Assembly (NCBI RefSeq): GCF_014200015.1
Contig: NZ_JACHOT010000002.1
Span: forward strand, 186,001-250,000
From: Aminobacter niigataensis
Lineage (GTDB): Bacteria; Pseudomonadota; Alphaproteobacteria; Rhizobiales; Rhizobiaceae
DNA: 64,000 nt
Direction: 5' to 3'
Below, in pieces: positions 1-64,000 of the stretch. The position numbers were made by a program, and so were the translations under genes. The stretch's first letter is position 1; every line of letters begins with the position of its first letter. Below the pieces are notes generated by a model. The model saw only the letters and a program-made list of their open reading frames with translations, had not been told where the DNA came from and made no database searches.

Positions 1-61
1 GCCTGCAATACAGAGCTTGCTCAAAATGCTGTGCCGCCAATTGCAATGTTTCGTCCGACAT
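1..61 (-). CDS. Possible N-terminus of a gene running off the left edge
   Basis: Reading leftwards from the ATG at 61, about 20 codons stay open to the window edge and give a peptide beginning MSDETLQLAAQHFEQA. There is no strong ribosome binding site and the stretch is too short to assign a family. The surrounding 228 bases have lower GC than the rest of the window and show no other gene. This is only a plausible partial gene. Confidence 0.3.
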   Translation of the reverse strand, partial: MSDETLQLAAQHFEQALYCR

Positions 62-228
62 ACGTTATGAGTTGTTAGACGTTTGGTGCACCGAAGCTAC
101 CAACACCATTCCAAATTTTGCAGCATCCCCCGTTTGGAGTATGCCGCCCAAAAAATAGGCATTATTTGCAGCTCCGCCGCTGCAGCGACGAGCCGCCGTG
201 ATACCAGCACAGGCAACCGACCTGGCTG

Positions 229-624
229 CTACTTCGAGGATTCCTCGATATAGGCGATCACATTGGCGATGTCGGCATCGTCCTTGAGACCGGGAAAGGC
301 CATCTTGTTGCCGGGCACCTTTTCCTTCGGCGCCTTCATGTAGGCGGCGATGTTGGTCTCGTCCCAGACGAGACCGCCGGCGCCGGCCTGCTTCATGGCA
401 TCGGAGTATTTGGCTTCGAAACTGGCGAGCGTGCCTGCAGTACGGCCAACCACGCCGTGCAGGGAGGGGCCTATCTTGTTCTTGTCGACCGCCAGGTCAT
501 GGCAGGCCATGCATTTGCTGAACACCTTCTTGCCGGCGGCTGCATCGCCTGCCGCATGGACCGGATTGTTGACTAGAACCGAAGCTGCAAGAAGGGCGGA
601 TGCGCCCCATGCCGTCAGTCTCAT
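229..624 (-). CDS. Exported class I c-type cytochrome
   Basis: This 131-residue protein is a small soluble monohaem cytochrome c of the c550/cycM kind. Residues 1-25 form a Sec signal peptide ending HAA. The haem-binding CMACH motif is at 38-42 and the likely distal Met ligand is M108 in the NKMAFPG loop. It would carry electrons in the periplasm, normally to a terminal oxidase. The haem-copper oxidase operon on the same strand about 1.8 kb away is a natural partner, but that pairing is an inference. The gene is transcribed alone, away from the DUF2189 gene. Confidence 0.88.
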   Translation of the reverse strand: MRLTAWGASALLAASVLVNNPVHAAGDAAAGKKVFSKCMACHDLAVDKNKIGPSLHGVVGRTAGTLASFEAKYSDAMKQAGAGGLVWDETNIAAYMKAPKEKVPGNKMAFPGLKDDADIANVIAYIEESSK

Positions 625-889
625 GGCTATCTCCTAAGTCAGGTCGGCGCTCCACGTCGACGCGAGCGATACTATCCCCGGCTGTGGTAACGCGCCATGC
701 TCCATTGCGTTGCAGCTTCTGGAGCCAGCAGGACCGCGAAATCGGAGGCGTGGTGCGGCAGGGGCGACAAGGGCCGCGATGATTGCTATCATCGTCCACG
801 GTGCAGGTCGCGGTTCGCGTGACCAGTCACGCTGGACGGCAGCACCACAAGCCGCGACCGAACCGGGCCCGATCTCGGAGGAATGGTTA

Positions 890-1729
890 ATGGCAAGTTT
901 CCATGTCTACGCAGCAGGAACCGGCAGCAACGTCGAACACCCCGCCATACGCCGGATAGGGGTTTCGGATGTATTTGACGCGCTTCGCCGCGGATTTGAA
1001 GACTTTTGGGACAAACCTTCACACTACGTCTTTTTATGTCTGATCTATCCGGTGGTCGGCGTGTTCCTCATTACATGGACCTCCGGCGGCAACGCTCTTC
1101 AGCTCATCTACCCGCTGATGACGGGCTTCGCCCTGCTCGGCCCGTTCGCCGCGATCGGCCTCTACGAGATCAGCCGCCGGCGCGAACAGAATCTGGATAC
1201 CTCCTGGTGGCATGCGCTCGACGTCCGGAATTCGCCCGCCATGCCGGCGATTGCCGTGCTCGGCATCATGCTGATGGCGTTGTTCATTGCCTGGTTGTTC
1301 ACCGCGCAGGCCTTGTTTTCATGGCTGTACGGCGACAGTGCTCCAGCGACCTTCTCCGGTTTCGCCAGCGACGTGCTGACCACCCAGCGCGGCTGGACGC
1401 TGATCATCCTCGGCAACGTCATCGGCTTCGCCTTCGCCCTCGTCGCGTTGAGCACGACGGTCATCGCCTTCCCGGTGCTGCTCGATCGTGACATCGGTGC
1501 TTATGCCGCCGTCGAGACCTCGGCGCGCGCGATCATGGCCAACCCGATACCGATGCTGCTCTGGGGCCTGATCGTCGCTGTCGGTCTGGTCATCGGCACG
1601 CTGCCGCTGCTCGTCGGACTGGCAGTGGTTCTGCCCGTGCTCGGCCATTCGACCTGGCATCTCTACCGCAAGGTGATTGAAGCCGCGCCGGTACCGGCGC
1701 CGGTCAACACCGCAGGCAAGCGGGCCTGA
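890..1729 (+). CDS. DUF2189-family integral membrane protein
   Basis: The 279-residue protein has a short soluble N-terminus, then about six hydrophobic segments in the pattern of DUF2189 proteins. These are alphaproteobacterial inner-membrane proteins, often found near cytochrome oxidase genes, with no established biochemical role. The ATG at 890 was chosen because GGAGGAA lies just upstream; the frame stays open another 60 codons upstream but that part is low-complexity and lacks a binding site. It sits between the cytochrome c gene and the oxidase operon. Respiratory membrane maintenance is possible but not shown. Confidence 0.75.
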   Translation: MASFHVYAAGTGSNVEHPAIRRIGVSDVFDALRRGFEDFWDKPSHYVFLCLIYPVVGVFLITWTSGGNALQLIYPLMTGFALLGPFAAIGLYEISRRREQNLDTSWWHALDVRNSPAMPAIAVLGIMLMALFIAWLFTAQALFSWLYGDSAPATFSGFASDVLTTQRGWTLIILGNVIGFAFALVALSTTVIAFPVLLDRDIGAYAAVETSARAIMANPIPMLLWGLIVAVGLVIGTLPLLVGLAVVLPVLGHSTWHLYRKVIEAAPVPAPVNTAGKRA

Positions 1730-1782
1730 CCAACTCATCGCCGGTGGCGCCCAGCCGCCGGCGCATTTTCTCTCTCGAAAAA

Positions 1783-1818
1783 ACTTCGCCCGCCCTGATG
1801 AGGGGCGGGCGTTGAAGT
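1783..1818. terminator. Bidirectional hairpin terminator
   Basis: GCCCGCCC at 1788-1795 pairs with GGGCGGGC at 1803-1810, with outer ACTTC/GAAGT pairing. It lies between the convergent DUF2189 and YbaK-family genes and probably ends both transcripts. Confidence 0.6.
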
Positions 1819-1830
1819 ATCCGGCCCCTG

Positions 1831-2301
1831 TCAGGCCGGGTGGCTGAAACGGGCGACTTGCGCGCCCTGCAGCAGGTTGCGGAAATCGCCGCCACTGACA
1901 TGCACCAGCGTCTTATGATCGCCGCCTTCGAAATAGACGTCGCCCTCCGCGCCGAAGCTTTCGTCGAGAATGACGGGCACGTCATAGGCAGCACCGACCG
2001 GGGGCACGGCGCCGATATCGCAGTCGCTGAACAGTTGCCCGACCTCGTCTTCTGAGGCGAGCCCGAGCCGCTTGCCGAGCACGTCCTGCAGGGTATTGAG
2101 TTCGACCCGGTGGCTGCTCGGAACCACGGCCAGCGCGTAGCCCATTTCGTGGTGGAGCAACACCGGCTTGGCAAGCCGCCTGCCCGGAATGTGCGCCGCC
2201 TGCGCCGTCTGGCTGCTGGTCGAGGTCCGGTGATGGGCAACGGTATCGAAGGGGATACCCTTGCCGGCCATGTAGTCTTGCAATTTCCTTGCGATCGTCA
2301 T
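1831..2301 (-). CDS. YbaK/EbsC-family aminoacyl-tRNA deacylase
   Basis: The whole 156-residue chain matches the YbaK/ProX-like editing fold. It has the early VAHHRTSTSSQTAQAAHIPG region, the central HHEMGYALAVVPSSHRV strand with its conserved Lys upstream, and the later GAVPPVGAAYDVPVILD segment. Members hydrolyse mischarged aminoacyl-tRNAs such as Cys-tRNA(Pro) or Ala-tRNA(Pro) in trans in the cytosol. Which substrate this one edits cannot be read from the sequence. It is monocistronic, just downstream of and co-directional with the oxidase operon, with about 114 bases between. Confidence 0.85.
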   Translation of the reverse strand: MTIARKLQDYMAGKGIPFDTVAHHRTSTSSQTAQAAHIPGRRLAKPVLLHHEMGYALAVVPSSHRVELNTLQDVLGKRLGLASEDEVGQLFSDCDIGAVPPVGAAYDVPVILDESFGAEGDVYFEGGDHKTLVHVSGGDFRNLLQGAQVARFSHPA

Positions 2302-2415
2302 CTTGGGCGTCCTTCTGTTGGGGGTGATCCTCGAAGAACGAGAAAACTCATTCTCCTCCCATCAGTTTTCCTGTCAACGAAGAACGCGCCGGCGACCCGG
2401 TGCGGCCGGCTGCCG

Positions 2416-2799
2416 TTACGGCCCGGCGCCGAAGGACAGCACCCGCGTGATTTCGGTGTAGCGCGACTCGACCACCATGATCGCCACGAAAACCAGGATT
2501 ACCAGCGGCGGCACGATGATTGCATAGGACAGCGCCAGCCGTTCCCAGGCCATGTGCATGAACACGGCAACAATCAGCCCGGCCTTCAGCATCATGAAGA
2601 TGAGGATCAGCGCCCAGCGCAGATAGCCGTGAACGCCGAAATAATCGACGGCGTAGGAGCAGGCGCTGAGGATGAAAAGCCAGCCCCAGACGACGAGGTA
2701 GAGCTTGATCGGGTGTTGCTGCCCCTCGGCATGGGTAGCCGCGTGAGTCGCTGCGGCGTGCCCGTGCAGCCCATGATCCTGCGCTTCGACCTGTGCCAT
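2416..2799 (-). CDS. Cytochrome c oxidase subunit IV, prokaryotic type
   Basis: The 127-residue protein has a His-rich N-terminus (about residues 1-30) followed by three membrane helices near 33-54, 62-83 and 90-111. This is the pattern of the small COX4_pro/CyoD subunit. It is the last gene of the oxidase operon, 8 bases after the subunit III gene. Subunit IV is thought to help assembly or stabilise the CuB centre. The His-rich tail could bind metal, though this is inference. Confidence 0.82.
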   Translation of the reverse strand: MAQVEAQDHGLHGHAAATHAATHAEGQQHPIKLYLVVWGWLFILSACSYAVDYFGVHGYLRWALILIFMMLKAGLIVAVFMHMAWERLALSYAIIVPPLVILVFVAIMVVESRYTEITRVLSFGAGP

Positions 2800-2807
2800 C
2801 GCTCACC

Positions 2808-3530
2808 TCACCAGAGATAGAAGAACGCGAAGATGAACACCCACACCAAATCGACGAAGTGCCAGTAGAGCCCCATGATCTCGACGCTCTCATACTGGCC
2901 CCGCCGGCTGGTGAAGAACCCGCGCGCACCGGTTTCGTAGTCGCCGCGCCAGACCTTGCGCGCGACGATCAGCAGGAAGATCACCCCGATCGTCACATGG
3001 GTGCCGTGGAAGCCGGTGATCATGAAGAAGGTCGAGCCGAACTGCGCGGCCCCCCACGGGTTCTCCCAGGGCCGCACGCCTTCGCTGATCAGCTTGGTCC
3101 ACTCGAAGGCCTGCATGCCGACGAAGGTCGCGCCGAGGGCTGCGGTCAGCAGCATCAGGATCGCCGTCTTCCTGCGGTCGCGCCGGTAGCCGAAATTGAC
3201 CGCCATCGCCATCGTGCCGGACGACGAGATCAGCACGAAGGTCATGATCGCGATCAGGATCAGCGGGACGTCCTGGCCGAACAGGTGCAGGGCAAAGACC
3301 TCGCTCGGATTTGGCCACGGCACGACAGTCGACATGCGCGCGGTCATGTAGGACAGGAGAAAACAGCCGAAGATGAAGGTGTCGCTGAGCAGGAAGATCC
3401 ACATCATGGCCTTCCCCCAGGAGACGCCCTTGAACGCCCGCTGGTCCGACGACCAGTCGGCGACGAAGCCGCGCAGGCCCGGCGGCCGCGGCGCGGTGTG
3501 GTCGGCATGTCCCAGTGTGGTTTCGGCCAT
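2808..3530 (-). CDS. Cytochrome c oxidase subunit III
   Basis: The 240-residue protein is a seven-helix COX3 subunit. Typical landmarks are the SDTFIFG segment in helix 1, the FEWTKLI motif at about 142-148, the FHGTHV motif at 174-179 and the C-terminal YWHFVDLVWVFIF. The ATG at 3530 was chosen because the frame upstream overlaps the neighbouring COX3-like gene and shows no family similarity. It is the second of two adjacent subunit III-like genes, 11 bases downstream of the first. Subunit III supports proton uptake and stability of subunit I. Confidence 0.88.
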   Translation of the reverse strand: MAETTLGHADHTAPRPPGLRGFVADWSSDQRAFKGVSWGKAMMWIFLLSDTFIFGCFLLSYMTARMSTVVPWPNPSEVFALHLFGQDVPLILIAIMTFVLISSSGTMAMAVNFGYRRDRRKTAILMLLTAALGATFVGMQAFEWTKLISEGVRPWENPWGAAQFGSTFFMITGFHGTHVTIGVIFLLIVARKVWRGDYETGARGFFTSRRGQYESVEIMGLYWHFVDLVWVFIFAFFYLW

Positions 3531-3541
3531 CCCCGTTCTCC

Positions 3542-4246
3542 TCAGCTCAGCAATCGGCGGCAGATGTCGATGAAGTCGGCCGCCCAGCCCATCAGCACGG
3601 CGAAGAGCACCAGCCAGACGATGAGCAGCACGTGCCAGTACATGGCGCACAGTTCCGTCGAGAGGACGAGATGTGCCGAGCTTTCGCCGCGCCATGCCCT
3701 GACATTGGTCCGGCCGAGCGCCACCAGGCCGCCGATGATGTGCAGCCCGTGCATCGCGGTGATCAGGTAGAAGAAGCTGACCGCCGGGTTCTCGGTCGCG
3801 AAATAGCCTTGTGCCGCCAGATCGCGCCAGGCCAGCAACTGACCGCCGAGAAAGACCGTCGAAGTCAGCGCACCGGCCAGCAGCGCGAGGCGGAGATTGT
3901 CGCGTTGCCCCTTGTGGGCGGCCACCACCGCGCATTGCAGCGCGACGCTCGCCAGCACCAGCATCGCGGTGTTGAGCCACAACAGCTGTGGCACGGGCGC
4001 TGCCTGCCAGTCGGCATAGACCATGCGCATGAAATAGGCGCTGATCATCAGCGCAAACAGCGCGCCTACCACCGCGAGAAACACGCCGAGCCCGATCTTC
4101 GCCGGATGCATGATCGGCGCTTCAGTCTCGGGAAAGGCCGTGACCGGCCCCACTTCGAGCCACGGCTTGGACATCAGCCGCTGACGCGACAGCCACCAGC
4201 CCGCAATGGCCGTGATCAGCGCGAGGAAGACCAGGATGACGCTCAT
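3542..4246 (-). CDS. Second COX3-like oxidase subunit (CoxO/CoxP type)
   Basis: The 234-residue protein also belongs to the heme-copper oxidase subunit III family but differs clearly from its downstream neighbour. It has an extra N-terminal helix, the core LLWLNTAMLVLASVALQ helix, the MHGLHIIGG motif in place of FHGTHV, and a C-terminal YWHVLLIVWLVLFAVL. Its start codon overlaps the end of the subunit I gene by four bases, so the two are translationally coupled. Paired subunit III-like genes are a feature I recall from the alternative CoxMNOP oxidase of Bradyrhizobium. Confidence 0.84.
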   Translation of the reverse strand: MSVILVFLALITAIAGWWLSRQRLMSKPWLEVGPVTAFPETEAPIMHPAKIGLGVFLAVVGALFALMISAYFMRMVYADWQAAPVPQLLWLNTAMLVLASVALQCAVVAAHKGQRDNLRLALLAGALTSTVFLGGQLLAWRDLAAQGYFATENPAVSFFYLITAMHGLHIIGGLVALGRTNVRAWRGESSAHLVLSTELCAMYWHVLLIVWLVLFAVLMGWAADFIDICRRLLS

Positions 4247-6063
4247 GCCGGCCCGCCTTGCGTCGCCGGGCGCGGGTCGTTCTGCGGAATGAAGTCTTCA
4301 GGCGCACCCGGCACGCTGTAGTCATAGGCCCAGCGGTAGACCACCGGCAGTTCCTTGCCGAAATTGCCATGCGGCGGCGGCGTGCCCGCCGTCTGCCATT
4401 CGAGCGACGTCGCCCGCCACGGATTGTCGCCGGCATCCTTGCCGTTGCGCAGGCTCCAGAACAGATTGAACAGGAACACCATCTGGGCGAAGCCGACGGT
4501 CAACGCAGCGATGGTGATGAATTCGTTGAGCGTATGCACCGACGGCGGGATGAACGCCGTGTCCCCGAGTTCGGGATAGCGCCTGGGAACGCCGACCAGC
4601 CCGACATAGTGCATCGGGAAGAAGATCAGATAGGCACCGACGAAGGTGACCCAGAAATGGAAGCGGCCCATCGCCTCGTTGAGCATCCGGCCGATGATCT
4701 TGGGATACCAGTGATAGATCGCGCCGAAGACGACCATGATCGGCGCCACACCCATCACCATGTGGAAATGTGCCACCACGAACATCGTGTCCGACAGCGG
4801 CACGTCGACCACGACATTGCCGAGGAACAGGCCGGTCAGCCCGCCATTGACGAAGGTGACGATGAAGGCGAGCGCAAACAGCATGGGCAAGGTCAGGTGG
4901 ATGTCGCCGCGCCACAGCGTCAGCACCCAGTTATAGACCTTGATGGCTGTCGGCACCGCGATGATCAGCGTCGTGGTGGCGAAGAAGAAGCCGAAATAGG
5001 GGTGCATGCCCGACACGTACATGTGGTGCGCCCAGACGACGAAGCTGAGCGCGCCGATGCCGACGATCGCCCACACCATCATGCGATAGCCGAAGATGTT
5101 CTTGCGCGCATGCGTGCTGATCAGGTCGGAGACGATGCCGAAGGCGGGCAGCGCCACGATGTAGACCTCGGGGTGGCCGAAGAACCAGAACAGGTGCTGG
5201 AACATGATCGGGCTGCCGCCATTGTGCGGCGATTGCTCGCCCATCTCGACCATGGCCGGCATGAAGAAACTCGAACCGATGATGCGGTCGAACAGCATCA
5301 TGACGCAGGCGACGAACAGTGCCGGGAAGGCCAGCAGCGCCATGACCGTTGCCGTGAAGATGCCCCACACGGTCAGCGGCATGCGCATCAGCGTCATGCC
5401 GCGCGTGCGGGCCTGCAGCACGGTCACCACATAGTTGAGGCCGCCCATGGTGAAGCCGATGATGAACAGGATCAGCGACACCAGCATCAGGATGATGCCC
5501 CAGTCCTGGCCTCCGGGCGTGCCGGAAGTGATCGCCTGCGGCGGATAGAGCGTCCAGCCGGCCCCCGTCGGTCCGCCCGGCGCAAAGAAGCTCGACACCA
5601 GGACCAGCACCGCGACCAGGTAGATCCAGTAGCTCAGCATGTTGACATAGGGGAACACCATGTCGCGCGCGCCGACCATCAGCGGGATCAGGTAGTTGCC
5701 GAAGCCGCCGAGGAACAACGCGGTGAGCAGGTAGATCACCATGATCATGCCGTGCATGGTCATGAACTGGTAATAGGCCTCGGGCGTGATGAAGTCGAAG
5801 GTGCCGGGAAAGCCGAGTTGCAGCCGCATCAGCCATGACAGCACCAGCGCCACCAGGCCGATGGCCATCGCGGTGCCGGAATACTGGATGGCGATGACCT
5901 TGGCGTCCTGCGAGAAGACGTATTTCGTCCACCAGCTGTGCGGATGGTAGAGATCCATCTCGCCCACTTCCGCCGGTGGGATCAGGTCTGCTCCGTGCGG
6001 CGTGACATCGACCATGCGTGCACCTGTTGCTCTTGCCTCTGCCTTTCGCGGTGAGGCCGCCAT
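4243..6063 (-). CDS. ctaD: Cytochrome c oxidase subunit I
   Basis: This 606-residue catalytic subunit carries the haem and CuB ligands: H104 (haem a), H297 and the H346/H347 pair (CuB), H432 (haem a3) and H434 (haem a). The HPEVY motif at 297-301 supplies the cross-linked Tyr and the glutamate of the D-channel. D134 and K321 sit where the D- and K-channel residues are expected, so it is an A1-type proton-pumping oxidase. The ATG at 6063 has AAGGAGA about 17 bases upstream; a second ATG at 6015 (MVDVTPHG) is a possible alternative start. Haem insertion and CuB assembly genes are not in the window. Confidence 0.93.
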   Translation of the reverse strand: MAASPRKAEARATGARMVDVTPHGADLIPPAEVGEMDLYHPHSWWTKYVFSQDAKVIAIQYSGTAMAIGLVALVLSWLMRLQLGFPGTFDFITPEAYYQFMTMHGMIMVIYLLTALFLGGFGNYLIPLMVGARDMVFPYVNMLSYWIYLVAVLVLVSSFFAPGGPTGAGWTLYPPQAITSGTPGGQDWGIILMLVSLILFIIGFTMGGLNYVVTVLQARTRGMTLMRMPLTVWGIFTATVMALLAFPALFVACVMMLFDRIIGSSFFMPAMVEMGEQSPHNGGSPIMFQHLFWFFGHPEVYIVALPAFGIVSDLISTHARKNIFGYRMMVWAIVGIGALSFVVWAHHMYVSGMHPYFGFFFATTTLIIAVPTAIKVYNWVLTLWRGDIHLTLPMLFALAFIVTFVNGGLTGLFLGNVVVDVPLSDTMFVVAHFHMVMGVAPIMVVFGAIYHWYPKIIGRMLNEAMGRFHFWVTFVGAYLIFFPMHYVGLVGVPRRYPELGDTAFIPPSVHTLNEFITIAALTVGFAQMVFLFNLFWSLRNGKDAGDNPWRATSLEWQTAGTPPPHGNFGKELPVVYRWAYDYSVPGAPEDFIPQNDPRPATQGGPA

Positions 6064-6085
6064 CGAGCGGTCGCGCCGTGTCTCC

Positions 6086-6931
6086 TTATTCCACTGTCGC
6101 CGCAGCCTTCGCCCGGTCGACCAGCGCCCCCACCTTGGCAGGCCCGGTCAGCTGGGCGAATGTCGACTGCTGCTGCAGCCATGTCGTGTAGTCCTGCGCA
6201 GTGTCCACCATGACGATGCCGCGCATGAACCCATGTCCCGTGCCGCAGAGTTCCGCGCACAGCACTTCGAACGTTCCCGTCCGCGTCGGGGTCAGCCAGA
6301 AATAGGTGACCATGCCCGGCACCATGTCCATCTTGGCGCGGAACTCGGGCACGTAGAAATCATGCAGCACGTCGATCGAGCGCAGCAGCATCTTGACCGG
6401 CTTGTCGATCGGCAGGTGCAGGTCGGCTGCTTCGACCACGACATCGTCCTGGCCGTTCGGATCTTCGGGATTGATGCCAAGCGGGTTGTCGGAATTGATC
6501 AGTCGGGCGTTCGACGTGCCGAGCTTGCCGTCGGCTCCGGGCAGGCGGAAGCTCCACTGCCATTGCTGGGCGACGACCTCGACCTCGGTCGCATCCTTCG
6601 GCACGGTGACGAACTGCTTCCAGACATAAAGGCCGGGTGCCAGCATCGCCGCAACGCCGACCGCCGTTATCAGGGTCAGCCAGGATTCGAGTTTCCTGCT
6701 CTCGGGCTCGTAGGCCGCCTTCTGCCCTTCCTTGTGGCGGAAGCGGTAGACGCAATAGGCCATGAACAGCACGACCGCCGAGAAGACGGCGCCGGTGATC
6801 CAGAAAGTGACGACGAGGGTACTGTCGATGTAGCCCCAGTTGGAGGCTATCGGCGTCCACCACCAAGGGCTCAGCACATGAAACAGCACCGAGCCAATGA
6901 CAACAAGAACGAGTACGAGCGCTATGGCCAT
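6086..6931 (-). CDS. ctaC: Cytochrome c oxidase subunit II (CuA subunit)
   Basis: The 281-residue protein has an N-terminal hydrophobic anchor, a second membrane helix near 38-65 and a periplasmic cupredoxin domain. The CuA ligands are visible: H190, C225, C229, H233 and M236, with the intervening Glu in the CAELCGTGH motif. It has no fused cytochrome c domain, so it must accept electrons from a separate cytochrome c. The start at 6931 has GGGAGGA at good spacing; a longer form from 6949 is less likely. It opens the operon II-I-III-III-IV. Confidence 0.92.
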   Translation of the reverse strand: MAIALVLVLVVIGSVLFHVLSPWWWTPIASNWGYIDSTLVVTFWITGAVFSAVVLFMAYCVYRFRHKEGQKAAYEPESRKLESWLTLITAVGVAAMLAPGLYVWKQFVTVPKDATEVEVVAQQWQWSFRLPGADGKLGTSNARLINSDNPLGINPEDPNGQDDVVVEAADLHLPIDKPVKMLLRSIDVLHDFYVPEFRAKMDMVPGMVTYFWLTPTRTGTFEVLCAELCGTGHGFMRGIVMVDTAQDYTTWLQQQSTFAQLTGPAKVGALVDRAKAAATVE

Positions 6932-7120
6932 CCTCTGTCCTCCCGGCATCCCGGGGGACGCTGTCCCCGCAGGAAGGCCAGCCGCATCATAGCTTGATTT
7001 GTCGTCGAAATACTAGGGGAGCAGGCCCGGCCAGGGTCGCGTCATATTTGCAGGCGCCTCGACAGCGCCGGAAACTCTTCCGCGGCAGCGTTATGTTGTT
7101 GCCAGCCGGACAAAATACAA

Positions 7121-7160
7121 AAAGGCGGTGCGGGTGGGGAAATCCCGCCGCACCGCCTTT
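7121..7160 (-). terminator. Rho-independent terminator of copZ
   Basis: A perfect 13-bp stem (7121-7133 with 7148-7160, core GGCGGTGCGG) is followed on the minus strand by TTTGTATTTTG. It starts 15 bases after the copZ stop codon. Confidence 0.85.
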
Positions 7161-7174
7161 GATTTTCGACCCTG

Positions 7175-7372
7175 TCAGACTGCTTGCGCGGGATAGCCGG
7201 CAGCGTCGAGCGCCTGGGCCACCTTGGCGGCATCGGCCGACGTTTCGACGGAAACGGTCTGCGACTTCAGGTCGATGTCGATACGCGCGGCCGCGTCGAC
7301 GCTTTGCACGGCCTTGGTCACCATGCCGGCGCAATGGCCGCAGGTCATGTCGGGAACATTCATCTTCAGCAT
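7175..7372 (-). CDS. copZ: Copper chaperone, heavy-metal-associated domain
   Basis: The 65-residue protein is a single HMA domain with the metal-binding motif MTCGHC near residues 9-14 and the ferredoxin-like beta-alpha-beta pattern (IDIDLKSQTVSVETS). It would bind Cu(I) in the cytosol and hand it to CopA or to the CueR-type regulator. It diverges from copA and has its own CueR-type promoter at 7442-7412 and its own terminator. A short native leader of three residues precedes the first strand. Confidence 0.9.
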   Translation of the reverse strand: MLKMNVPDMTCGHCAGMVTKAVQSVDAAARIDIDLKSQTVSVETSADAAKVAQALDAAGYPAQAV

Positions 7373-7411
7373 TTCAAGTCCTCATTCGGGTCGGCATGAC
7401 GCCGTAGCCGC

Positions 7412-7442
7412 AATCTGGTGTTTCCAGCCACTGTAAGGTCAA
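7412..7442 (-). promoter_or_regulatory. CueR-type promoter of copZ
   Basis: On the minus strand TTGACC (7442-7437) is followed by a 19-bp spacer containing CTTACAGTGGCTGGAA and then CAGATT. The long spacer and the CTGGAA half-site match the copA and cueR promoters in this island, as expected for MerR-family activation. Confidence 0.65.
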
Positions 7443-7573
7443 CAATTTTTCAATCACGGATTTGTTACCACGACTTTTCCCTCGTCGGCAAAGCCCCTTC
7501 AAGCCGAATTGGGGCGCATAGGTAAACGTTTTCAATGCGTTATCACCAAGATGGAAAACATGCAGGAAAGCGC

Positions 7574-7604
7574 TTGACCTTACCAACACTGGAAGCCTTA
7601 GACC
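7574..7604 (+). promoter_or_regulatory. CueR-type promoter of copA
   Basis: TTGACC at 7574-7579, a 19-bp spacer carrying CTTACCAACACTGGAAG, then TAGACC at 7599-7604. The overlong spacer is the classic MerR-family arrangement, in which activator-bound DNA is twisted to align the -35 and -10 elements. Confidence 0.78.
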
Positions 7605-7634
7605 TCGGTTCGAAAATCGATGAAATAGAGGTCC

Positions 7635-10169
7635 ATGACCATGAATGCTCCCTTGAACCCACCAGCGGCCAGCACCGTCCGGCAAAGCTTCCCGATCGAA
7701 GGCATGACTTGCGCCTCCTGCGTGCGTCGCGTCGAAGTCGCCATATCAAAGGTGCCGGGGGTGACCGCGGCTGCCGTCAACCTTGCCACGGAAAGCGCTG
7801 ACGTTGCCTTCGACCGCACGGCGGATTCCGCTGCCGTTATCGCCGCCATCAACAGTGCCGGCTATGCGGTTCCGGTCGAAAAGTCGGAGGTCGAGATCGA
7901 GGGCATGACCTGCGCCTCCTGCGTCCGTCGCGTAGAGCTGGCAATCGCCGCCGTACCGGGCGTGCTCAAGGCATCCGTCAATCTCGCCACCGAGCGCGCC
8001 ACCGTTGAGACTTTCGCCGGTGCAGCCCCCCGTTCGGCGATCGACGCCGCCATCCGCAAGGCCGGCTACGAGCCGCGCCGCAGCGACAAGACCGGCGTCG
8101 AGGGCGACAGCCGCGAGGACGCCCGCAACCGGGAATTCTCTCATCTCAAGCGCGACTTCGCCATCGCTGCCGTGCTGACGCTGCCGATCTTCGTGCTCGA
8201 GATGGGCTCGCACCTGTTTCCGCCGATGCACCACTGGCTGCTGACGAATATCACCCAGCAGAGCCTCTACATCGCATTTTTCGTGCTGGCGACCATCGTC
8301 CAGTTCGGCCCCGGCCTGCGCTTCTACAAGAAGGGCGTGCCGGCCTTGGTGCGGCTCGCGCCCGACATGAACTCGCTGGTCGTGCTCGGCTCGACCGCCG
8401 CCTGGGCCTATTCGGTGGTCGCCACCTTTGCGCCCGGCGCGCTGCCTGCTGGCACGGTCAATGTCTATTTCGAGGCCTCGGCGGTCATCATCACGCTAAT
8501 CCTGCTTGGCCGCGTGCTCGAGGCCAAGGCCAAGGGCCGCACCAGCGAAGCGATCAAGCGGCTGATGGGCCTGCAGGCCAAGTCGGCGCGCGTCCAGCGC
8601 AACGGCGAGTTCGTCGACGTCGCCCTGGAAGAAGTCGCCGCCGGCGACGTCATCCAGGTGCGCCCGGGCGACAAGGTGCCGGTCGACGGCACGGTGCTTT
8701 CGGGCTCGTCCTTTGTCGATGAATCCATGATCTCCGGCGAACCTATCCCGGTCAGCAAGGGCGAAGGCGCCGAGGTCGTCGGTGGCACCATCAACAAGAC
8801 CGGCAGCTTCACCTACCGGGCCACCAAGGTCGGCGCCGACACGCTGCTGGCCCAGATCATCCGCATGGTCGAAACGGCTCAGGGCTCCAAGCTGCCCATC
8901 CAGGCGCTGGTCGACAAGGTCACGTCCTGGTTCGTACCTGCCGTCATGGTCACCGCAGCACTGACCTTTGCCGTCTGGCTGTTCTTCGGTCCGGAGCCGG
9001 CCGTCAGCTTCGCGCTGGTCAATGCGGTCGCCGTGCTGATCATCGCTTGCCCGTGTGCCATGGGTCTCGCCACGCCGACCTCGATCATGGTCGGCACCGG
9101 ACGCGCGGCAGAACTCGGCGTGCTGTTCCGCAACGGCGAGGCGCTGCAGTCGCTGAAGTCGACGCAGGTCGTCGCGCTGGACAAGACCGGCACGCTGACG
9201 GCGGGCAAGCCCGTGATGACCGACCTCGAAGTCGCCAATGGCTTTGACCGTGCGAAGGTTCTGGCCCTGGTGGCCTCAGTCGAGGCCCAGTCCGAGCACC
9301 CGGTGGCTTCCGCCATCGTTGCTGCCGCCAAGGACGAAGGCCTTGTGCTCGGTGAGGCAGGTGCGTTCGAGGCCGTGCCCGGGTACGGCGTCAGCGCCAG
9401 CGTCGGCAAGCATCGCATCGCAGTCGGCGCCGACCGCTACATGGCCAAGCTCGGCATCAGCGTGCAGGAGTTCGCGGAGACCGCGATCAGCATGGGCTAC
9501 AAGGCCAAGACCCCGCTCTATGCGGCTGTCGACGGCAAGCTCGCAGCTGTGATCGCCGTCTCCGACCCGATCAAGCCGACGACGCCGCAGGCCATCCGCG
9601 CTCTGCACGACCTGGGCCTGAAGGTCGCGATGATCACCGGCGACAACCGCCGCACGGCGGAAGCCATCGCCGCCCAGCTCGGCATCGACGAGGTCGTCGC
9701 CGAAGTGCTGCCCGACGGCAAGGTCGACGCCATCAAGCGCCTCAGGGCCGGCGGCCGTGCGGTGACCTTCGTCGGCGACGGCATCAATGACGCGCCCGCT
9801 TTGGCCGAGGCCGAGGTCGGCATCGCCATCGGCACCGGCACCGACGTCGCCATCGAAAGTGCGGACGTGGTGCTGATGTCCGGCGACCTGCTGGGCGTGA
9901 CCAACGCGATCGCGCTTTCCAAGGCGACGATCAGCAACATCAGGCAGAACCTGTTCTGGGCCTTCGCCTACAACGCCGCCCTCATCCCGGTCGCGGCGGG
10001 CGTGCTCTACCCGATCAGCGGCACGCTGCTGTCGCCGATGCTGGCGGCAGGCGCGATGGCGATGTCGAGCGTCTTCGTGCTCGGCAATGCGATGCGGCTG
10101 AAGCGCTTCAAGGCTCCGGCCCGCGCAACGGCCACATCGGGCGCCCCGTCGCTGGTTCCCGCCGAGTAG
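7635..10169 (+). CDS. copA: Copper-exporting P1B-type ATPase with two HMA domains
   Basis: The 844-residue pump has two N-terminal metal-binding domains with GMTCASC motifs (C26/C29 and C93/C96), then eight expected membrane helices. The CPC ion-binding motif is at C472-P-C474, the phosphorylated Asp at D516 in DKTGT, and the HP dipeptide at H555. The hinge GDGINDAPA follows. These mark it as a Cu(I)/Ag(I) exporter of the inner membrane. A CueR-type promoter lies 31 bases upstream. A 10-bp hairpin right after the stop separates it from the glutaredoxin gene, which may still receive readthrough. Confidence 0.96.
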
Positions 10170-10178
10170 CCAAACCTT

Positions 10179-10203
10179 GCGGCCTGCTTTCCCAGCAGGC
10201 CGC
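10179..10203 (+). terminator. Hairpin after copA
   Basis: GCGGCCTGCT at 10179-10188 pairs perfectly with AGCAGGCCGC at 10194-10203. No T-run follows, so it may act as an attenuator or RNA-stabilising hairpin rather than a full stop. Confidence 0.45.
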
Positions 10204-10242
10204 TCCTCCCCTCATCACCACGTCTGCTCATGCGAGGCCGCC

Positions 10243-10506
10243 ATGCCCAACGCTCCCTGGATCGAGATCTTCACCACGCCCACCTGCCCCGACTGCCTGG
10301 CGCTGAAGCGCTGGCTGAATGCCCAGAAGCTCCCCTTCGTCGAGCGCGACCTGCGCGACCCCGCCATCGCCGACGAGGCCAAGCGCCGCACCGGCGTGCG
10401 CGTCGCTCCGATCACCATCATCGACGACAAGCACGTCTTCTTCGGCACTTTCCCAACCCAGCGCGCCGAGATCGAAGCGCTGCTGGACCTGACCCGAGCG
10501 GCATGA
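10243..10506 (+). CDS. Glutaredoxin-like thiol protein
   Basis: The 87-residue protein has the start of a thioredoxin fold with a CPDC active site at C15-C18, a VAPITIID cis-proline segment and FFGTF near the end. This fits a small glutaredoxin or NrdH-like protein that handles disulfides or buffers Cu(I) in the cytosol. The ATG at 10243 has GAGG upstream and places the CXXC at the usual distance from the N-terminus. Its stop codon overlaps the start of the downstream reductase gene (ATGA), so the two are co-translated. The redox partner may be that reductase, which is inference. Confidence 0.8.
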   Translation: MPNAPWIEIFTTPTCPDCLALKRWLNAQKLPFVERDLRDPAIADEAKRRTGVRVAPITIIDDKHVFFGTFPTQRAEIEALLDLTRAA

Positions 10507-11522
10507 CCATGACCTACCTGACCCTGCCCCAGCCCGGCCGACGTATCCCCGTTGGCGAAGCCCAGACGATCCTTCTGGCGGCACTCGAGGCCGGCGTTCC
10601 CTATCCGCATGGCTGCCGCTCCGGCCGCTGCGGCGCCTGTAAGTCGCGCCTGATCACCGGCGATGTCGAACTCGGCAAGCATTCGCCTTTCGCCCTTACG
10701 GAGGAGGATCGGGCCAATGGCCTGATTCTCGCCTGCCGGTCGGTGCCGACAGCTGACGTCACCGTCGAATGGCTGGACGAAGCCTTTGTCGCAAGGCCCG
10801 CCGTGACCCAGGACGCCGAAGTCGTCGCCATCGAGCGCATGACCCATGACATCCTTGCTCTCAGCCTGCGGCTTTCCGATCGCGCGGCCTTCCGCTTCGC
10901 CGCCGGGCAATATCTGACACTCACCGTTCCCGGCGCGCCGCCCAGGCAATATTCAATGGCCAATCGCGCCAGCGAAGAGCTCATCGAACTGCACATCAGG
11001 GCTGTGCCAGGCGGCCGCACCAGCGGGCTGATCCATGCGTCACTCACAGCGGGCGACAAGGTGCGGATCGAGGGTCCGGCCGGCTCCGCCTACCTGCGCG
11101 AAGCCCACGCCGGCCCGATCGTAGCGCTTGCCGGCGGCAGCGGCCTCGCGCCGATCAAGTCGATCGTCGAGACGGCGCTGCATGGCGGCTTCGACGCGCC
11201 TATCCATCTCTATTTCGGCGCCCGCGCCGAGCGTGACCTCTATTTGATCGCGTATTTCCGGGCGCTGGCGCAGAGGTTCCCCAACCTGAATTTTGTACCG
11301 GTGCTTTCGCAGGATGCCTCGGATGGTCGCCGCAGCGGCTACGTTTCAGACGCGCTCGCGCAAGATCACCGCGACCTTGCCGGCGCCAAGGCCTATGTCG
11401 CCGGCCCTCCGGCCATGGTCGACTCAGCCATGGCCGTTCTAGGCGCAAGCGGGGTTTTGGCAGCCGACATTCACGCCGACGTCTTCTTCACGCCTGAGGA
11501 AAGCGACAACAACGCCGCTTGA
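10503..11522 (+). CDS. 2Fe-2S ferredoxin/FAD/NAD(P)H oxidoreductase
   Basis: The 339-residue protein joins an N-terminal plant-type ferredoxin domain to a ferredoxin-NADP reductase module. The cluster ligands are C38, C43, C46 and C78. The FAD motif RQYSMAN is near residue 152, the nucleotide loop GGSGLAPIKS near 215 and the AGPPAMV segment near 302. This is the layout of phenol hydroxylase, CDP-6-deoxyglucoseen and methane monooxygenase reductases. No oxygenase lies nearby. Its place in the copper island suggests it supplies electrons for thiol or metal reduction, but that is unproven. Confidence 0.87.
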   Translation: MTMTYLTLPQPGRRIPVGEAQTILLAALEAGVPYPHGCRSGRCGACKSRLITGDVELGKHSPFALTEEDRANGLILACRSVPTADVTVEWLDEAFVARPAVTQDAEVVAIERMTHDILALSLRLSDRAAFRFAAGQYLTLTVPGAPPRQYSMANRASEELIELHIRAVPGGRTSGLIHASLTAGDKVRIEGPAGSAYLREAHAGPIVALAGGSGLAPIKSIVETALHGGFDAPIHLYFGARAERDLYLIAYFRALAQRFPNLNFVPVLSQDASDGRRSGYVSDALAQDHRDLAGAKAYVAGPPAMVDSAMAVLGASGVLAADIHADVFFTPEESDNNAA

Positions 11523-11553
11523 CCAAGGCGAGTCCAGTACCCATTGATAGGAC

Positions 11554-12000
11554 ATGCATTCAATGCGGCACATGACGAACCACCCCGGGCGCGCTGGCCA
11601 GCGCGGGCAGGCTGGCGCGCGTGCTGTCGTGATGGCGTACGGCAGGCCCAGGGCATCGAGCGCCCTGCGCCTGATGCTGCCGCTGCTGCTCCTCTTCTTC
11701 CTCGCACTCGGTCAGGCAGCCTCTGCCCACCCGGCCAGCAGCCAGCACCAGCCGCATGCCACCCAAACGATGTCGCATCACGCCAAGGCAGCCGACGGCG
11801 CCTGTTGCGGCGACAATTCGCAGGACGTCGATGGCAATGCCTGCCTTGCTCAATGTGTGGCGTCGTGCAGCTATTGCGCACCCCTGCCCCTGCCCACAGT
11901 CTTCCCCGACCTGGCAACCATTTCGCCGCATCCCGCGACGACCGAACCCCTTTACGGGGCAATAGCCTCGCCTCACCCCCGGCCACCATCCGTCGCCTGA
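11554..12000 (+). CDS. His/Cys-rich exported small protein of the copper island
   Basis: I do not recognise a family. The 148-residue protein has a basic N-terminus, one strongly hydrophobic segment (about residues 39-56, ending ASA) and then a segment rich in His and Cys: clustered HPASSQHQPH and SHHAK, then CC and a spaced CLAQCVASCSYC. This looks like an exported metal-binding protein. Three in-frame ATGs (11554, 11563, 11572) make the start uncertain. It sits between the reductase and the multicopper oxidase genes, both in the same direction, so copper binding in the periplasm is a fair guess. Confidence 0.6.
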   Translation: MHSMRHMTNHPGRAGQRGQAGARAVVMAYGRPRASSALRLMLPLLLLFFLALGQAASAHPASSQHQPHATQTMSHHAKAADGACCGDNSQDVDGNACLAQCVASCSYCAPLPLPTVFPDLATISPHPATTEPLYGAIASPHPRPPSVA

Positions 12001-12077
12001 ACTGACAGGCGCTGCAACGCGCCCGATCCGGCTCGCCCAAGAGCCGGAACTCTTTCAGTTTTTGGAGACTTTAGAAA

Positions 12078-13607
12078 ATGAAAACCCTTTCACGCCGCAG
12101 GTTTCTGACGGCATCCGCCGCCACGCTTTCAGTTGCTGCGGTTCCCTCTCTCCTGCTTCCCGCCCGCCCGGCACGCGCCGACGGGCACAAGGTCATCGCG
12201 GCAGGCAAGCGCGTCATCGAGGTCAAGGGCAAGGCGGCCAACGTCTTCGGCCTCACCCAGGCCGATGGCAGCTCGGGCCTTGTCATGAATGCCGGCGAGA
12301 ACTTCCGCGTCACGTTGAAGAACCTCATCGGCGAACCGACCGTCATCCACTGGCACGGTCTTACCCCGCCCTGGCAGCAGGACGGCGTCGCAGGCATCTC
12401 GCAGGAGCCTATCCCCGACGGCGGCAGCCACGATTACGACTTCCCCGTGGCCCGCGCCGGCACCTTCTGGATGCACTCGCATTTCGGGTTGCAGGAGCAG
12501 TTGATGCTTGCTGCTCCGCTGATCGTGCGCGATCCGGCCGAGGCAGGCCAGGACATGCAGGAGGTCGTGGTGCTGTTCCACGACTTCACCTTCCGCGATC
12601 CCCGGGAGATCCTGGCCGAACTACAGACCGGTGGCCACGACATGGGCGCTATGGCGCCTGCACCCGCCCCGGCAACAGGCGGCCATGAAGGCCACAACAT
12701 GCCGGGCATGGCGATGGATGGCGGACAAATGAGCGGCATGGACCATGGCTCGATGAACATGGGCGGCATGCAGATGGGCGGCCAGATGGATGGCATGTCT
12801 CACCTACAGGACGTGCAGTATGATGCCCTGCTCGCCAACGACCGTACCCTCGACGACCCCGAAGTGTTCCCCGTCGAGCCGGGCGGGCGCGTGCGGCTGC
12901 GCCTCATCAACGGTGCGGCCAGCACCAACATGTGGCTCGACCTCGGCAAGCTCACGGGCAGGCTGATCGCCGTCGACGGCATGCCGGTGGAACCGGTCGA
13001 AGGCTCGCGCTTCGAGTTCGCGGTGGCGCAGCGCCTTGACATCGTACTCGAGCTGCCGAAGGAAGCTTCGGCCTGGCCCGTTTTCGCCGTGCAGGAAGGT
13101 GGGCGCATGCGCACCGGCGTGGTGCTCGCCGCCAAGGGCGCGTCGGTTGGCAAGCTGGCCGACATGGCGGACGAGGACTTCCCTGCCGTTGGCATAGAGC
13201 TCGAACAGAGGCTGCGGGCGGCAAAGCCACTAGCCGAAAAGGCGGCCACGCGCCAGCACACCATGATGCTGGGCGAAGGACCCAACTATGTCTGGACGCT
13301 CGACGGCGCCATGCATGGCCAGGACAAGCCGTTGGCGGTGAAGAGCGGCGACCGCTTCGAGCTGACCTTCATGAACCACACCACCATGTCGCACCCGATG
13401 CACCTGCACGGCCATCTCTTCCAGGTGGTCGCGGTCAACGGAAAACGCTTTGCCGGTGCGATGCGCGACACGGTTCTGGTGCCGGCCAACATGGGCATGG
13501 TGACCATCGCCTTCGACGCCGACAACGCCGGCAAGTGGGCGCTGCACTGCCACCATCTCTACCACATGGCCGGTGGCATGATGACCTCGATGGCCTACGA
13601 CGATTGA
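12078..13607 (+). CDS. Tat-exported multicopper oxidase (CopA/CueO type)
   Basis: The 509-residue enzyme begins with a Tat signal (SRRRFL at 5-10). Copper ligands are in the family order: HWHG at H91/H93, HSH near 132, HPMHLHGH near 440 and the C-terminal HCHHLYHMAGGM. A Met/His/Gly-rich insert spans about 190-245, the hallmark of periplasmic Cu(I) oxidases such as CueO or PcoA. It would oxidise Cu(I) to the less permeant Cu(II) in the periplasm. A 7-bp hairpin in the leader (12028-12047, CCGGCTC/GAGCCGG) precedes the gene. The insert is Met-rich like PcoA/CopA, so a plasmid-type resistance oxidase is equally possible. Confidence 0.93.
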   Translation: MKTLSRRRFLTASAATLSVAAVPSLLLPARPARADGHKVIAAGKRVIEVKGKAANVFGLTQADGSSGLVMNAGENFRVTLKNLIGEPTVIHWHGLTPPWQQDGVAGISQEPIPDGGSHDYDFPVARAGTFWMHSHFGLQEQLMLAAPLIVRDPAEAGQDMQEVVVLFHDFTFRDPREILAELQTGGHDMGAMAPAPAPATGGHEGHNMPGMAMDGGQMSGMDHGSMNMGGMQMGGQMDGMSHLQDVQYDALLANDRTLDDPEVFPVEPGGRVRLRLINGAASTNMWLDLGKLTGRLIAVDGMPVEPVEGSRFEFAVAQRLDIVLELPKEASAWPVFAVQEGGRMRTGVVLAAKGASVGKLADMADEDFPAVGIELEQRLRAAKPLAEKAATRQHTMMLGEGPNYVWTLDGAMHGQDKPLAVKSGDRFELTFMNHTTMSHPMHLHGHLFQVVAVNGKRFAGAMRDTVLVPANMGMVTIAFDADNAGKWALHCHHLYHMAGGMMTSMAYDD

Positions 13608-13615
13608 TTTGAACA

Positions 13616-13644
13616 GCAGGCCGGCGCTACGCGCGCCGGCCTGC
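13616..13644 (+). terminator. Terminator after the multicopper oxidase gene
   Basis: A perfect 12-bp stem, GCAGGCCGGCGC with GCGCCGGCCTGC, with a 5-base loop and TTTT a few bases later. It separates the oxidase transcript from the cueR promoter 20 bases downstream. Confidence 0.7.
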
Positions 13645-13664
13645 ATCACGTTTTCGCCAGCCCC

Positions 13665-13695
13665 TTGAACTTCCAGTTACTGGAAGCCTTATATC
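13665..13695 (+). promoter_or_regulatory. CueR-type promoter of cueR
   Basis: TTGAAC at 13665-13670, a 19-bp spacer with CTTCCAGTTACTGGAAG, a near-perfect inverted repeat, and TATATC at 13690-13695. It sits 27 bases before the cueR start and suggests autoregulation. Confidence 0.75.
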
Positions 13696-13722
13696 ATTCG
13701 AAGATCGCTCAAGGAGTGAAAG

Positions 13723-14118
13723 ATGAACATTGGTACTGCTTCGGAAAAGTCGGGCCTGCCGGCCAAGACCATCCGCTACTACGAGGACATCGGCCTGCTG
13801 CGTCCCGATCGCGCCGGCAATGGCTATCGCGACTATTCGATGTCGGACGTGCACCGCCTGCGCTTCCTGCAGCGCTCGCGCAGCCTGGGCTTTTCGGTCG
13901 AGGAATGCCGACAGCTGCTGTCGCTCTATGGCGACAAGGAGCGCGAGAGCGCCGACGTCAAGGCCATCGCCGAGATCAAGCTGGTCGAGATCGACCGCAA
14001 GCTCGCCGAACTGACCGAGCTGCGCAACACGCTGCGCCACCTCGTCCACAACTGCCACGGCGATGATCGGCCCGATTGCCCGATCATCGACGGCCTTTCC
14101 GGCAGGGCGACCCAGTAA
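13723..14118 (+). CDS. cueR: MerR-family Cu(I)-responsive regulator
   Basis: The 131-residue protein starts with the MerR winged helix (NIGTASEKSGLPAKTIRYYE), continues with the long dimerisation helix and ends with the metal loop. C111 and C119 in CHGDDRPDC correspond to C112 and C120 of E. coli CueR, which bind a single Cu(I), Ag(I) or Au(I). In rhizobia the orthologue is called HmrR. GGAG lies upstream of the start. It should control the three similar promoters in front of copZ, copA and itself by untwisting their 19-bp spacers. Confidence 0.93.
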   Translation: MNIGTASEKSGLPAKTIRYYEDIGLLRPDRAGNGYRDYSMSDVHRLRFLQRSRSLGFSVEECRQLLSLYGDKERESADVKAIAEIKLVEIDRKLAELTELRNTLRHLVHNCHGDDRPDCPIIDGLSGRATQ

Positions 14119-14139
14119 GCTGCCGGGCAGGACCGCAGC

Positions 14140-14577
14140 ATGACCGGCCTCGCCGCCTATGGCGGCCTCTTCGTCGCGGCCTTCGCGGCCGCGACGCTGT
14201 TGCCGGCGCAGTCCGAGGCCGTGCTCGCCGGGCTGATCCTCAATGGCGGCCATTCGCTTGCCTTGCTGATTGCCGTCGCAACCATCGGCAATGTGCTGGG
14301 ATCGCTGGTCAACTGGGTGCTCGGCCGACAGGTCGAGCGCTTCAAGGACCGCCGCTGGTTTCCGGCCAGCCCGGCAGCGCTTGCGCGCGCCGAAAGCTGG
14401 TATCGCCGCTACGGCCGCTGGTCGCTGCTGCTCTCCTGGGTGCCGATCATCGGCGACCCGCTGACGCTGATCGCCGGCACGCTGAAGGAGCCGCTGTGGA
14501 GCTTTCTTTCTCTCGTCAGCATCGCCAAGCTGACGCGCTACGTCGCCATCGCGGCGGCAGCGCAGAGCTTCGTTTAG
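14140..14577 (+). CDS. YqaA-family membrane protein (VTT-like)
   Basis: The 145-residue protein has four hydrophobic segments, a charged loop (GRQVERFKDRRWFP near 67) and the RYGRWSLLLSWVPIIGDPLTLIAG core that marks the YqaA branch of the DedA/VTT group. Its function is not established; DedA relatives are lipid scramblases or act in membrane homeostasis. It starts 21 bases after cueR in the same direction, so it probably shares the copper-induced transcript. No metal-binding signature is visible. Confidence 0.78.
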   Translation: MTGLAAYGGLFVAAFAAATLLPAQSEAVLAGLILNGGHSLALLIAVATIGNVLGSLVNWVLGRQVERFKDRRWFPASPAALARAESWYRRYGRWSLLLSWVPIIGDPLTLIAGTLKEPLWSFLSLVSIAKLTRYVAIAAAAQSFV

Positions 14578-14680
14578 GCACTTCGCCGCTTGGCCGAAAC
14601 AACTTGGACCGGATCAGCAGTGGCCTTGCCGTGCCCTTAACACTGAAACGGTTTGGATAGCCCAATCAAGCCAGAGATCC

Positions 14681-15757
14681 CTACCCCCTGATCAGCACCG
14701 GTCCGCGCGCGGCAAAGCCGATGCCAACCTCCTGCCCAGGCACGAACGGCGCATCGACATCGGACGACACGGCGAACACCTCGCCGAACTCTGTGCCGAC
14801 CATGAACTCCAGGTCGGAGCCGACATAGGTCACCTTGTCCAGCCGGCCGGGGATCGTGCGCGGGCTGCCTGCCGGCTTGATCTCGATGCGGCTCGGCCGC
14901 ACGGCGAGCTTGGCAGGCCCCGGCGCCATGCCGCGCGCGTCAAGCTTGGTCTCCAACCCACCCAACCGCACGCTCGCCATGCCGTCCGCCACCGCTGAAA
15001 TCTCGCAGTCGAAGATGTTGGCCTCGCCGATGAAGTCGGCGACGAAGGCATCCGCCGGCGCGTCGTAGAGTTCGCGCGGCGTGCCGTCCTGGGCGATGAC
15101 GGCATTGTTCATGACGATGATGCGATCGGAGACGGCCAGCGCCTCCTCCTGGTCGTGGGTGACATAGACCACCGTCAGCCCGAGCTTGGTCTGGATGTCG
15201 CGGATCTCCTCGCGCACCCGGCGCCTCAGCTTGGCGTCGAGATTGGACAGCGGCTCGTCGAACAAGAGCACCTGTGGCTCGAGCACCAGCGCGCGCGCCA
15301 CGGCCACGCGCTGCTGCTGGCCGCCGGACAGCTCGCTCGGCAAGCGGCTGCCGTAGCCGGAAAGCCCCACCAGCTCCAACCCGGCGCGGGCGCGATCACC
15401 GATCTCCTTCTTGGCGAAGCCGGAGAACTTAAGCCCGTACTCGACGTTCTCGTTGACCGTCATATGCGGAAACAGCGCATAGGACTGGAACACCATCGAC
15501 ACGTCGCGGTCTGTCGCTGGCAAATGGGTGACATCGGCACCACCGATCAGGATCTGCCCCCGCGTCGCCATCTCCAGCCCGGCAATCATGCGCAGCGTCG
15601 TCGTCTTGCCGCAGCCGGAGGGGCCGAGCAAAGTGACCAGCTTGCCGGCCTCGACGAACAACGACACGTTGTTGACCGCCGGCACCGGGCTTTTGCCGTA
15701 GACCTTGGTGACCTCGCGGAACTCCACCGAAGCGGCGTTGCTCTTGATCTCAGCCAT
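14681..15757 (-). CDS. ABC importer ATPase, FbpC/AfuC type (system 1)
   Basis: The 358-residue ATPase has Walker A GPSGCGKT near 44, the Q-loop in VFQSYALFPH, the LSGGQQQRVA signature, Walker B VLLFDEP and the H-loop YVTHDQEEA. A C-terminal TOBE-type regulatory domain follows from about 240. It belongs to the iron(III)/spermidine/phosphonate/hexose-phosphate importer class. Its start overlaps the permease stop by one base, so it is the last gene of the operon SBP-permease-ATPase. The substrate cannot be read from the ATPase itself. Confidence 0.9.
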   Translation of the reverse strand: MAEIKSNAASVEFREVTKVYGKSPVPAVNNVSLFVEAGKLVTLLGPSGCGKTTTLRMIAGLEMATRGQILIGGADVTHLPATDRDVSMVFQSYALFPHMTVNENVEYGLKFSGFAKKEIGDRARAGLELVGLSGYGSRLPSELSGGQQQRVAVARALVLEPQVLLFDEPLSNLDAKLRRRVREEIRDIQTKLGLTVVYVTHDQEEALAVSDRIIVMNNAVIAQDGTPRELYDAPADAFVADFIGEANIFDCEISAVADGMASVRLGGLETKLDARGMAPGPAKLAVRPSRIEIKPAGSPRTIPGRLDKVTYVGSDLEFMVGTEFGEVFAVSSDVDAPFVPGQEVGIGFAARGPVLIRG

Positions 15758-18039
15758 CAGCCGCCTCCAGAAAATGCCGGTTGGTTGCGCGCAGGCAGGC
15801 TGACGTTGGAGCGCCAGCCGCCGGACTGCGGATCCCCATGTTGCCCGCGCCGGCCGATGTTGCGCCGCCCGACCACAAGCTGCATCAGCCCGACCACCAC
15901 CAGCATGACGCCGATCAGCACGGCCGAGTAAGCAATGGCAATGCCGTATTCGTTGTTTTCGACGCGGCCGACGATGTAGCTCGTCGACATGTCGTAGCGG
16001 GCGCTGACCAGGAAGATGATGGCGCTGATTGCCGTCATCGCACGCACGAAGGAATAGACCAGTGCGGCAACGATCGCGGGCCTGAGCAAGGGCAGCACCA
16101 CCTTGCGGAAGGTCTGCCATGAATTGGCACCCAAGGTCAGCGACGACTCGTCAAGGCTCTTGTCGATCTGCGACATCGACGCCACGCCCGCCCGCACGCC
16201 CACCGGCATGTTGCGGAAGATGAAGGACAGAACGAGGATGATGCCGGTGCCGGTCAGCTCGATCGGCGGCACGTTGAAGGCGATCACGTAGCTGACGCCG
16301 ATCACCGTGCCCGGAATGGCGAAGGACAGCATGGTGCCGAACTCGAAGGCGTTCTTGCCGGCAAAGTTCTGCCGCACCAGAAGATAGGCGGTGAGCAGAC
16401 CGATGGCCGCCGTCAGCGGCGACGAGATCAGCGCGATCTGCAGCGTCGTCCAGAACGAGCTCCAGGCCGAGCCCTTCCAGTGGATGCCGAACTCGTTCCA
16501 GCCCACCGCGAAGGCCTTCACATAATGGGCGAAGGTCAGGCTGTGATCGACGCCCCAGAGCTTGACGAAGCTGCCATAGAAGATCGTCGCATAGATGAAG
16601 ATGGTGAACGCGACCCAGAAGCCGGCAGCGCCGTAGACGGCGCGCTTCAGGCCGGTGGGCAGCTCCGGGTGGACGCCGGCGTCGCCCTTGCCCGACATCG
16701 TCGTGTAGGACTTCTTGCCGAGCCAGAAACGTTGGGCATAAAAGGCGAGCAGCGTGAAGGCGAGCAGCACCAGCGCCAGGATCGCCGCCTGCGCCTCGTC
16801 GTTCTGCGCGCCGACGATGGCAAAGAAGATCTCCGTCGACAGCACGTCGAAATTGCCGCCCAGCACCAGCGGGTTGCCGAAATCGGCCATGCTCTCGATG
16901 AAGCCGAGCAGGAAGGCGTTGGCGAGGCCCGGCCGCATCAACGGCAGCGACACCGTCCAGAAGGTCTGCCAGCGGTTGGCGCGCAGCGTCTGCGCCGCCT
17001 CCTCCATCGACGGGCTGACGCCCTCGACCACCCCGATCAGCACCAAAAAGGCGATCGGCGTGAAGGCCAGAAGCTGGGCGATCAGCAGTCCGGGTAGGCC
17101 GTAGATCCAGCGCGTCGGCTGGATGCCGAACAGCTCCGAGAACGTCTGCGTCACCGCGCCCGACAGGCCGAACAGTAGGATGATGGCGAGGCCGATGACG
17201 AAAGGCGGCGTGATGATCGGCAGCACCGTCAGCGCCCTGAGCAGCTTGCCATAGCGGAAGCCCGTGCGCGTCACCATCAGTGCGAAGACGAGGCCCAGCA
17301 CGGTCGTCAGCACGCCCACGAGCACGGCGAGGAACAGCGAATTCCAGGCGACTCCGCAACGGCTGCCGCCAGCAAGGCAGTCGAGGCTCCACAGCCGCGC
17401 GCTGAACAGCTTGCCGAGGAAGGTCGTCAACGAATAGGTGCCGTCCTCCGTGATCAGCGCATTTGCCAGCATCTGCAGGATCGGCATGAAGATGAACAGG
17501 CCGACCGACGCCACTACGAAGGCGATGGTCGAGACCACGAAGACGTCGCCGCCGACCGCGCCGCGCGCCGCGAACCCGAGCGAGAACAGGAACAGGAAGG
17601 CCAGCCCCACCAGCAGCGCGCCGTAGCCCATGCCGAACTGGCGGTCGTCGAGATCGCCGAACAGGCTGTGCAGCCAGCCGAACTGCCAGCCGCGCAGGCC
17701 TATGGCAAAGCCCTGGAACAGCAGCCAGGCAAAGCCCGCCGCGCCTATCGCAACGAGCAGCCTGCCGAACAGTGGATCGGATTTCCTGCGGCCCCACAAA
17801 AGCAGCGGCGTAGCCAGCAGCAGGCCGAGCGGTGCCAGCCACAGCTTCTCCCCCTTGAGATTGAGGATCAGCGCGGGCGCGAACTCACTGTCGAGGGGAT
17901 AGCCCTCGAACAGCCAGGACAAGCCGAAGAACCCGTCTTCGACGCCGTACCAGGGGAGCACGGCAAAGCCGAGCAATCCGACCGCCACCCAAAGGATGAC
18001 GGTCGGGTGCAGGCCGCCGCTAAAGTCGCGGGAGCGCAT
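15757..18039 (-). CDS. ABC importer permease, fused double-domain (system 1)
   Basis: At 760 residues this is longer than typical FbpB/AfuB permeases (about 500-700). Two BPD-type permease halves are present, each with an EAA-like loop (EEAAQTLRANRWQTFW near 348 and DESSLTLGANSWQTFR near 638). About 190 extra N-terminal residues add some five hydrophobic segments before the first permease core. Such extended fused permeases occur in iron and phosphorylated-sugar importers. It follows the binding protein gene by 3 bases and is coupled to the ATPase gene. Confidence 0.88.
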   Translation of the reverse strand: MRSRDFSGGLHPTVILWVAVGLLGFAVLPWYGVEDGFFGLSWLFEGYPLDSEFAPALILNLKGEKLWLAPLGLLLATPLLLWGRRKSDPLFGRLLVAIGAAGFAWLLFQGFAIGLRGWQFGWLHSLFGDLDDRQFGMGYGALLVGLAFLFLFSLGFAARGAVGGDVFVVSTIAFVVASVGLFIFMPILQMLANALITEDGTYSLTTFLGKLFSARLWSLDCLAGGSRCGVAWNSLFLAVLVGVLTTVLGLVFALMVTRTGFRYGKLLRALTVLPIITPPFVIGLAIILLFGLSGAVTQTFSELFGIQPTRWIYGLPGLLIAQLLAFTPIAFLVLIGVVEGVSPSMEEAAQTLRANRWQTFWTVSLPLMRPGLANAFLLGFIESMADFGNPLVLGGNFDVLSTEIFFAIVGAQNDEAQAAILALVLLAFTLLAFYAQRFWLGKKSYTTMSGKGDAGVHPELPTGLKRAVYGAAGFWVAFTIFIYATIFYGSFVKLWGVDHSLTFAHYVKAFAVGWNEFGIHWKGSAWSSFWTTLQIALISSPLTAAIGLLTAYLLVRQNFAGKNAFEFGTMLSFAIPGTVIGVSYVIAFNVPPIELTGTGIILVLSFIFRNMPVGVRAGVASMSQIDKSLDESSLTLGANSWQTFRKVVLPLLRPAIVAALVYSFVRAMTAISAIIFLVSARYDMSTSYIVGRVENNEYGIAIAYSAVLIGVMLVVVGLMQLVVGRRNIGRRGQHGDPQSGGWRSNVSLPARNQPAFSGGG

Positions 18040-18042
18040 CTA

Positions 18043-19068
18043 TTATTGCGGCAGCGTCGAGACTTCCGTGTCCCACTTTGAAAGCAGCCGCTTGCGTTCT
18101 TCGCTCGAGCCGTACTTCTTGAAGTCGTAGTCGATCAGCTTGATCGTCGACAGGTCGGGCGTCAGCTCGGACACGGCAGCCGTCTTGTTCGAAGGCAGCT
18201 GGAACGACTTCACGTCCTTGGCCTTGCCTTGCATCTCAGCCGAAAGAGCCCAGTCGTAAAACTTCTTGGCCGCCTCGGCATTGCGGGCGCCCTTGATCAG
18301 CGACATCGAGCCGATCTCATAGCCGGTGCCCTCGCAGGGTGCCACCGTGACGATCGGGAAGCCGGCCGCCGTCTGGGCCACGGCATCGTGCATGAACACG
18401 ATGCCGACTGTGGTTTCGCCGAGGCCCGCAGCCTTGATCGGCGCCGAGCCTGACTTGGTGTACTGGTTGATGTTGGCGTGCAGGGCCTTCATGTAGTCGA
18501 AGCCCTTGTCCTCGCCCATCAGCTGCACCATCGTTGCCAGCGTCGTATAGGCGGTGCCCGACGAGTTCGGGTTGGCGATCTGGATCTGGCCCTTGAATTC
18601 GGCCTTGGTCAGATCCGCCCAGCACTTCGGCTCGGGCAGGCCGTTCTTGGCCAGAAGATCTTTGTTGTAGCCGAAGCCAAGCGCGCCCGAATAGACGCCG
18701 ATGGTCTTGTTGCCGGCGGCCTCGGCCTGCTTGATCGCCCAGTCGTGCAGTTCGCCGCGCATCGGCGAGATATACTCTTCGGTCAGGTTCTCCTCGGCGG
18801 CCTGCAGATGCGGATCGCCGGTGCCGCCCCACCACACATCGCCCTTCGGGTTGCTCGCTTCGGCACGCACCTGGGCATAGGTCTCGCCCGAACTCTTGCG
18901 CGTCATGTCGACGGTGATGCCGGTCTTTTCCTCGAAGCCGGTCTTGATCTGCTGGCACCAGGCCTCGTCAGCGCTGCAATAGAGCGTCAGGCTTTCAGCC
19001 TGCGCCGACGCGCCGCCGGCCATCATCAACGCGGCCAGCGCGGCCGAACGCAAAAGGGCAGTCTTCAT
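18043..19068 (-). CDS. Periplasmic substrate-binding protein (system 1)
   Basis: The 341-residue protein has a Sec signal peptide (about 1-24) and the family 1 extracellular solute-binding fold: LYCSADEAWCQQIKTGFEE at the first strand, then DVWWGGTGDPH and YSGALGFGYNKDLL. Proteins of this group bind Fe(III), phosphonates or sugar phosphates. The Tyr pair that holds iron in FbpA is not obvious, and the first strand has a Cys pair (LYCSADEAWC) not usual for iron binders. GGAGGG precedes the ATG at 19068. The clustering with phosphatase genes argues for a phosphorylated ligand. Confidence 0.86.
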   Translation of the reverse strand: MKTALLRSAALAALMMAGGASAQAESLTLYCSADEAWCQQIKTGFEEKTGITVDMTRKSSGETYAQVRAEASNPKGDVWWGGTGDPHLQAAEENLTEEYISPMRGELHDWAIKQAEAAGNKTIGVYSGALGFGYNKDLLAKNGLPEPKCWADLTKAEFKGQIQIANPNSSGTAYTTLATMVQLMGEDKGFDYMKALHANINQYTKSGSAPIKAAGLGETTVGIVFMHDAVAQTAAGFPIVTVAPCEGTGYEIGSMSLIKGARNAEAAKKFYDWALSAEMQGKAKDVKSFQLPSNKTAAVSELTPDLSTIKLIDYDFKKYGSSEERKRLLSKWDTEVSTLPQ

Positions 19069-19152
19069 ATTGCAGTTCCCTCCATCTTTTTCGCCGTCTA
19101 ACGATCTGATGTCGTTTTGGCCTGTTGCAGAGTGAGTGGTTTTTACGCATTT

Positions 19153-19171
19153 TGCAATCGTGTTCATTGCA
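19153..19171. promoter_or_regulatory. Weak inverted repeat upstream of system 1
   Basis: TGCAAT at 19153-19158 and ATTGCA at 19166-19171 flank 7 bases in the interval between the divergent binding-protein and NUDIX genes. It differs from the 16-bp LacI-type palindrome found elsewhere in the cluster. It may be a separate operator or chance. Confidence 0.3.
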
Positions 19172-19262
19172 CTATCTTAAGCGTCATGAACCCAAACGGG
19201 CCGAGGTGTTACAAACAAAGCCGACAGCGCTTCGGCACATGCAAAGGAACAAGCGGGCAAAA

Positions 19263-19742
19263 ATGCCGAAGGACAAGAAGACCATCCGCAAGGCGAACAA
19301 GGGCGAGATCATCGCCCAGGTCGCTGCCATCCCGTTCCGTGTGAACGAGGCCGGCGAGCTTGAGGTCATGCTTGTCACCTCGCGCGGCACGCGCCGTTTC
19401 ATCGTGCCCAAGGGCTGGCCGATGAAGGGCAAGAGCGGCCGCCAGGCCGCGCTCATCGAGGCCCGCGAGGAAGCCGGCGTACGTGGCAAGGCATTGAAAA
19501 GGCCAGCCGGCAGCTATTGTTACTGGAAGCGGCTGTCGACCAGCTTCGTCCATGTCGAGGTCACCGCCTATCTCATCGACGTCTCCGAGGAACTCGACGC
19601 ATGGCAGGAAGCCGGGGTACGTCAGCGCGCCTGGCTGACGCCGTCGGATGCGGCCGTGCTGATCGACGAGCCCGAGCTTTCGACCCTGATCCGCGGCCTC
19701 ACCGTCGCCGATCTGGTCCAGCCCGAGGCAGAGCTGGCCTGA
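19263..19742 (+). CDS. NUDIX hydrolase
   Basis: The 159-residue protein has a basic N-terminus and a NUDIX domain. The box reads GKSGRQAALIEAREEAGV, with the REEAG core intact, preceded by VPKGWPMKG. The first Glu of the consensus box is replaced. The family resembles DIPP-type diphosphoinositol polyphosphate or diadenosine polyphosphate hydrolases (FIVPKGWP). That would fit a phosphorylated-compound island, but the class is broad. ATG 19263 was chosen over an ATG eight codons upstream because the family begins here. It diverges from the system 1 ABC operon and precedes lacI. Confidence 0.8.
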   Translation: MPKDKKTIRKANKGEIIAQVAAIPFRVNEAGELEVMLVTSRGTRRFIVPKGWPMKGKSGRQAALIEAREEAGVRGKALKRPAGSYCYWKRLSTSFVHVEVTAYLIDVSEELDAWQEAGVRQRAWLTPSDAAVLIDEPELSTLIRGLTVADLVQPEAELA

Positions 19743-19761
19743 GCGGCCGCTCGAATCCCGA

Positions 19762-19799
19762 TGCAGCATTTGCGGCTGCAAGATTCCAGTTGCAGCATT
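19762..19799. repeat. Nested repeats upstream of lacI
   Basis: TGCAGCATT occurs at 19762-19770 and 19791-19799 as a direct repeat. Inside, GCTGCAA (19775-19781) and TTGCAGC (19790-19796) form an inverted repeat with an 8-base spacer. It lies directly after the NUDIX stop and upstream of the lacI operator, so it could be another control element. Confidence 0.4.
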
Positions 19800-19836
19800 G
19801 CAGGCGGTCAAATCCGATTGTATCAGGGTGCAGCCG

Positions 19837-19852
19837 TTGCACATTTGTGCAA
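19837..19852. promoter_or_regulatory. LacI-type operator upstream of lacI
   Basis: TTGCACATTTGTGCAA has 7-bp perfect arms around a TT centre. It lies 43 bases before the lacI start and matches three other sites in the cluster, pointing to autoregulation. Confidence 0.75.
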
Positions 19853-19895
19853 AGCCAAAAATTGGTTTGACGACCGACCCAAACTGGAGCCGTCG

Positions 19896-20915
19896 ATGTC
19901 CGAACTGAAGCCGGGCAGGTCATTCGTAAGCGCCCAGCAGGTCGCCGAACTCGCTGGCGTTTCCCGCTCGGCCGTCTCCCGCACCTTCACCGATGGCGCC
20001 AGCGTTTCCGAGACCACCCGCAAGAAGGTGCTCGAGGCTGCCGAGACACTCGGCTATCACGTCAACCATCTCGCCCGCAGCCTGATCCACGAGGACAGCG
20101 GCATCGTCTGCCTCATCGGCGCCGACATCAACACGCCCTATCATTCACGCCTGCTCGACGCGATCACGCGGCGCCTGCAGGCCATCAACCGCGTCGCCAT
20201 GGTCATCAACACCTCTGGCGACAGCGACAGCGTCGATGCGGCGCTGCGCCAGACGCTGAACTACCGCGCCAACGCCACCGTGGTTCTGTCAGGCACCCCG
20301 CCAGCCTCGCTCATCAACACCTGCATCAACAGCGGCCAGCACGTCATCCTGATCAACCGCGACGACCATCTCGACGGCCCCGAAAACATCACCGTCGACA
20401 ATGCGGCCGCGGCCCGTGAAGCCTTCCATATGCTGCATCGCGCCGGCTGCCGCCGCATCGCCGTGGTGTCGTCGCAAGCCGGCACGCCGAGCCTGGTTGC
20501 CCGCGAGCGCGCCTTCGAGGCTGCGGCCGGCGAGGCCGGCCTGTCGGTCACCATCACCCGCGCCGGGCCCACCGGCTATGGCGCGGGCTTCGAAGCAGGG
20601 CGCCTGCTGCTCAGCGGCTCGGACCGGCCCGATGCCGCCTTCTGCGTCACCGACCTGCTTGCCTGCGGTTTCATGGATGCTGCGCGCGTCGAATTCGGCA
20701 TGAACGTGCCGGCCGAGCTGTGCGTCGTCGGCTTCGACGACATCGAGCAGGCGGGCTGGGCGTCTTACCAACTGACCACCTTCCGCCAGCCGATCGACCA
20801 GGTGGCCGACCATATCACCAAGCTGCTCGACAGCGACGACCCCGAGCCTGCGCAAGGCGGCCGCGTCTGCTTTCACGCCGACCCGGTCTGGCGCAAAACC
20901 GTCCGGCCCAAGTGA
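19896..20915 (+). CDS. LacI-family transcriptional regulator
   Basis: The 339-residue protein has the LacI helix-turn-helix and hinge (SAQQVAELAGVSRSAVSRTF and then RSLI near 60), followed by a periplasmic-binding-protein-like sensor domain to the end. The ATG at 19896 follows GGAG. Genes of this class sense a sugar or sugar phosphate and release a palindromic operator. Four matching palindromes in the neighbourhood make the ABC and phosphatase operons the likely targets. Its last 43 bases overlap the tail of the convergent metallophosphoesterase gene. Confidence 0.9.
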   Translation: MSELKPGRSFVSAQQVAELAGVSRSAVSRTFTDGASVSETTRKKVLEAAETLGYHVNHLARSLIHEDSGIVCLIGADINTPYHSRLLDAITRRLQAINRVAMVINTSGDSDSVDAALRQTLNYRANATVVLSGTPPASLINTCINSGQHVILINRDDHLDGPENITVDNAAAAREAFHMLHRAGCRRIAVVSSQAGTPSLVARERAFEAAAGEAGLSVTITRAGPTGYGAGFEAGRLLLSGSDRPDAAFCVTDLLACGFMDAARVEFGMNVPAELCVVGFDDIEQAGWASYQLTTFRQPIDQVADHITKLLDSDDPEPAQGGRVCFHADPVWRKTVRPK

Positions 20916-22600
20916 TTCTTTGAGGTCACTTCGCCGGTCGCAAGGTCGACCGAGAAGTCGCGTGACGGCGCGCTGGCCAGCCAGTCCATCATCATCTGCA
21001 TGAACGATGCCAGCCGGTCCTGCAGGCAGCCCTCCGGCCACGCGCCGGCGGCGAACCGTCCAGCCAGATGGCGATAGGCGGCGATGCGCGCCGGATCGAT
21101 GAAATCGAGCGCCACCTCGCGTCCCTTGCGCAGCCTGTACCAGTCGACCACCATTTCGAAAAGCGGCAGCCCTTGCCAGTCCGGCGCGTCCGGTTCGCCG
21201 GCAGAGGCCAGGAAGGTAAAGGCGTCGCCCGACGTCAGCGGCACCGTAGTGCCGGCCAGCCGATCGAGATCGCCTAGGTTCAGTTGCGGCACCAGCGCCG
21301 CAAGATCCCGCGGCCATTCCTTGGGCAGGTAGCGGTGCCTGACCATCTCCGCGAGATGGCGGCTCAGGAAATCAGCGTGGTTTTCCGCTTCCGTCACCGC
21401 GGCCGACGTTCTCTCCCGCGCAGCCTCGATGCGGTAGTATGGAAATGCCGCGTCGTGTCCCGGCACATCGGCGATGATGACCGTCTCGACCTCCAACCGC
21501 TCGCCGTCCATCTCGACGATCTTGTAAGCGGGCGGAAAACCCACCATCGACGGCACGGCGATGTTGACCAGCCAGTCGTCGCCGTCACGGAAGACGGCGG
21601 TGTCGTTGATGTGCAGGTGCCCGCTGAAATGCACCTTGATGCCGGTCGCCGCCGCAGCACGCGACACTTCCGCCCCCGGCGTGCGGCGCAGGAAGCTGGT
21701 GTCGTTGAGCAGCTTCGCCTCGTCGGCCGAGGTACCGTTGAGCGGATCGATGATCGGATAATGCGAGAATGCGATCAGCCGCTTGCCGGCTGCGTTGGCG
21801 CGTGCGGCAACGTCCTTCATCCAGTCGAGCACGAAACCCTTGTTGCGCGGCATCGAGTTCCAGCCGGCATCGGTGCTGTCGTGATAGCTCTTCTCCAGCC
21901 TCGAATCGAGGTCGCCATCCTTCGGCTCGAACACATTGGCATCGATGCATAGCAGCCATAGGCCTTCCACCGGCTCGACCAGGAATGAGGCATCGACCAT
22001 GCGCCTCACAGTCCGGCCATCGGCCGAAACGATCTCGAAAGCCCGCGCCTCCAGCCTGTCGTCGGTTCCGAACGGGCACTCCCAGTGCAGGTCGCCTTCG
22101 CTGCGAAAGAAACCATAGGCGCCCATCGCCGGGATCGCGGCGCCATAGCCACCGCAATACATCTCGTCCGAGACGATGCGCTCGACGGAGTCGCCCTGTT
22201 CCATGGCGGGATCGCTGGTCACCAACGTGTGCGAGCCGTCTGTGTTGAGGAACCGCTTGCTCTGGTGCCGGCCGTGGATGGCGTAGAGGTCGTGATTGCC
22301 TGCAGTCGCCACGAAGCGCAGGCCGAACCGCCGGGAATAGTCGGCCAGCAGCGCCGTCGCCGCGACCATCGTCGACTGCTGGCCATCGTCTGTCAGGTCG
22401 CCGGCAACGACGACCAGCGAGATGCCGCGCCGGACGATGTCGTCAAGCAGCGCCTTGGTGGCATGGAAGCTTTCGTTGAAGACACGCGTCGAGGCGTTGG
22501 TGTCGGCCAGCGTCCGCACCGCCACCTGGTCCCCACGCCCCACGCCCTGGCGATAGTCGATGTCGTGGAAATGCGGGTCGGCGATGACGGCAATCTTCAT
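20873..22600 (-). CDS. Cytosolic metallophosphoesterase with long C-terminal region
   Basis: The 575-residue enzyme has the calcineurin-like metal motifs in order: DPHFH (D8, H10), GDLTDDG near 67, GNHD near 101, SHYP near 280 and GHLH near 328. About 230 residues after the catalytic fold have no motif I recognise. There is no signal peptide, so its substrate must be cytosolic. Phosphomonoesterase or phosphodiesterase activity cannot be told apart. It is last in the operon IMPase-DSP-MPE, 28 bases after the phosphatase gene. Confidence 0.85.
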   Translation of the reverse strand: MKIAVIADPHFHDIDYRQGVGRGDQVAVRTLADTNASTRVFNESFHATKALLDDIVRRGISLVVVAGDLTDDGQQSTMVAATALLADYSRRFGLRFVATAGNHDLYAIHGRHQSKRFLNTDGSHTLVTSDPAMEQGDSVERIVSDEMYCGGYGAAIPAMGAYGFFRSEGDLHWECPFGTDDRLEARAFEIVSADGRTVRRMVDASFLVEPVEGLWLLCIDANVFEPKDGDLDSRLEKSYHDSTDAGWNSMPRNKGFVLDWMKDVAARANAAGKRLIAFSHYPIIDPLNGTSADEAKLLNDTSFLRRTPGAEVSRAAAATGIKVHFSGHLHINDTAVFRDGDDWLVNIAVPSMVGFPPAYKIVEMDGERLEVETVIIADVPGHDAAFPYYRIEAARERTSAAVTEAENHADFLSRHLAEMVRHRYLPKEWPRDLAALVPQLNLGDLDRLAGTTVPLTSGDAFTFLASAGEPDAPDWQGLPLFEMVVDWYRLRKGREVALDFIDPARIAAYRHLAGRFAAGAWPEGCLQDRLASFMQMMMDWLASAPSRDFSVDLATGEVTSKNHLGRTVLRQTGSA

Positions 22601-22628
22601 TTCATTCTCTCTGCGAACGGCCTCGCCG

Positions 22629-23261
22629 TCAGTCCTGGGCGACCAAGACCGGCGCCGGCAATCCCTTGTCGATCATCGCGATCCACTGCGCCGCCTTGCG
22701 AGCGGCCTCGACCAGCATCGGCTTGGGCGCCTCGTGCCATTCGTCGCGGCGCAGCTCGCGCTGGGTGCGCACATGGTTCAGCGCATCGTCCAGCGTCGGG
22801 AACTTCTCGGGCATCTCGACATGCAGGAAGAGTGCGACCAGCGACACCGAGCGGCTGCGGCCGCCACGGCAATTGACCAGCACATTGCCCTTCTCGCGCC
22901 GGCGATAGGTCGCCTTCTCCGGCAGCACCTGGCTGAGGGCCCCGCGCAGCAGGTAAAAGCCCGACAGCATCATGGTCTCGGGGTTGCCGTGCCCGTCGAT
23001 CAGGCCGAGCTTGTAGTAGCGCACCGCGCCGACACCGTAGATGGCGTCCGCCGCCTCGCCTTCGCCGAAAGGCTCGGTCGCATAGTTGAAGTCGAGATTG
23101 ACGGCGCAGTTCACCACGGTCGTGATGTTCTTTTGCCGGAGCAATTCGAGATCGCCCGCGCCATCCATGCCGCCGACATAGATGTCGACGCCGTAGCCGG
23201 CGACGTCGCGCTCGATCAGGCTGAGCGCCGGGCGCTCATAGCGCGGGCTGGTCATGTCCAT
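22629..23261 (-). CDS. Dual-specificity/tyrosine phosphatase-like protein
   Basis: The 210-residue protein has the cysteine phosphatase loop CRGGRSR (C131 nucleophile, R137), preceded by VLVN instead of the usual VHC: the histidine before the catalytic Cys is N130. An Asp in the LIDGHGN loop (about D89) is a candidate general acid. No signal peptide is seen. Relatives dephosphorylate phosphoprotein, phosphoinositides or small phosphosugars. Between an inositol monophosphatase-family gene and a metallophosphoesterase gene, a small-molecule substrate is more likely than protein tyrosine. Confidence 0.8.
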   Translation of the reverse strand: MDMTSPRYERPALSLIERDVAGYGVDIYVGGMDGAGDLELLRQKNITTVVNCAVNLDFNYATEPFGEGEAADAIYGVGAVRYYKLGLIDGHGNPETMMLSGFYLLRGALSQVLPEKATYRRREKGNVLVNCRGGRSRSVSLVALFLHVEMPEKFPTLDDALNHVRTQRELRRDEWHEAPKPMLVEAARKAAQWIAMIDKGLPAPVLVAQD

Positions 23262-23299
23262 GGCTGTTCGGCCTTCCGTTTGTCGTTGTCCGGCGGCCG

Positions 23300-24136
23300 T
23301 CAGCGCGCGCCTTCGAGGCTGATGCCCGTTGCTTCGCTGATGCCTTGTGCCACGCCCGGTGCCGCTGCCAGCACCGCCCCGCCCTTGGTCAGGCCGTCGA
23401 GCGAAAGAAACGGTGCGACCACGCCGCCGGCTTCCTTGACCAGCAGAAGCCCGGCCAGGCAGTCCCAGGCATGCATGTGAAGTTCGGCATAGGCATCGGA
23501 GCGGCCGTCGGCGACATAGGCGAGGCCGAGCGCGCCGGAGGCGCCGCGCCGTACATTGGCGCCGCGCTCCAGGATGTTGGACAGCACTTCGAGGTAGCGC
23601 TTGTTTGTCTTGCGGTTCGACCAGCCGAACTCGACGCAGGCGGCGTCGAAATCGCGGGTCTTGGATACCGAGATCGGCTTGCCGTCGCGAGTCGCGCCCT
23701 CGCCCCGCCTGGCGAAGTAGAACTCGTCGAGCGCCGGATTGTAGATCGCACCGATCTCGATCTCGCCATTGCGCACGAAGGCGATGGAGATGCAGAAATG
23801 CGGGATGTCGCGGGCAAAATTTGCCGTGCCGTCGATCGGGTCCACGACCCACACGTCGGACTTGATCGCGCCACCGGTTTCCTCGCCGAGGAAGCCGTCT
23901 TCGGGAAACGCCTCCGCGATGCGCGCCTTGAGGTGGCGCTCCACCGCCGCATCGGTCTCGGTCAGAAAATCCTGCGGCCCCTTCATGCCGAAGCCCGGCG
24001 TCCTGTTCCTGAAGCCGTCGAGCGCCACCGCACCTGCGGACCTTGCAATCTCGCGGCAGAAGGCGGCACGCCGGTCCAGCTCAGCTTCGGCATCAGGCTT
24101 TGGGGCGACTGCGTGAACGGTCATGTCAATGCTCAT
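23300..24136 (-). CDS. Inositol monophosphatase-family phosphatase (A)
   Basis: The 278-residue protein has the Mg2+-binding motifs of the FIG superfamily: GEE at E85/E86, DPIDGT at 99-104 and the late AWD near 223. Substrates in the family include inositol phosphates, histidinol phosphate, fructose bisphosphate and PAP. No signal peptide is present. GGAAA lies before the ATG, and the 16-bp operator lies 21 bases upstream. It begins the operon that continues with the dual-specificity phosphatase and metallophosphoesterase genes. Confidence 0.88.
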   Translation of the reverse strand: MSIDMTVHAVAPKPDAEAELDRRAAFCREIARSAGAVALDGFRNRTPGFGMKGPQDFLTETDAAVERHLKARIAEAFPEDGFLGEETGGAIKSDVWVVDPIDGTANFARDIPHFCISIAFVRNGEIEIGAIYNPALDEFYFARRGEGATRDGKPISVSKTRDFDAACVEFGWSNRKTNKRYLEVLSNILERGANVRRGASGALGLAYVADGRSDAYAELHMHAWDCLAGLLLVKEAGGVVAPFLSLDGLTKGGAVLAAAPGVAQGISEATGISLEGAR

Positions 24137-24156
24137 TGGTGATTTCCGGGGTCAGA

Positions 24157-24172
24157 TTGCACACGTGTGCAA
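24157..24172. promoter_or_regulatory. LacI-type operator upstream of phosphatase operon
   Basis: TTGCACACGTGTGCAA is a perfect 16-bp palindrome. It sits just before the ribosome binding site of the IMPase-A gene, where a repressor would block transcription of the three-gene phosphatase operon. Confidence 0.8.
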
Positions 24173-24268
24173 ATTCGTCAACGCCGCAGGATGAATAATG
24201 TTTTGCCGATGCACCGAAGATCATGGGATAGCAACGTGACCGCCGATGCACAGCCGTGCCGGACACGC

Positions 24269-25147
24269 TCATGCCACGCTTCCCGCCATCGAAAGTTTCG
24301 GCCTGGCGGCCTTCGCGGCCTCGCGGCCATCAGAGATTTCGCGAGCCACCCGCATCAGTGTCGGATAGTCGGCGCCGTCGCCGAGCGCGACATAGCCCGG
24401 GCACATGAAATCAGGCACGCCGGCGCCCACCTTGCCGAGGGTCAGGGGGTGATAACTGCCCCCAGCCTGCTTGAGAATGAGAACCGCCGCCGCCACATCC
24501 CATGGGTTGGAGCCGAACCCGGCGGAGGCATCTACCCAGCCCGCTGCGACATGGCAGAGGCTGAGCGCCCCGCTGCCTGGCCGGCGCAATGTCGAAAACG
24601 TCTCGGCCAGCACGCCGAAATTCGCCAGCGCCTGTTCGCGTCCGTCGAGCCTGAGGTCGCGCGCCACCGGATAGCCGGTGATCAGCGTTGCATGGCGTTC
24701 GTCGGCTATGGCGCGCGATTGCAGCGGCTCGCCGTTCAGCCAGGCGCCGGAAAGATCGGCCGAAAACAGCATGCCGGCGACAGGGTCGTAGACCGCGCCG
24801 GCGACGATCTCGCCATCGATCGCAACCCCGACCGAAACGCACCAGAAGGCAAATCCGCGGGCGAAATTCGAGGTGCCGTCGATCGGATCGACATACCAGC
24901 GCACCCGGCCCACACCGCTCTCGCCGGCCTCCTCGCCGACCACGACGGAGTCGGGCACCTCGCCGAGGATGAAGGCGCGGATCGCCACCTCCGCTTCCTT
25001 GTCGTGCCTGGTCACCACGTCGTGCAGGTCGACCTTGTAGTCGACCGCCATGTTGGAGCGGAATGCCGCCAAAAGCGGCTCGCGCATCAGCTGCGATGCC
25101 TGTTCGGCGACCGCCCGCAGGCGCCTCGATTCGTCTATTTCGATCAT
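24269..25147 (-). CDS. Inositol monophosphatase-family phosphatase (B)
   Basis: The 292-residue paralogue of gene A has GEE at E72/E73, DPIDGT at 87-92 and PWD in the NPWDVAAAVL segment near 217. The two proteins are clearly different in sequence outside these motifs, so they may act on different phosphate positions or substrates. No signal peptide. Its start overlaps the HAD gene stop (ATGA), which makes it the last gene of the long ABC operon. The operator for gene A lies between this gene and gene A. Confidence 0.88.
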   Translation of the reverse strand: MIEIDESRRLRAVAEQASQLMREPLLAAFRSNMAVDYKVDLHDVVTRHDKEAEVAIRAFILGEVPDSVVVGEEAGESGVGRVRWYVDPIDGTSNFARGFAFWCVSVGVAIDGEIVAGAVYDPVAGMLFSADLSGAWLNGEPLQSRAIADERHATLITGYPVARDLRLDGREQALANFGVLAETFSTLRRPGSGALSLCHVAAGWVDASAGFGSNPWDVAAAVLILKQAGGSYHPLTLGKVGAGVPDFMCPGYVALGDGADYPTLMRVAREISDGREAAKAARPKLSMAGSVA

Positions 25148-25953
25148 GCCGCAATCCCGCGCGTGGCTTCACGGAACAGACCGAGCAGCCCGACCGGATC
25201 GGCAACGATGGCGTCCGGCTTGAGCTTCAGCTCGTAGGGCAGATCGTAAGTTCCCTTGTCTTCCATCAGGATGTTGCCGCCGATGCCGGCACGCTTGCCG
25301 CACAGCACGTCGCGGTCAAAATTGTCGCCGACATACCAGGCCTCGGACGGCTCGATGCCAAGCGCCCGCGTCGCCAGCCAGATCATTTCCGGGTTGGGCT
25401 TGCGCACCTTCACCTCGTCGCTGTGGACGACCGTGGCGAACCGCGCGGTCAGCCCGTGGGCGTCGAGGAAGTCGACATGCACCTTGCCGCACAACGCATT
25501 ACTGACGATGCCCACCGGCACGCCGGCCGCGTCCGCCGCATCGAGCAGGTCGAGCATGCCGCTGCGCAGGATGCGCTCACTCTTCCAGTTGCCCATCTTG
25601 CAGCAGAGATCGTAGGCCTCGGCGACGACGACGTCCCGCGCCTGTTGCGGCCAGTCGCCGGCAACGAAATCTCCCCAGAACTCCTCGTGCCGCAGTTCGC
25701 GCGGTGCCAACGGCCGCGACATCGCATTCTTCCAATGCGAGTCGGCCACGCCACCTGCCTTGATGTCATCGGCGATCTGCTCGGCCGAAAGTTCGGGCGC
25801 CGCCATGCCGGCCTTGTCGAGCAGGCCGCGTACGTGCCCGGCCAGCCGCGCCTGCCAGCCCGGCAGATGCGCCGTCGACACGATCACACCACCGAAATCG
25901 AGCAGCAGTGCCCTGGGTGGCGCGAGCTTTCGCCCCGAACTTTTCGACATCAT
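25144..25953 (-). CDS. HAD-superfamily hydrolase
   Basis: The 269-residue protein shows motif I as LLLDFGGV (nucleophile about D20), motif II in GIVSNAL, the Lys in VRKPNPEM and motif IV GDNFDRD. The usual second Asp of DXD is Gly, as in YihX-like HAD members, so the acid/base residue is unusual. A helical cap spans about 35-120. It probably hydrolyses a small phosphate ester in the cytosol. ATG 25953 follows GGAG. A terminator-like hairpin lies between it and the binding-protein gene upstream. Confidence 0.85.
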   Translation of the reverse strand: MMSKSSGRKLAPPRALLLDFGGVIVSTAHLPGWQARLAGHVRGLLDKAGMAAPELSAEQIADDIKAGGVADSHWKNAMSRPLAPRELRHEEFWGDFVAGDWPQQARDVVVAEAYDLCCKMGNWKSERILRSGMLDLLDAADAAGVPVGIVSNALCGKVHVDFLDAHGLTARFATVVHSDEVKVRKPNPEMIWLATRALGIEPSEAWYVGDNFDRDVLCGKRAGIGGNILMEDKGTYDLPYELKLKPDAIVADPVGLLGLFREATRGIAA

Positions 25954-25975
25954 CAAATCTCCATTTGCCAGTGGA

Positions 25976-26014
25976 AAAAAGCGGGACGGAGCCGAAGGAG
26001 AAGGGCCCCGTCCC
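25976..26014 (-). terminator. Terminator/attenuator between binding protein and HAD genes
   Basis: On the minus strand GGGACGG and CCGTCCC form a stem closed by a GC-rich inner part, followed by GCTTTTTT. This should reduce transcription of the phosphatase genes relative to the binding proteins. Confidence 0.65.
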
Positions 26015-26028
26015 TAGCCACCGGGAAG

Positions 26029-27171
26029 CTATTTCTTGTAGGCGAGGCGCCACAGATCCTGCCAATCTTGGCGCGCATCCCAGTCTTCGAGTGCCGTCGA
26101 GGCGTCGTATTGCTGCAACCTGTCCAGCACCTTGCCGATGCCCGAGGGCTCATCGGCGGGCAGGCCGATATCAGGGTTGGTCGGCAGCTTGCCGTCCTTC
26201 ACCTGCGGCGCGATGCCTTCCTCGGTCAGGATGTAGTGGATGAACAGCTTGGCCGCGTTCGGGCTCTTGGTGCCGGTGGCGATCAGCCCGAGCTTGACGT
26301 AAGTCCAGCCCGGCCATGGCTCCAGCCCCTCGCACAGGCCGAGCTTGAAGCCCTTGTCGGCATTGTCGCGGAACTTGGCCGAACTCATCAGTCCGAAGAA
26401 CGGCTCCTTCTGGCCCGGCGCACCCACGCTTTCCGATATTGCATCGTCGGAGTCGGAAAGCAGGGGGGCATTGCCGGCGAAGGCCTTGACCCAGGCGGCC
26501 GTGGCGCTGTCTTCGCCGACCTCGATCTCCTTGCCGAAATGCGCCTTGTAGGCGGCCTTCATCTTGTCGTCGTCATGCGTCGCCGTCTGGTTGAACCAGT
26601 CGGGATAGGTGCCCTTCGACAATGGATCGTAGAAGGCGACCTTGCCCTTCCACTTGGGGTCGGTGAGCTCCCAGATGTTCTTCACCGGGCAGGCGTCATG
26701 GACTTCCGTGTTGTAGGCCCAGACGCTGGCATTGGTGGTGATCGCCAGCGGGTCCTGGAACTTGGCCGGGATCTTGTCGGCCATGTCCGGCGGCAGGTAG
26801 CTCTCGACGAATTTCTGCGGCAGCAGCTGCGCAAGGCCTGCTGGCGCATCGGTGATCAGCACCACGTCGCCCTTGACGTTCTTGGCCTGGCCCTCGCGCA
26901 CGATCATCTCCAGCTGCGCGCTCGCCGACACCTTGATGCCGGTCGCCTTCACCCCGTATTTGGCGGTGAAGTTCTCGGCCATTTCGACGATCTTGCCGGT
27001 GCTGTCGTAGATGTTGATCGGCGCTTCCTTCTTCGCCGCTTCGACCAGCGCATTGAGGTCGAAGGCCTCGGCGCGCGCCGGTGCCGACGCCATCACGCTA
27101 GCTGCCATCATCCCGGCCAGCGCCGTCGTCGCCAGTGCAACTTTCCTACTCGTTTCAAATGCCGGCTTCAT
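26029..27171 (-). CDS. Periplasmic substrate-binding protein (system 2, copy 1)
   Basis: The 380-residue protein has a Sec signal peptide ending ARA and a mature start FDLNALVEAAKKEAPINIY. It has the solute-binding family 1 core and ends in a conserved DWDARQDWQDLWRLAYKK. The neighbouring copy shares this start, the centre (KNIWELT and WFNQ) and the end, so the two are recent tandem paralogues. GGGAGGAAAC precedes the ATG. The related AfuA binds hexose phosphates, others bind ferric iron; the phosphatases downstream favour a phosphorylated ligand. Confidence 0.87.
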   Translation of the reverse strand: MKPAFETSRKVALATTALAGMMAASVMASAPARAEAFDLNALVEAAKKEAPINIYDSTGKIVEMAENFTAKYGVKATGIKVSASAQLEMIVREGQAKNVKGDVVLITDAPAGLAQLLPQKFVESYLPPDMADKIPAKFQDPLAITTNASVWAYNTEVHDACPVKNIWELTDPKWKGKVAFYDPLSKGTYPDWFNQTATHDDDKMKAAYKAHFGKEIEVGEDSATAAWVKAFAGNAPLLSDSDDAISESVGAPGQKEPFFGLMSSAKFRDNADKGFKLGLCEGLEPWPGWTYVKLGLIATGTKSPNAAKLFIHYILTEEGIAPQVKDGKLPTNPDIGLPADEPSGIGKVLDRLQQYDASTALEDWDARQDWQDLWRLAYKK

Positions 27172-27199
27172 TGTTTCCTCCCGAAAAATCCGGCTGAAA

Positions 27200-27224
27200 C
27201 GCGCCCGGCCGAACGCCGGGCGCG
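27200..27224. other. Intercistronic hairpin between the two binding-protein genes
   Basis: CGCGCCCGGC at 27200-27209 pairs with GCCGGGCGCG at 27215-27224. Such hairpins often stabilise binding-protein mRNA so that these proteins are made in excess of the membrane components. Confidence 0.55.
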
Positions 27225-27236
27225 CAATCGCAAGCA

Positions 27237-28364
27237 CTATTTCTTGTAGTTGATGCGCCACAGGTCCTGCCAATCCTGGCGCGCGTCCCAGTCGCCCTGG
27301 GCCGACGCCGAGTCGTAGGGGAAGATCTGGTCCAGCGCCTTGCCGATGCCTGAGGGCTCGTCGTCAGGCAGCTTGGCGTCGCTGTTGGTCGACATCTTGC
27401 CGTCGGCCGCCTGCGGTGCGATGCCTTCCTCGGTCATCAGGTAGTGGATGAACAGCTTGGAAGCGTTTGGGCTGTCGGTGCCCTTGGCGATGAAGCCGAG
27501 GCTCGGATACATCCAGCCGGCGAAGGGTTTGAGCCCTGTGCACAGGCCGAGCTTGGAGCCGACGTCCTGGTTGTTGCGGAACTTGGCCGAGCTGATCAGC
27601 CCGATGAACTGTTCCTTCTGGTCGGGTGCGCCGACAGCCTGCGCAGCTCCTTCATCGGCGTCGGTCAACAGCGGGCCGTTGGCAGCCAGCGCCTTGACCC
27701 AGGCCGCGGTAGCGCCCTCCTCGTCGGTCACCAGATCCTTGCCAAAATATTCCTTGTAGGCCGCAGCCACCTTGTCGTCGGCATTGGTCGCCATCTGGTT
27801 GAACCAGTCGACATAGGACGCCTTGTTCAGCGGGTCCTGCATGGCGAGCTTGCCCTTCCACTTGGCTTCCGTCAGCTCCCAGATGTTCTTGACCGGGCAG
27901 CTTTCGTTGAGCTGGGTGTTATAGGCAAAGACGTTGGCCTCGTTGGAGACGGTCAGCGGGTTCTGGTACTGCGCCGGGATCTTGTCGGCGAGGTCCGGCG
28001 GCAGCCAGCTGTCGACGAAGCCCTGCGGCACCAGTTGCGCCACGCCAGCCGGCACGTCGCTGATCTGGATCACGTCGCCCTGCACGTTCTTGGCCTGGCC
28101 CTCGCGGATCACCATCTCCAGCTGGGCTGCGGCATTGGCCTTGGTGCCGGTCGCCTGCACGCCGTACTTCTTGGTGAAGTTCTCGGCCTGCTTCACGATC
28201 TTGCCGGTACTGGAATAGACATTGATCGGCGGCTCCTTCTTCGCCGCCTCGATCAGCGCGTTGAGGTCGAACTCCTCGGCCTGAGCGGCACTTGCAAACA
28301 GGCCGGCAGCGACGCCCAGCGCCGTCGCAGCAAGGAGCCGTTTCACATCGAAATGTCTGCTCAT
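27237..28364 (-). CDS. Periplasmic substrate-binding protein (system 2, copy 2)
   Basis: The 375-residue protein has a Sec signal peptide (about 1-28) and starts FDLNALIEAAKKEPPINVY in the mature form. It shares the same fold, motifs and C-terminal DWDARQDWQDLWR with copy 1. GGGAGGAAAAG precedes the ATG at 28364. Two binding proteins served by one permease and ATPase usually widen the ligand range. The order permease-ATPase-SBP-SBP is unusual because the binding protein genes come after the membrane parts. Confidence 0.87.
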   Translation of the reverse strand: MSRHFDVKRLLAATALGVAAGLFASAAQAEEFDLNALIEAAKKEPPINVYSSTGKIVKQAENFTKKYGVQATGTKANAAAQLEMVIREGQAKNVQGDVIQISDVPAGVAQLVPQGFVDSWLPPDLADKIPAQYQNPLTVSNEANVFAYNTQLNESCPVKNIWELTEAKWKGKLAMQDPLNKASYVDWFNQMATNADDKVAAAYKEYFGKDLVTDEEGATAAWVKALAANGPLLTDADEGAAQAVGAPDQKEQFIGLISSAKFRNNQDVGSKLGLCTGLKPFAGWMYPSLGFIAKGTDSPNASKLFIHYLMTEEGIAPQAADGKMSTNSDAKLPDDEPSGIGKALDQIFPYDSASAQGDWDARQDWQDLWRINYKK

Positions 28365-28382
28365 CTTTTCCTCCCTCTGTCG

Positions 28383-28401
28383 GGCCGGCGCCATGCCGGC
28401 C
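28383..28401. other. Intercistronic hairpin between ATPase and binding-protein genes
   Basis: GGCCGGC at 28383-28389 and GCCGGCC at 28395-28401 form a 7-bp stem in the 101-base gap. It may adjust expression of the genes on either side. Confidence 0.45.
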
Positions 28402-28465
28402 GTCTCGTTTCCCGATAGTCCTGCTTCATTTCCGGCGGACGGTCCTCCACCGCCCGCCGAACCTC

Positions 28466-29596
28466 TCAATGCAGCTTGGCCGGCCGCATCAGCCTGTCTG
28501 CCGCCTCCACGCGCTGGCCGGCCTTGTCGAAGACATGCAGAGCCTTGGGCTTGACCCACCAGGTCACGGCCTCGCCGACCTCGACCTCAGGCGATTGGTG
28601 CGTGGTCAAGAACAGCTTTTCGCCGGCGGCGGTCAGCTCGATGATCCAGCTGCCGCCCGTGGGCAGGATACCGGTCACCTCGGCCTTGCCCGACAGCGCC
28701 CCTTCCGAGACGCCGCGCTCGTCGTCTGCAAGGCGGATCGCTTCCGGCCGGATGCCGATCGAGCCCGCATCCAGTAGATCGGCGAAGTGCGAGCCGAGAT
28801 AGGCATTGGCCAGCCGCGACACCTCCGACTTTGCATCGCCGAGTTCGACGATGTTGATCGGCGGGTTGCCGACGAACTGCGCCACGAAGCGGTTGGCCGG
28901 GCGGTCGTAGATGTCGTTGGGCGTGCCGACCTGCTGCAGTTGGCCCTCGCTCATGACGGCGATGGTGGTGGCGAGCGTCATCGCTTCCCACTGGTCGTGG
29001 GTCACGAACACGATCGTCGTCTTGAACTCGGCGTGCAGGCGCTTGAGCTCGGCGCGCATCTCGAGCCGAAGTGCCGCGTCGAGGTTCGACAGCGGCTCGT
29101 CGAGCAGCAGCACCTCCGGGTTGACCGCCAGCATGCGGGCCAAGGCCACGCGCTGCTGCTGGCCGCCCGACAGCTGCGACGGGTAGCGGTCGCGGTACTT
29201 CTCGATGCCGAGCGTCTTCATTACCTGGTCGACGCGCTGCTCACGCTCGGCCTTGGGCATCTTGCGCAGCCGCAGGCCGAAATCGGTGTTGCGCTCGATG
29301 GTCAGATGCGGCCACAGCGCGTAGCTCTGGAACACCAGCCCCATCTCGCGGCGCTCCGGCGGCACGAACACGCCCTCGACGACCGAGTCGACGACGCGGG
29401 GCCCGACGCGGATTTCGCCTGCCGTCAGGTGCTCCAGCCCGGCGATCATGCGCAACGTCGTGGTCTTGCCGCAGCCGGAGGGCCCCAACAGGCACATGAA
29501 TTCGCCGTCACCTATTTCGAGGTCGAGGTCGGCCACCGCATTGGCCGAGTTGCCGCCGTAGTTCTTCTCGACGCCGCTCAGGTTGATCTTCGGCAT
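28466..29596 (-). CDS. ABC importer ATPase (system 2)
   Basis: The 376-residue ATPase has Walker A GPSGCGKT near 39, VFQSYALWPH at the Q-loop, the LSGGQQQRVA signature, Walker B VLLLDEP and the FVTHDQWEA switch, then a C-terminal regulatory TOBE domain. It is the CUT1/FbpC type and resembles the system 1 ATPase. The gene follows the permease by one base. The C-terminal domain contains RPEAIRL, typical of importers of this class. Confidence 0.9.
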   Translation of the reverse strand: MPKINLSGVEKNYGGNSANAVADLDLEIGDGEFMCLLGPSGCGKTTTLRMIAGLEHLTAGEIRVGPRVVDSVVEGVFVPPERREMGLVFQSYALWPHLTIERNTDFGLRLRKMPKAEREQRVDQVMKTLGIEKYRDRYPSQLSGGQQQRVALARMLAVNPEVLLLDEPLSNLDAALRLEMRAELKRLHAEFKTTIVFVTHDQWEAMTLATTIAVMSEGQLQQVGTPNDIYDRPANRFVAQFVGNPPINIVELGDAKSEVSRLANAYLGSHFADLLDAGSIGIRPEAIRLADDERGVSEGALSGKAEVTGILPTGGSWIIELTAAGEKLFLTTHQSPEVEVGEAVTWWVKPKALHVFDKAGQRVEAADRLMRPAKLH

Positions 29597-29597
29597 G

Positions 29598-31478
29598 TCA
29601 GTTCCCCAGTCCTTGCGCGAGATTGGTCTTGGTCAACTTCTGGCCGAGCAGCGCGCCGAAATAGGCGAGGCCGGCGATGATGAGCACGACGGCGTTGGCG
29701 GCCTGCGTGTAGTGGTAGTCGACGAGCCTGAGTGAATAGGTGGTCAGCACGTCGGTCGACGGCACGGCCAGCACGACGAACAGGCTGAGGCCCTTGATGC
29801 CCGAGATGAAGGGCAGCAGGATGCCCGTCGTCAGCGACCCTTTCTGGATCGGGATGACGATCGAGGTCATGCGGCGGAACCAGCCGGCGCCGGCGATCTG
29901 CGCCGCCTCCTCCGGATCCTTGCCGAGCTGCGTCATCGCCGCGATGCCGGCGCGCGAGGCATAGGGCATCTGGTCGGCGATCAGCGCCAGCATCAGGATC
30001 AGCGTCGTGCCGTAAAGCGCCGGGATCGGCCCGCGCGGCACGGCAAACAGCGAGAGATAGGCAGCCGCAAAGGCGATGCCCGGCACCAGATAGGGCAGGA
30101 ACGTCACCTGGCGCAGGAAGGTGCCGAGCGGCTTCACCGGGGTACGCGCCACGACATAACCGACCAGCAACCCGAGGATGCCGGATGTGATCGAGGCGAC
30201 GCCGACGATGCGCAGGCTGTTCCACGCCGCGTTCCACAGGTCGGGGCTGAGCAGGATGCCGGTCTGTAGCGCCACCGTGTTGAGGTTGGTGCCGATCCAG
30301 TAGTCGAGCGTGAAATTGTCGAGGTTGAACTGGCCCGGCACCCGCATGATCGTGGACAGGAAAAGCGTGCCGATCGGCAGGCCGACGCTGAGCACGAACA
30401 TCAGCGCGGCGAAACCGGTTGCCGGCATGCGCAGGATGCCGAGCGGGCTCAGCCGGTTCATCGAGCCTTTGGAACCGATGGTCACGAAGCGGCGCGCTTC
30501 CCGCATCAGCCGGGCATCGATGGTGATGGTGATGATGCCGATCAGCATGATGGCGCCGGCCAGCACCGCACCGACGCCGACCTGGCGCGATGAGATGTTC
30601 TGGTAGAGCGAGGTCGCCAGCACGTCGAAATTGACCGGCAGGCCGAGCACGTAGGGCACGCCGAACTCGCCGAGGCACTTGGCGAAGATCAGAACCATCG
30701 CCGACATCAGCGACGGGCGCATCAGCGGCATGATGATCTTGCTCGCCACCGTCAGCCTGTTGGCGCCCAGGATGCGGGCCGAGTCCTCGAGCTGCGAGTC
30801 GAAGCGGCGCAGCGCATTGCCGAACAAGAGGATGACGAAAGGCGAATAGTGCAGCGCCAGGATGATCGTCACCGGCAGTTGGCCATAGGACAGCCAGTCC
30901 GGCGGCGAAAAACCTATGGATTCCAACCAGCCGGGCTGGCCGCCGACGGTGCGGTTCTTGAACAAGGTCGTCCAGGCCAGCGCAAACGTCCAGGCCGGCA
31001 GCATGTAGGGCACGATGAGGGCCGTGGCGAACCAGCGGCGGCCGAACATATCGGTACGGCTGAGCAGCCAGGCGAGCGTGCCGCCGACCAGCATCGACAG
31101 TACGATCGCGCCGGCTGCCACGCTCAGCGTGTTGACCAGCGGTTCCCAGAACAGGTCGTGCGAAATGCGCGAGAGGAAGACGCGGTCGATATAGTACCAG
31201 GTGAGCTCGCCGACATCCTGCTTGATGCGGCGCTCGTCGCCGAACTGCACCCGCATCGCGTCGGACAGCATCGAGATGATCGGCACGACGATGAGATAGG
31301 CAAACAGCGCCGCGGCCAAAACGCCGATGATCGTCGTCGGCTCGCGCAGAGCCACCTTCATCCGGTAGCGCAGGCGCTGGCCTCGCGTCGGCGCGGCAAG
31401 CCGCGATGTGCCAGAGTTGCGGCGCACGGGCGCCGGCTTGGCCGATGTTTGGGCTGATGTCTGGGCAGGGCCGCTCAC
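29598..31478 (-). CDS. ABC importer permease, fused double-domain (system 2)
   Basis: The 626-residue permease has a polar N-terminus of about 45 residues and then two permease halves with EAA-like loops (EDSARILGANRLTVAS near 232 and EEAAQIAGAGWFRRMT near 525). About 12 membrane segments are expected. This fused form is typical of FbpB/AfuB-type importers. It is the first gene of the operon and reads from a promoter in the 493-base interval upstream, which has two LacI-type operators. Confidence 0.88.
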   Translation of the reverse strand: MSGPAQTSAQTSAKPAPVRRNSGTSRLAAPTRGQRLRYRMKVALREPTTIIGVLAAALFAYLIVVPIISMLSDAMRVQFGDERRIKQDVGELTWYYIDRVFLSRISHDLFWEPLVNTLSVAAGAIVLSMLVGGTLAWLLSRTDMFGRRWFATALIVPYMLPAWTFALAWTTLFKNRTVGGQPGWLESIGFSPPDWLSYGQLPVTIILALHYSPFVILLFGNALRRFDSQLEDSARILGANRLTVASKIIMPLMRPSLMSAMVLIFAKCLGEFGVPYVLGLPVNFDVLATSLYQNISSRQVGVGAVLAGAIMLIGIITITIDARLMREARRFVTIGSKGSMNRLSPLGILRMPATGFAALMFVLSVGLPIGTLFLSTIMRVPGQFNLDNFTLDYWIGTNLNTVALQTGILLSPDLWNAAWNSLRIVGVASITSGILGLLVGYVVARTPVKPLGTFLRQVTFLPYLVPGIAFAAAYLSLFAVPRGPIPALYGTTLILMLALIADQMPYASRAGIAAMTQLGKDPEEAAQIAGAGWFRRMTSIVIPIQKGSLTTGILLPFISGIKGLSLFVVLAVPSTDVLTTYSLRLVDYHYTQAANAVVLIIAGLAYFGALLGQKLTKTNLAQGLGN

Positions 31479-31750
31479 GAAGCGCCCCTCCTGATGCCGG
31501 CCTGGCCGGGACCATGGCCGCGGCCGCAGTCCATCGGACGCAGAGCCAGGCCTTCATGCGATGGCACGAACATGCATTCTCCTCCACTGGGCGCCTCTGG
31601 CTGGGCTCGGCCGGACTATGTCCGGCGCTCCTCGCCGCCCTTGCTTCAGGCGCGCCCGCCCTTCTCCGGGCAGGACGGCACATCGCTGTGCCTGTTGGCA
31701 TATTCATTCCATCCGCGGTACGTCCGTGTCAATCCGGATTATCCATTTTT

Positions 31751-31766
31751 TTGCACAGGCGTGCAA
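31751..31766. promoter_or_regulatory. LacI-type operator, proximal
   Basis: TTGCACAGGCGTGCAA, with 6-bp arms TTGCAC/GTGCAA, matches the sites upstream of lacI and of IMPase A. Confidence 0.72.
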
Positions 31767-31852
31767 ATCGATGCGACTTGCTTGAAATCCTTTGTTTTTC
31801 TTACCTATGGCGGACATGTATCCGGCGACGCCGCATATCTCATGGGAAAATT

Positions 31853-31868
31853 GTGCACTGCCGTGCAA
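31853..31868. promoter_or_regulatory. LacI-type operator, distal
   Basis: GTGCACTGCCGTGCAA keeps the right arm exactly and five of six bases of the left arm. Two sites 102 bases apart would permit repressor looping. Confidence 0.6.
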
Positions 31869-31971
31869 CTATCGGTTTCCGAACAGTCGGCGCAGCAAAA
31901 AGCCCACCCGGGAACGGCGCAACGGCCGATCCTGGGCAGGCTTTGAAGCTCCAGCCGGATAGCCGGCGAGC

Positions 31972-32433
31972 CTACTTGACGATCTGGATGCTCGTGTTCG
32001 ACGAGCCGAAGGCCTCGACCAACTCGTAGAAATCCTCGGCATGGTCAGGATGCAGCCGCACGCAGCCATGCGACGCCGGCCGGCCGAGGCGGTTGATCTG
32101 GCTGGTGGCATGCACGGCATAGCCGCCGTTGAAGAACACCGAGTGCGGCATCGGCGCGTTGTCGTATTTTCGCGAGTACCACATCTCGTGCATGCGTATC
32201 GGCTTGTAGGAACCCTTCGGCGTGACATAGCCCTTGCCGCCGGTGGAGACCTTCCAGACGAAGGTCGTCCGCCCGTCGATCATGACATGCATCCGCTGTT
32301 CGCCGATCGACACTCGGGCGACGATCTTGCTCGCCGCCTGCGCAGCACCCTGCCCGGCTCCAAGAAGAAGTGCGGCACCCGTCATGGCGACGGCCGTGAT
32401 GTTGATGAACCGGGCGGAAAGGACGAACTGCAT
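31972..32433 (-). CDS. L,D-transpeptidase (YkuD family)
   Basis: The 153-residue protein has a signal peptide (about 1-30) and a compact YkuD domain: VSIGEQRMHVMIDGR at the start, YVTPKGSYKP in the centre, and YAVHATSQINRLGRPASHGCVRLH carrying the catalytic Cys in SHGCVRL. It would cross-link peptidoglycan stem peptides (3-3 links) or attach lipoproteins in the periplasm. ATG 32433 has GGAG upstream; an ATG four codons earlier is possible. The gene has its own promoter region of over 300 bases. Confidence 0.88.
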   Translation of the reverse strand: MQFVLSARFINITAVAMTGAALLLGAGQGAAQAASKIVARVSIGEQRMHVMIDGRTTFVWKVSTGGKGYVTPKGSYKPIRMHEMWYSRKYDNAPMPHSVFFNGGYAVHATSQINRLGRPASHGCVRLHPDHAEDFYELVEAFGSSNTSIQIVK

Positions 32434-32801
32434 GTCTTGCTCCATCTGCCGGCCCGCGCCGGACGTTGAACTGATGGGCAGCGTTATGCGCGCTCCGTGT
32501 TTCATTAACATTTCGTTTGAGCTTGTTTCTCGTTTCGATTGTGTTTCATGACTTATACACGCGGTTTCAGAATCTGATCGAACCGCTACCGGAAACTGGC
32601 AGGCGAACGGCCCTGAAAGCCACTGGTCTACGGCGTGACGCGCCTCCCTCACCCCACGATCGATGAAAAAGAGGCCGCCACGGCAGGGATCCGCAACAGC
32701 ATTGCAACAATTGAAGCCGTGCCGGACCCATCCGGCGGCATCTTCCCGATACAGCCGCCCGCCAAATTCACTCCCGACGAAACGAACGTTGCGAAAGTAG
32801 G
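32434..32801. other. Non-coding stretch upstream of the transpeptidase
   Basis: Nothing convincing was found. It should hold the promoter of the transpeptidase on the minus strand. Confidence 0.35.
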
Positions 32802-33116
32802 ATGGGCGCGAAACGGTCGACAGCAAGATGGTTCCTGCGGGTGGGCGTCGCTACGGCGATACTGTCGGGGATCGGAATTCTGGCCGACCCGGGCAACGCC
32901 ATGGCAGCGGATTTGCTGCCGGTGCAGGACATGGCGCCGGCAGCCCACGCCATTCTTGCCTTCGCAACAGCATTGTTCGTCGCAACTCTGCACATCGGCC
33001 GGGTCCATGGGCGTGGGTGCCTGGCCTGGGTGAGCAGAACCTCGCGCGTCACTCGCAGCGAGGACAGGATACCCGCGCCGTCCACGGCAGGTCAGGCGGC
33101 GCGGGTATTCGGTTGA
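32802..33116 (+). CDS. Small hypothetical protein, possibly membrane
   Basis: This 104-residue frame begins with a basic MGAKRSTARW, then a hydrophobic VGVATAILSGIGIL and a second hydrophobic AILAFATALFVATLHIG. No family is recognised, and the C-terminal third is low-complexity. GTAGG lies directly before the ATG. An overlapping frame exists on the other strand. Treat it as tentative. Confidence 0.35.
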   Translation: MGAKRSTARWFLRVGVATAILSGIGILADPGNAMAADLLPVQDMAPAAHAILAFATALFVATLHIGRVHGRGCLAWVSRTSRVTRSEDRIPAPSTAGQAARVFG

Positions 33117-33165
33117 TTGCAGGCCGGCACCACTAACCCCTGGGACGAAAACGGAACCCACGACC

Positions 33166-33330
33166 ATGAAGAACAAATTCGTCGCATCCGTGCTTTCGGC
33201 ACTTCTCTACACCCAGGGGCTTCTAGGCTTTGCCGCAGTGGCGAGCGTGCTCCTGAAGGACAGGGCCCACGCCGAAACGATGCCCATCGTCGGAACGGCC
33301 GTACCGGCCGCAGCCGCGCCGGCGCGCTGA
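33166..33330 (+). CDS. 54-residue exported small protein
   Basis: This short frame codes for a 54-residue peptide starting MKNKFVASVLSALLYTQGL, with a basic N-terminus and a long hydrophobic stretch (about 5-30) followed by RAHAETMP and an Ala/Pro tail. It could be cleaved after AHA, leaving a tiny mature part. GGA is present a few bases upstream. It lies convergent to the atypical response regulator gene. No family is recognised. Confidence 0.45.
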   Translation: MKNKFVASVLSALLYTQGLLGFAAVASVLLKDRAHAETMPIVGTAVPAAAAPAR

Positions 33331-33352
33331 AATCTTGGTCGCCGCAGCGACG

Positions 33353-34075
33353 TCAGCTCGGATTTTCGGTTGGAGCAGAGCCGGCCTCCTGGCCGGCCGC
33401 TTTTGTCGGCGGATCGAACCTGTAGCCCGATCCGCGGATGGTGGTGATGCTTTCCGTATCGAGTTTGCGGCGCAGGCGCACGATGCGCGAGTCGATCGAG
33501 CGGTCGAAGGCATCGGCGCTCTCGGCCGGCGCCGCAGCCATGATGTCGTCGCGCGTCAGCACTTTCCGCGGCTGCGACAGGAACAGCTTGAGCAGGGCGA
33601 TCTGGCCTGGCGACAGTTGCTCCTCCTCGCCGGAACGATGCATCACCAGCGCCGACCGCAGGTCGACGGTCGAATTCTCCAGCACCACCAATTCCTGGGT
33701 GCCGCGTCCCCGGCGCGCCAGGAGGCCGCCGATGCGCGCGGCGAGCTCTCTGACATTGAGAGGGCTCTCCACGACATCGGCGGCGCCGAGCTCCAGCGCC
33801 AGCACCTTGTCGACCAGTTCGGTCGGCCGGCAGATCAGGATGAAGTCGGGTCCGCCCTCGCCGCCAAAGGCGCGCAGCAGGTCGCGGCCCTGCGATGGCG
33901 TCAGGCCATCGCCCACGACAACCACGTCGATGCCTTTGGCCGAAAGCAGCGACTCGGCTTCCCACAGCCGACGCGCCGTGCGCACGTCATGGCCACGCCG
34001 GTCGAGATGATCGGTCAGGTCGGAGGCAACGACCTCCGCTATGGCAACAAGTGCTACGACCGATCTTCCAGCCAT
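33353..34075 (-). CDS. Atypical OmpR-type response regulator
   Basis: The 240-residue protein has a receiver-like domain (1-115) and a C-terminal winged-helix DNA-binding domain with the SIDSRIVRLRRKLD and IRGSGYRF motifs. The receiver is degenerate. D56 is retained in VVVVGDGLTP, but the acidic pair at the N-terminus is lost (ALVAIAE), and the conserved Lys before Pro is S104. It may therefore work without phosphorylation. It diverges from the complete response regulator/kinase pair starting at 34275, with 199 bases between. Confidence 0.82.
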   Translation of the reverse strand: MAGRSVVALVAIAEVVASDLTDHLDRRGHDVRTARRLWEAESLLSAKGIDVVVVGDGLTPSQGRDLLRAFGGEGGPDFILICRPTELVDKVLALELGAADVVESPLNVRELAARIGGLLARRGRGTQELVVLENSTVDLRSALVMHRSGEEEQLSPGQIALLKLFLSQPRKVLTRDDIMAAAPAESADAFDRSIDSRIVRLRRKLDTESITTIRGSGYRFDPPTKAAGQEAGSAPTENPS

Positions 34076-34274
34076 GTTCCATCCCGCAGCGACAGTGTCG
34101 TCGCGACCATTGCCTGCCGGTCCGGTCTTGTCGCCGCTCCCAGGGGCAAGAAGATGCCGCGGGACGCGCTTGGCCGGGGATGGATCCCCAGTCTGGACGT
34201 CCGAAGCCTCTATCCGCCCCTAACGAGGCACAACGCCGTTAGCAACTGCCCACGCCAAATGATCACTGGACATC

Positions 34275-35054
34275 ATGTTTATACCCAATCTACTTTCCGC
34301 CGATAGCGGAGGCGAGACTAAACTGCGCGCTCGGATTGTCATCGTCGAAGATGAGCCCGACCTGAGGGATGCCGTGGCCGAGTACCTCGGCGCGAACGGC
34401 TTTGACGTGACCGCCGTCGAAAGCGCAGCTGCCATGCGGGCGCTGGTCGAGACCGAACAGTTCCAGCTTGCCATTCTCGACATCGCCATGCCCGGCGAAG
34501 ACGGCCTGTCGCTCGGCCGCTGGCTACGCTCCAGGATGCCCATCGGCATCATCTACGCCACCGCCGCAGGCACCGCGCTCGACCGGATCGTCGGGCTCGA
34601 GATCGGCGCCGACGACTACATGGTCAAACCCTATGAATTGCGCGAGCTTCTCGCGCGTGTCCGCAGCGTCATCCGGCGCGTGCCGCAGCCCGAAAGCTTC
34701 AGACAGTCGTTCCTCGCCGCCCAGCCGCCACGCCGCACCATCGCCTTCGGCCCGTTCCAGGCCGATCTCGACGGCCGCCTGGTCACGGGCAGCGCGGGTG
34801 CCATCATCGACATGGCCAAGAGCGAATTCGACATGCTCGAGGTCTTCCTGACCCGGCCAAACAGGCTGCTCAGCCGCGCCACGATCTCGGAGGCCATCGG
34901 TTTCGCCGAGGACCCCGAATCCTCGCGCGCCGTCGACATCCGCATCATGCGGCTGAGAAAGAAGATCGAGGACGATCCGGCGAACCCGAAATTTTTGCGC
35001 ACCGTGCGCGGGGAAGGCTATATCTTCTCCCTGCCAGGCAGCGAAGGCTACTGA
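34275..35054 (+). CDS. OmpR-family response regulator
   Basis: The 259-residue protein has a normal receiver (E25/D26 acidic pair, D69 phosphoacceptor in LDIAMP, K118 in YMVKPYE) and a winged-helix output with RIMRLRKKIEDD and VRGEGYIFS. It should bind promoter DNA when phosphorylated by the kinase encoded 26 bases downstream, with which it forms one operon. The ATG at 34275 gives a 17-residue leader; the receiver itself starts with ARIVIVEDE. Its signal is unknown. Confidence 0.9.
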   Translation: MFIPNLLSADSGGETKLRARIVIVEDEPDLRDAVAEYLGANGFDVTAVESAAAMRALVETEQFQLAILDIAMPGEDGLSLGRWLRSRMPIGIIYATAAGTALDRIVGLEIGADDYMVKPYELRELLARVRSVIRRVPQPESFRQSFLAAQPPRRTIAFGPFQADLDGRLVTGSAGAIIDMAKSEFDMLEVFLTRPNRLLSRATISEAIGFAEDPESSRAVDIRIMRLRKKIEDDPANPKFLRTVRGEGYIFSLPGSEGY

Positions 35055-35080
35055 CGCCTCCGGCCCCGCCAGGAACCGCG

Positions 35081-37168
35081 ATGACCTTGTTGACCGTCTC
35101 ACGCACCGACAATCCGTCGGGCACGCCGAGCCCCACAATTGTGGCGGGGCAGATCGTGCGTCGTCTGCGGCAGGCCCAGGATTGGCAGATCGAGATCGAC
35201 CATATCCTGGAATCCTTTGCGCGCGGCTTCGGCGGCCATCGCACCATCCTGTTCAGGCTGCGCGACCTGCCCGGCCAGGGCTTCGCGCAGTCGATCGCCG
35301 CCTATTGGGTCGACCCGAAGATCGACGCCTTCGCCGCGCCTCCGACGACGATCAACCAGGCGCTGGTGGAATCCGACCCGCTGCTCGAACGCCTCGCCGA
35401 GGAAGGCCGCCAGGGCAAGATCTTCGCCGGGCTGACGCGCGACCTGACCGGCTTCCTGCGCAACGATTTCGAACAGCAGCACATCAAGTCCTTCCTTTCG
35501 GTGGCGGTATCGGCACACGGCCATCTCTGGGGCACGCTGGCGGTCAACGATTGCATCGTCGAACGCAACTGGACCGACGACGAAATCGCCGCCCTCGAAA
35601 TCATCGCCGCAGCCCTTGGCGACGCCGTCGAACGCTCGCTGTCGGAGTATCATGTCAGCGAGATCATCCGCCGCACCATGTTGCAGGCCTCCCTCGACGC
35701 GATCATGGTGGTCGACGAGACCGGCTCGATCATCGAGTTCAACCCGGCCGCCGAAAAGATGTTCGGCTGGACGCGCGACGAAGTCCTCGGCAAGGATCTG
35801 CTCGATACGGTCATCCCCACCTACTACCGCAAGGGCTACAACAACGGCGCCGAGTACCTCGCCGGCCGCGGTTCGCCGATGGTCGGACACCGGCTCGAGA
35901 CGGTGACCCAGAATGCTGCCGGCGAGATCATTCCGATCGAACTCACGGCCAACGAGATGCGGCTTGCCGACCGGCGGCTGATCCTCGGTTCCATCCGCGA
36001 CCTCAGGGAAAAGCATCACGCCGAGGAAGAGATCAACCGCCAGCGCGAAAAGCTGCACCAGAACGAGAAGATGGCGGCCATGGGCTCGCTGCTCGCCGGC
36101 GTCTCGCACGAACTCAACAACCCGCTCGCGGTTGTTGTTGCCCAGTCGACGCTGCTGCACGAGTTTGCCCCCGACCCGCAAACCAAGTTGCGGGCCGAAA
36201 AGGTGCGCGCAGCCGCCGAGCGCTGTGGCCGCATCGTCAAGAGTTTCCTTGGCATGGTTCGCTTGCACCCCACCGCACGCTCCGAGACGGACCTCAACCA
36301 GGTCATCCGCGCCGCCCTCGAAGTGACCGCCTATGGCGCGCGTTCGAGCGGCATCAGCATCGACACCGACCTTGCGCCCGGTCCCTTGAGCGTCATGGCC
36401 GACGCCGACCATATGACCCAGGTGGCAGCCAACTTCCTGGTCAACAGCCAGCACGCCCTTGCCGCCGCCAGCGATCTGCGCAGCATCAAGGTCCGGACCT
36501 TCCGCAATGCCGACGGCAGCGCCGGTTTCTCGGTCGAAGACTCAGGCCCCGGCATCGCCGAGGCGATCCGCGACCGCATCTTCGAGTCCTATTTCACCAC
36601 CAAGCCGGTCGGCGTCGGCACCGGCATCGGCCTGTCCATCTCCAAAGCCATCGTCGACCGCCACAACGGCAAGATCTGGTTCGAGCCGGTGGAGCCGGCC
36701 GGCGCGCGTTTCGTCGTCGAGCTTCCGCCGATGGGGGCCGGTCACAGCGCGGTCATGGAATCCGTCCCCAAGTCGAGCGGCCTGCGCCACGCGGTCATCA
36801 TCGACGACGAGCCTGACGTCGCCGGCTCGCTGTCCGACATCCTCGAACTGATGGGCGTCAAGGCCCGCATCGTCTCGACCTGGGATTCGGACGCCGAAGC
36901 ACTGCTCGATCAGCCGGTCGACATCATCTTCTCGGACCTGCGCATGCCCGACCGGAGCGGCATCACCATCTTTCGCGAGATCGTCGGCAAGCAGCCCGAC
37001 ATGGCGCAGCGTTTCGTGCTCGTCACCGGCGACCTGATCGGCGCCAAGGCCGAGCTCGAGCAACTGCCGCCGAACCTCAAGCCGCACATTCTGGAAAAGC
37101 CGTTCAGCACCTTCGACGTGCGCAGCGCCCTCAGTGCGGTCAGCGACCAGGTCGCGGACAACGAGTAA
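35081..37168 (+). CDS. Hybrid sensor histidine kinase (GAF-PAS-HisKA-HATPase-REC)
   Basis: The 695-residue soluble kinase has a GAF-like region at about 20-190, a PAS domain at about 195-310 (EFNPAAEKMFGWTRDEVLGK), the phosphoacceptor H343 in SHELNNPLAV, an ATPase domain with N, G1 and G2 boxes (VNSQHAL, DSGPGI, GTGIGLSIS), and a C-terminal receiver with D619. No membrane helices are seen, so the signal is cytoplasmic. The receiver may be a phosphate sink or relay. AGGAA precedes the ATG. Confidence 0.9.
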   Translation: MTLLTVSRTDNPSGTPSPTIVAGQIVRRLRQAQDWQIEIDHILESFARGFGGHRTILFRLRDLPGQGFAQSIAAYWVDPKIDAFAAPPTTINQALVESDPLLERLAEEGRQGKIFAGLTRDLTGFLRNDFEQQHIKSFLSVAVSAHGHLWGTLAVNDCIVERNWTDDEIAALEIIAAALGDAVERSLSEYHVSEIIRRTMLQASLDAIMVVDETGSIIEFNPAAEKMFGWTRDEVLGKDLLDTVIPTYYRKGYNNGAEYLAGRGSPMVGHRLETVTQNAAGEIIPIELTANEMRLADRRLILGSIRDLREKHHAEEEINRQREKLHQNEKMAAMGSLLAGVSHELNNPLAVVVAQSTLLHEFAPDPQTKLRAEKVRAAAERCGRIVKSFLGMVRLHPTARSETDLNQVIRAALEVTAYGARSSGISIDTDLAPGPLSVMADADHMTQVAANFLVNSQHALAAASDLRSIKVRTFRNADGSAGFSVEDSGPGIAEAIRDRIFESYFTTKPVGVGTGIGLSISKAIVDRHNGKIWFEPVEPAGARFVVELPPMGAGHSAVMESVPKSSGLRHAVIIDDEPDVAGSLSDILELMGVKARIVSTWDSDAEALLDQPVDIIFSDLRMPDRSGITIFREIVGKQPDMAQRFVLVTGDLIGAKAELEQLPPNLKPHILEKPFSTFDVRSALSAVSDQVADNE

Positions 37169-37213
37169 GCGCGATCCCGATCCAAGCGCTGCGTAGCGAA
37201 CGCGGGTACGGAG

Positions 37214-37247
37214 CAAAAAAAGCCCCCACGGCCGAAGCCGCGGGGGC
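37214..37247 (-). terminator. Terminator of the 136-residue hypothetical gene
   Basis: GCCCCCACGGC and GCCGCGGGGGC form a stem (one mismatch), followed on the minus strand by TTTTTTTGC. It also faces the end of the kinase gene and may serve both. Confidence 0.7.
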
Positions 37248-37321
37248 AGGTACGCGCTGGAGGATCTGAGTGCGCGGCAGGGAACGTGCCACGTTGCGGG
37301 GCCGCCGCCCCGAACGCCTGA

Positions 37322-37732
37322 TTAGAAGATGTTGGGTGTGGTGCGGAGCGGCTCGGCGCTGGCAATCAGCCGCACCTTGCGTGCCTCGCGCATTCCGGTG
37401 TCCTTGGCGATAGCCTCGAGACAGATCTCGCTCTCGACACCCCAGGCCTGTCCGCGGCAGGCGATATCGGTCTCCGACATCGGCAGCCGATCGGTCTTTG
37501 GCGTCGTGCGCGCGCCATCCATCATGCGTGGCGCCGAGCCCATCGAGGCAAATGCCGGCCCGCTGCCCGGTGCCCAGGCCATCGACGAAAGCGAGGCGAT
37601 GACCAGCACCGAAAACATCGCCATCGGGTGCTCGTTCGCGCGCTGGCGAAGAGCCAGGCGCGGGCGGCGGTAGATGCGCGCACGCGGCTGGAACTGACGG
37701 TCGAATTCGGAAACCTGCTTGATGCCGGTCAT
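37322..37732 (-). CDS. Hypothetical membrane-anchored protein
   Basis: The 136-residue protein has a basic cytoplasmic N-terminus (about 1-35), one hydrophobic segment MAMFSVLVIASLSSMAWA (37-54) and a periplasmic tail. The tail contains two Cys in CRGQAWG and EICLEAI that could form a disulfide. I recall similar small proteins in rhizobial genomes, without function. GTG/ATG alternatives are not needed. It ends at its own terminator. Confidence 0.65.
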   Translation of the reverse strand: MTGIKQVSEFDRQFQPRARIYRRPRLALRQRANEHPMAMFSVLVIASLSSMAWAPGSGPAFASMGSAPRMMDGARTTPKTDRLPMSETDIACRGQAWGVESEICLEAIAKDTGMREARKVRLIASAEPLRTTPNIF

Positions 37733-38073
37733 TGGATTTTGCCTTTTTCGTTAAATTTCATTCCCCTGTTGATATGAAGATATCCGCACTTTGTAACACG
37801 CGGATGCTGATCAGCATCCCCTAATGCAACAATCCAGAAACCACAAAACCGGTCAGCAATACTGCCAAATCGGTCACAATAAGCCGTAATTTCCGTCACA
37901 TCAGCCAATTGCCTGTACCATTTTGAGAAACAGCCCGCGCGGGCCGTGTAACAGCTATTTCCAAGAGGCAGGAGAAATTCGAACCAAACGAAAGGGCCGA
38001 TGCAATTGCCTTGCATCAGCCCTTCGAGTTGGCACGCTTGTGCCGGATCGGCTCTGAAACGCCGGCTTTTCGT
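37733..38073. other. AT-rich intergenic stretch
   Basis: The region is AT-rich compared with its neighbours and holds spaced GGTCA/GTCA elements near 37850-37900 that could be a regulator site. The terminator for the minus-strand GNAT gene occupies the right end. No gene is supported. Confidence 0.4.
37992..38024 (-). terminator. Terminator of the GNAT/esterase/dioxygenase operon
   Basis: AAGGGC and GATGCAA pair with TTGCATC and GCCCTT with one mismatch; on the minus strand TTTCGTTT follows. It lies 50 bases after the GNAT stop codon. Confidence 0.65.
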
Positions 38074-38373
38074 TCAGCTCTTCAGCACATCGGCCCATTC
38101 GGGGTGGCGGCGGAACTGCGCCGCGGCAAACGGACAGAGCGGAATGATCTTTTTGCCCGCCGCGCGTGCATCTTCCACCGCCCGCGTCACCAACCGCAAT
38201 CCGGCCCCCTGGCCGCGGAAGGCGTCGGGCACCTCGGTGTGGTCGATGATGAACAGATGGTCGCTTACGGTCGAAAAGGTCATTTCGGCCTCCGCACCGC
38301 CAGCACCGCGGATGACATAACGTCCTTTGGTGCCACGATCCTCAAGCTCGATGGTGGAAAGTTCTTCGGTCAT
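38074..38373 (-). CDS. GNAT-like N-acetyltransferase (YidJ/Gcn5-related small type)
   Basis: The 99-residue protein is a minimal GNAT of the YjdJ/GTAC kind. It has the FIIDHTEVPDAFRGQGAG segment with the acetyl-CoA loop RGQGAG and the terminal IPLCPFAAAQFRRHPEW. Such small proteins bind acetyl-CoA, but their substrates are mostly unknown. It overlaps the esterase gene by four bases, so it is the last gene of a three-gene operon. Confidence 0.82.
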   Translation of the reverse strand: MTEELSTIELEDRGTKGRYVIRGAGGAEAEMTFSTVSDHLFIIDHTEVPDAFRGQGAGLRLVTRAVEDARAAGKKIIPLCPFAAAQFRRHPEWADVLKS

Positions 38374-38990
38374 TGCCCCTGCTCCGTCTTGGCGAAGAAC
38401 TGCTTCGCCGCTTCGATTTCGTTGGGCCGCACCTCGTGCCCGCCCTCATGCCATTCCAGAGTGACGTCCGCACCCGCGTCCCGCAGGTAGGAGTCGAGCC
38501 GGCTGGTGATATCGGGCGGGCAGATCGGATCGCGGCGTCCGGCGGTGATCAGCACGCGGCGTCCGGCCAGGCTGCCTTTCACGTCCGGCGCGAACGGGAT
38601 CAACGGGTGCATCAGCGCCGTGGCATCCAATACATCGGGTACGGCAAACAGCACCGAAGCTAGGATGTTGGCGCCGTTGGAGTAGCCCAGTGCGTAGACC
38701 GCCGAAGGCTTCTCCGCCTCGATATGGGCCTTCACGAACCCGGCCATCTTGGCCGTAGCCCGGGCAAGATCGTCCATGTCGTAGACGCCCTCGCCGGTAC
38801 GGCGAAAGAAGCGCGTGGCCCCCATTTCGGAAACGTCGCCGCGCGGCGACACGACGGTCGCGCCAGGTACCAGTTCCCCGGCGAAGCCGATCAGCTGGTT
38901 TTCGTCGCCGCCTGTGCCATGGAAGGCAAAGACCAGCGGGCTGCCCGGATTGCCGGGCAGCAGCTTGTGGATGTAGGCGTCCTTGCTCAT
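38370..38990 (-). CDS. Alpha/beta-hydrolase, MhqD-like carboxylesterase
   Basis: The 206-residue enzyme has FAFHGTGGDEN at the oxyanion strand, the nucleophile elbow GYSNG near 120, an Asp in ITAGRRDPICP and the final His in WHEGGHEV. That is the full catalytic triad of the phospholipase/carboxylesterase group. GGAGGGACCG precedes ATG 38990. It lies 10 bases after a ring-cleaving dioxygenase gene, the pairing seen in the MhqO/MhqD quinone-resistance system of Bacillus. The physiological ester is unknown. Confidence 0.85.
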   Translation of the reverse strand: MSKDAYIHKLLPGNPGSPLVFAFHGTGGDENQLIGFAGELVPGATVVSPRGDVSEMGATRFFRRTGEGVYDMDDLARATAKMAGFVKAHIEAEKPSAVYALGYSNGANILASVLFAVPDVLDATALMHPLIPFAPDVKGSLAGRRVLITAGRRDPICPPDITSRLDSYLRDAGADVTLEWHEGGHEVRPNEIEAAKQFFAKTEQGQ

Positions 38991-39000
38991 CGGTCCCTCC

Positions 39001-39933
39001 TCAGTCGCCCAGCGGCTGCAGGTTCTTTTCCAGATAATCGCGCAGATGCGCATGCTGTGCCGGCAGCTTCAGCGCCTCGCCAAGATGGGCCGTATCCTCG
39101 TCGCGGTCGAAACCCGGCTCGTTGGTCGCCACCTCGAACAGCACGCCGCCCGGCGTGCGGAAATAGATCGCCCAGAAATAGTCGCGGTCGATCACCGGCG
39201 TCACCTGGTAGCCCGTGTCCATCAGCGCCTTGCGCACTTCGAGCTGCTTGGCCCTGTTCTCCACCGCAAAGGCGATGTGATGCACCGAACCTGCACCAAG
39301 CCCGGCAAAGGAAGCCCCCGGCAGCGTCTCGATGTCGATGAAGTCGGCGCCATTGCCGTTTTTCACCGCCAGGCGCTTGGTGTTTCCGGACGTGTCCACT
39401 TCCTCATAGCCCATGAACCTCAGGAGTTCCTCGGTCGCGCCACTGTCGCGCAGGCGAAGCGAGGCCGAATGAAAGCCTCGGATCGCCTCGTCGGCAGCAA
39501 CGCCGCCCTTGACCCAGGGCGCACGCTGGTCGCCCTTGGCCTCGACGAGCGCAAAACCGTCGCCATCCGGGCCGGAAAAGCCAAGACGCTTCTCGCCGAA
39601 CGTCTCGTCGCGGGAGAGCCCGGTCACGCCTTCATCGGCAAAACGCTTTTCCCAGAACGGCAGCGTGCCTTCGGGAACCGAGAACACGGTCGTGCCTACT
39701 TCGCCGACGCCCGGGCGGCCCTTGCCGATGTTGGGAAACGGGAAGTAGGTCATTACCGAACCCGGCGTGCCGAGCTCGTCGGCATAATAGAGATGATAGA
39801 CATCGGGTGCGTCGAAGTTGACGGTTTTCTTGACCCGGCGCAGGCCCAGCTTGTTGGTGAAGAACCTGTTGTTCTCGGCCGCATCCCTTGCCATCGACGT
39901 GACGTGGTGCAGGCCCTTGATCTGGTTGAGCAT
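39001..39933 (-). CDS. Ring-cleaving dioxygenase (glyoxalase/VOC, MhqO-like)
   Basis: The 310-residue enzyme has two VOC repeats: GLHHVTSMARDAAENNRFF at the start and SVHHIAFAVENRAKQLEV in the second half, with a metal-binding FRTPGGVLFEVATNEPGF near the end. This is the type I extradiol/hydroquinone dioxygenase pattern found in MhqA/MhqO. It would cleave quinol or catechol-like rings and so detoxify quinones. GGAG precedes the ATG. It leads the operon with the esterase and the GNAT. Confidence 0.86.
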   Translation of the reverse strand: MLNQIKGLHHVTSMARDAAENNRFFTNKLGLRRVKKTVNFDAPDVYHLYYADELGTPGSVMTYFPFPNIGKGRPGVGEVGTTVFSVPEGTLPFWEKRFADEGVTGLSRDETFGEKRLGFSGPDGDGFALVEAKGDQRAPWVKGGVAADEAIRGFHSASLRLRDSGATEELLRFMGYEEVDTSGNTKRLAVKNGNGADFIDIETLPGASFAGLGAGSVHHIAFAVENRAKQLEVRKALMDTGYQVTPVIDRDYFWAIYFRTPGGVLFEVATNEPGFDRDEDTAHLGEALKLPAQHAHLRDYLEKNLQPLGD

Positions 39934-40033
39934 CGTCTCGCTCCTTGCTTTTGCCCCGGCCCCTGCCGCGGCGTTGGCATGAATATGGGCGCATCGATCG
40001 GCGGGGCATAGGCGCCGGTCGCAGAATGGTCTG

Positions 40034-40050
40034 TGTTCGTTTTGTGAACA
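40034..40050. promoter_or_regulatory. Inverted repeat in the divergent promoter region
   Basis: TGTTC at 40034-40038 and GAACA at 40046-40050 flank 7 bases, and GTTCACA recurs about 18 bases downstream. It lies between the divergent dioxygenase and sulfatase genes and could bind a regulator of either. Confidence 0.4.
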
Positions 40051-40164
40051 ATAGAAGCAGTCTCGTTCACACTTTGTGGCATGGTCCGTGCCTGCACAAA
40101 GGCGCTTGCACGAACCGGTGAATCCCGCTTCCTTGGCCGCGATTTGCGAACTTTGGGGACCAGC

Positions 40165-41721
40165 GTGGCAAACACCGGCCGACGAAAAAACATTCTGCTT
40201 ATCACCTGCGACCAGTGGCGCGGCGACAGCCTGTCGGCGGTCGGCCATCCCGTGGTGAAAACGCCCAATGCCGATGCGCTCGCCCGCGAGGGCGTGCTGT
40301 TCAAGCGCCATTATGCCGGCACCGCGCCATGTTCGCCGGCGCGCGCCTGCCTCTACACCGGCCTCTACCAGATGAACAACCGCGTCTGCCGCAATGGCAC
40401 GCCGCTGGACGACCGCCACGACAACATTGCCCGTGCCGCCCGCCGCGTCGGCTACGACCCGACCCTGTTCGGCTACACCGACGTCTCGCCCGACCCGCGC
40501 ACCCGCGCGCCCGGCGATCCGTTCCTGCGCACCTATGAAGGCGTGTTGCCCGGCTTCACCACCAGGCAGCTTCTGCCCGAGCACCAGAAGGCGTGGCTAT
40601 CCTGGCTCGCCGCGCGCGGCATCGATTCCAGCGCCGGCTTCCCCGACATCCATCGCCCGGCGGATGCCGATGCCCCTGAAGTCAGCAACGCGATTCCGGT
40701 CTATTCGAAGGACGAGACACCTGCCGCCTTCCTGGCCGGCGAATTCCTGCGCTGGCTGTCCGAACAGGACGAAGGCGAGCCCTGGTTCGCCCATGTCTCG
40801 TTCCTCAGCCCGCATCCGCCCTTCATCGTGCCGGAGCCGTTCAACACCATGTACGATCCGGCCGAGGGGCCGGCCTATCAGCGCGCGTCAAGCGTGCAGG
40901 ACGAGGGCGCAAGCCATCCCTTCCTCGCCTACCATCTCGCCCATCACCAGAAGAAGTCGAGCTTCATCCCCGGCGCTCCTGGCCTCGTCGGCGACTGGAA
41001 CGAGGATGAGTTCCGCGAGATCCGCGCGCTCTATTACAGCATGATCTCGGAGGTCGATTCCCAGCTCGGCCGCATCTGGCAGGGCATCCGGGAGAAGGGT
41101 GACTGGGACGACACCATCGTCATCCTCACCTCCGACCATGCCGAGATGATGGGTGACCATTTCATGCTCGGCAAGGGCGGCTGGTTCGACGGCAGCTATC
41201 ACCTTCCGCTCGTCGTCAAGGCGCCCGGCCACGATGCGGCGGCGGGCACCCAGGTCGACCATTTCACCAGTGCCGTCGACATCATGCCGACGCTGCTCGA
41301 CCTGATCGGCGGCGAGCCCTTGCCGCATCTCGACGGCCAGTCGTTGAAGACTTTCCTCGACCGTAATGAACCAGAGGTTTGGCGAGACGCGGCCTATTGG
41401 GAATACGACTTCCGCTCCGTCGCCGAAGGCACGACCGAGGCGCATTTCGGCCTCGGCTCGCGAGCCCTCAATCTCGCTGTCATCCGCACGGAAGCGGTCA
41501 AGTACGTGCATTTCGGCGGTGGCCTGCCGCCGCTGCTCTACGACCTCGCCAACGACCCCGGCGAATTGCACAACCTGGCCGGCGACCCCGGATGGCTGTC
41601 GGTCCGGCTCGAGTTCGCCGAACGGCTGCTCGCTTGGCGCGCGAGGCATCTCGACCAGTCGCTCGCCCTGTCCGAACTGACGGACGGCGGGCCCAAGGGC
41701 CACTTTGCCCGGCTCCCCTGA
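40165..41721 (+). CDS. Sulfatase / phosphonate monoester hydrolase family enzyme
   Basis: The 518-residue form starts with VANTGRRKNILLITCDQWRG, the metal-binding strand of alkaline-phosphatase superfamily enzymes. CSPAR at about 56-60 is the formylglycine site, close to the C57 that I recall for Rhizobium phosphonate monoester hydrolase. Later motifs are the SDHAEMMGDH metal ligands and GKGGWFDGSYHLPL. It should hydrolyse a sulfate, phosphate or phosphonate ester. A longer form from ATG 40081 is possible but its extra N-terminus looks unconserved. No signal peptide is apparent. Confidence 0.83.
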   Translation: MANTGRRKNILLITCDQWRGDSLSAVGHPVVKTPNADALAREGVLFKRHYAGTAPCSPARACLYTGLYQMNNRVCRNGTPLDDRHDNIARAARRVGYDPTLFGYTDVSPDPRTRAPGDPFLRTYEGVLPGFTTRQLLPEHQKAWLSWLAARGIDSSAGFPDIHRPADADAPEVSNAIPVYSKDETPAAFLAGEFLRWLSEQDEGEPWFAHVSFLSPHPPFIVPEPFNTMYDPAEGPAYQRASSVQDEGASHPFLAYHLAHHQKKSSFIPGAPGLVGDWNEDEFREIRALYYSMISEVDSQLGRIWQGIREKGDWDDTIVILTSDHAEMMGDHFMLGKGGWFDGSYHLPLVVKAPGHDAAAGTQVDHFTSAVDIMPTLLDLIGGEPLPHLDGQSLKTFLDRNEPEVWRDAAYWEYDFRSVAEGTTEAHFGLGSRALNLAVIRTEAVKYVHFGGGLPPLLYDLANDPGELHNLAGDPGWLSVRLEFAERLLAWRARHLDQSLALSELTDGGPKGHFARLP

Positions 41722-41732
41722 AACGCAGAAAA

Positions 41733-41750
41733 CCCGCGCCGAAGCGCGGG
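41733..41750. terminator. Bidirectional terminator
   Basis: CCCGCGC and GCGCGGG form a 7-bp stem with a 4-base loop. On the plus strand CTTTCT follows, on the minus strand TTTTCT. It separates the sulfatase and the PRC-barrel gene. Confidence 0.7.
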
Positions 41751-41805
41751 CTTTCTGGCTCCGGTACCACGCAACGGCTGTCGCGCGGTACTTGGTCCGC
41801 CGCAT

Positions 41806-42738
41806 CTACTGGGTGATGATCAGGCGCTGCTCGTCACGCTTAGCAGCCCAGCTGCTGGCGTCATAGGCCGGCTGGGCCTCGAGCTGCTCCTTGTTGAAGC
41901 TGGTGTAGAGATACTTCTTGCCATCGGCGTCGACCATGAAGGCAAGGTTGTCGCTGCCGACCGCCACCTTCTTTTCGCCCATGCCGAGGAAGCCGCCGAC
42001 ATCGATGACATAAGCGTCGATCTTGCCGTCCGCCGTCATCAGGATATCGCCGATCTCGCCGATATTGGCATCGTCGGCGCCATAGACGGTGGTGCCCATC
42101 AGCTCTTCGGCACGCAGATCAGCGCTCGGCAGTTCCTTGAGCGTCGACTTGTCAATTGCCGCGGTCTTGGTCTCGTCGGTGGTGGCCGCGTCAGGCGTAG
42201 CCGGGGCCGGCGCTTCTGCACTCTGGTCGGCCGGCGCAACCGGTGCCTGGGCCGTCTGGTCGGTCGCCGGGGCCGCCGGATCGGTCGCCGCTACGGGTGC
42301 CGGGGCAGGCTCATAGCCGCGACGGTCGAAGTCGGGCAGCGCCTGCAGCTGTTCCTTGGTCGTCGCCATCACCAGCCAGCGATCGCCGTTTTTCTCGGCC
42401 CAGTCGAATTCCTTGTACGGCAGGGCGACGTTCTTTTCGCCGATGCCAAGGAACCCGCCGACGCCGATGATCAACTGGTCGGCCGTGCCGTCGGCGGCAA
42501 GCACGATGTCATTGACGTCGCCGATGGTCTCGGCGTCTTCAGCCGTGCTGTTGTAGACGTTCTCGCCAATGATATTGGTGGCGAGGAAGCCGTCGGCATG
42601 CGGGATCACCTCAGGGGTTGCCGGAGCTGCCTCTGTCGGAGCCGCGGGAGCCGGCGCAGGAGCCGTGGTGTCCTGGGCGTAAGCGCCGGTGGCAAGCAGT
42701 GCTGCAATAGCAGTCGTGGCCAAAAGATTGCGGATCAT
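41806..42738 (-). CDS. Exported protein with two PRC-barrel domains
   Basis: The 310-residue protein has a Sec signal peptide (about 1-22), two PRC-barrel repeats (about 50-125 and 205-285, with IGDVNDIVLAADG and IGEIGDILMTADG) and a Pro/Ala-rich linker. Each repeat ends in a phrase like IGVGGFLGIGEKNVAL. PRC-barrels bind RNA or membrane partners in other proteins, but the role here is not known. Alpha-proteobacterial examples are stress-induced. An exact EcfG promoter lies upstream at 42851-42827, 88 bases from the start, and GGAG precedes ATG 42738. Confidence 0.83.
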   Translation of the reverse strand: MIRNLLATTAIAALLATGAYAQDTTAPAPAPAAPTEAAPATPEVIPHADGFLATNIIGENVYNSTAEDAETIGDVNDIVLAADGTADQLIIGVGGFLGIGEKNVALPYKEFDWAEKNGDRWLVMATTKEQLQALPDFDRRGYEPAPAPVAATDPAAPATDQTAQAPVAPADQSAEAPAPATPDAATTDETKTAAIDKSTLKELPSADLRAEELMGTTVYGADDANIGEIGDILMTADGKIDAYVIDVGGFLGMGEKKVAVGSDNLAFMVDADGKKYLYTSFNKEQLEAQPAYDASSWAAKRDEQRLIITQ

Positions 42739-42826
42739 GGTAAAGTCTCCTCGTGCGTGTTTCATGCATGCCGCGCCTGGATCAGTCTTTTGCGGGAAGG
42801 GTCCGGCGCGGCCTCTACGGGTTCAC

Positions 42827-42851
42827 AACGTCGTGACCCCGCCATGGTTCC
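42827..42851 (-). promoter_or_regulatory. EcfG-type promoter for the PRC-barrel gene
   Basis: GGAAC (42851-42847), 16 bases, CGTT (42830-42827) on the minus strand. Confidence 0.75.
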
Positions 42852-42945
42852 GAATTTCGCCCCGCTGATTTCAACCTCTGCCGGGTTCTGGAATGGTCGC
42901 TCGCAGCAGGCGAGCAAATCCAAATCGTCTTTTACGGACTTCTAC

Positions 42946-43116
42946 TTAGCCCGGCGTGGCGGTCGTCTGGCTGGCGTCTTGATCGATCATCTCGCCATAG
43001 AATTCCGCACCGCCCCAAGCCGCGAAAGCGAGAAACAAGCCCGCCAGGAGCACCAGAAGCACATGACGGCCGCGCGTTCCCTGTCGCGCCTTCTGCGCCG
43101 GAATGATCTTGGTCAT
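42946..43116 (-). CDS. 56-residue small membrane protein
   Basis: The protein has a basic cytoplasmic N-terminus (MTKIIPAQKARQGTRGRH), one transmembrane segment (VLLVLLAGLFLAFAAWGGA) and an acidic short tail. No family is recognised, but single-span stress proteins of this shape are common in alphaproteobacteria. GGGAGA lies upstream of the ATG. An EcfG promoter 30 bases before the start places it in the general stress regulon. Confidence 0.7.
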   Translation of the reverse strand: MTKIIPAQKARQGTRGRHVLLVLLAGLFLAFAAWGGAEFYGEMIDQDASQTTATPG

Positions 43117-43146
43117 CGCTGTTCTCCCTTCTGGTTGGATAGGGCT

Positions 43147-43171
43147 AACGGCAGTCTCCCGGCATTGTTCC
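43147..43171 (-). promoter_or_regulatory. EcfG-type promoter for the small membrane protein
   Basis: GGAAC (43171-43167), 16 bases, CGTT (43150-43147) on the minus strand, 30 bases upstream of the start codon. Confidence 0.8.
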
Positions 43172-43239
43172 CGGGCTAAGGCCAAGGCTTTTCAAGCAGG
43201 CCTCACCCGTTTAGGTTCCGTGCTGGCGAGGGGGCGGTC

Positions 43240-44673
43240 GTGCAGGACAACAAAAGCATCGAAGCTGATGTGGTCGAAAACACCCAAGGCGACGCGGGCG
43301 TTGGCTTCGAGGCGCCGGGCGACGCGGATTTCGACCGGCTGACGAGCCTTGCCGCAGCGCTCCTTCACGCGCCCGCAGCCGTGCTTGCTCTCGCCGATCA
43401 GGCCGGCGTGCTGTCCATCCACTCGCATTTCGGCATCGACGCCGACCAAGCGGCCACAGCCATTGCCACCGAGCCCGGTTCGCCGGCAGCCGCCTTTGCC
43501 TTCCACCTCGCCGTGCCGATCGTCGTGCCTGGCCGTGAGGTCGGATCGCTCGTGGTGCTCGACCGCGAGCAGCGTCCGGCGCCCGACCCGGCACAGCTCC
43601 GGCAGTTGGAGGCGCTCGCCTCGCTCGCAGCAAGCCTGATCATGCTCCGCGACAGCTCCCTGGCCGGCGCACGGGCCGAGGCCGCCCTGGTGCATGCCGA
43701 AACCCGCCGTGCCGTGGCGCTGGAAGCGGCAGCGCTGGCAAGCTGGGTCTGGGATCCGCGCACCGGCGTCGTCGAATGCGATACGCTCCTGCCCGAGCTC
43801 TTCAACATGCCCCCGGCCACAAGAATGCGGGCGCGCGACATCGTCGTTGCCATCGACCGGCGCGACATCGACAAGACGCGCAAGATGTTCCGCGAAGCGC
43901 TCGAAGGCAGCGACGACTATTCTGGCGAATACCGCATCAAGGGTACCCATCCGCCACGCTGGCTGGCGGCCCGCGGCCGCGTCGTCGAGCGCGACGCCGA
44001 AGGCCGGCCGACACTGGTGTTTGGCGTCAACTACGACATCACCGAACGCCGCCACGCCGAGGAGCGCCAGCGCCTGCTGCTGCGCGAGATCAACCATCGG
44101 GTCAAGAACACGCTGGCGACGGTGCAGGCGCTCGCCAGCCAGACGGTGCGCTATGCGCGCGAGCCGCGCGAATTCCTCGACGCCTTCAGCCAGCGCCTTC
44201 GGGCCCTTGGCCTCGCCCACGGGCTTCTGTCGGAATATGAGTGGCGCGGCATCGGCATCCGCGATCTCGCCAGGCTGGAACTCAGCCCGTTCGACGACAC
44301 CGATGCGCCTCGAATTTCGATTGTCGGCCAGGATGCGCTGCTGACGCCCGACCAGGCGCTGGGCTTTGCCCTCATCCTCCACGAACTTGCCAGCAACGCA
44401 CTGAAATACGGTGCGCTGTCGGTACCGCGCGGCAAGGTTTCCCTGTCATGGACCATCAAGGGCGGAAAAGGCGCAAAACGCCTGAACCTGGAATGGATGG
44501 AAAGCGGCGGACCGGAGGTCAGCCCGCCCCAACATCACGGCTTCGGTTCAATCCTCATCAGGCGCAGCCTGGCCAAGGTGATTTCGAGCGAGGTCCGGCA
44601 CGAATTTCACCCCGAAGGCGTGCGGGCGGAGATTTCCATGCCGTTCGGCGAACCTGCCGAAAGCACCGCATAG
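43240..44673 (+). CDS. HWE-family sensor histidine kinase (GAF-PAS)
   Basis: The 477-residue soluble kinase starts at GTG 43240 behind GAGGGG. A GAF-like part spans about 25-135, a PAS domain about 155-270 (WVWDPRTGVVECDTLLPELF), and the HWE kinase core follows: H286 in EINHRVKNTLATVQ, then HELASNALKYGAL and a final GFGSILIRRSLAKV. HWE kinases are the usual upstream sensors of PhyR. Several lie in this region, so it may feed the general stress response, but no direct evidence is present. Its signal is unknown. Confidence 0.88.
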   Translation: MQDNKSIEADVVENTQGDAGVGFEAPGDADFDRLTSLAAALLHAPAAVLALADQAGVLSIHSHFGIDADQAATAIATEPGSPAAAFAFHLAVPIVVPGREVGSLVVLDREQRPAPDPAQLRQLEALASLAASLIMLRDSSLAGARAEAALVHAETRRAVALEAAALASWVWDPRTGVVECDTLLPELFNMPPATRMRARDIVVAIDRRDIDKTRKMFREALEGSDDYSGEYRIKGTHPPRWLAARGRVVERDAEGRPTLVFGVNYDITERRHAEERQRLLLREINHRVKNTLATVQALASQTVRYAREPREFLDAFSQRLRALGLAHGLLSEYEWRGIGIRDLARLELSPFDDTDAPRISIVGQDALLTPDQALGFALILHELASNALKYGALSVPRGKVSLSWTIKGGKGAKRLNLEWMESGGPEVSPPQHHGFGSILIRRSLAKVISSEVRHEFHPEGVRAEISMPFGEPAESTA

Positions 44674-44677
44674 GCAT

Positions 44678-45130
44678 TCATTCGCCGGCCGGCCCGTCAC
44701 CGTCGTCGGACTTTCTGTTCTCGCGATAGATCGCATAGGCGGCCAGCGCCACGACCGGCCCCAGCACCGCACCTATGCCGCCCTTGCTGCGCAGCAATGT
44801 CGGCAACAGGGCCACGGCAGCCGTCGTGCCGAGCGCGGCGATGTCAGTACGCCGACGCTTCCGGTCTGCGCGGGCGCGTGCTCCCGCGGCGAGCTTGTGG
44901 ATGAGAAGGATCAGTCCGGCGAGCACCAATAAGCCGAGGCCGAAGCCCAGAGCCGCCTCGATGTGGCCAAACCGTCGTGCCGCCCAGACGAAGGCGGCCC
45001 CGACAAGGAAGCCCACTCCGCACAATGCGGCCAGCCCGGCGGCGAGGTAGGCCACCGCTGCCCTGCGGGTTCGCCGCAGGGCAAGTGTCGTCTCGCCGGT
45101 GGCGAAACCCGCAATCAGCGATGCCAGCAT
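44678..45130 (-). CDS. Phage-holin-superfamily-like membrane protein
   Basis: The 150-residue protein has two or three membrane segments (ALCGVGFLVGAAFVWAARRFG and ALGFGLGLLVLAGLILLIH), then a basic region and a third hydrophobic stretch. The pattern fits small holin-superfamily III/DUF1469-like proteins. Such genes often accompany DUF883 proteins, as here, where the DUF883 gene lies 19 bases upstream. GGGGGAC precedes the ATG 45130. A role in membrane or ribosome-associated stress protection is possible but unshown. Confidence 0.65.
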   Translation of the reverse strand: MLASLIAGFATGETTLALRRTRRAAVAYLAAGLAALCGVGFLVGAAFVWAARRFGHIEAALGFGLGLLVLAGLILLIHKLAAGARARADRKRRRTDIAALGTTAAVALLPTLLRSKGGIGAVLGPVVALAAYAIYRENRKSDDGDGPAGE

Positions 45131-45149
45131 GTGTCCCCCGGCCAACCGA

Positions 45150-45476
45150 CTAGCGCCGCGCCAGCAGCGCGATGAGGAAGCCGACGCCAGCGGCGATGGC
45201 CAACGACGTCACCGGCTTTTCGCGCACGGTCGCCATGAACTGTTCTTCGATGTCCCTGGCGTTGGCGCGCAAGGCCTCGACGGCAGCGTCGCTTTGCGCC
45301 TTCAACTGGTCCGCACCTTGTGCCGCCGCCCGTCGCGCGGCGCCATAACCGTGCTCGCCGGTCGCCGCCAACTGCTTGGCGAGCGCTTCGATGTCGGCCT
45401 TCAATTGTTTGATGTCGGCCTCGAGGTCCGGGGGCGTCTTGGTGCCGTTGCCGGGCTTTCCTGCAGCTGTCGCCAT
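45150..45476 (-). CDS. DUF883 (ElaB/YqjD-like) membrane-anchored protein
   Basis: The 108-residue protein is a coiled-coil rod (LEADIKQLKADIEALAKQL then AAVEALRANARDIEEQFM) ending in a C-terminal transmembrane anchor, SLAIAAGVGFLIALLARR. That is the DUF883 architecture. The E. coli YqjD/ElaB relatives bind ribosomes at the membrane in stationary phase. AAGGAG lies upstream. The exact EcfG promoter 31 bases upstream supports stress induction, shared with the downstream holin-like gene. Confidence 0.88.
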   Translation of the reverse strand: MATAAGKPGNGTKTPPDLEADIKQLKADIEALAKQLAATGEHGYGAARRAAAQGADQLKAQSDAAVEALRANARDIEEQFMATVREKPVTSLAIAAGVGFLIALLARR

Positions 45477-45506
45477 GTCGATACTCCTTGCGTTCGATGG
45501 GGTCGA

Positions 45507-45531
45507 AACGCCCTGTGCGCCTGTCGGTTCC
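45507..45531 (-). promoter_or_regulatory. EcfG-type promoter for the DUF883 operon
   Basis: GGAAC (45531-45527), 16 bases, CGTT (45510-45507) on the minus strand. Confidence 0.8.
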
Positions 45532-45541
45532 CATCGCCACA

Positions 45542-45567
45542 GGAACCATCGCCGACCGCCGGACGTT
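45542..45567 (+). promoter_or_regulatory. EcfG-type promoter for the AI-2E family gene
   Basis: GGAAC at 45542-45546, 17 bases, CGTT at 45564-45567, 30 bases before the start at 45598. It is back to back with the DUF883 promoter, only 10 bases between. Confidence 0.78.
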
Positions 45568-45597
45568 TTGCCAGTCTCATTCAGCTGGAAACCGTCG

Positions 45598-46710
45598 ATG
45601 TCGAACCGCACCATGAAGAAGGCACCGACCGTTCGCCTGCCGCCAAAATCGAATTTCGAACTCTTGCTGGTGCGCGGCTCGCAGGTGTCGATAATTTTCA
45701 TCGGCATCATCGCCACCGTGTTCGCGCTTCACGCCGGCGAGTTCATCCTCACCCCCATCGGCCTCGGCGTCGTCATCGGCCTGATGCTGGGCCCGCTTGC
45801 CTCCCGGCTCGAGCGTTTCGGCATCCCTCCGGCGCTGTCCGCGGCCGCTGTCGTACTGCTCTTCATCATTGCCGTCGGTGTCTTTGCGCTTCTGGTCGCG
45901 TCGCCGCTCAGTTTCTGGCTCCAGCGCCTGCCGCAGATATGGGCCCAGCTTGCCACGCAGCTGTCCGAATTGCAGGGGCCGCTCGAAACCTTCAAGAGCA
46001 TGCGCGAGCAGCTGCGCCAGGTGACCGGCGGCGAAGGCGTGTCGGTTTCCGTCGACGAAGGCATGGGGGTCGAGACGATGGCAACGCTCGCCCCTGCCGT
46101 CATCGCCCAGGTGCTGCTGTTTTTCGCCAGTCTCTATTTCTTTGTCGCAACGCGCTACCAGACGCGCACAGCGATCCTCCGCATCTGCTTCAACCGTCGC
46201 CTGCGCTGGCGCGTCGCCCATATCTTCCGCGACGTTGAACAGCTCGTCTCGCAATATCTGCTGTCGATCACCGTCATCAACTTCGCCGAAGGCCTTACCG
46301 TCGGGATTGGGCTCTACCTTCTCGGCGTGCCCTCGGCGCCGCTCTGGGGCGCGCTGGCGATCGTCACCAATTTCGTTCCGTTCGTCGGCCCTTTGGTCAT
46401 GGTGGTCATCCTGTTCGCCGTCGGCCTGACCGAGTTCGACACCATCGGCGCTAGCCTGCTGCCGGTCGCGCTCTATCTCGGCGTCAACACCATCGAGGGC
46501 CAGTTCGTCACCCCGATGGTCATCGGCCGAACGATGACGCTCAATCCCTTCGTCGTGCTGTTGGCCCTGGCGTTCTGGATCTGGTTATGGGGCGCCATTG
46601 GCGGCTTCATCGCCATACCGGCGCTGCTCGTCGGCTACGCCATCATCCGCAACGTGCTGCCGGGCGTGAACTGGGGCGTCGACGATCTGGACCGCCAGTA
46701 CGGACGCTAG
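45598..46710 (+). CDS. AI-2E family (TqsA/PerM-like) transporter
   Basis: The 370-residue protein has a short basic N-terminus and about eight membrane helices in the AI-2E pattern. It has the amphipathic loop around 100-150 with LSELQGPLETFKSMREQL, then VATRYQTRTAILR and the late PLWGALAIVTNFVPFVGPL and EGQFVTPMVIGR motifs. This family includes the AI-2 exporter TqsA, Na+/H+ exchangers and PerM. The substrate cannot be read. The start at 45598 has GGAAA upstream and lies right after an EcfG promoter, so it is probably stress-induced. Confidence 0.86.
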   Translation: MSNRTMKKAPTVRLPPKSNFELLLVRGSQVSIIFIGIIATVFALHAGEFILTPIGLGVVIGLMLGPLASRLERFGIPPALSAAAVVLLFIIAVGVFALLVASPLSFWLQRLPQIWAQLATQLSELQGPLETFKSMREQLRQVTGGEGVSVSVDEGMGVETMATLAPAVIAQVLLFFASLYFFVATRYQTRTAILRICFNRRLRWRVAHIFRDVEQLVSQYLLSITVINFAEGLTVGIGLYLLGVPSAPLWGALAIVTNFVPFVGPLVMVVILFAVGLTEFDTIGASLLPVALYLGVNTIEGQFVTPMVIGRTMTLNPFVVLLALAFWIWLWGAIGGFIAIPALLVGYAIIRNVLPGVNWGVDDLDRQYGR

Positions 46711-46830
46711 ATGTTTGGTCCAGGCCTTCGGATGAACTTATGGCGGCGACGACGTCGGCAAGATGCCGACGCAGTCGTTCGTGGCTTTTCGCAGTGGTTG
46801 TTGCTGGCCCGATCTAAGCCCATGAAAGAC

Positions 46831-47679
46831 TTAGAAGCGCCACGTTGTGCCCAGAACCGGACCGCTTAGGCGCGTGTCGTAGACATGGCCGCCCCGCTCA
46901 TAGTCGACATCGAGCACCTTGTACCCTGCCGAAACCGAAAAGCGATCGGTGACGATGTAGTTGGCCGTTCCAAGCACTGACCAGGTAAACTCGGAGCCTG
47001 CACCAAAGCCGCCGATGTCGGCCTGTGCCTGAAGAGACAGCTTGTCCGTCACGGGAAGGAATGCCCGCAGCCCCACCACTGGATCCACCCAGCCGAAGCT
47101 TTCTCCATGGCTGGCGGAGCGGCTGCCAATGAGGGCGTGGCTTGCAGTAACCGTGACGTCGTTTGAAATGTGCCAGAAGCGTATGCCACCGAGCGCGTCG
47201 AGGGTGAATTGCGGCGTGTCGATGACGCGATAGCCGCCCTGCAGCGTGGCCATGAACTGCTTGCTGTCGACCTTGGCATCGACGCTGGCACCCGGCGGGA
47301 TCGCAACGCCCAGGCCCGGAATCTGCATCGCAGGCAGCGGCCCGGTGCCATGGCCGTCCGACGTGTCGACATACATCACGTCGCCCGAGAAGACGAAGCG
47401 GTCATAGCGTCCCCACACATTGACGAAGCCGCCGAAATTGAGATCGTCCATGACGTCGGAGAACGATTTTTCCACGTGCATCGTCGGACCGCGTTGGAAG
47501 GGCGAGATGCTCCCGTCAAGGCCGGCGGCCCACATGTAAGGCGTGATCTGCAGCGCCCGGAGCGGGCGCTCCGTCACGTCAGGTGCCGGCTCTTCCGGAA
47601 GGCCGAGGACGGTGTCGGCGGCGTAAGTAGCCTGCGAGCCACAGAGGGACAGGGCAACGATGATGGCAAACCGGTTCAA
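46831..47679 (-). CDS. Outer-membrane beta-barrel protein
   Basis: The 282-residue protein has a Sec signal (about 1-20), then alternating hydrophobic/polar strands and a C-terminal Phe (TWRF), as required for barrel insertion. Aromatic girdle residues (W, Y) are spaced along the chain. No substrate is recognised. It starts 15 bases after the amidohydrolase stop codon, so the two are co-transcribed; it could help a substrate or product cross the outer membrane. Confidence 0.78.
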   Translation of the reverse strand: MNRFAIIVALSLCGSQATYAADTVLGLPEEPAPDVTERPLRALQITPYMWAAGLDGSISPFQRGPTMHVEKSFSDVMDDLNFGGFVNVWGRYDRFVFSGDVMYVDTSDGHGTGPLPAMQIPGLGVAIPPGASVDAKVDSKQFMATLQGGYRVIDTPQFTLDALGGIRFWHISNDVTVTASHALIGSRSASHGESFGWVDPVVGLRAFLPVTDKLSLQAQADIGGFGAGSEFTWSVLGTANYIVTDRFSVSAGYKVLDVDYERGGHVYDTRLSGPVLGTTWRF

Positions 47680-47694
47680 GGTCTCTCTCCTCTG

Positions 47695-49152
47695 TCAGGC
47701 TGAAAGCGTGTTCTTGTGGATGCGCCCATCCTTCATGACGAGCTTCATCGTCCGGTCCGGATCTGCGATCAACGAGATGTCCTCGAGCGGATTGCCGTCG
47801 ACGACGAGAATGTCCGCGTAGGCTCCGGCCTCGATGCGGCCGAGCTTTGCCGGATAGGGATTGCGTGGGCCCGAAAGAGCCGCAAGTTCGGCATTGCCGC
47901 TGGTCAGAAGGCGCAATACGTCCGCATTGTCGTACCACCGGGCAAATTTGGCGAGTTGCCGCCCTTGCGTCGCGGTGCCCTTCGGGTTGAACAATATGTC
48001 GGTGCCGAGTGCCATGTTGACCCCGTGCTTGCGCCCCAGTTCGACCGCCCTGGCTGTGCCTTCGGCGATCTGCTGCTGTTGCGCCCGCTGTTCCGCCGAG
48101 GCGTAGGTGTTGGCGTCCTCGTCGGCTAGGAAGGGCTGGATGCTCCACCACGCGCCGGCATCAGCCATGCGCTTGACCGTCTCGTCGTCGGCCAGCTGGC
48201 CGTGCTCGATCGATTTGACCCCGCAGGCAAGCGCCCGCTGCACGGCGGCAGCCGTATAGGCATGGATACAGACATATGTGCCCCAATCCGCCGCTGCGCC
48301 CACTGCCGCCTTCATCTCGGCCTCTGAGTATTGCAGCGCATCGACCGGATCGTAGGAAGAGGCCACTCCGCCACCGCCCATGATCTTGATCTGGCTGGCC
48401 CCGAGCATGAGCTGCTCGCGCACCCGGCGAAGCACTTCCGCCTCACCATCGGCGATCGCCGAGATGCCTGCTTGCTCCGCCGTGCTGAGATCGCTCTGCG
48501 ACGTACGCGGCAAATCGGTACGCATGCGAAAATCGCCGTGCCCGGACGTCTGCGAGATCATGGCGCCGGAAGGATAGATGCGTGGTCCCGCGATGCGCCC
48601 TTCGTCGATGGCGCGCTTGAGCGCAAAGGACGGCCCGCCGACATCCCGCACCGTGGTGAAGCCACGCAGCACGGTGCGCTCGGCCTCTTGTGCGGCGACG
48701 AGATGGACGTAGGCGATGTCTGCGGTCATGGCCACGATCTGGGAGATGCCCGCAAGGATCGAATGCCAATGCGCGTCGATCATGCCCGGCATCAACGTGC
48801 ATCCGCCGCAGTCGATCACGTCGGCATCGGCGACCGTTTCCGCCGAAGCGACCAGGGCCTTGATGAGGTTGCCTTCGATCAGCACGCCCTGGCCTTCGAC
48901 GAGCTTGCCGTTCGTGCCGTCGAAAATATTCACGTCCGTCAGCAAGATCGGCTTTGTCGCAGTCTGGGCGAAGGCAGGGCTGACGATGCCAAGGACAGGG
49001 GCGGCAAGACTTGCTGCGACCCCCTTCAGCACCGCGCGGCGCGACAGCCCCGTATCGAGGCGTGCAAGCAGCTGCTGCGCTTGCGGGCTGTGGCAGGCGC
49101 AGCCCTTGCCATGGGTCAGGTGCTGGTATCTAGGACCAAAGCGAAACAACAA
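47695..49152 (-). CDS. Tat-exported metal-dependent amidohydrolase
   Basis: The 485-residue protein has a Tat motif (SRRAVLKG near 37) and an N-terminal Cys pair (GCACH). The amidohydrolase core begins ILLTDVNIFDGTNG. The metal motif HWH in MPGMIDAHWHS is near 130; later come GKTIKIMGGG-like sequence (QIKIMGGGG), VCIHAY and SIEHGQ with further His ligands, and the DI of GTDILFNP. It resembles periplasmic imidazolonepropionase/prolidase-type amidohydrolases. Substrate unknown. It leads the operon with the outer-membrane protein. Confidence 0.87.
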   Translation of the reverse strand: MLFRFGPRYQHLTHGKGCACHSPQAQQLLARLDTGLSRRAVLKGVAASLAAPVLGIVSPAFAQTATKPILLTDVNIFDGTNGKLVEGQGVLIEGNLIKALVASAETVADADVIDCGGCTLMPGMIDAHWHSILAGISQIVAMTADIAYVHLVAAQEAERTVLRGFTTVRDVGGPSFALKRAIDEGRIAGPRIYPSGAMISQTSGHGDFRMRTDLPRTSQSDLSTAEQAGISAIADGEAEVLRRVREQLMLGASQIKIMGGGGVASSYDPVDALQYSEAEMKAAVGAAADWGTYVCIHAYTAAAVQRALACGVKSIEHGQLADDETVKRMADAGAWWSIQPFLADEDANTYASAEQRAQQQQIAEGTARAVELGRKHGVNMALGTDILFNPKGTATQGRQLAKFARWYDNADVLRLLTSGNAELAALSGPRNPYPAKLGRIEAGAYADILVVDGNPLEDISLIADPDRTMKLVMKDGRIHKNTLSA

Positions 49153-49293
49153 GATTAGTCCCCTCTCACGCTTGCACCCCTTCTATGCCAATCCGGCGAA
49201 GATCAATCAACTCATCAACTCGCCTGGCTTCCAAAAAGCGACCGGGCTGATAGTAGTCGACCAGTCGACCGGAAATTGAGGACAAGAGAAGCC

Positions 49294-50361
49294 ATGATTT
49301 TGAAAAATCGTTCATTCGCCGCTGTCTGCACGGCTGCGCTCATGGCAACGACCATGCTGGTTGTACCGGCGGCCGAAGCTTGCACGCGCTTCGTCTATCA
49401 TGGTGCAAACGACGAAGTTATCACAGCGCGTTCCATGGACTGGAAGCTCGATGTCGGCACCAATTTGTGGGTGTTCCCGCGTGGCATGAAGCGATCCGGA
49501 GAGGCCGGGCCGAACTCGGTCCAGTGGACGTCGAAACATGGTAGCGTCATCGCAACGGGCTACGACATCTCGACAACGGATGGCATGAACGAGGCTGGCC
49601 TGGTCGCCAATGTGCTATGGCTGGTGGAATCCTCCTACCCAGAATACGACGGCAAGAAGCCTGGCCTGACGATAGCGGCGTGGGCGCAATATGTACTCGA
49701 CAATTTTGCGACCGTGCAGGAAGCGGTCGATACGCTTGCCAAGGAGCCCTTCACCGTCGTCACGGATAGCGTTCCTGGCGAAGAGAGGCTTGCGACCCTG
49801 CATCTCTCGCTCTCGGATGCCAAGGGCGACAGTGCCATCATCGAATATATCGACGGCAAGCAGGTCATTCACCACAGCCGCGATTATCAGGTGATGACCA
49901 ACTCCCCGGTCTTCGACAAGCAGCTTGCGCTGAACGAATACTGGAAGCAGATCGGCGGCACGGTCATGCTGCCCGGTACGAACCGCGCCTCCGACCGTTT
50001 CACGCGCGCTTCCTTCTATGTGAACGCGATCCCGAAGAGCGAAGACCCCGTCGAAGCGATCGCAAGCGCCTTCAGCGTGATCCGCAACGTATCGGTTCCT
50101 TTTGGCATCACCACACCGGATCAGCCCAACATCTCTTCGACGCGCTGGCGCACCGTGTCCGACCATAAGCGCAAGCTCTATTTCTTCGAGTCGGCGCTGA
50201 CCCCAAATGTCTTCTGGGTCGACCTGACCAAGGTTGATTTCACCGAGCAGACCGGCAAGGTGATGAAACTCGACCTCGGCCCCAATCAGACGCATATCTA
50301 CTCGGGCATGGCCAACGATCAGTTCAAGGAAACCGCACCTTTCGAGTTCCTTGGGCTTTGA
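49294..50361 (+). CDS. Choloylglycine hydrolase / penicillin acylase family enzyme
   Basis: The 355-residue protein has a signal peptide (about 1-29, ending AEA), so cleavage exposes C30 as the N-terminal nucleophile of the Ntn-hydrolase fold. R46 and D49 (TARSMDW) match conserved active-site residues, and NEAGL and TNSPVFDKQL follow. Gram-negative members hydrolyse bile salts, penicillin V or acyl-homoserine lactones. In a soil bacterium the last is plausible but unproven. AAGAGAAGCC precedes the ATG. The gene diverges from the amidohydrolase operon. Confidence 0.9.
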   Translation: MILKNRSFAAVCTAALMATTMLVVPAAEACTRFVYHGANDEVITARSMDWKLDVGTNLWVFPRGMKRSGEAGPNSVQWTSKHGSVIATGYDISTTDGMNEAGLVANVLWLVESSYPEYDGKKPGLTIAAWAQYVLDNFATVQEAVDTLAKEPFTVVTDSVPGEERLATLHLSLSDAKGDSAIIEYIDGKQVIHHSRDYQVMTNSPVFDKQLALNEYWKQIGGTVMLPGTNRASDRFTRASFYVNAIPKSEDPVEAIASAFSVIRNVSVPFGITTPDQPNISSTRWRTVSDHKRKLYFFESALTPNVFWVDLTKVDFTEQTGKVMKLDLGPNQTHIYSGMANDQFKETAPFEFLGL

Positions 50362-50371
50362 GCCAAAGGAT

Positions 50372-50401
50372 GCGTCTTATGCCTATACCGGCATAAGACG
50401 C
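50372..50401. terminator. Hairpin between the Ntn-hydrolase and Crp/Fnr genes
   Basis: GCGTCTTATGCC and GGCATAAGACGC form a perfect 12-bp stem with a 6-base loop, between two convergent genes. A T-run is weak on both sides. Confidence 0.6.
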
Positions 50402-50468
50402 CTTGGACGGCGGCACCGTTGACCGGGCCGTCGAAGACACATGGGCGCGGCGAATTGGTCCGCAGTCC

Positions 50469-51230
50469 CTAGAGCAGCGGGCGGACGCTTTCGTCGAGGC
50501 CGTGCCAGTCGGCAAGCGCCATCAGCCCGTCGATGTCGAGCACGGTGCATCCGCCGTCGCGCCATTGAACAAGCTTGCGGTCGATCAGCTTGCGGATCGT
50601 CTTGTTGGTGTGGACCAAGGAGAGGCCGAGCGTGTCGGCGACATGCTGTTGCGTGATCGGGATCTCGACCTTCCTGGTGCCGTTCATGCCGACCTTGCGT
50701 GCCCGGCTGGCGATGAAAGCAAGGAGATAGGCCGCGCGCTCAAGCGCCGAGCGGCGCCCGATGCTCAAAAGGTTCTCGTCGAGCATGCGCTCCTCGCGCG
50801 CGGCGATCCAGGTGATGTCGTAGGCAAGGCCGGGATAGTCGCGATAGAGCTCCATCAGCCGGTCGCGCTCGAACATGCACAGTAGCATCGGCGAAAGTGC
50901 TTCGACCGAATGCTGCATCTCGCCCATCAGGCTGCCCTGAAGACCGATCATGTCGCCCGGCAGAACATAGTTCAGTATCTGTCGCCGCCCGTCCTCGAGC
51001 AGCTTGTAGCGAAAGCCCCAGCCAGACAGCACCGTGTAAAGGTGCGCGCTGTTGCTGCCTTCCGACAGCAGCGTCGCACCCTTGTCGGCGGCCAGTTCGC
51101 CGCGCTTGAAGCTGCTGACAAAGGCCAGTTCCGACCTCTCGAATTCCCTGAATACCGGCATCTGCCGCAATGGACAGCTTTCGCACGGAACCTGCCGCGT
51201 CATGTCGGTTGAGTCGCTCCGCGCTGTCAT
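50469..51230 (-). CDS. Crp/Fnr-family regulator with N-terminal CXXC
   Basis: The 253-residue protein has a cyclic-nucleotide-like sensor domain (about 30-150, HLYTVLSGWGFRYKLLEDGRR) and an HTH (PITQQHVADTLGLSLVHTNKTIR near 190). The N-terminal C16-x-x-C19 recalls FNR/FixK-type proteins, but four Cys for an Fe-S cluster are not seen together. AGGAG precedes the ATG, and an exact EcfG promoter ends 23 bases before it. It therefore seems a stress-induced secondary regulator, like FixK-type proteins under PhyR control. Confidence 0.88.
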   Translation of the reverse strand: MTARSDSTDMTRQVPCESCPLRQMPVFREFERSELAFVSSFKRGELAADKGATLLSEGSNSAHLYTVLSGWGFRYKLLEDGRRQILNYVLPGDMIGLQGSLMGEMQHSVEALSPMLLCMFERDRLMELYRDYPGLAYDITWIAAREERMLDENLLSIGRRSALERAAYLLAFIASRARKVGMNGTRKVEIPITQQHVADTLGLSLVHTNKTIRKLIDRKLVQWRDGGCTVLDIDGLMALADWHGLDESVRPLL

Positions 51231-51253
51231 GCAAACTCCTGATTGTGCTCGCC

Positions 51254-51278
51254 AACGCCGCGATGTGACAAAGGTTCC
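51254..51278 (-). promoter_or_regulatory. EcfG-type promoter for the Crp/Fnr gene
   Basis: GGAAC (51278-51274), 16 bases, CGTT (51257-51254) on the minus strand, just upstream of the ribosome binding site. Confidence 0.75.
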
Positions 51279-51363
51279 AGACTGCTCCATCCATGTCTTT
51301 TTTAAATGACAGCGGCCTCGACAAACGCCATGTTCGGCTTCGATTCCTTGGAGTGTCCGCGAC

Positions 51364-51747
51364 GTGCCAGCCCCGCTTTCAGGACTGCGTATTCTTGTGC
51401 TTGAAGACGAGGCGCTGATCGCGCTCGATGTCGACCAGCTTTGCCGTGACCACGGCGCCGAGGACGTCATCCTCGCCGCCAACTTGCGCGAAGCCCAGCA
51501 GGCCGCAGAGCCTTATGATGTCGCCATCATCGACGTCATGCTCGACGGCGAGCCGACGCTCGACTTCGCGCGCAGCATCGAGGCGGCCGGCGTGCCCTTC
51601 GTCTTCGCATCGGGATACGACCAGCTGGACGAACTCTTTGCCGGCTTCCCGGGTGTCCGGTTGGTGAGCAAGCCCTACTCGGGCGAAGACCTCGTCGAGG
51701 CCGTCGTCGCGAGCGTCCGCAAGCTCGCGAGTTCAGCTGACGGTTGA
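51364..51747 (+). CDS. Single-domain response regulator, FATGUY-like
   Basis: The 127-residue protein is a lone receiver: E14/D15, D57 in AIIDVML, K103 in LVSKPYS. The segment PFVFASGY at 78-85 is close to the PFxFATGY motif that defines the FATGUY response regulators (SdrG, Mrr) of alphaproteobacterial stress signalling, with Ser for Thr. GTG 51364 is used, with GGAG upstream. Its 3' end overlaps the end of ecfG by 15 bases. It probably works between HWE kinases and PhyR. Confidence 0.85.
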   Translation: MPAPLSGLRILVLEDEALIALDVDQLCRDHGAEDVILAANLREAQQAAEPYDVAIIDVMLDGEPTLDFARSIEAAGVPFVFASGYDQLDELFAGFPGVRLVSKPYSGEDLVEAVVASVRKLASSADG

Positions 51748-52281
51748 CCCCATGACCTGGGCGGCGATCGCGTCCGGCCCGTAGTCGGCTTCGCCCGAGA
51801 TATCGAGGATCTCCTGCAGCCTGTTGCGGGCGCGGCTGACGCGGCTCTTGATCGTGCCCACGGCGCAACCGCAGATTTCCGCCGCCTCCTCATAGGAGAA
51901 GCCCGACGCGCCAATCAGGATGATCGCTTCGCGCTGGTCTTCGGGAAGCTGCTCCAGCGCCTTGCGGAAATCGTCGAGGTCGAGCCGTCCGGGCTGGCTC
52001 GGATGCACCGCGAGCCGCGCCGTCAGGAGGCCGTCGCTGTCTTGCACCTCGCGTCCGCGCTTGCGCATCTGCGAATAAAACTCGTTGCGCAGGATGGTGA
52101 ACAGCCAGGCCTTCAGATTGGTGCCGGGCTGGAAGCTCGACTGCTTGTCCCACGCCTTGACCAGCGTTTCCTGGACAAGGTCGTCCGCCCTGTCGGCGTT
52201 CTGCGACAGCGACATGGCAAAGGCCCGCAGGCCAGGGATCGCCGCGAGCAAGTCGCCTTTGAAACCAAGGGATGCTGCCAT
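51733..52281 (-). CDS. ecfG: General stress response sigma factor EcfG
   Basis: The 182-residue ECF sigma factor has region 2 with LVQETLVKAWDKQSSFQPG and region 4 with GFSYEEAAEICGCAVGTIKS, the C-terminal helix-turn-helix. The PGTNLKAWLFTILRNEFYS segment is typical of EcfG/RpoE2-like proteins. It directs RNA polymerase to GGAAC-N16/17-CGTT promoters, many of which are in this window. It lies 6 bases after nepR in the same operon and is held inactive by NepR until PhyR is phosphorylated. Confidence 0.94.
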   Translation of the reverse strand: MAASLGFKGDLLAAIPGLRAFAMSLSQNADRADDLVQETLVKAWDKQSSFQPGTNLKAWLFTILRNEFYSQMRKRGREVQDSDGLLTARLAVHPSQPGRLDLDDFRKALEQLPEDQREAIILIGASGFSYEEAAEICGCAVGTIKSRVSRARNRLQEILDISGEADYGPDAIAAQVMGSTVS

Positions 52282-52287
52282 GCCTGG

Positions 52288-52485
52288 TCAGTCCTTCTGC
52301 TGTGCGGGTTCAGCTTCTTCCAGCTGGCTGAGCAACTGCGCGAAACGATCCGGCACGTCGTCGGACACCAGTTCATCATAATATTGTTTGAGTTTTCTGC
52401 CGATTTCGGAGTTGGCCCCAAGAGGTTCGCCATCGCGGCGACGAATCGGCCCGGCGCTGCTGGCGCCACTGCTCTGCCTAGTCAT
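52288..52485 (-). CDS. nepR: Anti-sigma factor NepR
   Basis: The 65-residue protein has the NepR core of two short helices: SEIGRKLKQYYDELVSDDVP and RFAQLLSQLEEAE. The flanks are disordered and polar. NepR binds EcfG and, when PhyR is phosphorylated, the sigma-like domain of PhyR instead (partner switch). The gene diverges from phyR and precedes ecfG, the canonical order. Its promoter is a near match to the EcfG consensus (GGAAC-N16-AGTT), giving feedback. Confidence 0.93.
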   Translation of the reverse strand: MTRQSSGASSAGPIRRRDGEPLGANSEIGRKLKQYYDELVSDDVPDRFAQLLSQLEEAEPAQQKD

Positions 52486-52576
52486 ATGCTTGCTTGCCCT
52501 TTTACACCGTCAGACGTCCCGCTCCCGATACTGACGGCGCGCAACAACCTTGTCCGGTTTCCCGAATTTTGCACCC

Positions 52577-52601
52577 AACTCCCCAAATGCGGATAGGTTC
52601 C
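52577..52601 (-). promoter_or_regulatory. EcfG-like promoter for nepR-ecfG (one mismatch)
   Basis: GGAAC (52601-52597), 16 bases, AGTT (52580-52577) on the minus strand; the -10 has A in place of C. Confidence 0.6.
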
Positions 52602-52609
52602 ACGTAAGA

Positions 52610-52634
52610 GGAACTTTTGCACAGGCAACGCGTT
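52610..52634 (+). promoter_or_regulatory. EcfG-type promoter for phyR
   Basis: GGAAC at 52610-52614, 16 bases, CGTT at 52631-52634. It is 8 bases away from the divergent nepR promoter. Confidence 0.8.
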
Positions 52635-52686
52635 GTGGCACGCTTCCACGAAGATATGACAGCGTCACATGAGGGAAACGTCGAAT

Positions 52687-53481
52687 ATGACCCTATCCAC
52701 TAGAATTGCTCCACACCTGCCCTATCTCCGCCGCTTCTCACGCGCCGTGTCGGGCTCCCAGGGAAGTGGGGACGCATTGGTGGCCGCGATGCTCGAAGCG
52801 CTCATCGACGACATTGACGTGTTCCCCTCCGCCTCCAACGACCGCATCGCGCTCTACAAGGTCTTTGCGCGTCTCTTCACCTCGGTATCGATCCGGGTAC
52901 CGCAGGAATCGTCGCCCCTGGCCTGGGAAAAGCGTGCCGCGGCCAATCTGTCCGCAATCGCCCCGCGCCCACGCCAGGCCTTCCTTCTTGTCGCCGTCGA
53001 AGGTTTCAACGACATCGAGGCGGCCGAGGTGCTCGACACCGACCAGGAAGAATTCGCCCGGTTGCTGCAGGAGGCGAGCGGCGAGATTTCGCGTCAGGTC
53101 GCAACCGACATCCTGATCATCGAGGACGAACCGCTGATTGCCATGGACATCGAGGAGATGGTGGAAAGCCTCGGCCATCGTGTCGTCGGAACGGCACGTA
53201 CGCATGCAGAGGCTGCAGCGCTGTTCAAGCGGACACGGCCGCAGATGATCCTCGCCGACATCCAGCTCGCCGACGGCAGTTCCGGCATCGAGGCCGTCAA
53301 CGAGATGCTGGCTGCAAGGCCGTTGCCTGTCATCTTCATCACCGCCTTCCCCGAGCGCCTGCTGACCGGCGAGCGTCCTGAGCCGGCGTTCCTCGTCACC
53401 AAGCCCTTCAACCCCGAAATGGTCAAGGCGCTGATTAGCCAGGCATTGTTCTTTGACAGGCAGGCAAAGGCTGCGGCATAG
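52687..53481 (+). CDS. phyR: General stress response regulator PhyR
   Basis: The 264-residue protein has an N-terminal sigma-factor-like domain (about 1-130, with RQAFLLVAVEGFNDIEAAEVL) and a C-terminal receiver with D191 (LADIQLADG) and K239. On phosphorylation the sigma-like part captures NepR and frees EcfG. ATG 52687 with GAGGGAAA upstream is preferred over an ATG six codons earlier. The gene has an EcfG promoter, so the response is self-amplifying. Confidence 0.95.
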   Translation: MTLSTRIAPHLPYLRRFSRAVSGSQGSGDALVAAMLEALIDDIDVFPSASNDRIALYKVFARLFTSVSIRVPQESSPLAWEKRAAANLSAIAPRPRQAFLLVAVEGFNDIEAAEVLDTDQEEFARLLQEASGEISRQVATDILIIEDEPLIAMDIEEMVESLGHRVVGTARTHAEAAALFKRTRPQMILADIQLADGSSGIEAVNEMLAARPLPVIFITAFPERLLTGERPEPAFLVTKPFNPEMVKALISQALFFDRQAKAAA

Positions 53482-53493
53482 CCCTTTTTAGCA

Positions 53494-53530
53494 CCGCCCC
53501 AGGGAACCAACCTTGGGGCGGAACGTTTTT
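53494..53530 (+). terminator. phyR terminator overlapping an EcfG promoter
   Basis: CCGCCCC at 53494-53500 pairs with GGGGCGG at 53515-53521, with a short loop, followed by AACGTTTTT. The GGAAC of the next promoter starts in the stem-loop and its CGTT starts the T-run. Confidence 0.65.
53503..53527 (+). promoter_or_regulatory. EcfG-type promoter for the DUF1328 gene
   Basis: GGAAC at 53503-53507, 16 bases, CGTT at 53524-53527, 29 bases before the start codon. Confidence 0.8.
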
Positions 53531-53556
53531 CATCTATCATTTGAAGGAGATAGATC

Positions 53557-53721
53557 ATGCTCTATTGGGCGCTCGTATTCCTTGTCGTTGCGATCATCGC
53601 CGGCGCCCTTGGCTTCGGCGGCATCGCCGGAACTTCGGCCGGCATCGCGCAGATCCTGTTCTTCGTCTTCCTCGCCTTCCTGGTGATCTCGCTCATCGCG
53701 GGCCTGTTCAGGCGCGCATGA
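53557..53721 (+). CDS. DUF1328 (YtjA-like) small membrane protein
   Basis: The 54-residue protein starts [20 protein letters not shown] and ends [12 protein letters not shown], the DUF1328/YtjA pattern of two membrane segments with Gly-rich centres ([13 protein letters not shown]). These proteins are common and stress-induced; their function is not known. GAAGGAGA precedes the ATG. The EcfG promoter directly upstream makes it a general stress gene. Confidence 0.9.
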
Positions 53722-53786
53722 TCGCCTCGGCAAGATGAAGCACCAATCCCAAACTGGAAGCCGGCCCCCTCAGTCGGAATCCAGCG

Positions 53787-53825
53787 CCGCCGGGTAGCGC
53801 TCCTTCTTGAAGCGCTGCCCGGCGG
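53787..53825. terminator. Strong stem-loop after the DUF1328 gene
   Basis: A 15-bp stem with one G-T pair, CCGCCGGGTAGCGCT with AGCGCTGCCCGGCGG, and a 9-base loop. No long T-run follows. It may end the DUF1328 transcript or be part of a small RNA. Confidence 0.5.
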
Positions 53826-53901
53826 TACCGTTTCAGCAGCATCGGAGTGTGCGCATCGCGTCGTCACCGCAAGCTGAAAAACCCGTGAAGGCGGCTCGTC
53901 T

Positions 53902-54906
53902 ATGGCCAATCCCTCTCCATCGATGGGAAAAAGTTCCAGGTTGGACGCCGCCTTCTTCCATGCCTCCCGCAATGCCGGCATCGCCGTTCTGTACCAGGAC
54001 CGCAAGCTGCGGACTGTCTGGTCACACAACCTCCAGCCGCCATGGGAGGAAGTCATCGGGGGGCACGGAAGCGACCACAACCTGCTTCCGGCGCAACAGG
54101 CCGACCGGTTGGTCGCGGCCAAGAAGAACGCCATCGCCACCGGCAGTTCCGGCGGCCTCGAGATCAGCCTGGCCGACAAATCTTCCGGCATGCGCTGGTT
54201 CGAAATCTGCATCGACGCCGACCGCTCGGCCCGGGGCCAGGTTCAGGGCGTGGTCGTCACGGTCATCGAGACCACCGAGCAGAAACTGCGCGAGCAGACA
54301 CTCAAGGCGCTCTTGCGCGAGGTCAGTCACCGCTCCAAGAACCTGCTCGCCATCATTCAGAGCATCGCCAGCCAGACCGGCCACTATTCGACTTCCGTCG
54401 ACGGCTTTCTCGAGCGCTTTCGCGGCCGGCTCCAGTCCATTGCCTCATCGCAGGATCTGGTCACGTCGTCCAACTGGCGCGGCGCCGGCTTCCGCGAGCT
54501 GGTGATCGGCCAGGTCGGGCGCTACAGCATTGACACCGGTCAAGCTGTGCGGATCTCCGGCGACGACCCCTACCTCAATCCCAACGCTGCCTTGCACATC
54601 GGCCTCGCCGTGCATGAGTTGGCCGTCAACTCGGCGAGTTACGGCGCGCTTGCCCACAACGGCGGCTATGTCGAGGTAACCGCCGTTGCAGCTCCGGATG
54701 CTGACGGCGAGGTGCACATGACCGTTCGCTGGACCGAGGCGATAGGCCCGGTTCCAGACAGCGAGTCGCGCAAGAAGCGCTTCGGCAGCGTAGCGCTAGA
54801 GCGGGTCGTCCCCGCCGCGCTCAACGGCACTGCCGAACTCGAGATCGGCCCCGACAGGCTGGAATATCGGCTGGTCATGCCCAAGGCCAATTTCGAACTG
54901 GAGTGA
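53902..54906 (+). CDS. HWE-family sensor histidine kinase (PAS)
   Basis: The 334-residue soluble kinase has a PAS-like sensor domain (about 15-125, LDAAFFHASRNAGIAVLYQDRK) and an HWE core with H143 in EVSHRSKNLLAIIQSIASQTG, HELAVNSASYGAL and a final GSVALERVVPAALNG. Being next to phyR and ecfG, it is a strong candidate for the cognate PhyR kinase. Its N-terminus is short, so the signal must be cytoplasmic. Ligand unknown. Confidence 0.9.
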   Translation: MANPSPSMGKSSRLDAAFFHASRNAGIAVLYQDRKLRTVWSHNLQPPWEEVIGGHGSDHNLLPAQQADRLVAAKKNAIATGSSGGLEISLADKSSGMRWFEICIDADRSARGQVQGVVVTVIETTEQKLREQTLKALLREVSHRSKNLLAIIQSIASQTGHYSTSVDGFLERFRGRLQSIASSQDLVTSSNWRGAGFRELVIGQVGRYSIDTGQAVRISGDDPYLNPNAALHIGLAVHELAVNSASYGALAHNGGYVEVTAVAAPDADGEVHMTVRWTEAIGPVPDSESRKKRFGSVALERVVPAALNGTAELEIGPDRLEYRLVMPKANFELE

Positions 54907-54953
54907 GGCGGCTCGCTCGGTTGGTTTCAATCGATCGAGCTACCTGCAGTGGC

Positions 54954-54979
54954 GGAACTTTTGACCCTACCTCCTCGTT
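54954..54979 (+). promoter_or_regulatory. EcfG-type promoter for the 106-residue gene
   Basis: GGAAC at 54954-54958, 17 bases, CGTT at 54976-54979, 21 bases before the start at 55001. Confidence 0.75.
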
Positions 54980-55000
54980 TCTTGACGAAGGTGGTTTGCC

Positions 55001-55321
55001 ATGGAACACATCGCAGCACTTCTGTTGGTTATTTCCTGCTCGCAGGACCTGTCCGGATGCCGTGAGATTCCGGCACCGACGCCCCTGTTCGAGGTCTACG
55101 AGGATTGCCAGGCCGCGTTGCCCAAGGCCGTGAGCATGCTCGCGCCGCAGCATCCCCGGATCCTCGCCAAATGCCTTGAAGTCGACCCCGCGCTTGAGGA
55201 TGAATACAACCAGCTGACCTGGAACGTGCTGCCGAACGGAATGCTCGACGCGTCGCTTTCCGTCTCCAGCGTCGTCGCCGTTTCCGAGCCGGCGCAACCG
55301 GGGGAAGTGTATCTTCATTGA
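55001..55321 (+). CDS. Hypothetical Cys-containing exported protein
   Basis: The 106-residue protein has a short hydrophobic N-terminus (MEHIAALLLVISCSQ) and a middle with four Cys in all (C13, C20, C36 and C58 by count). The body is acidic (EVYEDCQAALPKAVSML). Similar proteins are known in rhizobia without a function. AAGGTGG lies upstream, and an EcfG promoter starts the transcript. It may fold with disulfides in the periplasm. Confidence 0.7.
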   Translation: MEHIAALLLVISCSQDLSGCREIPAPTPLFEVYEDCQAALPKAVSMLAPQHPRILAKCLEVDPALEDEYNQLTWNVLPNGMLDASLSVSSVVAVSEPAQPGEVYLH

Positions 55322-55491
55322 CCGAATCGCAGCGCGGATTTTCGCGGCCGTTGCCGCAGCCCCCATTCCGCGCGCCTGCCTGCTGACCCTAACTGATTGA
55401 ATTTACGTACTGCCTCGAAAAATGATTCCGCATTTCGAGGCGATGCGCTAAGTGTCGAACGGGACGATGTTAAAGTGAGAGGACTGATTGA

Positions 55492-55737
55492 ATGAAGAAA
55501 GTTATTCTTGCGATTGCAGCCGTCGTTGCAATCTCCGGCTGCACCACCACCGAACGTGACGTTGTGACCGGGACGGGCGTTGGTGCAGTCGCTGGCGCCC
55601 TGATCGGCGGCGGCAGGGGCGCGGTCATCGGCGGCGCCGTCGGCGCGGCGTCGGGCCTTCTGGTCCGCAACCTGCGCAACGGCTACTGCGAGTATCGCAA
55701 TAGCCGCGGCCAGATCTACACCGCGCGCTGCCGCTGA
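55492..55737 (+). CDS. Glycine-zipper lipoprotein
   Basis: The 81-residue protein has a lipobox ISGC (Cys about 17) after a hydrophobic signal, then a glycine zipper (GTGVGAVAGALIGGGRGAVIGGAVGA at about 27-52, a 17-kDa-antigen-like pattern), and a short YRNSRGQIYTARC tail. It would be attached to the inner leaflet of the outer membrane. GAGAGGA is upstream. No EcfG site was seen here. Confidence 0.86.
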   Translation: MKKVILAIAAVVAISGCTTTERDVVTGTGVGAVAGALIGGGRGAVIGGAVGAASGLLVRNLRNGYCEYRNSRGQIYTARCR

Positions 55738-55757
55738 GCCTGCGGCACGAACAAATC

Positions 55758-55792
55758 GCCCGGCGCCGGCTCTGCCCGTCGCCGGGCTTTTT
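55758..55792 (+). terminator. Terminator of the lipoprotein gene
   Basis: GCCCGGCG at 55758-55765 and CGCCGGGC at 55780-55787 form an 8-bp stem, followed by TTTTTC. Confidence 0.8.
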
Positions 55793-55816
55793 CATTGCCT
55801 CAAGCGTAGCCGCCGC

Positions 55817-57445
55817 TCAGCCGCGGTAGGGAATATCGATCTCGACCCTAAGGCCGTCCGCGGCATAGGTCCGCTCGATCTTGCCGCCCAGTTCGCGCGT
55901 GATGTTCATGTCTATCAGCTTGGTGCCGAAGCCGATCTTCTCGGGTTTCGTCACGCCATTCTGGTTACGCTCCATCCAGTTGAGCAGCAACCGCCGCCCC
56001 TTGCCCTTGCCGGACAGCCGCCAATCCACCTTGAGCCCACCGACGGAATTGTCGCCGTCGCCATATTTCAGCGCGTTGGTCGCCAACTCGTGGAAAGTCA
56101 GCCCCAGCGCCTGCGTCGTCGTCTCGTCCAGTTCGACCAGGTCCCCCTTCATCATGTCCTCGGGTAATTCCTTGCCGAACACCTGGCCGAGTTCGATGCG
56201 CAGCAACTCGCCCAAATCGGCCTTCTGCCAGCGCGAGCGCGTCAGCATGTCCTGGGATGCAGCCATCGCCTGCAGGCGCGCTGAAAAGGACGCCGAGAAC
56301 TCATCGATGTCCTTCGCGCCTGAAGCCGTCTGGCGCGCCATGGCCAGCACCCGCGCAATCGAGTTCTTGATGCGGTGCTTCATTTCCTGAAGCATCAGGT
56401 CCTTTTCCAGCAGGCTCTTCTCGCTCGCCTCATGAAGCAGCGTCGCCGCCTCATAGGCACGCTGCTGGTAGCGGGCCACAAGCGCGATGGAACCTGCAAG
56501 CACAAGTCCGAACAGACCAAGCATCAACGGTGCCGTGCTTGGCGACGGTGGCACGAAAGCAGTGCTCGGCCTGAAATTGATCGTCCATTTGCGGCCGGCC
56601 ACATTGGCTTCGCGCGTCACCGAAAAATCGTCGCCATAACTGGCGTCGGGCGGCGCTTGCGAGCGGAACAACAGCGTGTCGTCATCCCTGGTGCCGTCGA
56701 ACACTTCAACCGCCAGCGGCAGCAGCGGAGCCTTGCCCAGCGCCGCCTGGAACAATTCGGCAGAGCGGAAGGCGACATAGAGCAAACCGGCGGGTGCCGC
56801 ACCCGCGCCTTCAGGCCGGTCGACGCGCGCGAAAACCAGAATGCCAGGCTGCCTGGCGTTGTCACCCTGGCCGAGCAGCACACGTCCGGTCGCCCGTGGC
56901 TCGCCTTGCGCCGCCATTGCCGATTCGATTGCGCTCCGACGCAGCGGATCGGTCGCCATGTCGAAACCCATCGCATCGAGGCTGGCCTTGCTCATCGGCT
57001 CGAACAGCACGATCGGCGTCCGCCACTGCAGCTCGGTTTGCGGGAAAGGCACCCGGTCGATGCCGTAGCCGTCCTTCAGCTCGCGCGTGATTGCGTCGCT
57101 GTCGGCACTGTTGATGAACCTGACGAAGCCGATGCCTCGCAGGCTGGGGAAGTTCCGTTCTGCATCGAGCGATTCAAAGTAGTCTCGAAACTCGTCGCGC
57201 GAGAGTTTGCCCTTCTGGGCGGCAAACATCGCCTGTGTCGCGTGCAACAGGGCAAGGTCGAACTCGACACGGCCCTCGATGCGGTTGAGCGCATCGTCGG
57301 CCACGGACTGGAACTTGATGCGGGCTGCCTCGACGGTTGCCAGATAGACGAGCGCCGCCATGGTCAGGCTAACCAGCGTGACTCCAACAAAGATCAGACT
57401 GGGGAAGTACTTTCTCAATTCCGGCCGGCTCGTGTCACCCTGCAA
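55817..57445 (-). CDS. Membrane-bound CHASE-domain HWE/HisKA_2 sensor kinase
   Basis: The 542-residue kinase has two membrane segments (LIFVGVTLVSLTMAALVYLA near 17 and LMLGLFGLVLAGSIALVA near 310) around a CHASE sensor domain (about 40-300, FRDYFESLDAERNFPSLRGIG). The kinase core has H357 in EMKHRIKNSIARVLAMARQT, LTFHELATNALKYGDG and a final GFGTKLID. The start is a TTG without a clear binding site; an internal start before the first helix is possible. Because HWE/HisKA_2 kinases feed PhyR, it may sense an external signal for the general stress response. Confidence 0.85.
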   Translation of the reverse strand: MQGDTSRPELRKYFPSLIFVGVTLVSLTMAALVYLATVEAARIKFQSVADDALNRIEGRVEFDLALLHATQAMFAAQKGKLSRDEFRDYFESLDAERNFPSLRGIGFVRFINSADSDAITRELKDGYGIDRVPFPQTELQWRTPIVLFEPMSKASLDAMGFDMATDPLRRSAIESAMAAQGEPRATGRVLLGQGDNARQPGILVFARVDRPEGAGAAPAGLLYVAFRSAELFQAALGKAPLLPLAVEVFDGTRDDDTLLFRSQAPPDASYGDDFSVTREANVAGRKWTINFRPSTAFVPPSPSTAPLMLGLFGLVLAGSIALVARYQQRAYEAATLLHEASEKSLLEKDLMLQEMKHRIKNSIARVLAMARQTASGAKDIDEFSASFSARLQAMAASQDMLTRSRWQKADLGELLRIELGQVFGKELPEDMMKGDLVELDETTTQALGLTFHELATNALKYGDGDNSVGGLKVDWRLSGKGKGRRLLLNWMERNQNGVTKPEKIGFGTKLIDMNITRELGGKIERTYAADGLRVEIDIPYRG

Positions 57446-57450
57446 CCATT

Positions 57451-57497
57451 AAAGCATGATCGCGAAAAGTGGGAACTGCTTTTCGCGATCACGCTTT
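57451..57497. repeat. Rhizobial palindromic intergenic repeat
   Basis: Two 19-base arms, AAAGCATGATCGCGAAAAG and CTTTTCGCGATCACGCTTT, match except for one base, with a 9-base loop containing TGGGAACTG. The motif AAAGCATGATCnCGAAAAGTGG is typical of short palindromic repeats scattered in Mesorhizobium and Rhizobium genomes. It lies between the CHASE kinase and the xylG gene. Confidence 0.8.
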
Positions 57498-57532
57498 TAG
57501 CCAGGGTCATACGCCGCCGGGAAGTTGGCAGA

Positions 57533-58321
57533 TCAGGCCGCGATCTGCATCGCTCCCGGTCCGGGGATCGCGCCGGGCGGGCACTTGCCGAGGATGATCA
57601 TGCCGAGCACCTCGTCCTTGGTCACGTCCTGGGTACGTGCCGTGCCCACCACCTGGCCGTTCTTCATCACGCAGACGCGGTCGGCGAGGTCGAACACGTC
57701 GTGGATGTCGTGGCTGATCAGGAAGATGCCGATGCCGTCGGCCTTGAGCTGCTTGACCAGTTCGCCGACCTGCGCCGTCTCCTGGGGTCCGAGCGCTGCC
57801 GTCGGCTCGTCCATGATCAGGATGCGGGCATTGAACAGGATGGCGCGCGCGATCGCCACCGACTGTCGCTGGCCGCCGGAAAGCTTGCTCACCGGCTCCT
57901 TGAAGCGCTGGAAGCGCGGGTTGAGCCTGCCCATCACCTTGCGTGCCTCGGCCTCCATGGCGACGTCGTCGAGCGTGCCGTAGGCGGTCATGATCTCGCG
58001 TCCGAGGAACAGGTTGGCGGCGGCGTCGACATTGTCGGCCAGCGCCAGCGTCTGGTAGATCGTCTCGATGCCATATTTCTTGGCGTCGCGCGGGTTGGAG
58101 ATCTGCGCCTCCTCGCCACGAACGAAGATTGCGCCGCTGTCACGCTTGTAGGCGCCCGACAGGATCTTGATCAGCGTCGACTTGCCGGCGCCATTGTGGC
58201 CGAGCAGCGCCACCACTTCACCGGGATAGAGGTCGACCGAGGCATCGTCGACGGCGCGGATGCCGCCGAAGGCAATGGAGATGTTCTTGAGGTCGACGAG
58301 CGGGATACGGGTCTGTTCCAT
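57533..58321 (-). CDS. xylG: Sugar ABC importer ATPase, XylG/FrcA-like
   Basis: The 262-residue ATPase has only one nucleotide-binding domain. It has Walker [10 protein letters not shown] near 41, the [10 protein letters not shown] signature, Walker B ILIMDEP and the H-loop ISHDIHDV. Full-length XylG/RbsA have two domains (about 500 residues), so this is the short FrcA-like type. It follows the permease by 21 bases and completes the binding protein-permease-ATPase order. Confidence 0.86.
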
Positions 58322-58342
58322 GATCTTGGCTCCCGGATTTCG

Positions 58343-59695
58343 TTAGACGCGCTTGCGGTAGAGCGTGTCGAGCCAGACGGCCACGACCAGCACCAGGCCG
58401 ACGACGATGTTCTGCAGCGGCGTGTCGATGTTGAGCAGCACCATGCCCGACTGCAGCGACTGCATCAGCAGAGCGCCCAGCATGGCACCCGCAACTGTGC
58501 CGGCCCCACCGGCGAGCGAGGTGCCGCCGATGACCGCCGCGGCGATGACCAGCAACTCGTCCAGCGTGCCGAGCGAGTTGGTGGCAGAGTTCAGGCGGGC
58601 ACTGGAAACCGCCGCGCTGATCGCTGCCAGCACGCCCATGATCATGAACACCTTCATGGTGATCCAGCGCGTGTTGATGCCGGCGAGGTTGGCGGCTTCG
58701 GGGTTGCCGCCGATGGCGAAGACATAGCGGCCGAAGCGTGTGCGGTTGGTGACGAAGGTCATGACGATGCCCACGGCCACCGCGATCAGGACGGGAATGG
58801 CAATGCCATGGGCGATGAACAGCCCGCCTTCGGGGATCGTGATGCCATTGGCCTCGGCGTATCGGCGCACGATGCCGATCGGCCAAGGATAAGAATTGGC
58901 AATCCAGATCGCACCGAGGATCACTCCGCAGGTAACGGCACCAAGAAATGCCTCGGCCCAGAGCGGCCGCAGCGGGAACTTGAACCGCTTGCGTTGCTGG
59001 CGACCGTTCAGCAGCGCGAGAACCACGGCCAGGCATGCGACAAGACCGACGATCCAGCTCCATGTCGCGCCGATGGCGCCCTGGGGACCACCGCCCATCA
59101 GTTGGAAGGTCGCATCGAGCGGCGCGATCGTCTGGCCACTGGTGACCCACCAGGCCGCGCCGCGCCAGATCAGCAATCCGCCCAGCGTCACGATGAAGGC
59201 GGGAACCTCCATATAGGCGATGACGAAGCCCTGCAGCGCACCGATCACCAGGCCAAGCGCAATGCCGATGGCAAGTGCCAGCGCCCAGATCCATGGATTG
59301 CCGAGTTCGAGACCGACGGTCCTGACCAGGAAATGCACCTGGGCGAAGCCCATCACCATGCCGATCAGGCCTTCGGCCGAGCCGACCGACAGATCGATGT
59401 TGCGCATGACGATGACCAAAACCATGCCGGTGGCCATGATAGCCACGGCGGAAGCCTGTACCGACAGGTTCCACAGGTTACGGAAGGTCAGGAAGGTGCG
59501 GCTGTCGAACTCAAATGGGTTGACGCCGAGGCGCAGGCTCGAAATCACCTGCAGTCCGATCCAGATCAGCAACAGCGCGCCGACCATGCCGAGCATGCGC
59601 GTATCGATCTCGGTTGCCTTGAGGAAACGCCCGATTGGGGTGAGCTCGGTCGTTCGCGCTCGGTCGGCCGGCGCGTTGGTTGTCGTGTCTGTCAT
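58343..59695 (-). CDS. xylH: Sugar ABC importer permease, XylH-like
   Basis: The 450-residue permease has about ten membrane helices and the BPD_transp_2 pattern of ribose/xylose permeases (AVAIMATGMVLVIVMRNIDLSVGS near 92, AFIVTLGGLLIWRGAAW near 165, GNPEAANLAGIN near 340). CGGGAGGTAAC precedes ATG 59695. At 450 residues it is longer than RbsC, as XylH is. A hairpin separates it from the binding-protein gene. Confidence 0.88.
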   Translation of the reverse strand: MTDTTTNAPADRARTTELTPIGRFLKATEIDTRMLGMVGALLLIWIGLQVISSLRLGVNPFEFDSRTFLTFRNLWNLSVQASAVAIMATGMVLVIVMRNIDLSVGSAEGLIGMVMGFAQVHFLVRTVGLELGNPWIWALALAIGIALGLVIGALQGFVIAYMEVPAFIVTLGGLLIWRGAAWWVTSGQTIAPLDATFQLMGGGPQGAIGATWSWIVGLVACLAVVLALLNGRQQRKRFKFPLRPLWAEAFLGAVTCGVILGAIWIANSYPWPIGIVRRYAEANGITIPEGGLFIAHGIAIPVLIAVAVGIVMTFVTNRTRFGRYVFAIGGNPEAANLAGINTRWITMKVFMIMGVLAAISAAVSSARLNSATNSLGTLDELLVIAAAVIGGTSLAGGAGTVAGAMLGALLMQSLQSGMVLLNIDTPLQNIVVGLVLVVAVWLDTLYRKRV

Positions 59696-59786
59696 TGTTA
59701 CCTCCCGACCGGATGGCCGTCTAAGCGGCAGCCGGTGTGCGCATGATAGGGTCAATCCGCCATGTCATGAAGCGGGCGCTTTTGAA

Positions 59787-59812
59787 AAACGCCGCGGCAA
59801 GCCGCGGCGTTT
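59787..59812 (-). terminator. Attenuator hairpin between xylF and xylH
   Basis: AAACGCCGCGGC and GCCGCGGCGTTT form a perfect 12-bp stem with a two-base loop; the minus strand continues GTTTTTC. It probably lowers permease and ATPase expression relative to the binding protein. Confidence 0.7.
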
Positions 59813-59834
59813 GACCGATCGGATGAAGCCGATC

Positions 59835-60875
59835 TTAGTTGCAGGCTGCGACCGAACCGGCCGCCACGCCCTGGCAGACCACGTCCTTGCCGACCCAGCC
59901 GGCGTCGATGACGACGTTGAGGTTTTCCTTGGTGATCGGAACCGGCGTCAGGAAGACCGAGTTCAGCTCGAGGCCGCCGGGCGTCTTGAACTTGGTGACG
60001 TTGGCGATCTCTTCCATCTTCTTGCCGTCGGCGAGCTGCGAGGCGATCTCGGCCGCGTTCTTGCCGAGTTCGCGCGCATCCTTCCACACCGACACGGTCT
60101 GGGTGCCGAGCGCGATGCGGTTGAGCGCGGCATGGTCGCCGTCCTGGCCCGAAACCGGAACCGAGCCGGCAAGGCCCTGTGCCTGCAGGGCCGCGATCGC
60201 GCCACCGGCGGTGCCGTCGTTCGAAGCCACGACCGCGTCGATCTTGTTGTCGTTGGCGGTCAGGAACTGCTCCATGTTCTTCTGGGCATTGGCGGGCAGC
60301 CAGCCGTCGGTATAGGCCTCGCCGACATTCTTGATCTTGCCGGCGTCGACGGCTTCCTTGAGCACTTCCATCTGGCCCGCGAACAGGAAGTCGGCGTTCG
60401 GATCGGCACCGCTGCCCTTGATGAAGACGTAGTTGCCTTCAGGCTTGGCGGCGAACACGCCCTTGGCCTGCATGCGGCCGACTTCCTTGTTGTCGAAGGT
60501 CAGGTAGAAGGCGTCCTTGTTCTCGATCAGGCGGTCGTAGCCGACGACCGGGATGCCCTCGGCGACGGCCTTGTCGACGGCCGGACCGATGGCGCTGGCG
60601 TCCTGTGCCAGGATGATCAGCGCATTGGCGCCCTGCGAGATCAGGCTTTCGACGTCGGTCAGCTGCTTGGCCGGCGACGACTGCGCGTCGGCCGAAATGT
60701 ACTTGTCACCGGCGGCCTCGATGGCGGCCTTCATGGCGGCTTCGTCGGTCTTCCAGCGCTCTTCCTGGAAGTTCGACCACGACACGCCGACAACCTTGTC
60801 CTTCGCCTCGGCGACAGCCGAAAGCGATAGAGTCATGGCGACGCCCGCCAGAATGGCGGTGGTAAACTTTTTCAT
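59835..60875 (-). CDS. xylF: D-xylose-type periplasmic binding protein
   Basis: The 346-residue protein has a signal peptide (about 1-25) and a mature XylF-like start [19 protein letters not shown]. Its sugar-binding residues in the family fall in the segments [25 protein letters not shown] and [10 protein letters not shown]. Family knowledge assigns xylose or a related pentose; other sugars are possible. GGGAGGAAAATC precedes the ATG. It is the first gene of the operon and the ROK-type operators are just upstream. Confidence 0.88.
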
Positions 60876-60935
60876 GATTTTCCTCCCTGCGCCCAACGGG
60901 CGCGCCTTCTTCGCGATAGCCCTTGGAGAAGCTCT

Positions 60936-60956
60936 TTTTTTCGAGCCTCGAAAAAA
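60936..60956. promoter_or_regulatory. ROK-type operator 1
   Basis: TTTTTTCGAG, one base, CTCGAAAAAA: a perfect 10-bp inverted repeat in the interval between xylF and the divergent ROK gene. Confidence 0.7.
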
Positions 60957-61008
60957 TAGTGACTCAACCGCCTGTCGCTGTCAACATGGTTTCGCAACGC
61001 TTCCCTAT

Positions 61009-61029
61009 TTTTTTCGGAGCTCGAAATAA
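61009..61029. promoter_or_regulatory. ROK-type operator 2
   Basis: TTTTTTCGGAGCTCGAAATA, a 21-base stretch matching operator 1 in 17 positions, 73 bases away. Two AT-flanked sites with a TCGA-type core are typical for NagC/Mlc-like ROK repressors. Confidence 0.6.
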
Positions 61030-61124
61030 ATAAAGACATTTGCCCTCCGCTCTGTCACAATGGCTTGGCGCGATAGGGACTGCCGCTTAAGAAGGCAGCG
61101 CTTCGCCGGGAGGAAGACGAGCAC

Positions 61125-62375
61125 ATGTCGGTCGGCATACGTCACGACGATCTGAGACGACGCAATCGAGCTATGGTTATATCCGCAGTTCGCCGCGCCA
61201 GCCAGCCTTCGCGCACAGAGATTGCCGCCACCACCGGCCTCAGCCATTCCACCATATCGACGATATCGTCCGACCTCATCGCAGAGGGCATTCTCGCCGA
61301 AGCCAAGGGCTCCGAGCCGGTCTCGATGAAGCGCGGCCGGCCGCAGGTCGCCTTGACGCTGGAGCCCAGGGCGGCATCGATCGTTGCCGTCGTGCTTTCG
61401 CTCAACAGCCTGTCGGCCGCCATCATCGACTATGCCGGCAACACCATCGTCGAGGACACCAGGCGGCTGGTGACCCAACGCATGCCGGCCGAAGCCTTGA
61501 TCGACGAATGCATCGCCATGATCCGGCGCCTGATCGAGGGGGTCGCCACCTCCGGAGGGCCGGTGCTGCGCATTGCGATCGCGGTCCAGGGCATCACCGA
61601 TTCCGGCTCGCGCAAGCTGCTGTGGTCGCCGATCACGAGACACGATGACATCCCTTTCGCCGACCGGCTCGAACAGGAGTTCGGCGTGCCGGTGACGGTG
61701 GAGAACGACTGCAACATGATCGCCGAGGCGCTGCGCTGGCGCGATCCCGTGCGCTACCGCGACGACTTCATCGCCATCCTTCTGTCGCACGGCATCGGCA
61801 TGGGTCTTGTCATCAAGGGCGAACTGTTCACCGGCACGCAGTCCTCCGGCGCCGAGTTCGGCCACATGATCCACCGCCCCAACGGCGCGCTCTGCCGCTG
61901 CGGCCGCCGCGGCTGCATCGAGGCCTATGCCGGCAACTACGCCATCTGGCGCAACGCCAAGCTTGGCGACGAGAATGCCGAGCCGCTGGCCGACCTGTCC
62001 GACGACGACATCACGGCGCTCGCCGATGCCGCCCGCGACCATGACGGTCCCGAGCGCGAGGCTTTCCGCAAGGCCGGCGAAGCCATCGGCTTCGGCCTGG
62101 GCTCGATGTTTGCGCTGTTCGACCCGGCGCCGCTCGCCTTCGTCGGCGTCGGCGCCACGGCTTTCGACCTGATGGAGCCGCATGTGCTGTCGGCGATCGC
62201 CAAGACAGCCGGCGGGCTGCACTCGAAGGCAATCTCGTTCGATACCGAGCCCAACGAGGTTCCGCTCAAGCGCGAGGGCGCAATGATGCGCGCCCTGCTC
62301 CATGTCGATCAGGAGATATTCGCGGCCCGTTTGGGCGGAGCCACCCCTGCGAGTGCAGGAAAGAACGTCGCCTAG
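61125..62375 (+). CDS. ROK-family repressor (XylR-like)
   Basis: The 416-residue protein has a MarR-like winged helix (SRTEIAATTGLSHSTISTISSDL near 29) followed by a sugar-kinase-like ROK domain. The ROK signature and Zn site are in EFGHMIHRPNGALC and CRCGRRGCIEAYAG. Most ROK repressors sense a sugar and release an AT-rich operator. It diverges from xylF with 249 bases between that hold two similar operators, so it probably controls the transporter. Confidence 0.92.
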   Translation: MSVGIRHDDLRRRNRAMVISAVRRASQPSRTEIAATTGLSHSTISTISSDLIAEGILAEAKGSEPVSMKRGRPQVALTLEPRAASIVAVVLSLNSLSAAIIDYAGNTIVEDTRRLVTQRMPAEALIDECIAMIRRLIEGVATSGGPVLRIAIAVQGITDSGSRKLLWSPITRHDDIPFADRLEQEFGVPVTVENDCNMIAEALRWRDPVRYRDDFIAILLSHGIGMGLVIKGELFTGTQSSGAEFGHMIHRPNGALCRCGRRGCIEAYAGNYAIWRNAKLGDENAEPLADLSDDDITALADAARDHDGPEREAFRKAGEAIGFGLGSMFALFDPAPLAFVGVGATAFDLMEPHVLSAIAKTAGGLHSKAISFDTEPNEVPLKREGAMMRALLHVDQEIFAARLGGATPASAGKNVA

Positions 62376-62410
62376 CCGCGCCCGTCCGCTGCGGCTTTTG
62401 GCACGAGGGG

Positions 62411-63136
62411 TCACCTGGAACTGTTCCTTTTCTTGCTCCAGGTCGAACGGAAGGCCGCGGCTCTAAGCAGGAGCACCGACAGCACGGCCGCCACAAAAGG
62501 CCACTGCAGCGGGTTCGGCTCGGGCATCGGACGATGGAAGCTCAGGAAGTGCATGAACAGGAAATAGGCCGTGTGCAGCAAGGCAAGTCCCCACAGCACT
62601 GTTGCGGCGTTCTGCAGAAACTTCCAGACCGAAGAACCGAGCATGCGGATTGACCGGTCGTTCGAGGTCGACATGAGCACGAGCGCATAGGCAAGGGCTG
62701 CAATCCCCGTCAGGTTGGCCAGACCGAAGCCGTGCTGGAACATCACATATTCACCCGTCTGTGGGTTCATTTCGTAGCCGAAGAGCCGCGCGAAATCCCA
62801 CTCGACCCAGCCTTCGAGTATGATGATCGTATGCACGGCCGCCAGAAGGGTCGCGTAGATGCCGGTCTCCCGCCGATAGGCCACCACCCGGAGCAAGGCG
62901 GGCCACAGGCGCGACAATGGCCCGATCGACATGGTGATCACCAGAAGCGCCAGCGATGCGTCCGCGAATGCACGGTTCCACCGGTGCATCGGGCTCCACT
63001 GCCCGTGAACGACGGCGAATGCATAGACCAGTGCGCCAGCAAGCCCGACAACCACGACATGACGAAGCAGCGTCCGGCGCCACAATAAAGGGACTGGCTG
63101 ACCGGCGCGGACGCGATCGCTTGGGATATCGGTCAT
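62411..63136 (-). CDS. Ferric-reductase-like transmembrane protein
   Basis: The 241-residue protein has about six membrane helices and His residues placed for haem binding (ATLLAAVHTIIILEGWV near 93 and LHTAYFLFMHFLSFH near 190), the pattern of the ferric reductase-like/MsrQ domain. No FAD or NAD domain follows. Its start overlaps the neighbour by four bases (ATGA), so it is the second gene of a two-gene operon. Electron transfer in the inner membrane is likely; partner unknown. Confidence 0.72.
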   Translation of the reverse strand: MTDIPSDRVRAGQPVPLLWRRTLLRHVVVVGLAGALVYAFAVVHGQWSPMHRWNRAFADASLALLVITMSIGPLSRLWPALLRVVAYRRETGIYATLLAAVHTIIILEGWVEWDFARLFGYEMNPQTGEYVMFQHGFGLANLTGIAALAYALVLMSTSNDRSIRMLGSSVWKFLQNAATVLWGLALLHTAYFLFMHFLSFHRPMPEPNPLQWPFVAAVLSVLLLRAAAFRSTWSKKRNSSR

Positions 63137-63594
63137 TGCAGATACTCCGGTTGCATGGCGGCATCCACTCGACGAGCGCGTATTTCGTGCCATGACGCAG
63201 CAGTGAGGAACGCAATGCCGAGCGCTGAAATCACGGGGCGGATCGGGTCGAACCACATCATCAGGAATTCGCCCCCGAACAGAAGCATGAGGATCTTGTT
63301 GCACGTCGGGCAGGCGATGCCGATGAAACCGGCCACGCCGCCGATGCCCGCGCGGCGCACTGAACAGACGGGTCGCCGCACGGCGACATAAAGCCCCGAG
63401 AGCGCCGACAGGACCACCAAAACGGGCAGTTCCCAGCCCGCGACGGGGGTCATCCGGACAAACAGCGGATTGTCCCAGAGCGCCGAAACGGTGCCCAGCG
63501 CGGCAAAGCTCAGGATGGCCACGGCCATCCCCTTGAGAACTGCGCCGCCATGCCAAGACCCTGACTGCGCCAAGCCGATGATGCGGTCATTCAT
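63133..63594 (-). CDS. Hypothetical membrane protein with a CPTC motif
   Basis: The 153-residue protein has about four hydrophobic segments and the motif IACPTCNKIL near 104-113, a CXXC at the membrane surface. I do not recognise a family. The two-gene pairing with a ferric-reductase-like protein suggests a redox or haem role. The ATG at 63594 is used; upstream sequence in frame looks non-coding. Confidence 0.6.
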   Translation of the reverse strand: MNDRIIGLAQSGSWHGGAVLKGMAVAILSFAALGTVSALWDNPLFVRMTPVAGWELPVLVVLSALSGLYVAVRRPVCSVRRAGIGGVAGFIGIACPTCNKILMLLFGGEFLMMWFDPIRPVISALGIAFLTAASWHEIRARRVDAAMQPEYLQ

Positions 63595-63669
63595 GTCGTG
63601 TCTGCTCCAAATTGGCCGGACGGCGCTTCGCAAGCCGGCCGGCGAGAACCTGCTGGGGTGACCGCTACA

Positions 63670-64000
63670 TCAGCCGGCTTGCGAAGCGCTGCTGCCGGCG
63701 ACCTCATGCGAATGGGGTTGGGTCGGATCGCCCAGCACCAGGATGGGCGACTGGCTCGGCACCCGTTCGTACAGATCGATGATGTCCTGGTTCATCAGGC
63801 GAACGCAGCCGCTCGAGACCGCCTTGCCAATAGTCCAGTACTCGGGCGTTCCGTGAACGCGATAGAGTGTGTCGACCTTGCCTTGGAAAACGTAGAGGGC
63901 CCGTGCTCCCAGTGGGTTTTCGAGGCCGGGCGGCATGCCGCCACGGTCGGCGCCCCACTGGGCGAGATTTGGTTGACGCGCGATCATCTCGTCGGGCGGC
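63670..64000 (-). CDS. L,D-transpeptidase, 5'-truncated by the window edge
   Basis: The reading frame is open to the right edge, giving a C-terminal 109 residues or so. Motifs include the sequence PPDEMIARQPNLAQWG, NPLGARALYVFQG and the catalytic SSGCVRLMNQDIIDLYERV. This is the ErfK/YbiS type of periplasmic peptidoglycan L,D-transpeptidase. It ends AGSSASQAG. The signal peptide and N-terminus lie outside the window. Confidence 0.88.
   Translation of the reverse strand, partial: PPDEMIARQPNLAQWGADRGGMPPGLENPLGARALYVFQGKVDTLYRVHGTPEYWTIGKAVSSGCVRLMNQDIIDLYERVPSQSPILVLGDPTQPHSHEVAGSSASQAG

Follow-up and report, generated by a model that had tools for sequence, protein, structure and literature searches.

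A LacI-associated gene cluster predicted to import inositol phosphates for cytosolic dephosphorylation

What compound would call for two ABC importers and five cytosolic phosphatases beside one LacI-family regulator? Such a region lies at 14.7-31.5 kb of the window, which is the 64,000-nucleotide stretch of Aminobacter niigataensis DNA that was analyzed. A preliminary description, made from sequence alone, proposed that an intact phosphorylated compound is imported and then dephosphorylated in the cytosol. This general idea holds and becomes specific, in that the cargo is probably inositol phosphates, which are breakdown products of plant phytate. We assign a probability of about 0.78 to the reading that the core of the region is a LacI-controlled catabolic system in which lower inositol phosphates are imported, dephosphorylated in the cytosol, and passed to iol catabolism, a route that would chiefly supply carbon.

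Gene content of the region

Pfam and NCBIfam searches confirmed every named gene of the earlier inventory: a LacI regulator, five phosphatases, a NUDIX gene, and two importers of the FbpABC/AfuABC type. Two details depart from that description. One is that the second importer has two tandem solute-binding proteins (SBPs). The features are as follows.

14681-15757, minus strand: AfuC-type ABC ATPase, accessory importer (PF00005 and TOBE_2)
15757-18039, minus strand: AfuB-type fused permease, accessory importer (two BPD_transp_1 stretches)
18043-19068, minus strand: AfuA-type sugar-phosphate binding protein, accessory importer (best PDB match AfuA, 4r72-4r75, E 1.1e-94)
19263-19742, plus strand: NUDIX hydrolase, DIPP-like, accessory (PF00293)
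19837-19852, unstranded: predicted LacI operator TTGCACATTTGTGCAA before lacI (0 mismatches)
19896-20915, plus strand: LacI-family regulator of the cluster (PF00356, PF13377)
20873-22600, minus strand: metallophosphoesterase (MPE), cytosolic (PF00149)
22629-23261, minus strand: cysteine dual-specificity-type phosphatase (DSP), NCRGGRSRS loop (DSPc E 9e-8)
23300-24136, minus strand: IMPase-family phosphatase a (PF00459)
24157-24172, unstranded: predicted LacI operator TTGCACACGTGTGCAA, some 20 bp upstream of the start of IMPase a
24269-25147, minus strand: IMPase-family phosphatase b (PF00459)
25144-25956, minus strand: HAD-IA phosphatase, accessory (PF13419/PF00702)
26029-27171, minus strand: SBP 2, core importer (SBP_bac_11)
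27237-28364, minus strand: SBP 1, core importer (SBP_bac_11)
28466-29596, minus strand: ABC ATPase, core importer (PF00005, TOBE_2)
29598-31478, minus strand: fused permease, core importer (two BPD_transp_1 stretches)
31751-31766, unstranded: predicted LacI operator before the permease operon (1 mismatch)

The other departure from the earlier description is that a single array of minus-strand genes runs from 31478 to 20873, and a predicted operator lies inside it, ahead of IMPase a (start 24136). The core permease begins with a GTG codon that has AGGAGG upstream. As previously claimed, the phosphatases have no N-terminus resembling a signal peptide, as judged by eye and from a basic scan for hydrophobicity; the one hydrophobic stretch that the scan found in the HAD protein is read as HAD motif I.

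The DxH, GD, GNHD, H, and GHxH residues of the MPE are invariant in a nine-sequence alignment (A3). Both IMPases have the GEE, DPIDGT, and WD metal motifs and fall under the NCBIfam equivalog cut-offs, and the best PDB match of IMPase a is a bacterial inositol-1-monophosphatase (E 3e-41). The DSP contains the C-X5-R loop and the general-acid Asp, and Cys131, Arg137, and Asp89 are invariant in 30 sequences; its DSPc match misses the Pfam cut-off by about 1 bit. At E 0.001, PF00782 matches the DSP and PF14566 (PTP-like phytase) does not, and PF14566 was found in 0 of 50 genomes, in a search in which no control genome gave a match either. The modeled DSP adopts a VHR-like fold whose nearest solved folds are protein phosphatases. 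In three Enterobacterales loci (L111, L112, and L126), IMPase and DSP are fused in one protein.

Conserved core and predicted operator

The loci compared are the best 80 of 242 DSP relatives, picked by DSP similarity, so the DSP is present in 80 of 80 by construction and close relatives are favored. They lie on 72 contigs, eight of which yielded two loci each, and because 14 of the 80 are truncated at contig ends, every count is a minimum. For window genes the tblastn limit was E 1e-40, at which the distant NUDIX copies of L028 and L096 go uncounted. Seven order-level DSP matches (34-42% identity) were set aside from this comparison.

Among these best 80 of 242, the core permease is found in at least 79 loci (in 74 of them with no less than 60% identity), as are the core ATPase and an IMPase, each in at least 79. 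LacI is present in at least 77 and a core SBP in at least 75, followed by a Na/Pi transporter that is absent from the window's cluster (at least 50) and the MPE (at least 49). HAD, AfuA, and NUDIX genes occur in at least 11, 9, and 7 of the 80, respectively, and AfuABC, HAD, and NUDIX are thus accessories. The region therefore divides into a core, comprising permease, ATPase, tandem SBPs, two IMPases, DSP, MPE, and LacI, and an accessory remainder. The preliminary description held that independent occurrence of the parts would speak against it; this is seen in part, in that AfuA, HAD, and NUDIX are rare, but the importer-IMPase-DSP-LacI linkage is kept.

The neighborhood comparison that had been suggested found the same gene set in other families and classes, and its co-occurrence is more than chance. 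The laboratory strain Sinorhizobium meliloti 1021 is among the carriers of the cluster (L014). The number of core binding proteins is two in the window and reaches three in relatives. The gamma-proteobacterial loci read (L059, L066, L073, L087, L111, L112, L125, and L126) have importer, IMPase, and DSP but no MPE. One further locus, G116, has DSP, LacI, and importer, with no IMPase within the 20 kb read.

The palindrome TTGCACANNTGTGCAA occurs, with at most one mismatch, at three sites only in the 5.28-Mb assembly. All three are in the window, and they precede lacI, the IMPase-DSP-MPE unit, and the permease operon. An operator-like site is located at the same place, before IMPase, in L120 (18632) and L122 (8780). 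The operator was derived from the upstream sets that were later scored, and these sets included importer paralogues and two empty regions; the stretch used for the window's permease ended short of its operator site. Because the operator was found in the scored sets, its independent support consists of genome-wide uniqueness and the other two window sites. The three cluster units thus share a predicted operator to which LacI would bind. In scans allowing one mismatch, no copy lies upstream of the window's AfuABC and NUDIX genes, and none accompanies the iol operon of the same genome, which is on another contig. The available text of a LacI regulon survey (PMC4052901) names no regulator of the cluster's type.

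Candidate substrates and the proposed route

Genes adjoining the core importer in relatives point to inositol phosphates. A phytase-family gene is directly adjacent in five loci. On a Klebsiella plasmid (L111), its best PDB match is the Klebsiella 3-phytase (E 8e-82), and another Enterobacterales locus (G567) has a Klebsiella-type phytase (E 8e-67); both also have the porin KdgM. Two Devosia loci (G339 and G340) have a beta-propeller phytase (PF02333), and Vibrio HDW18 (L059) has a porin and a histidine phosphatase, assigned only to the family His_Phos_2. The Klebsiella histidine acid 3-phytase (PDB 2wnh) is an enzyme alone, and the new part is the adjoining importer with its cytosolic phosphatases. 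The window has no such gene, and a search of its genome at E 1e-10, the controls of which worked, found neither a PF00328 nor a PF02333 phytase; in 47 of 50 cluster genomes, neither family is found beside the cluster.

Genes for myo-inositol catabolism (iol) are contiguous with the cluster in G278, G339, G340, G365, and L097, which represent Devosia, Alloyangia, Neorhizobium, and one further relative. In 4 of 50 genomes, iolD and the permease are no more than 20 kb apart, compared with 0.64 expected (P 0.004), whereas the control gene xylA is this close in none of the 50, of which 43 carry it. Overall, iolD is present in 49 of 50 cluster genomes and in 107 of 297 in the order. However, xylA is enriched as well (43 of 50 versus 121 of 297), so most of the excess of iolD is a generalist effect, and co-occurrence lends weak support to an inositol route. 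Vibrio HDW18 has the cluster and the phosphatase, yet no iolD above the cut-off. The iol cluster, which would act on the end product of the route, has been surveyed (PMC9430895); the available main text of that survey contains the words "monophosphatase," "LacI," and "iron" 0 times, so under these words the core cluster lies outside it.

These neighbors bear on the idea that the core, like AfuABC, imports hexose phosphates such as glucose-6-phosphate for broad sugar phosphatases, with inositol incidental. The adjacent AfuA retains phosphate and sugar contacts, some members of the IMPase and HAD families are broad sugar phosphatases, and the cluster genomes are enriched in xylA as well. However, phytase-family and iol genes adjoin the core importer itself, AfuA is in only 9 of the best 80 of 242 loci, and no sugar-pathway genes were identified beside the core among annotated neighbor families, of which the rarer ones are partly annotated. 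Moreover, SBP 1, which is 64% identical to SBP 2, matches only 1y4t (1.4e-6) and 6g7n (2.4e-4) in PDB at E 0.01; AfuA is absent, a close AfuA relation is not seen, and SBP 1 has no His-Asp pair anywhere. We consider hexose phosphates an unlikely cargo. A main substrate that is a phosphodiester (glycerophosphoinositol or inositol 1,2-cyclic phosphate), opened by the MPE and finished by IMPase and DSP, would agree with the inositol end product and the iol linkage. An MPE with full metal motifs is in at least 49 of the best 80 of 242 loci, including both phytase-linked Devosia loci, but its absence from the gamma-proteobacterial loci read means that a diester cannot be the common substrate, which makes this proposal quite improbable as an account of the whole.

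The AlphaFold model of SBP 1 (pLDDT 94) is nearest to the FbpA/MctA fold class (Foldseek TM about 0.6-0.7 by query length), and the nearest solved folds are metal-citrate and ferric-ion binders. Fe(III) or metal-citrate import beside unrelated phosphatases might thus be proposed, and annotators do name the permease "iron ABC transporter permease." FbpA binds iron through an adjacent tyrosine pair, and no such pair (YY) occurs in the three window SBPs. The linkage of importer, IMPase, and DSP is also nearly invariant in the loci read (best 80 of 242), and AfuA too was once taken for an iron transporter (PMC4546632). We rejected iron import on this linkage and on the IMPase-DSP fusion, and regard it as very improbable.

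The inositol-phosphate reading therefore remains preferred. The linkage (permease 79, IMPase 79, DSP 80, and LacI 77 of the best 80 of 242), the three assembly-unique operators, and the phytase-family and iol neighbors all support import of an intact compound followed by cytosolic dephosphorylation. Among the compounds originally offered (a sugar phosphate, an inositol phosphate, or a glycerophosphodiester), the data favor inositol phosphates, with an inositol diester possible for the MPE. A gain of both carbon and phosphate had been envisaged. The Na/Pi transporter in at least 50 of the best 80 of 242 loci suggests that the route is worth more to the cell for its carbon than for its phosphorus.

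In the proposed route, phytases outside the cytosol would trim phytate to lower inositol phosphates; these enzymes would be the cell's own in some relatives and those of neighbors or plants for the window strain. Related binding proteins would capture different lower inositol phosphates and deliver them to one FbpBC-type permease and ATPase, which would bring them in intact. The two IMPases and the DSP would strip phosphates in the cytosol, in an order that, like the ligands and the direction of phosphate transport, we infer. The MPE may open the route to a further class of compound, perhaps a diester (glycerophosphoinositol or cyclic inositol phosphate, for example). The resulting myo-inositol would enter the Iol pathway, and surplus phosphate would be exported by the Na/Pi transporter in many relatives. 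LacI would keep the three promoters repressed in the absence of its inducer, which is probably inositol or one of its phosphates.

There is a slightly better than even chance that this is a widespread route, in which a dedicated ABC importer carries intact inositol phosphates across the inner membrane and IMPase and DSP strip them in the cytosol, the carbon of phytate being kept and its phosphate pumped out. The cargo would then possibly include bis- and trisphosphates, the DSP would be a cytosolic inositol-polyphosphate phosphatase, and the presence of several binding proteins would reflect the different sets of products that individual phytases release. Bacterial use of inositol-phosphate carbon is usually described as dephosphorylation outside the cell to free inositol. 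A dedicated importer for phosphorylated forms, if real, would change this picture, would attach a testable function to many proteins annotated "iron ABC transporter" or "dual specificity phosphatase," and would link phytases, rhizobial phosphate release, and the inositol economy of plant roots.

Accessory genes and related systems

In agrocinopine catabolism (acc) of Agrobacterium, an intact sugar phosphodiester is imported and then cleaved and dephosphorylated in the cytosol. The core cluster is predicted to share this order of events, but acc uses another class of binding protein, another regulator, and other enzymes. Full-text searches of open-license literature, in which few subscription papers are included, yielded no paper on such an importer or cluster. 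A Sinorhizobium ABC operon, SMb20155-8, which is named in the available text of PMC4414408, is at most a candidate for the core cluster.

AfuABC of Actinobacillus (PMC4546632) and the window importers are alike in type, being importers that depend on a binding protein and have a fused permease, and in phosphate-ester cargo, the last being predicted here; the mistaken assignment of AfuABC to iron parallels the annotation of the core permease. The accessory importer is a close relative (E 1e-94). The core importer stands on a branch of its own and is accompanied by IMPases, DSP, LacI, and in many loci the Na/Pi transporter; the word "phosphatase" occurs 0 times in the available main text of the AfuABC paper. 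In a phmmer alignment to 4r72, 12 contact residues named in the available text of PMC4546632 and PMC8427247 are identical by eye in the window AfuA (Ser37, Gly38, Thr60, Ser148, Gly149, Thr150, Gly185, Tyr103, His205, Asp206, Glu229, and Gln269), and three differ (Thr11, Gly36, and Ile186). The sugar-binding residues His205, Asp206, and Glu229 are all kept. In contrast, P5PA, an AfuA relative that imports another phosphate ester, pyridoxal phosphate (PMC8427247), has Ala at the Asp206 position. The accessory AfuABC probably imports a hexose phosphate such as glucose-6-phosphate, or inositol monophosphate. Phosphonate import by AfuABC was rejected; the best NCBIfam names are PhnS2/T2/U2, all below cut-offs.

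AfuABC accompanies the core in loci of Aminobacter, Shinella, and Alloyangia and in G278. The NUDIX protein was correctly described as DIPP-like, its best PDB matches being human DIPP1 (E 1e-5), and its protein cluster is common to L019-L024 and L031, with more distant members in L028 and L096. In a Shinella locus (L115), a 63% relative of the core permease is beside phosphonoacetate genes. The core permease family is thus not confined to one cargo, and a side branch of it may serve phosphonate import.

Gene content and conservation of the cluster

All fourteen genes named in the preliminary description are present in the window, and family searches returned the assignments it had given. The minus-strand array runs in the order permease (GTG start codon at 31478), ATPase, two solute-binding proteins (SBP 1 and SBP 2), HAD hydrolase, two inositol monophosphatase-family enzymes (IMPase b and IMPase a), cysteine dual-specificity-type phosphatase (DSP) and metallophosphoesterase (MPE). 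Two genes, lacI and NUDIX, are encoded on the plus strand, beyond which afuABC again occupies the minus strand. Catalytic motifs are intact in MPE (metal ligands), DSP (Cys-X5-Arg and Asp) and the IMPases (GEE/DPIDGT/WD). In keeping with the earlier claim that the phosphatases lack signal peptides, none has a signal-like hydrophobic N-terminus by inspection and a simple hydrophobicity scan, unlike the importer binding proteins. Just before the window (C2:182552-184105 of the same genome) and ~31 kb from the core permease, there is a distantly related paralogue of that permease (36%), and similar pairs occur in two other genomes (G333 and G335). By eye, positions 57533-62375 of the window hold an ordinary-looking ABC importer of the sugar type, comprising ATPase, permease and SBP, together with a regulator that resembles ROK proteins.

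The system is genuine and conserved, and it includes a lacI gene and palindromic sites that its units share. Among named DSP relatives, the nearest (90-95%) come from six genomes of Aminobacter and from a MAG whose title gives Mesorhizobium. MPE was found by tblastn in 85 plasmid records, 54 of them from Sinorhizobium. The same gene set and LacI surround MPE in Shinella (L016), Sinorhizobium (L014, L018) and Microvirga (L017), with an added Na/Pi transporter with PhoU domains in the Sinorhizobium neighborhoods; in Phyllobacterium (L015), MPE is present and the rest of the set is absent. A scan of species genomes with a DSP alignment gave 242 relatives, of which the loci of the best 80 were read and their genes counted by tblastn at E 1e-40 (E 1e-20, with a separate query, for Na/Pi). 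These 80 loci contain genes for permease (79), ATPase (79), SBP (75), IMPase (79), LacI (77), MPE (49) and the Na/Pi transporter (50), and the accessories HAD (11), AfuA (9) and NUDIX (7). The sole locus lacking a permease (L041) reaches a contig end, and all three lacking LacI (L041, L049 and L081) run into contig ends. The loci belong to several alpha-proteobacterial families and to Vibrio, Brenneria and Prodigiosinella. A single permease may be served by as many as three SBPs in tandem. Four loci (L063, L072, L074, L088) have the same phosphatases with a different FbpABC-type importer (permease 39-42%), so the system is defined by its phosphatases and not by a particular transporter. In the order-level sample, DSP matches occur in 12 of 297 genomes, five at 50% identity or above. 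Leaving aside the window genome, which is one of these five, permease, ATPase, SBP and LacI adjoin DSP in all four; no IMPase was found in the 20 kb read in one of the four (G116).

A minimal form, permease-ATPase-SBP-IMPase-DSP-LacI, occurs in gamma-proteobacteria. One Agrobacterium contig (NZ_JACVAB010000004.1, loci L080 and L043) carries both this form and the large rhizobial form, which suggests transfer between classes.

Shared palindrome and the AfuABC importer

A palindrome search of upstream regions yielded TTGCACANNTGTGCAA, which is common to the upstream regions of importer genes, phosphatase genes and lacI.

Predicted operators in the window (each at one mismatch or fewer)
19837, before lacI
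24157, ~20 bp ahead of the IMPase a start
31751, before the permease gene

These are three sites versus 0.02 expected, a number reached in 0 of 100 shuffles. Neither further sites nor any site for a reversed control pattern were found in the 5.28-Mb assembly at that stringency. With three mismatches allowed, the window count is ordinary (4 found versus 2 expected). Among upstream regions scored (shuffled means 8.2-8.5), at least 12 of 14 positions match in 28 of 92 for permease, 48 of 106 for LacI and 1 of 12 for AfuA. The three-unit layout recurs at this level in G238 (L120/L121) and G092 (L122).

AfuABC is a hexose/heptose-phosphate importer (PMC4546632), and the window AfuA keeps twelve AfuA contact residues named in PMC4546632 and PMC8427247, including Asp206; Thr11, Gly36 and Ile186 differ. 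Asp206 is absent from the related pyridoxal-phosphate importer protein P5PA, according to the portion of its description available (PMC8427247). The likeliest cargo of the window AfuABC is a hexose phosphate. The ligands given in the available text of PMC4546632 do not include inositol monophosphate, and 'inositol' does not occur in its main text. AfuABC also adjoins the core in genome G278 and in Aminobacter, Shinella and Alloyangia. In G278, palindrome copies lie in the shared intergenic region; the window has no copy there.

Inositol phosphates as candidate substrates

Inositol phosphates are the best-supported substrates, with a probability of nearly four in five, on the basis of phytase neighbors, fusion of IMPase to DSP, adjacency to iol genes and the frequency of iolD in cluster genomes. 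Phytases outside the cytoplasm would yield lower inositol phosphates, which the importer would take up intact. The IMPases and DSP would then remove phosphates, the iol enzymes would burn the resulting inositol, and the Na/Pi transporter, a relative of phosphate exporters, would clear surplus phosphate.

IMPase and DSP form a single protein in L111, L112 and L126, and ORFs of 486-487 aa in Brenneria and Prodigiosinella span both matches and look fused too. In G278, iolG, iolC, iolD, iolE and iolB, all above curated cut-offs, end beside MPE-Na/Pi-DSP-LacI-IMPases-SBPs-ATPase-permease-AfuABC-IMPase. Devosia Root635 has iolG-B-E-D-C, NUDIX and phytase, and then the divergent importer. One stretch of Devosia naphthalenivorans holds iolC-D-B and iolG, Na/Pi, LacI, DSP, SBP and MPE, followed by DSP, IMPases, SBPs, ATPase, permease and phytase; iolE was not recognized there. 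Contiguous iol genes also occur in Alloyangia (L131) and Neorhizobium (L097). In G238, iolD is ~22 kb away; in G359, an iolD-like set of greater divergence is found at a distance of 14 kb, with other genes intervening. In Devosia L127, a NUDIX gene (13760-14236) 40% identical to that of the window sits between iolC and phytase; because the best solved match of the window NUDIX is DIPP, it may reflect an inositol pyrophosphate theme.

Among 50 cluster genomes, iolD is within 20 kb of the permease in four (0.64 expected, P 0.004), within 10 kb in two (P 0.04) and within 40 kb in five (P 0.008); the control gene xylA is within 20 kb in none. Above cut-off, iolD occurs in 49 of the 50 versus 107 of 297 genomes in the order, outside which the 50 partly lie. 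Much of this enrichment is a generalist effect, because xylA is enriched likewise (43/50 versus 121/297) and the 50 span other orders. Six genomes have just one of the two genes, in each case iolD.

A plasmid of Klebsiella pneumoniae (L111) carries, in this order, genes for a KdgM-type porin, a histidine acid phosphatase, the permease, ATPase and SBP, an IMPase-DSP fusion and LacI. The best solved-structure match of this phosphatase is Klebsiella 3-phytase (8e-82), ahead of the best AppA entry (9e-42) and glucose-1-phosphatase (1e-38). Flanked on either side by insertion sequences, the locus (NZ_CP138437.1, 7719-16473) looks like a mobile phytate-use cassette. The importer is present in 3 of 247 Enterobacterales genomes; G567 has the L111 gene set, and the stretch read in G544 has the importer set and no relative of the L111-type phosphatase. 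In Vibrio HDW18, a different, branch-2 histidine phosphatase and a porin are divergent from the importer, and in two Devosia genomes a beta-propeller phytase adjoins the permease in divergent orientation. Of the 50 cluster genomes, four have PF02333 (two adjacent) and five PF00328 (one adjacent). The window genome has no match to either at the thresholds used, so the most fitting view of the strain is that it scavenges lower inositol phosphates released by others.

The main product of histidine acid phytases is inositol 2-phosphate, and beta-propeller phytases yield trisphosphates. These products would fit the cluster sizes: one SBP and IMPase-DSP beside histidine acid phytase, and two or three SBPs, two IMPases, one or two DSPs and MPE beside beta-propeller phytase.

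Structural models, literature and related loci

The SBP 1 model (pLDDT 94) comes nearest, among solved folds, to MctA and ferric-binding proteins; a G6P-binding protein from Vibrio ranks lower, and the modeled fold does not fix the ligand. The DSP model (pLDDT 83) is nearest to VHR. A full-text search of open-licence literature found no description of an inositol-phosphate ABC importer or of this cluster. Soil isolates of K. pneumoniae can obtain all their carbon and phosphorus from phytate, and 'transporter' does not occur in the available part of that report (PMC11219571). For Caulobacter, the portion available suggests an HlyB-family transporter, a different kind from the core importer, as a possible mover of inositol phosphates (PMC2597717).

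Similar parts occur in another combination in Shinella L114 (NZ_CP069304.1, 1-14321), where an FbpABC/AfuABC-like importer has a metallophosphoesterase and an RpiR regulator as neighbors, and another importer, of FbpABC type, accompanies IMPase and HAD. In Shinella L115 (NZ_OZ012599.1, 549-14041), a permease related to that of the core (63%) adjoins genes for phosphonoacetate hydrolase, phosphonoacetaldehyde dehydrogenase and AEP transaminase, and the importer family may thus include a branch for phosphonates. Finally, an SBP relative is found in 20 Agrobacterium records, including Agrobacterium tumefaciens walnut plasmids (matches H105-H110), in which it is partial (50% identity, 69% covered).
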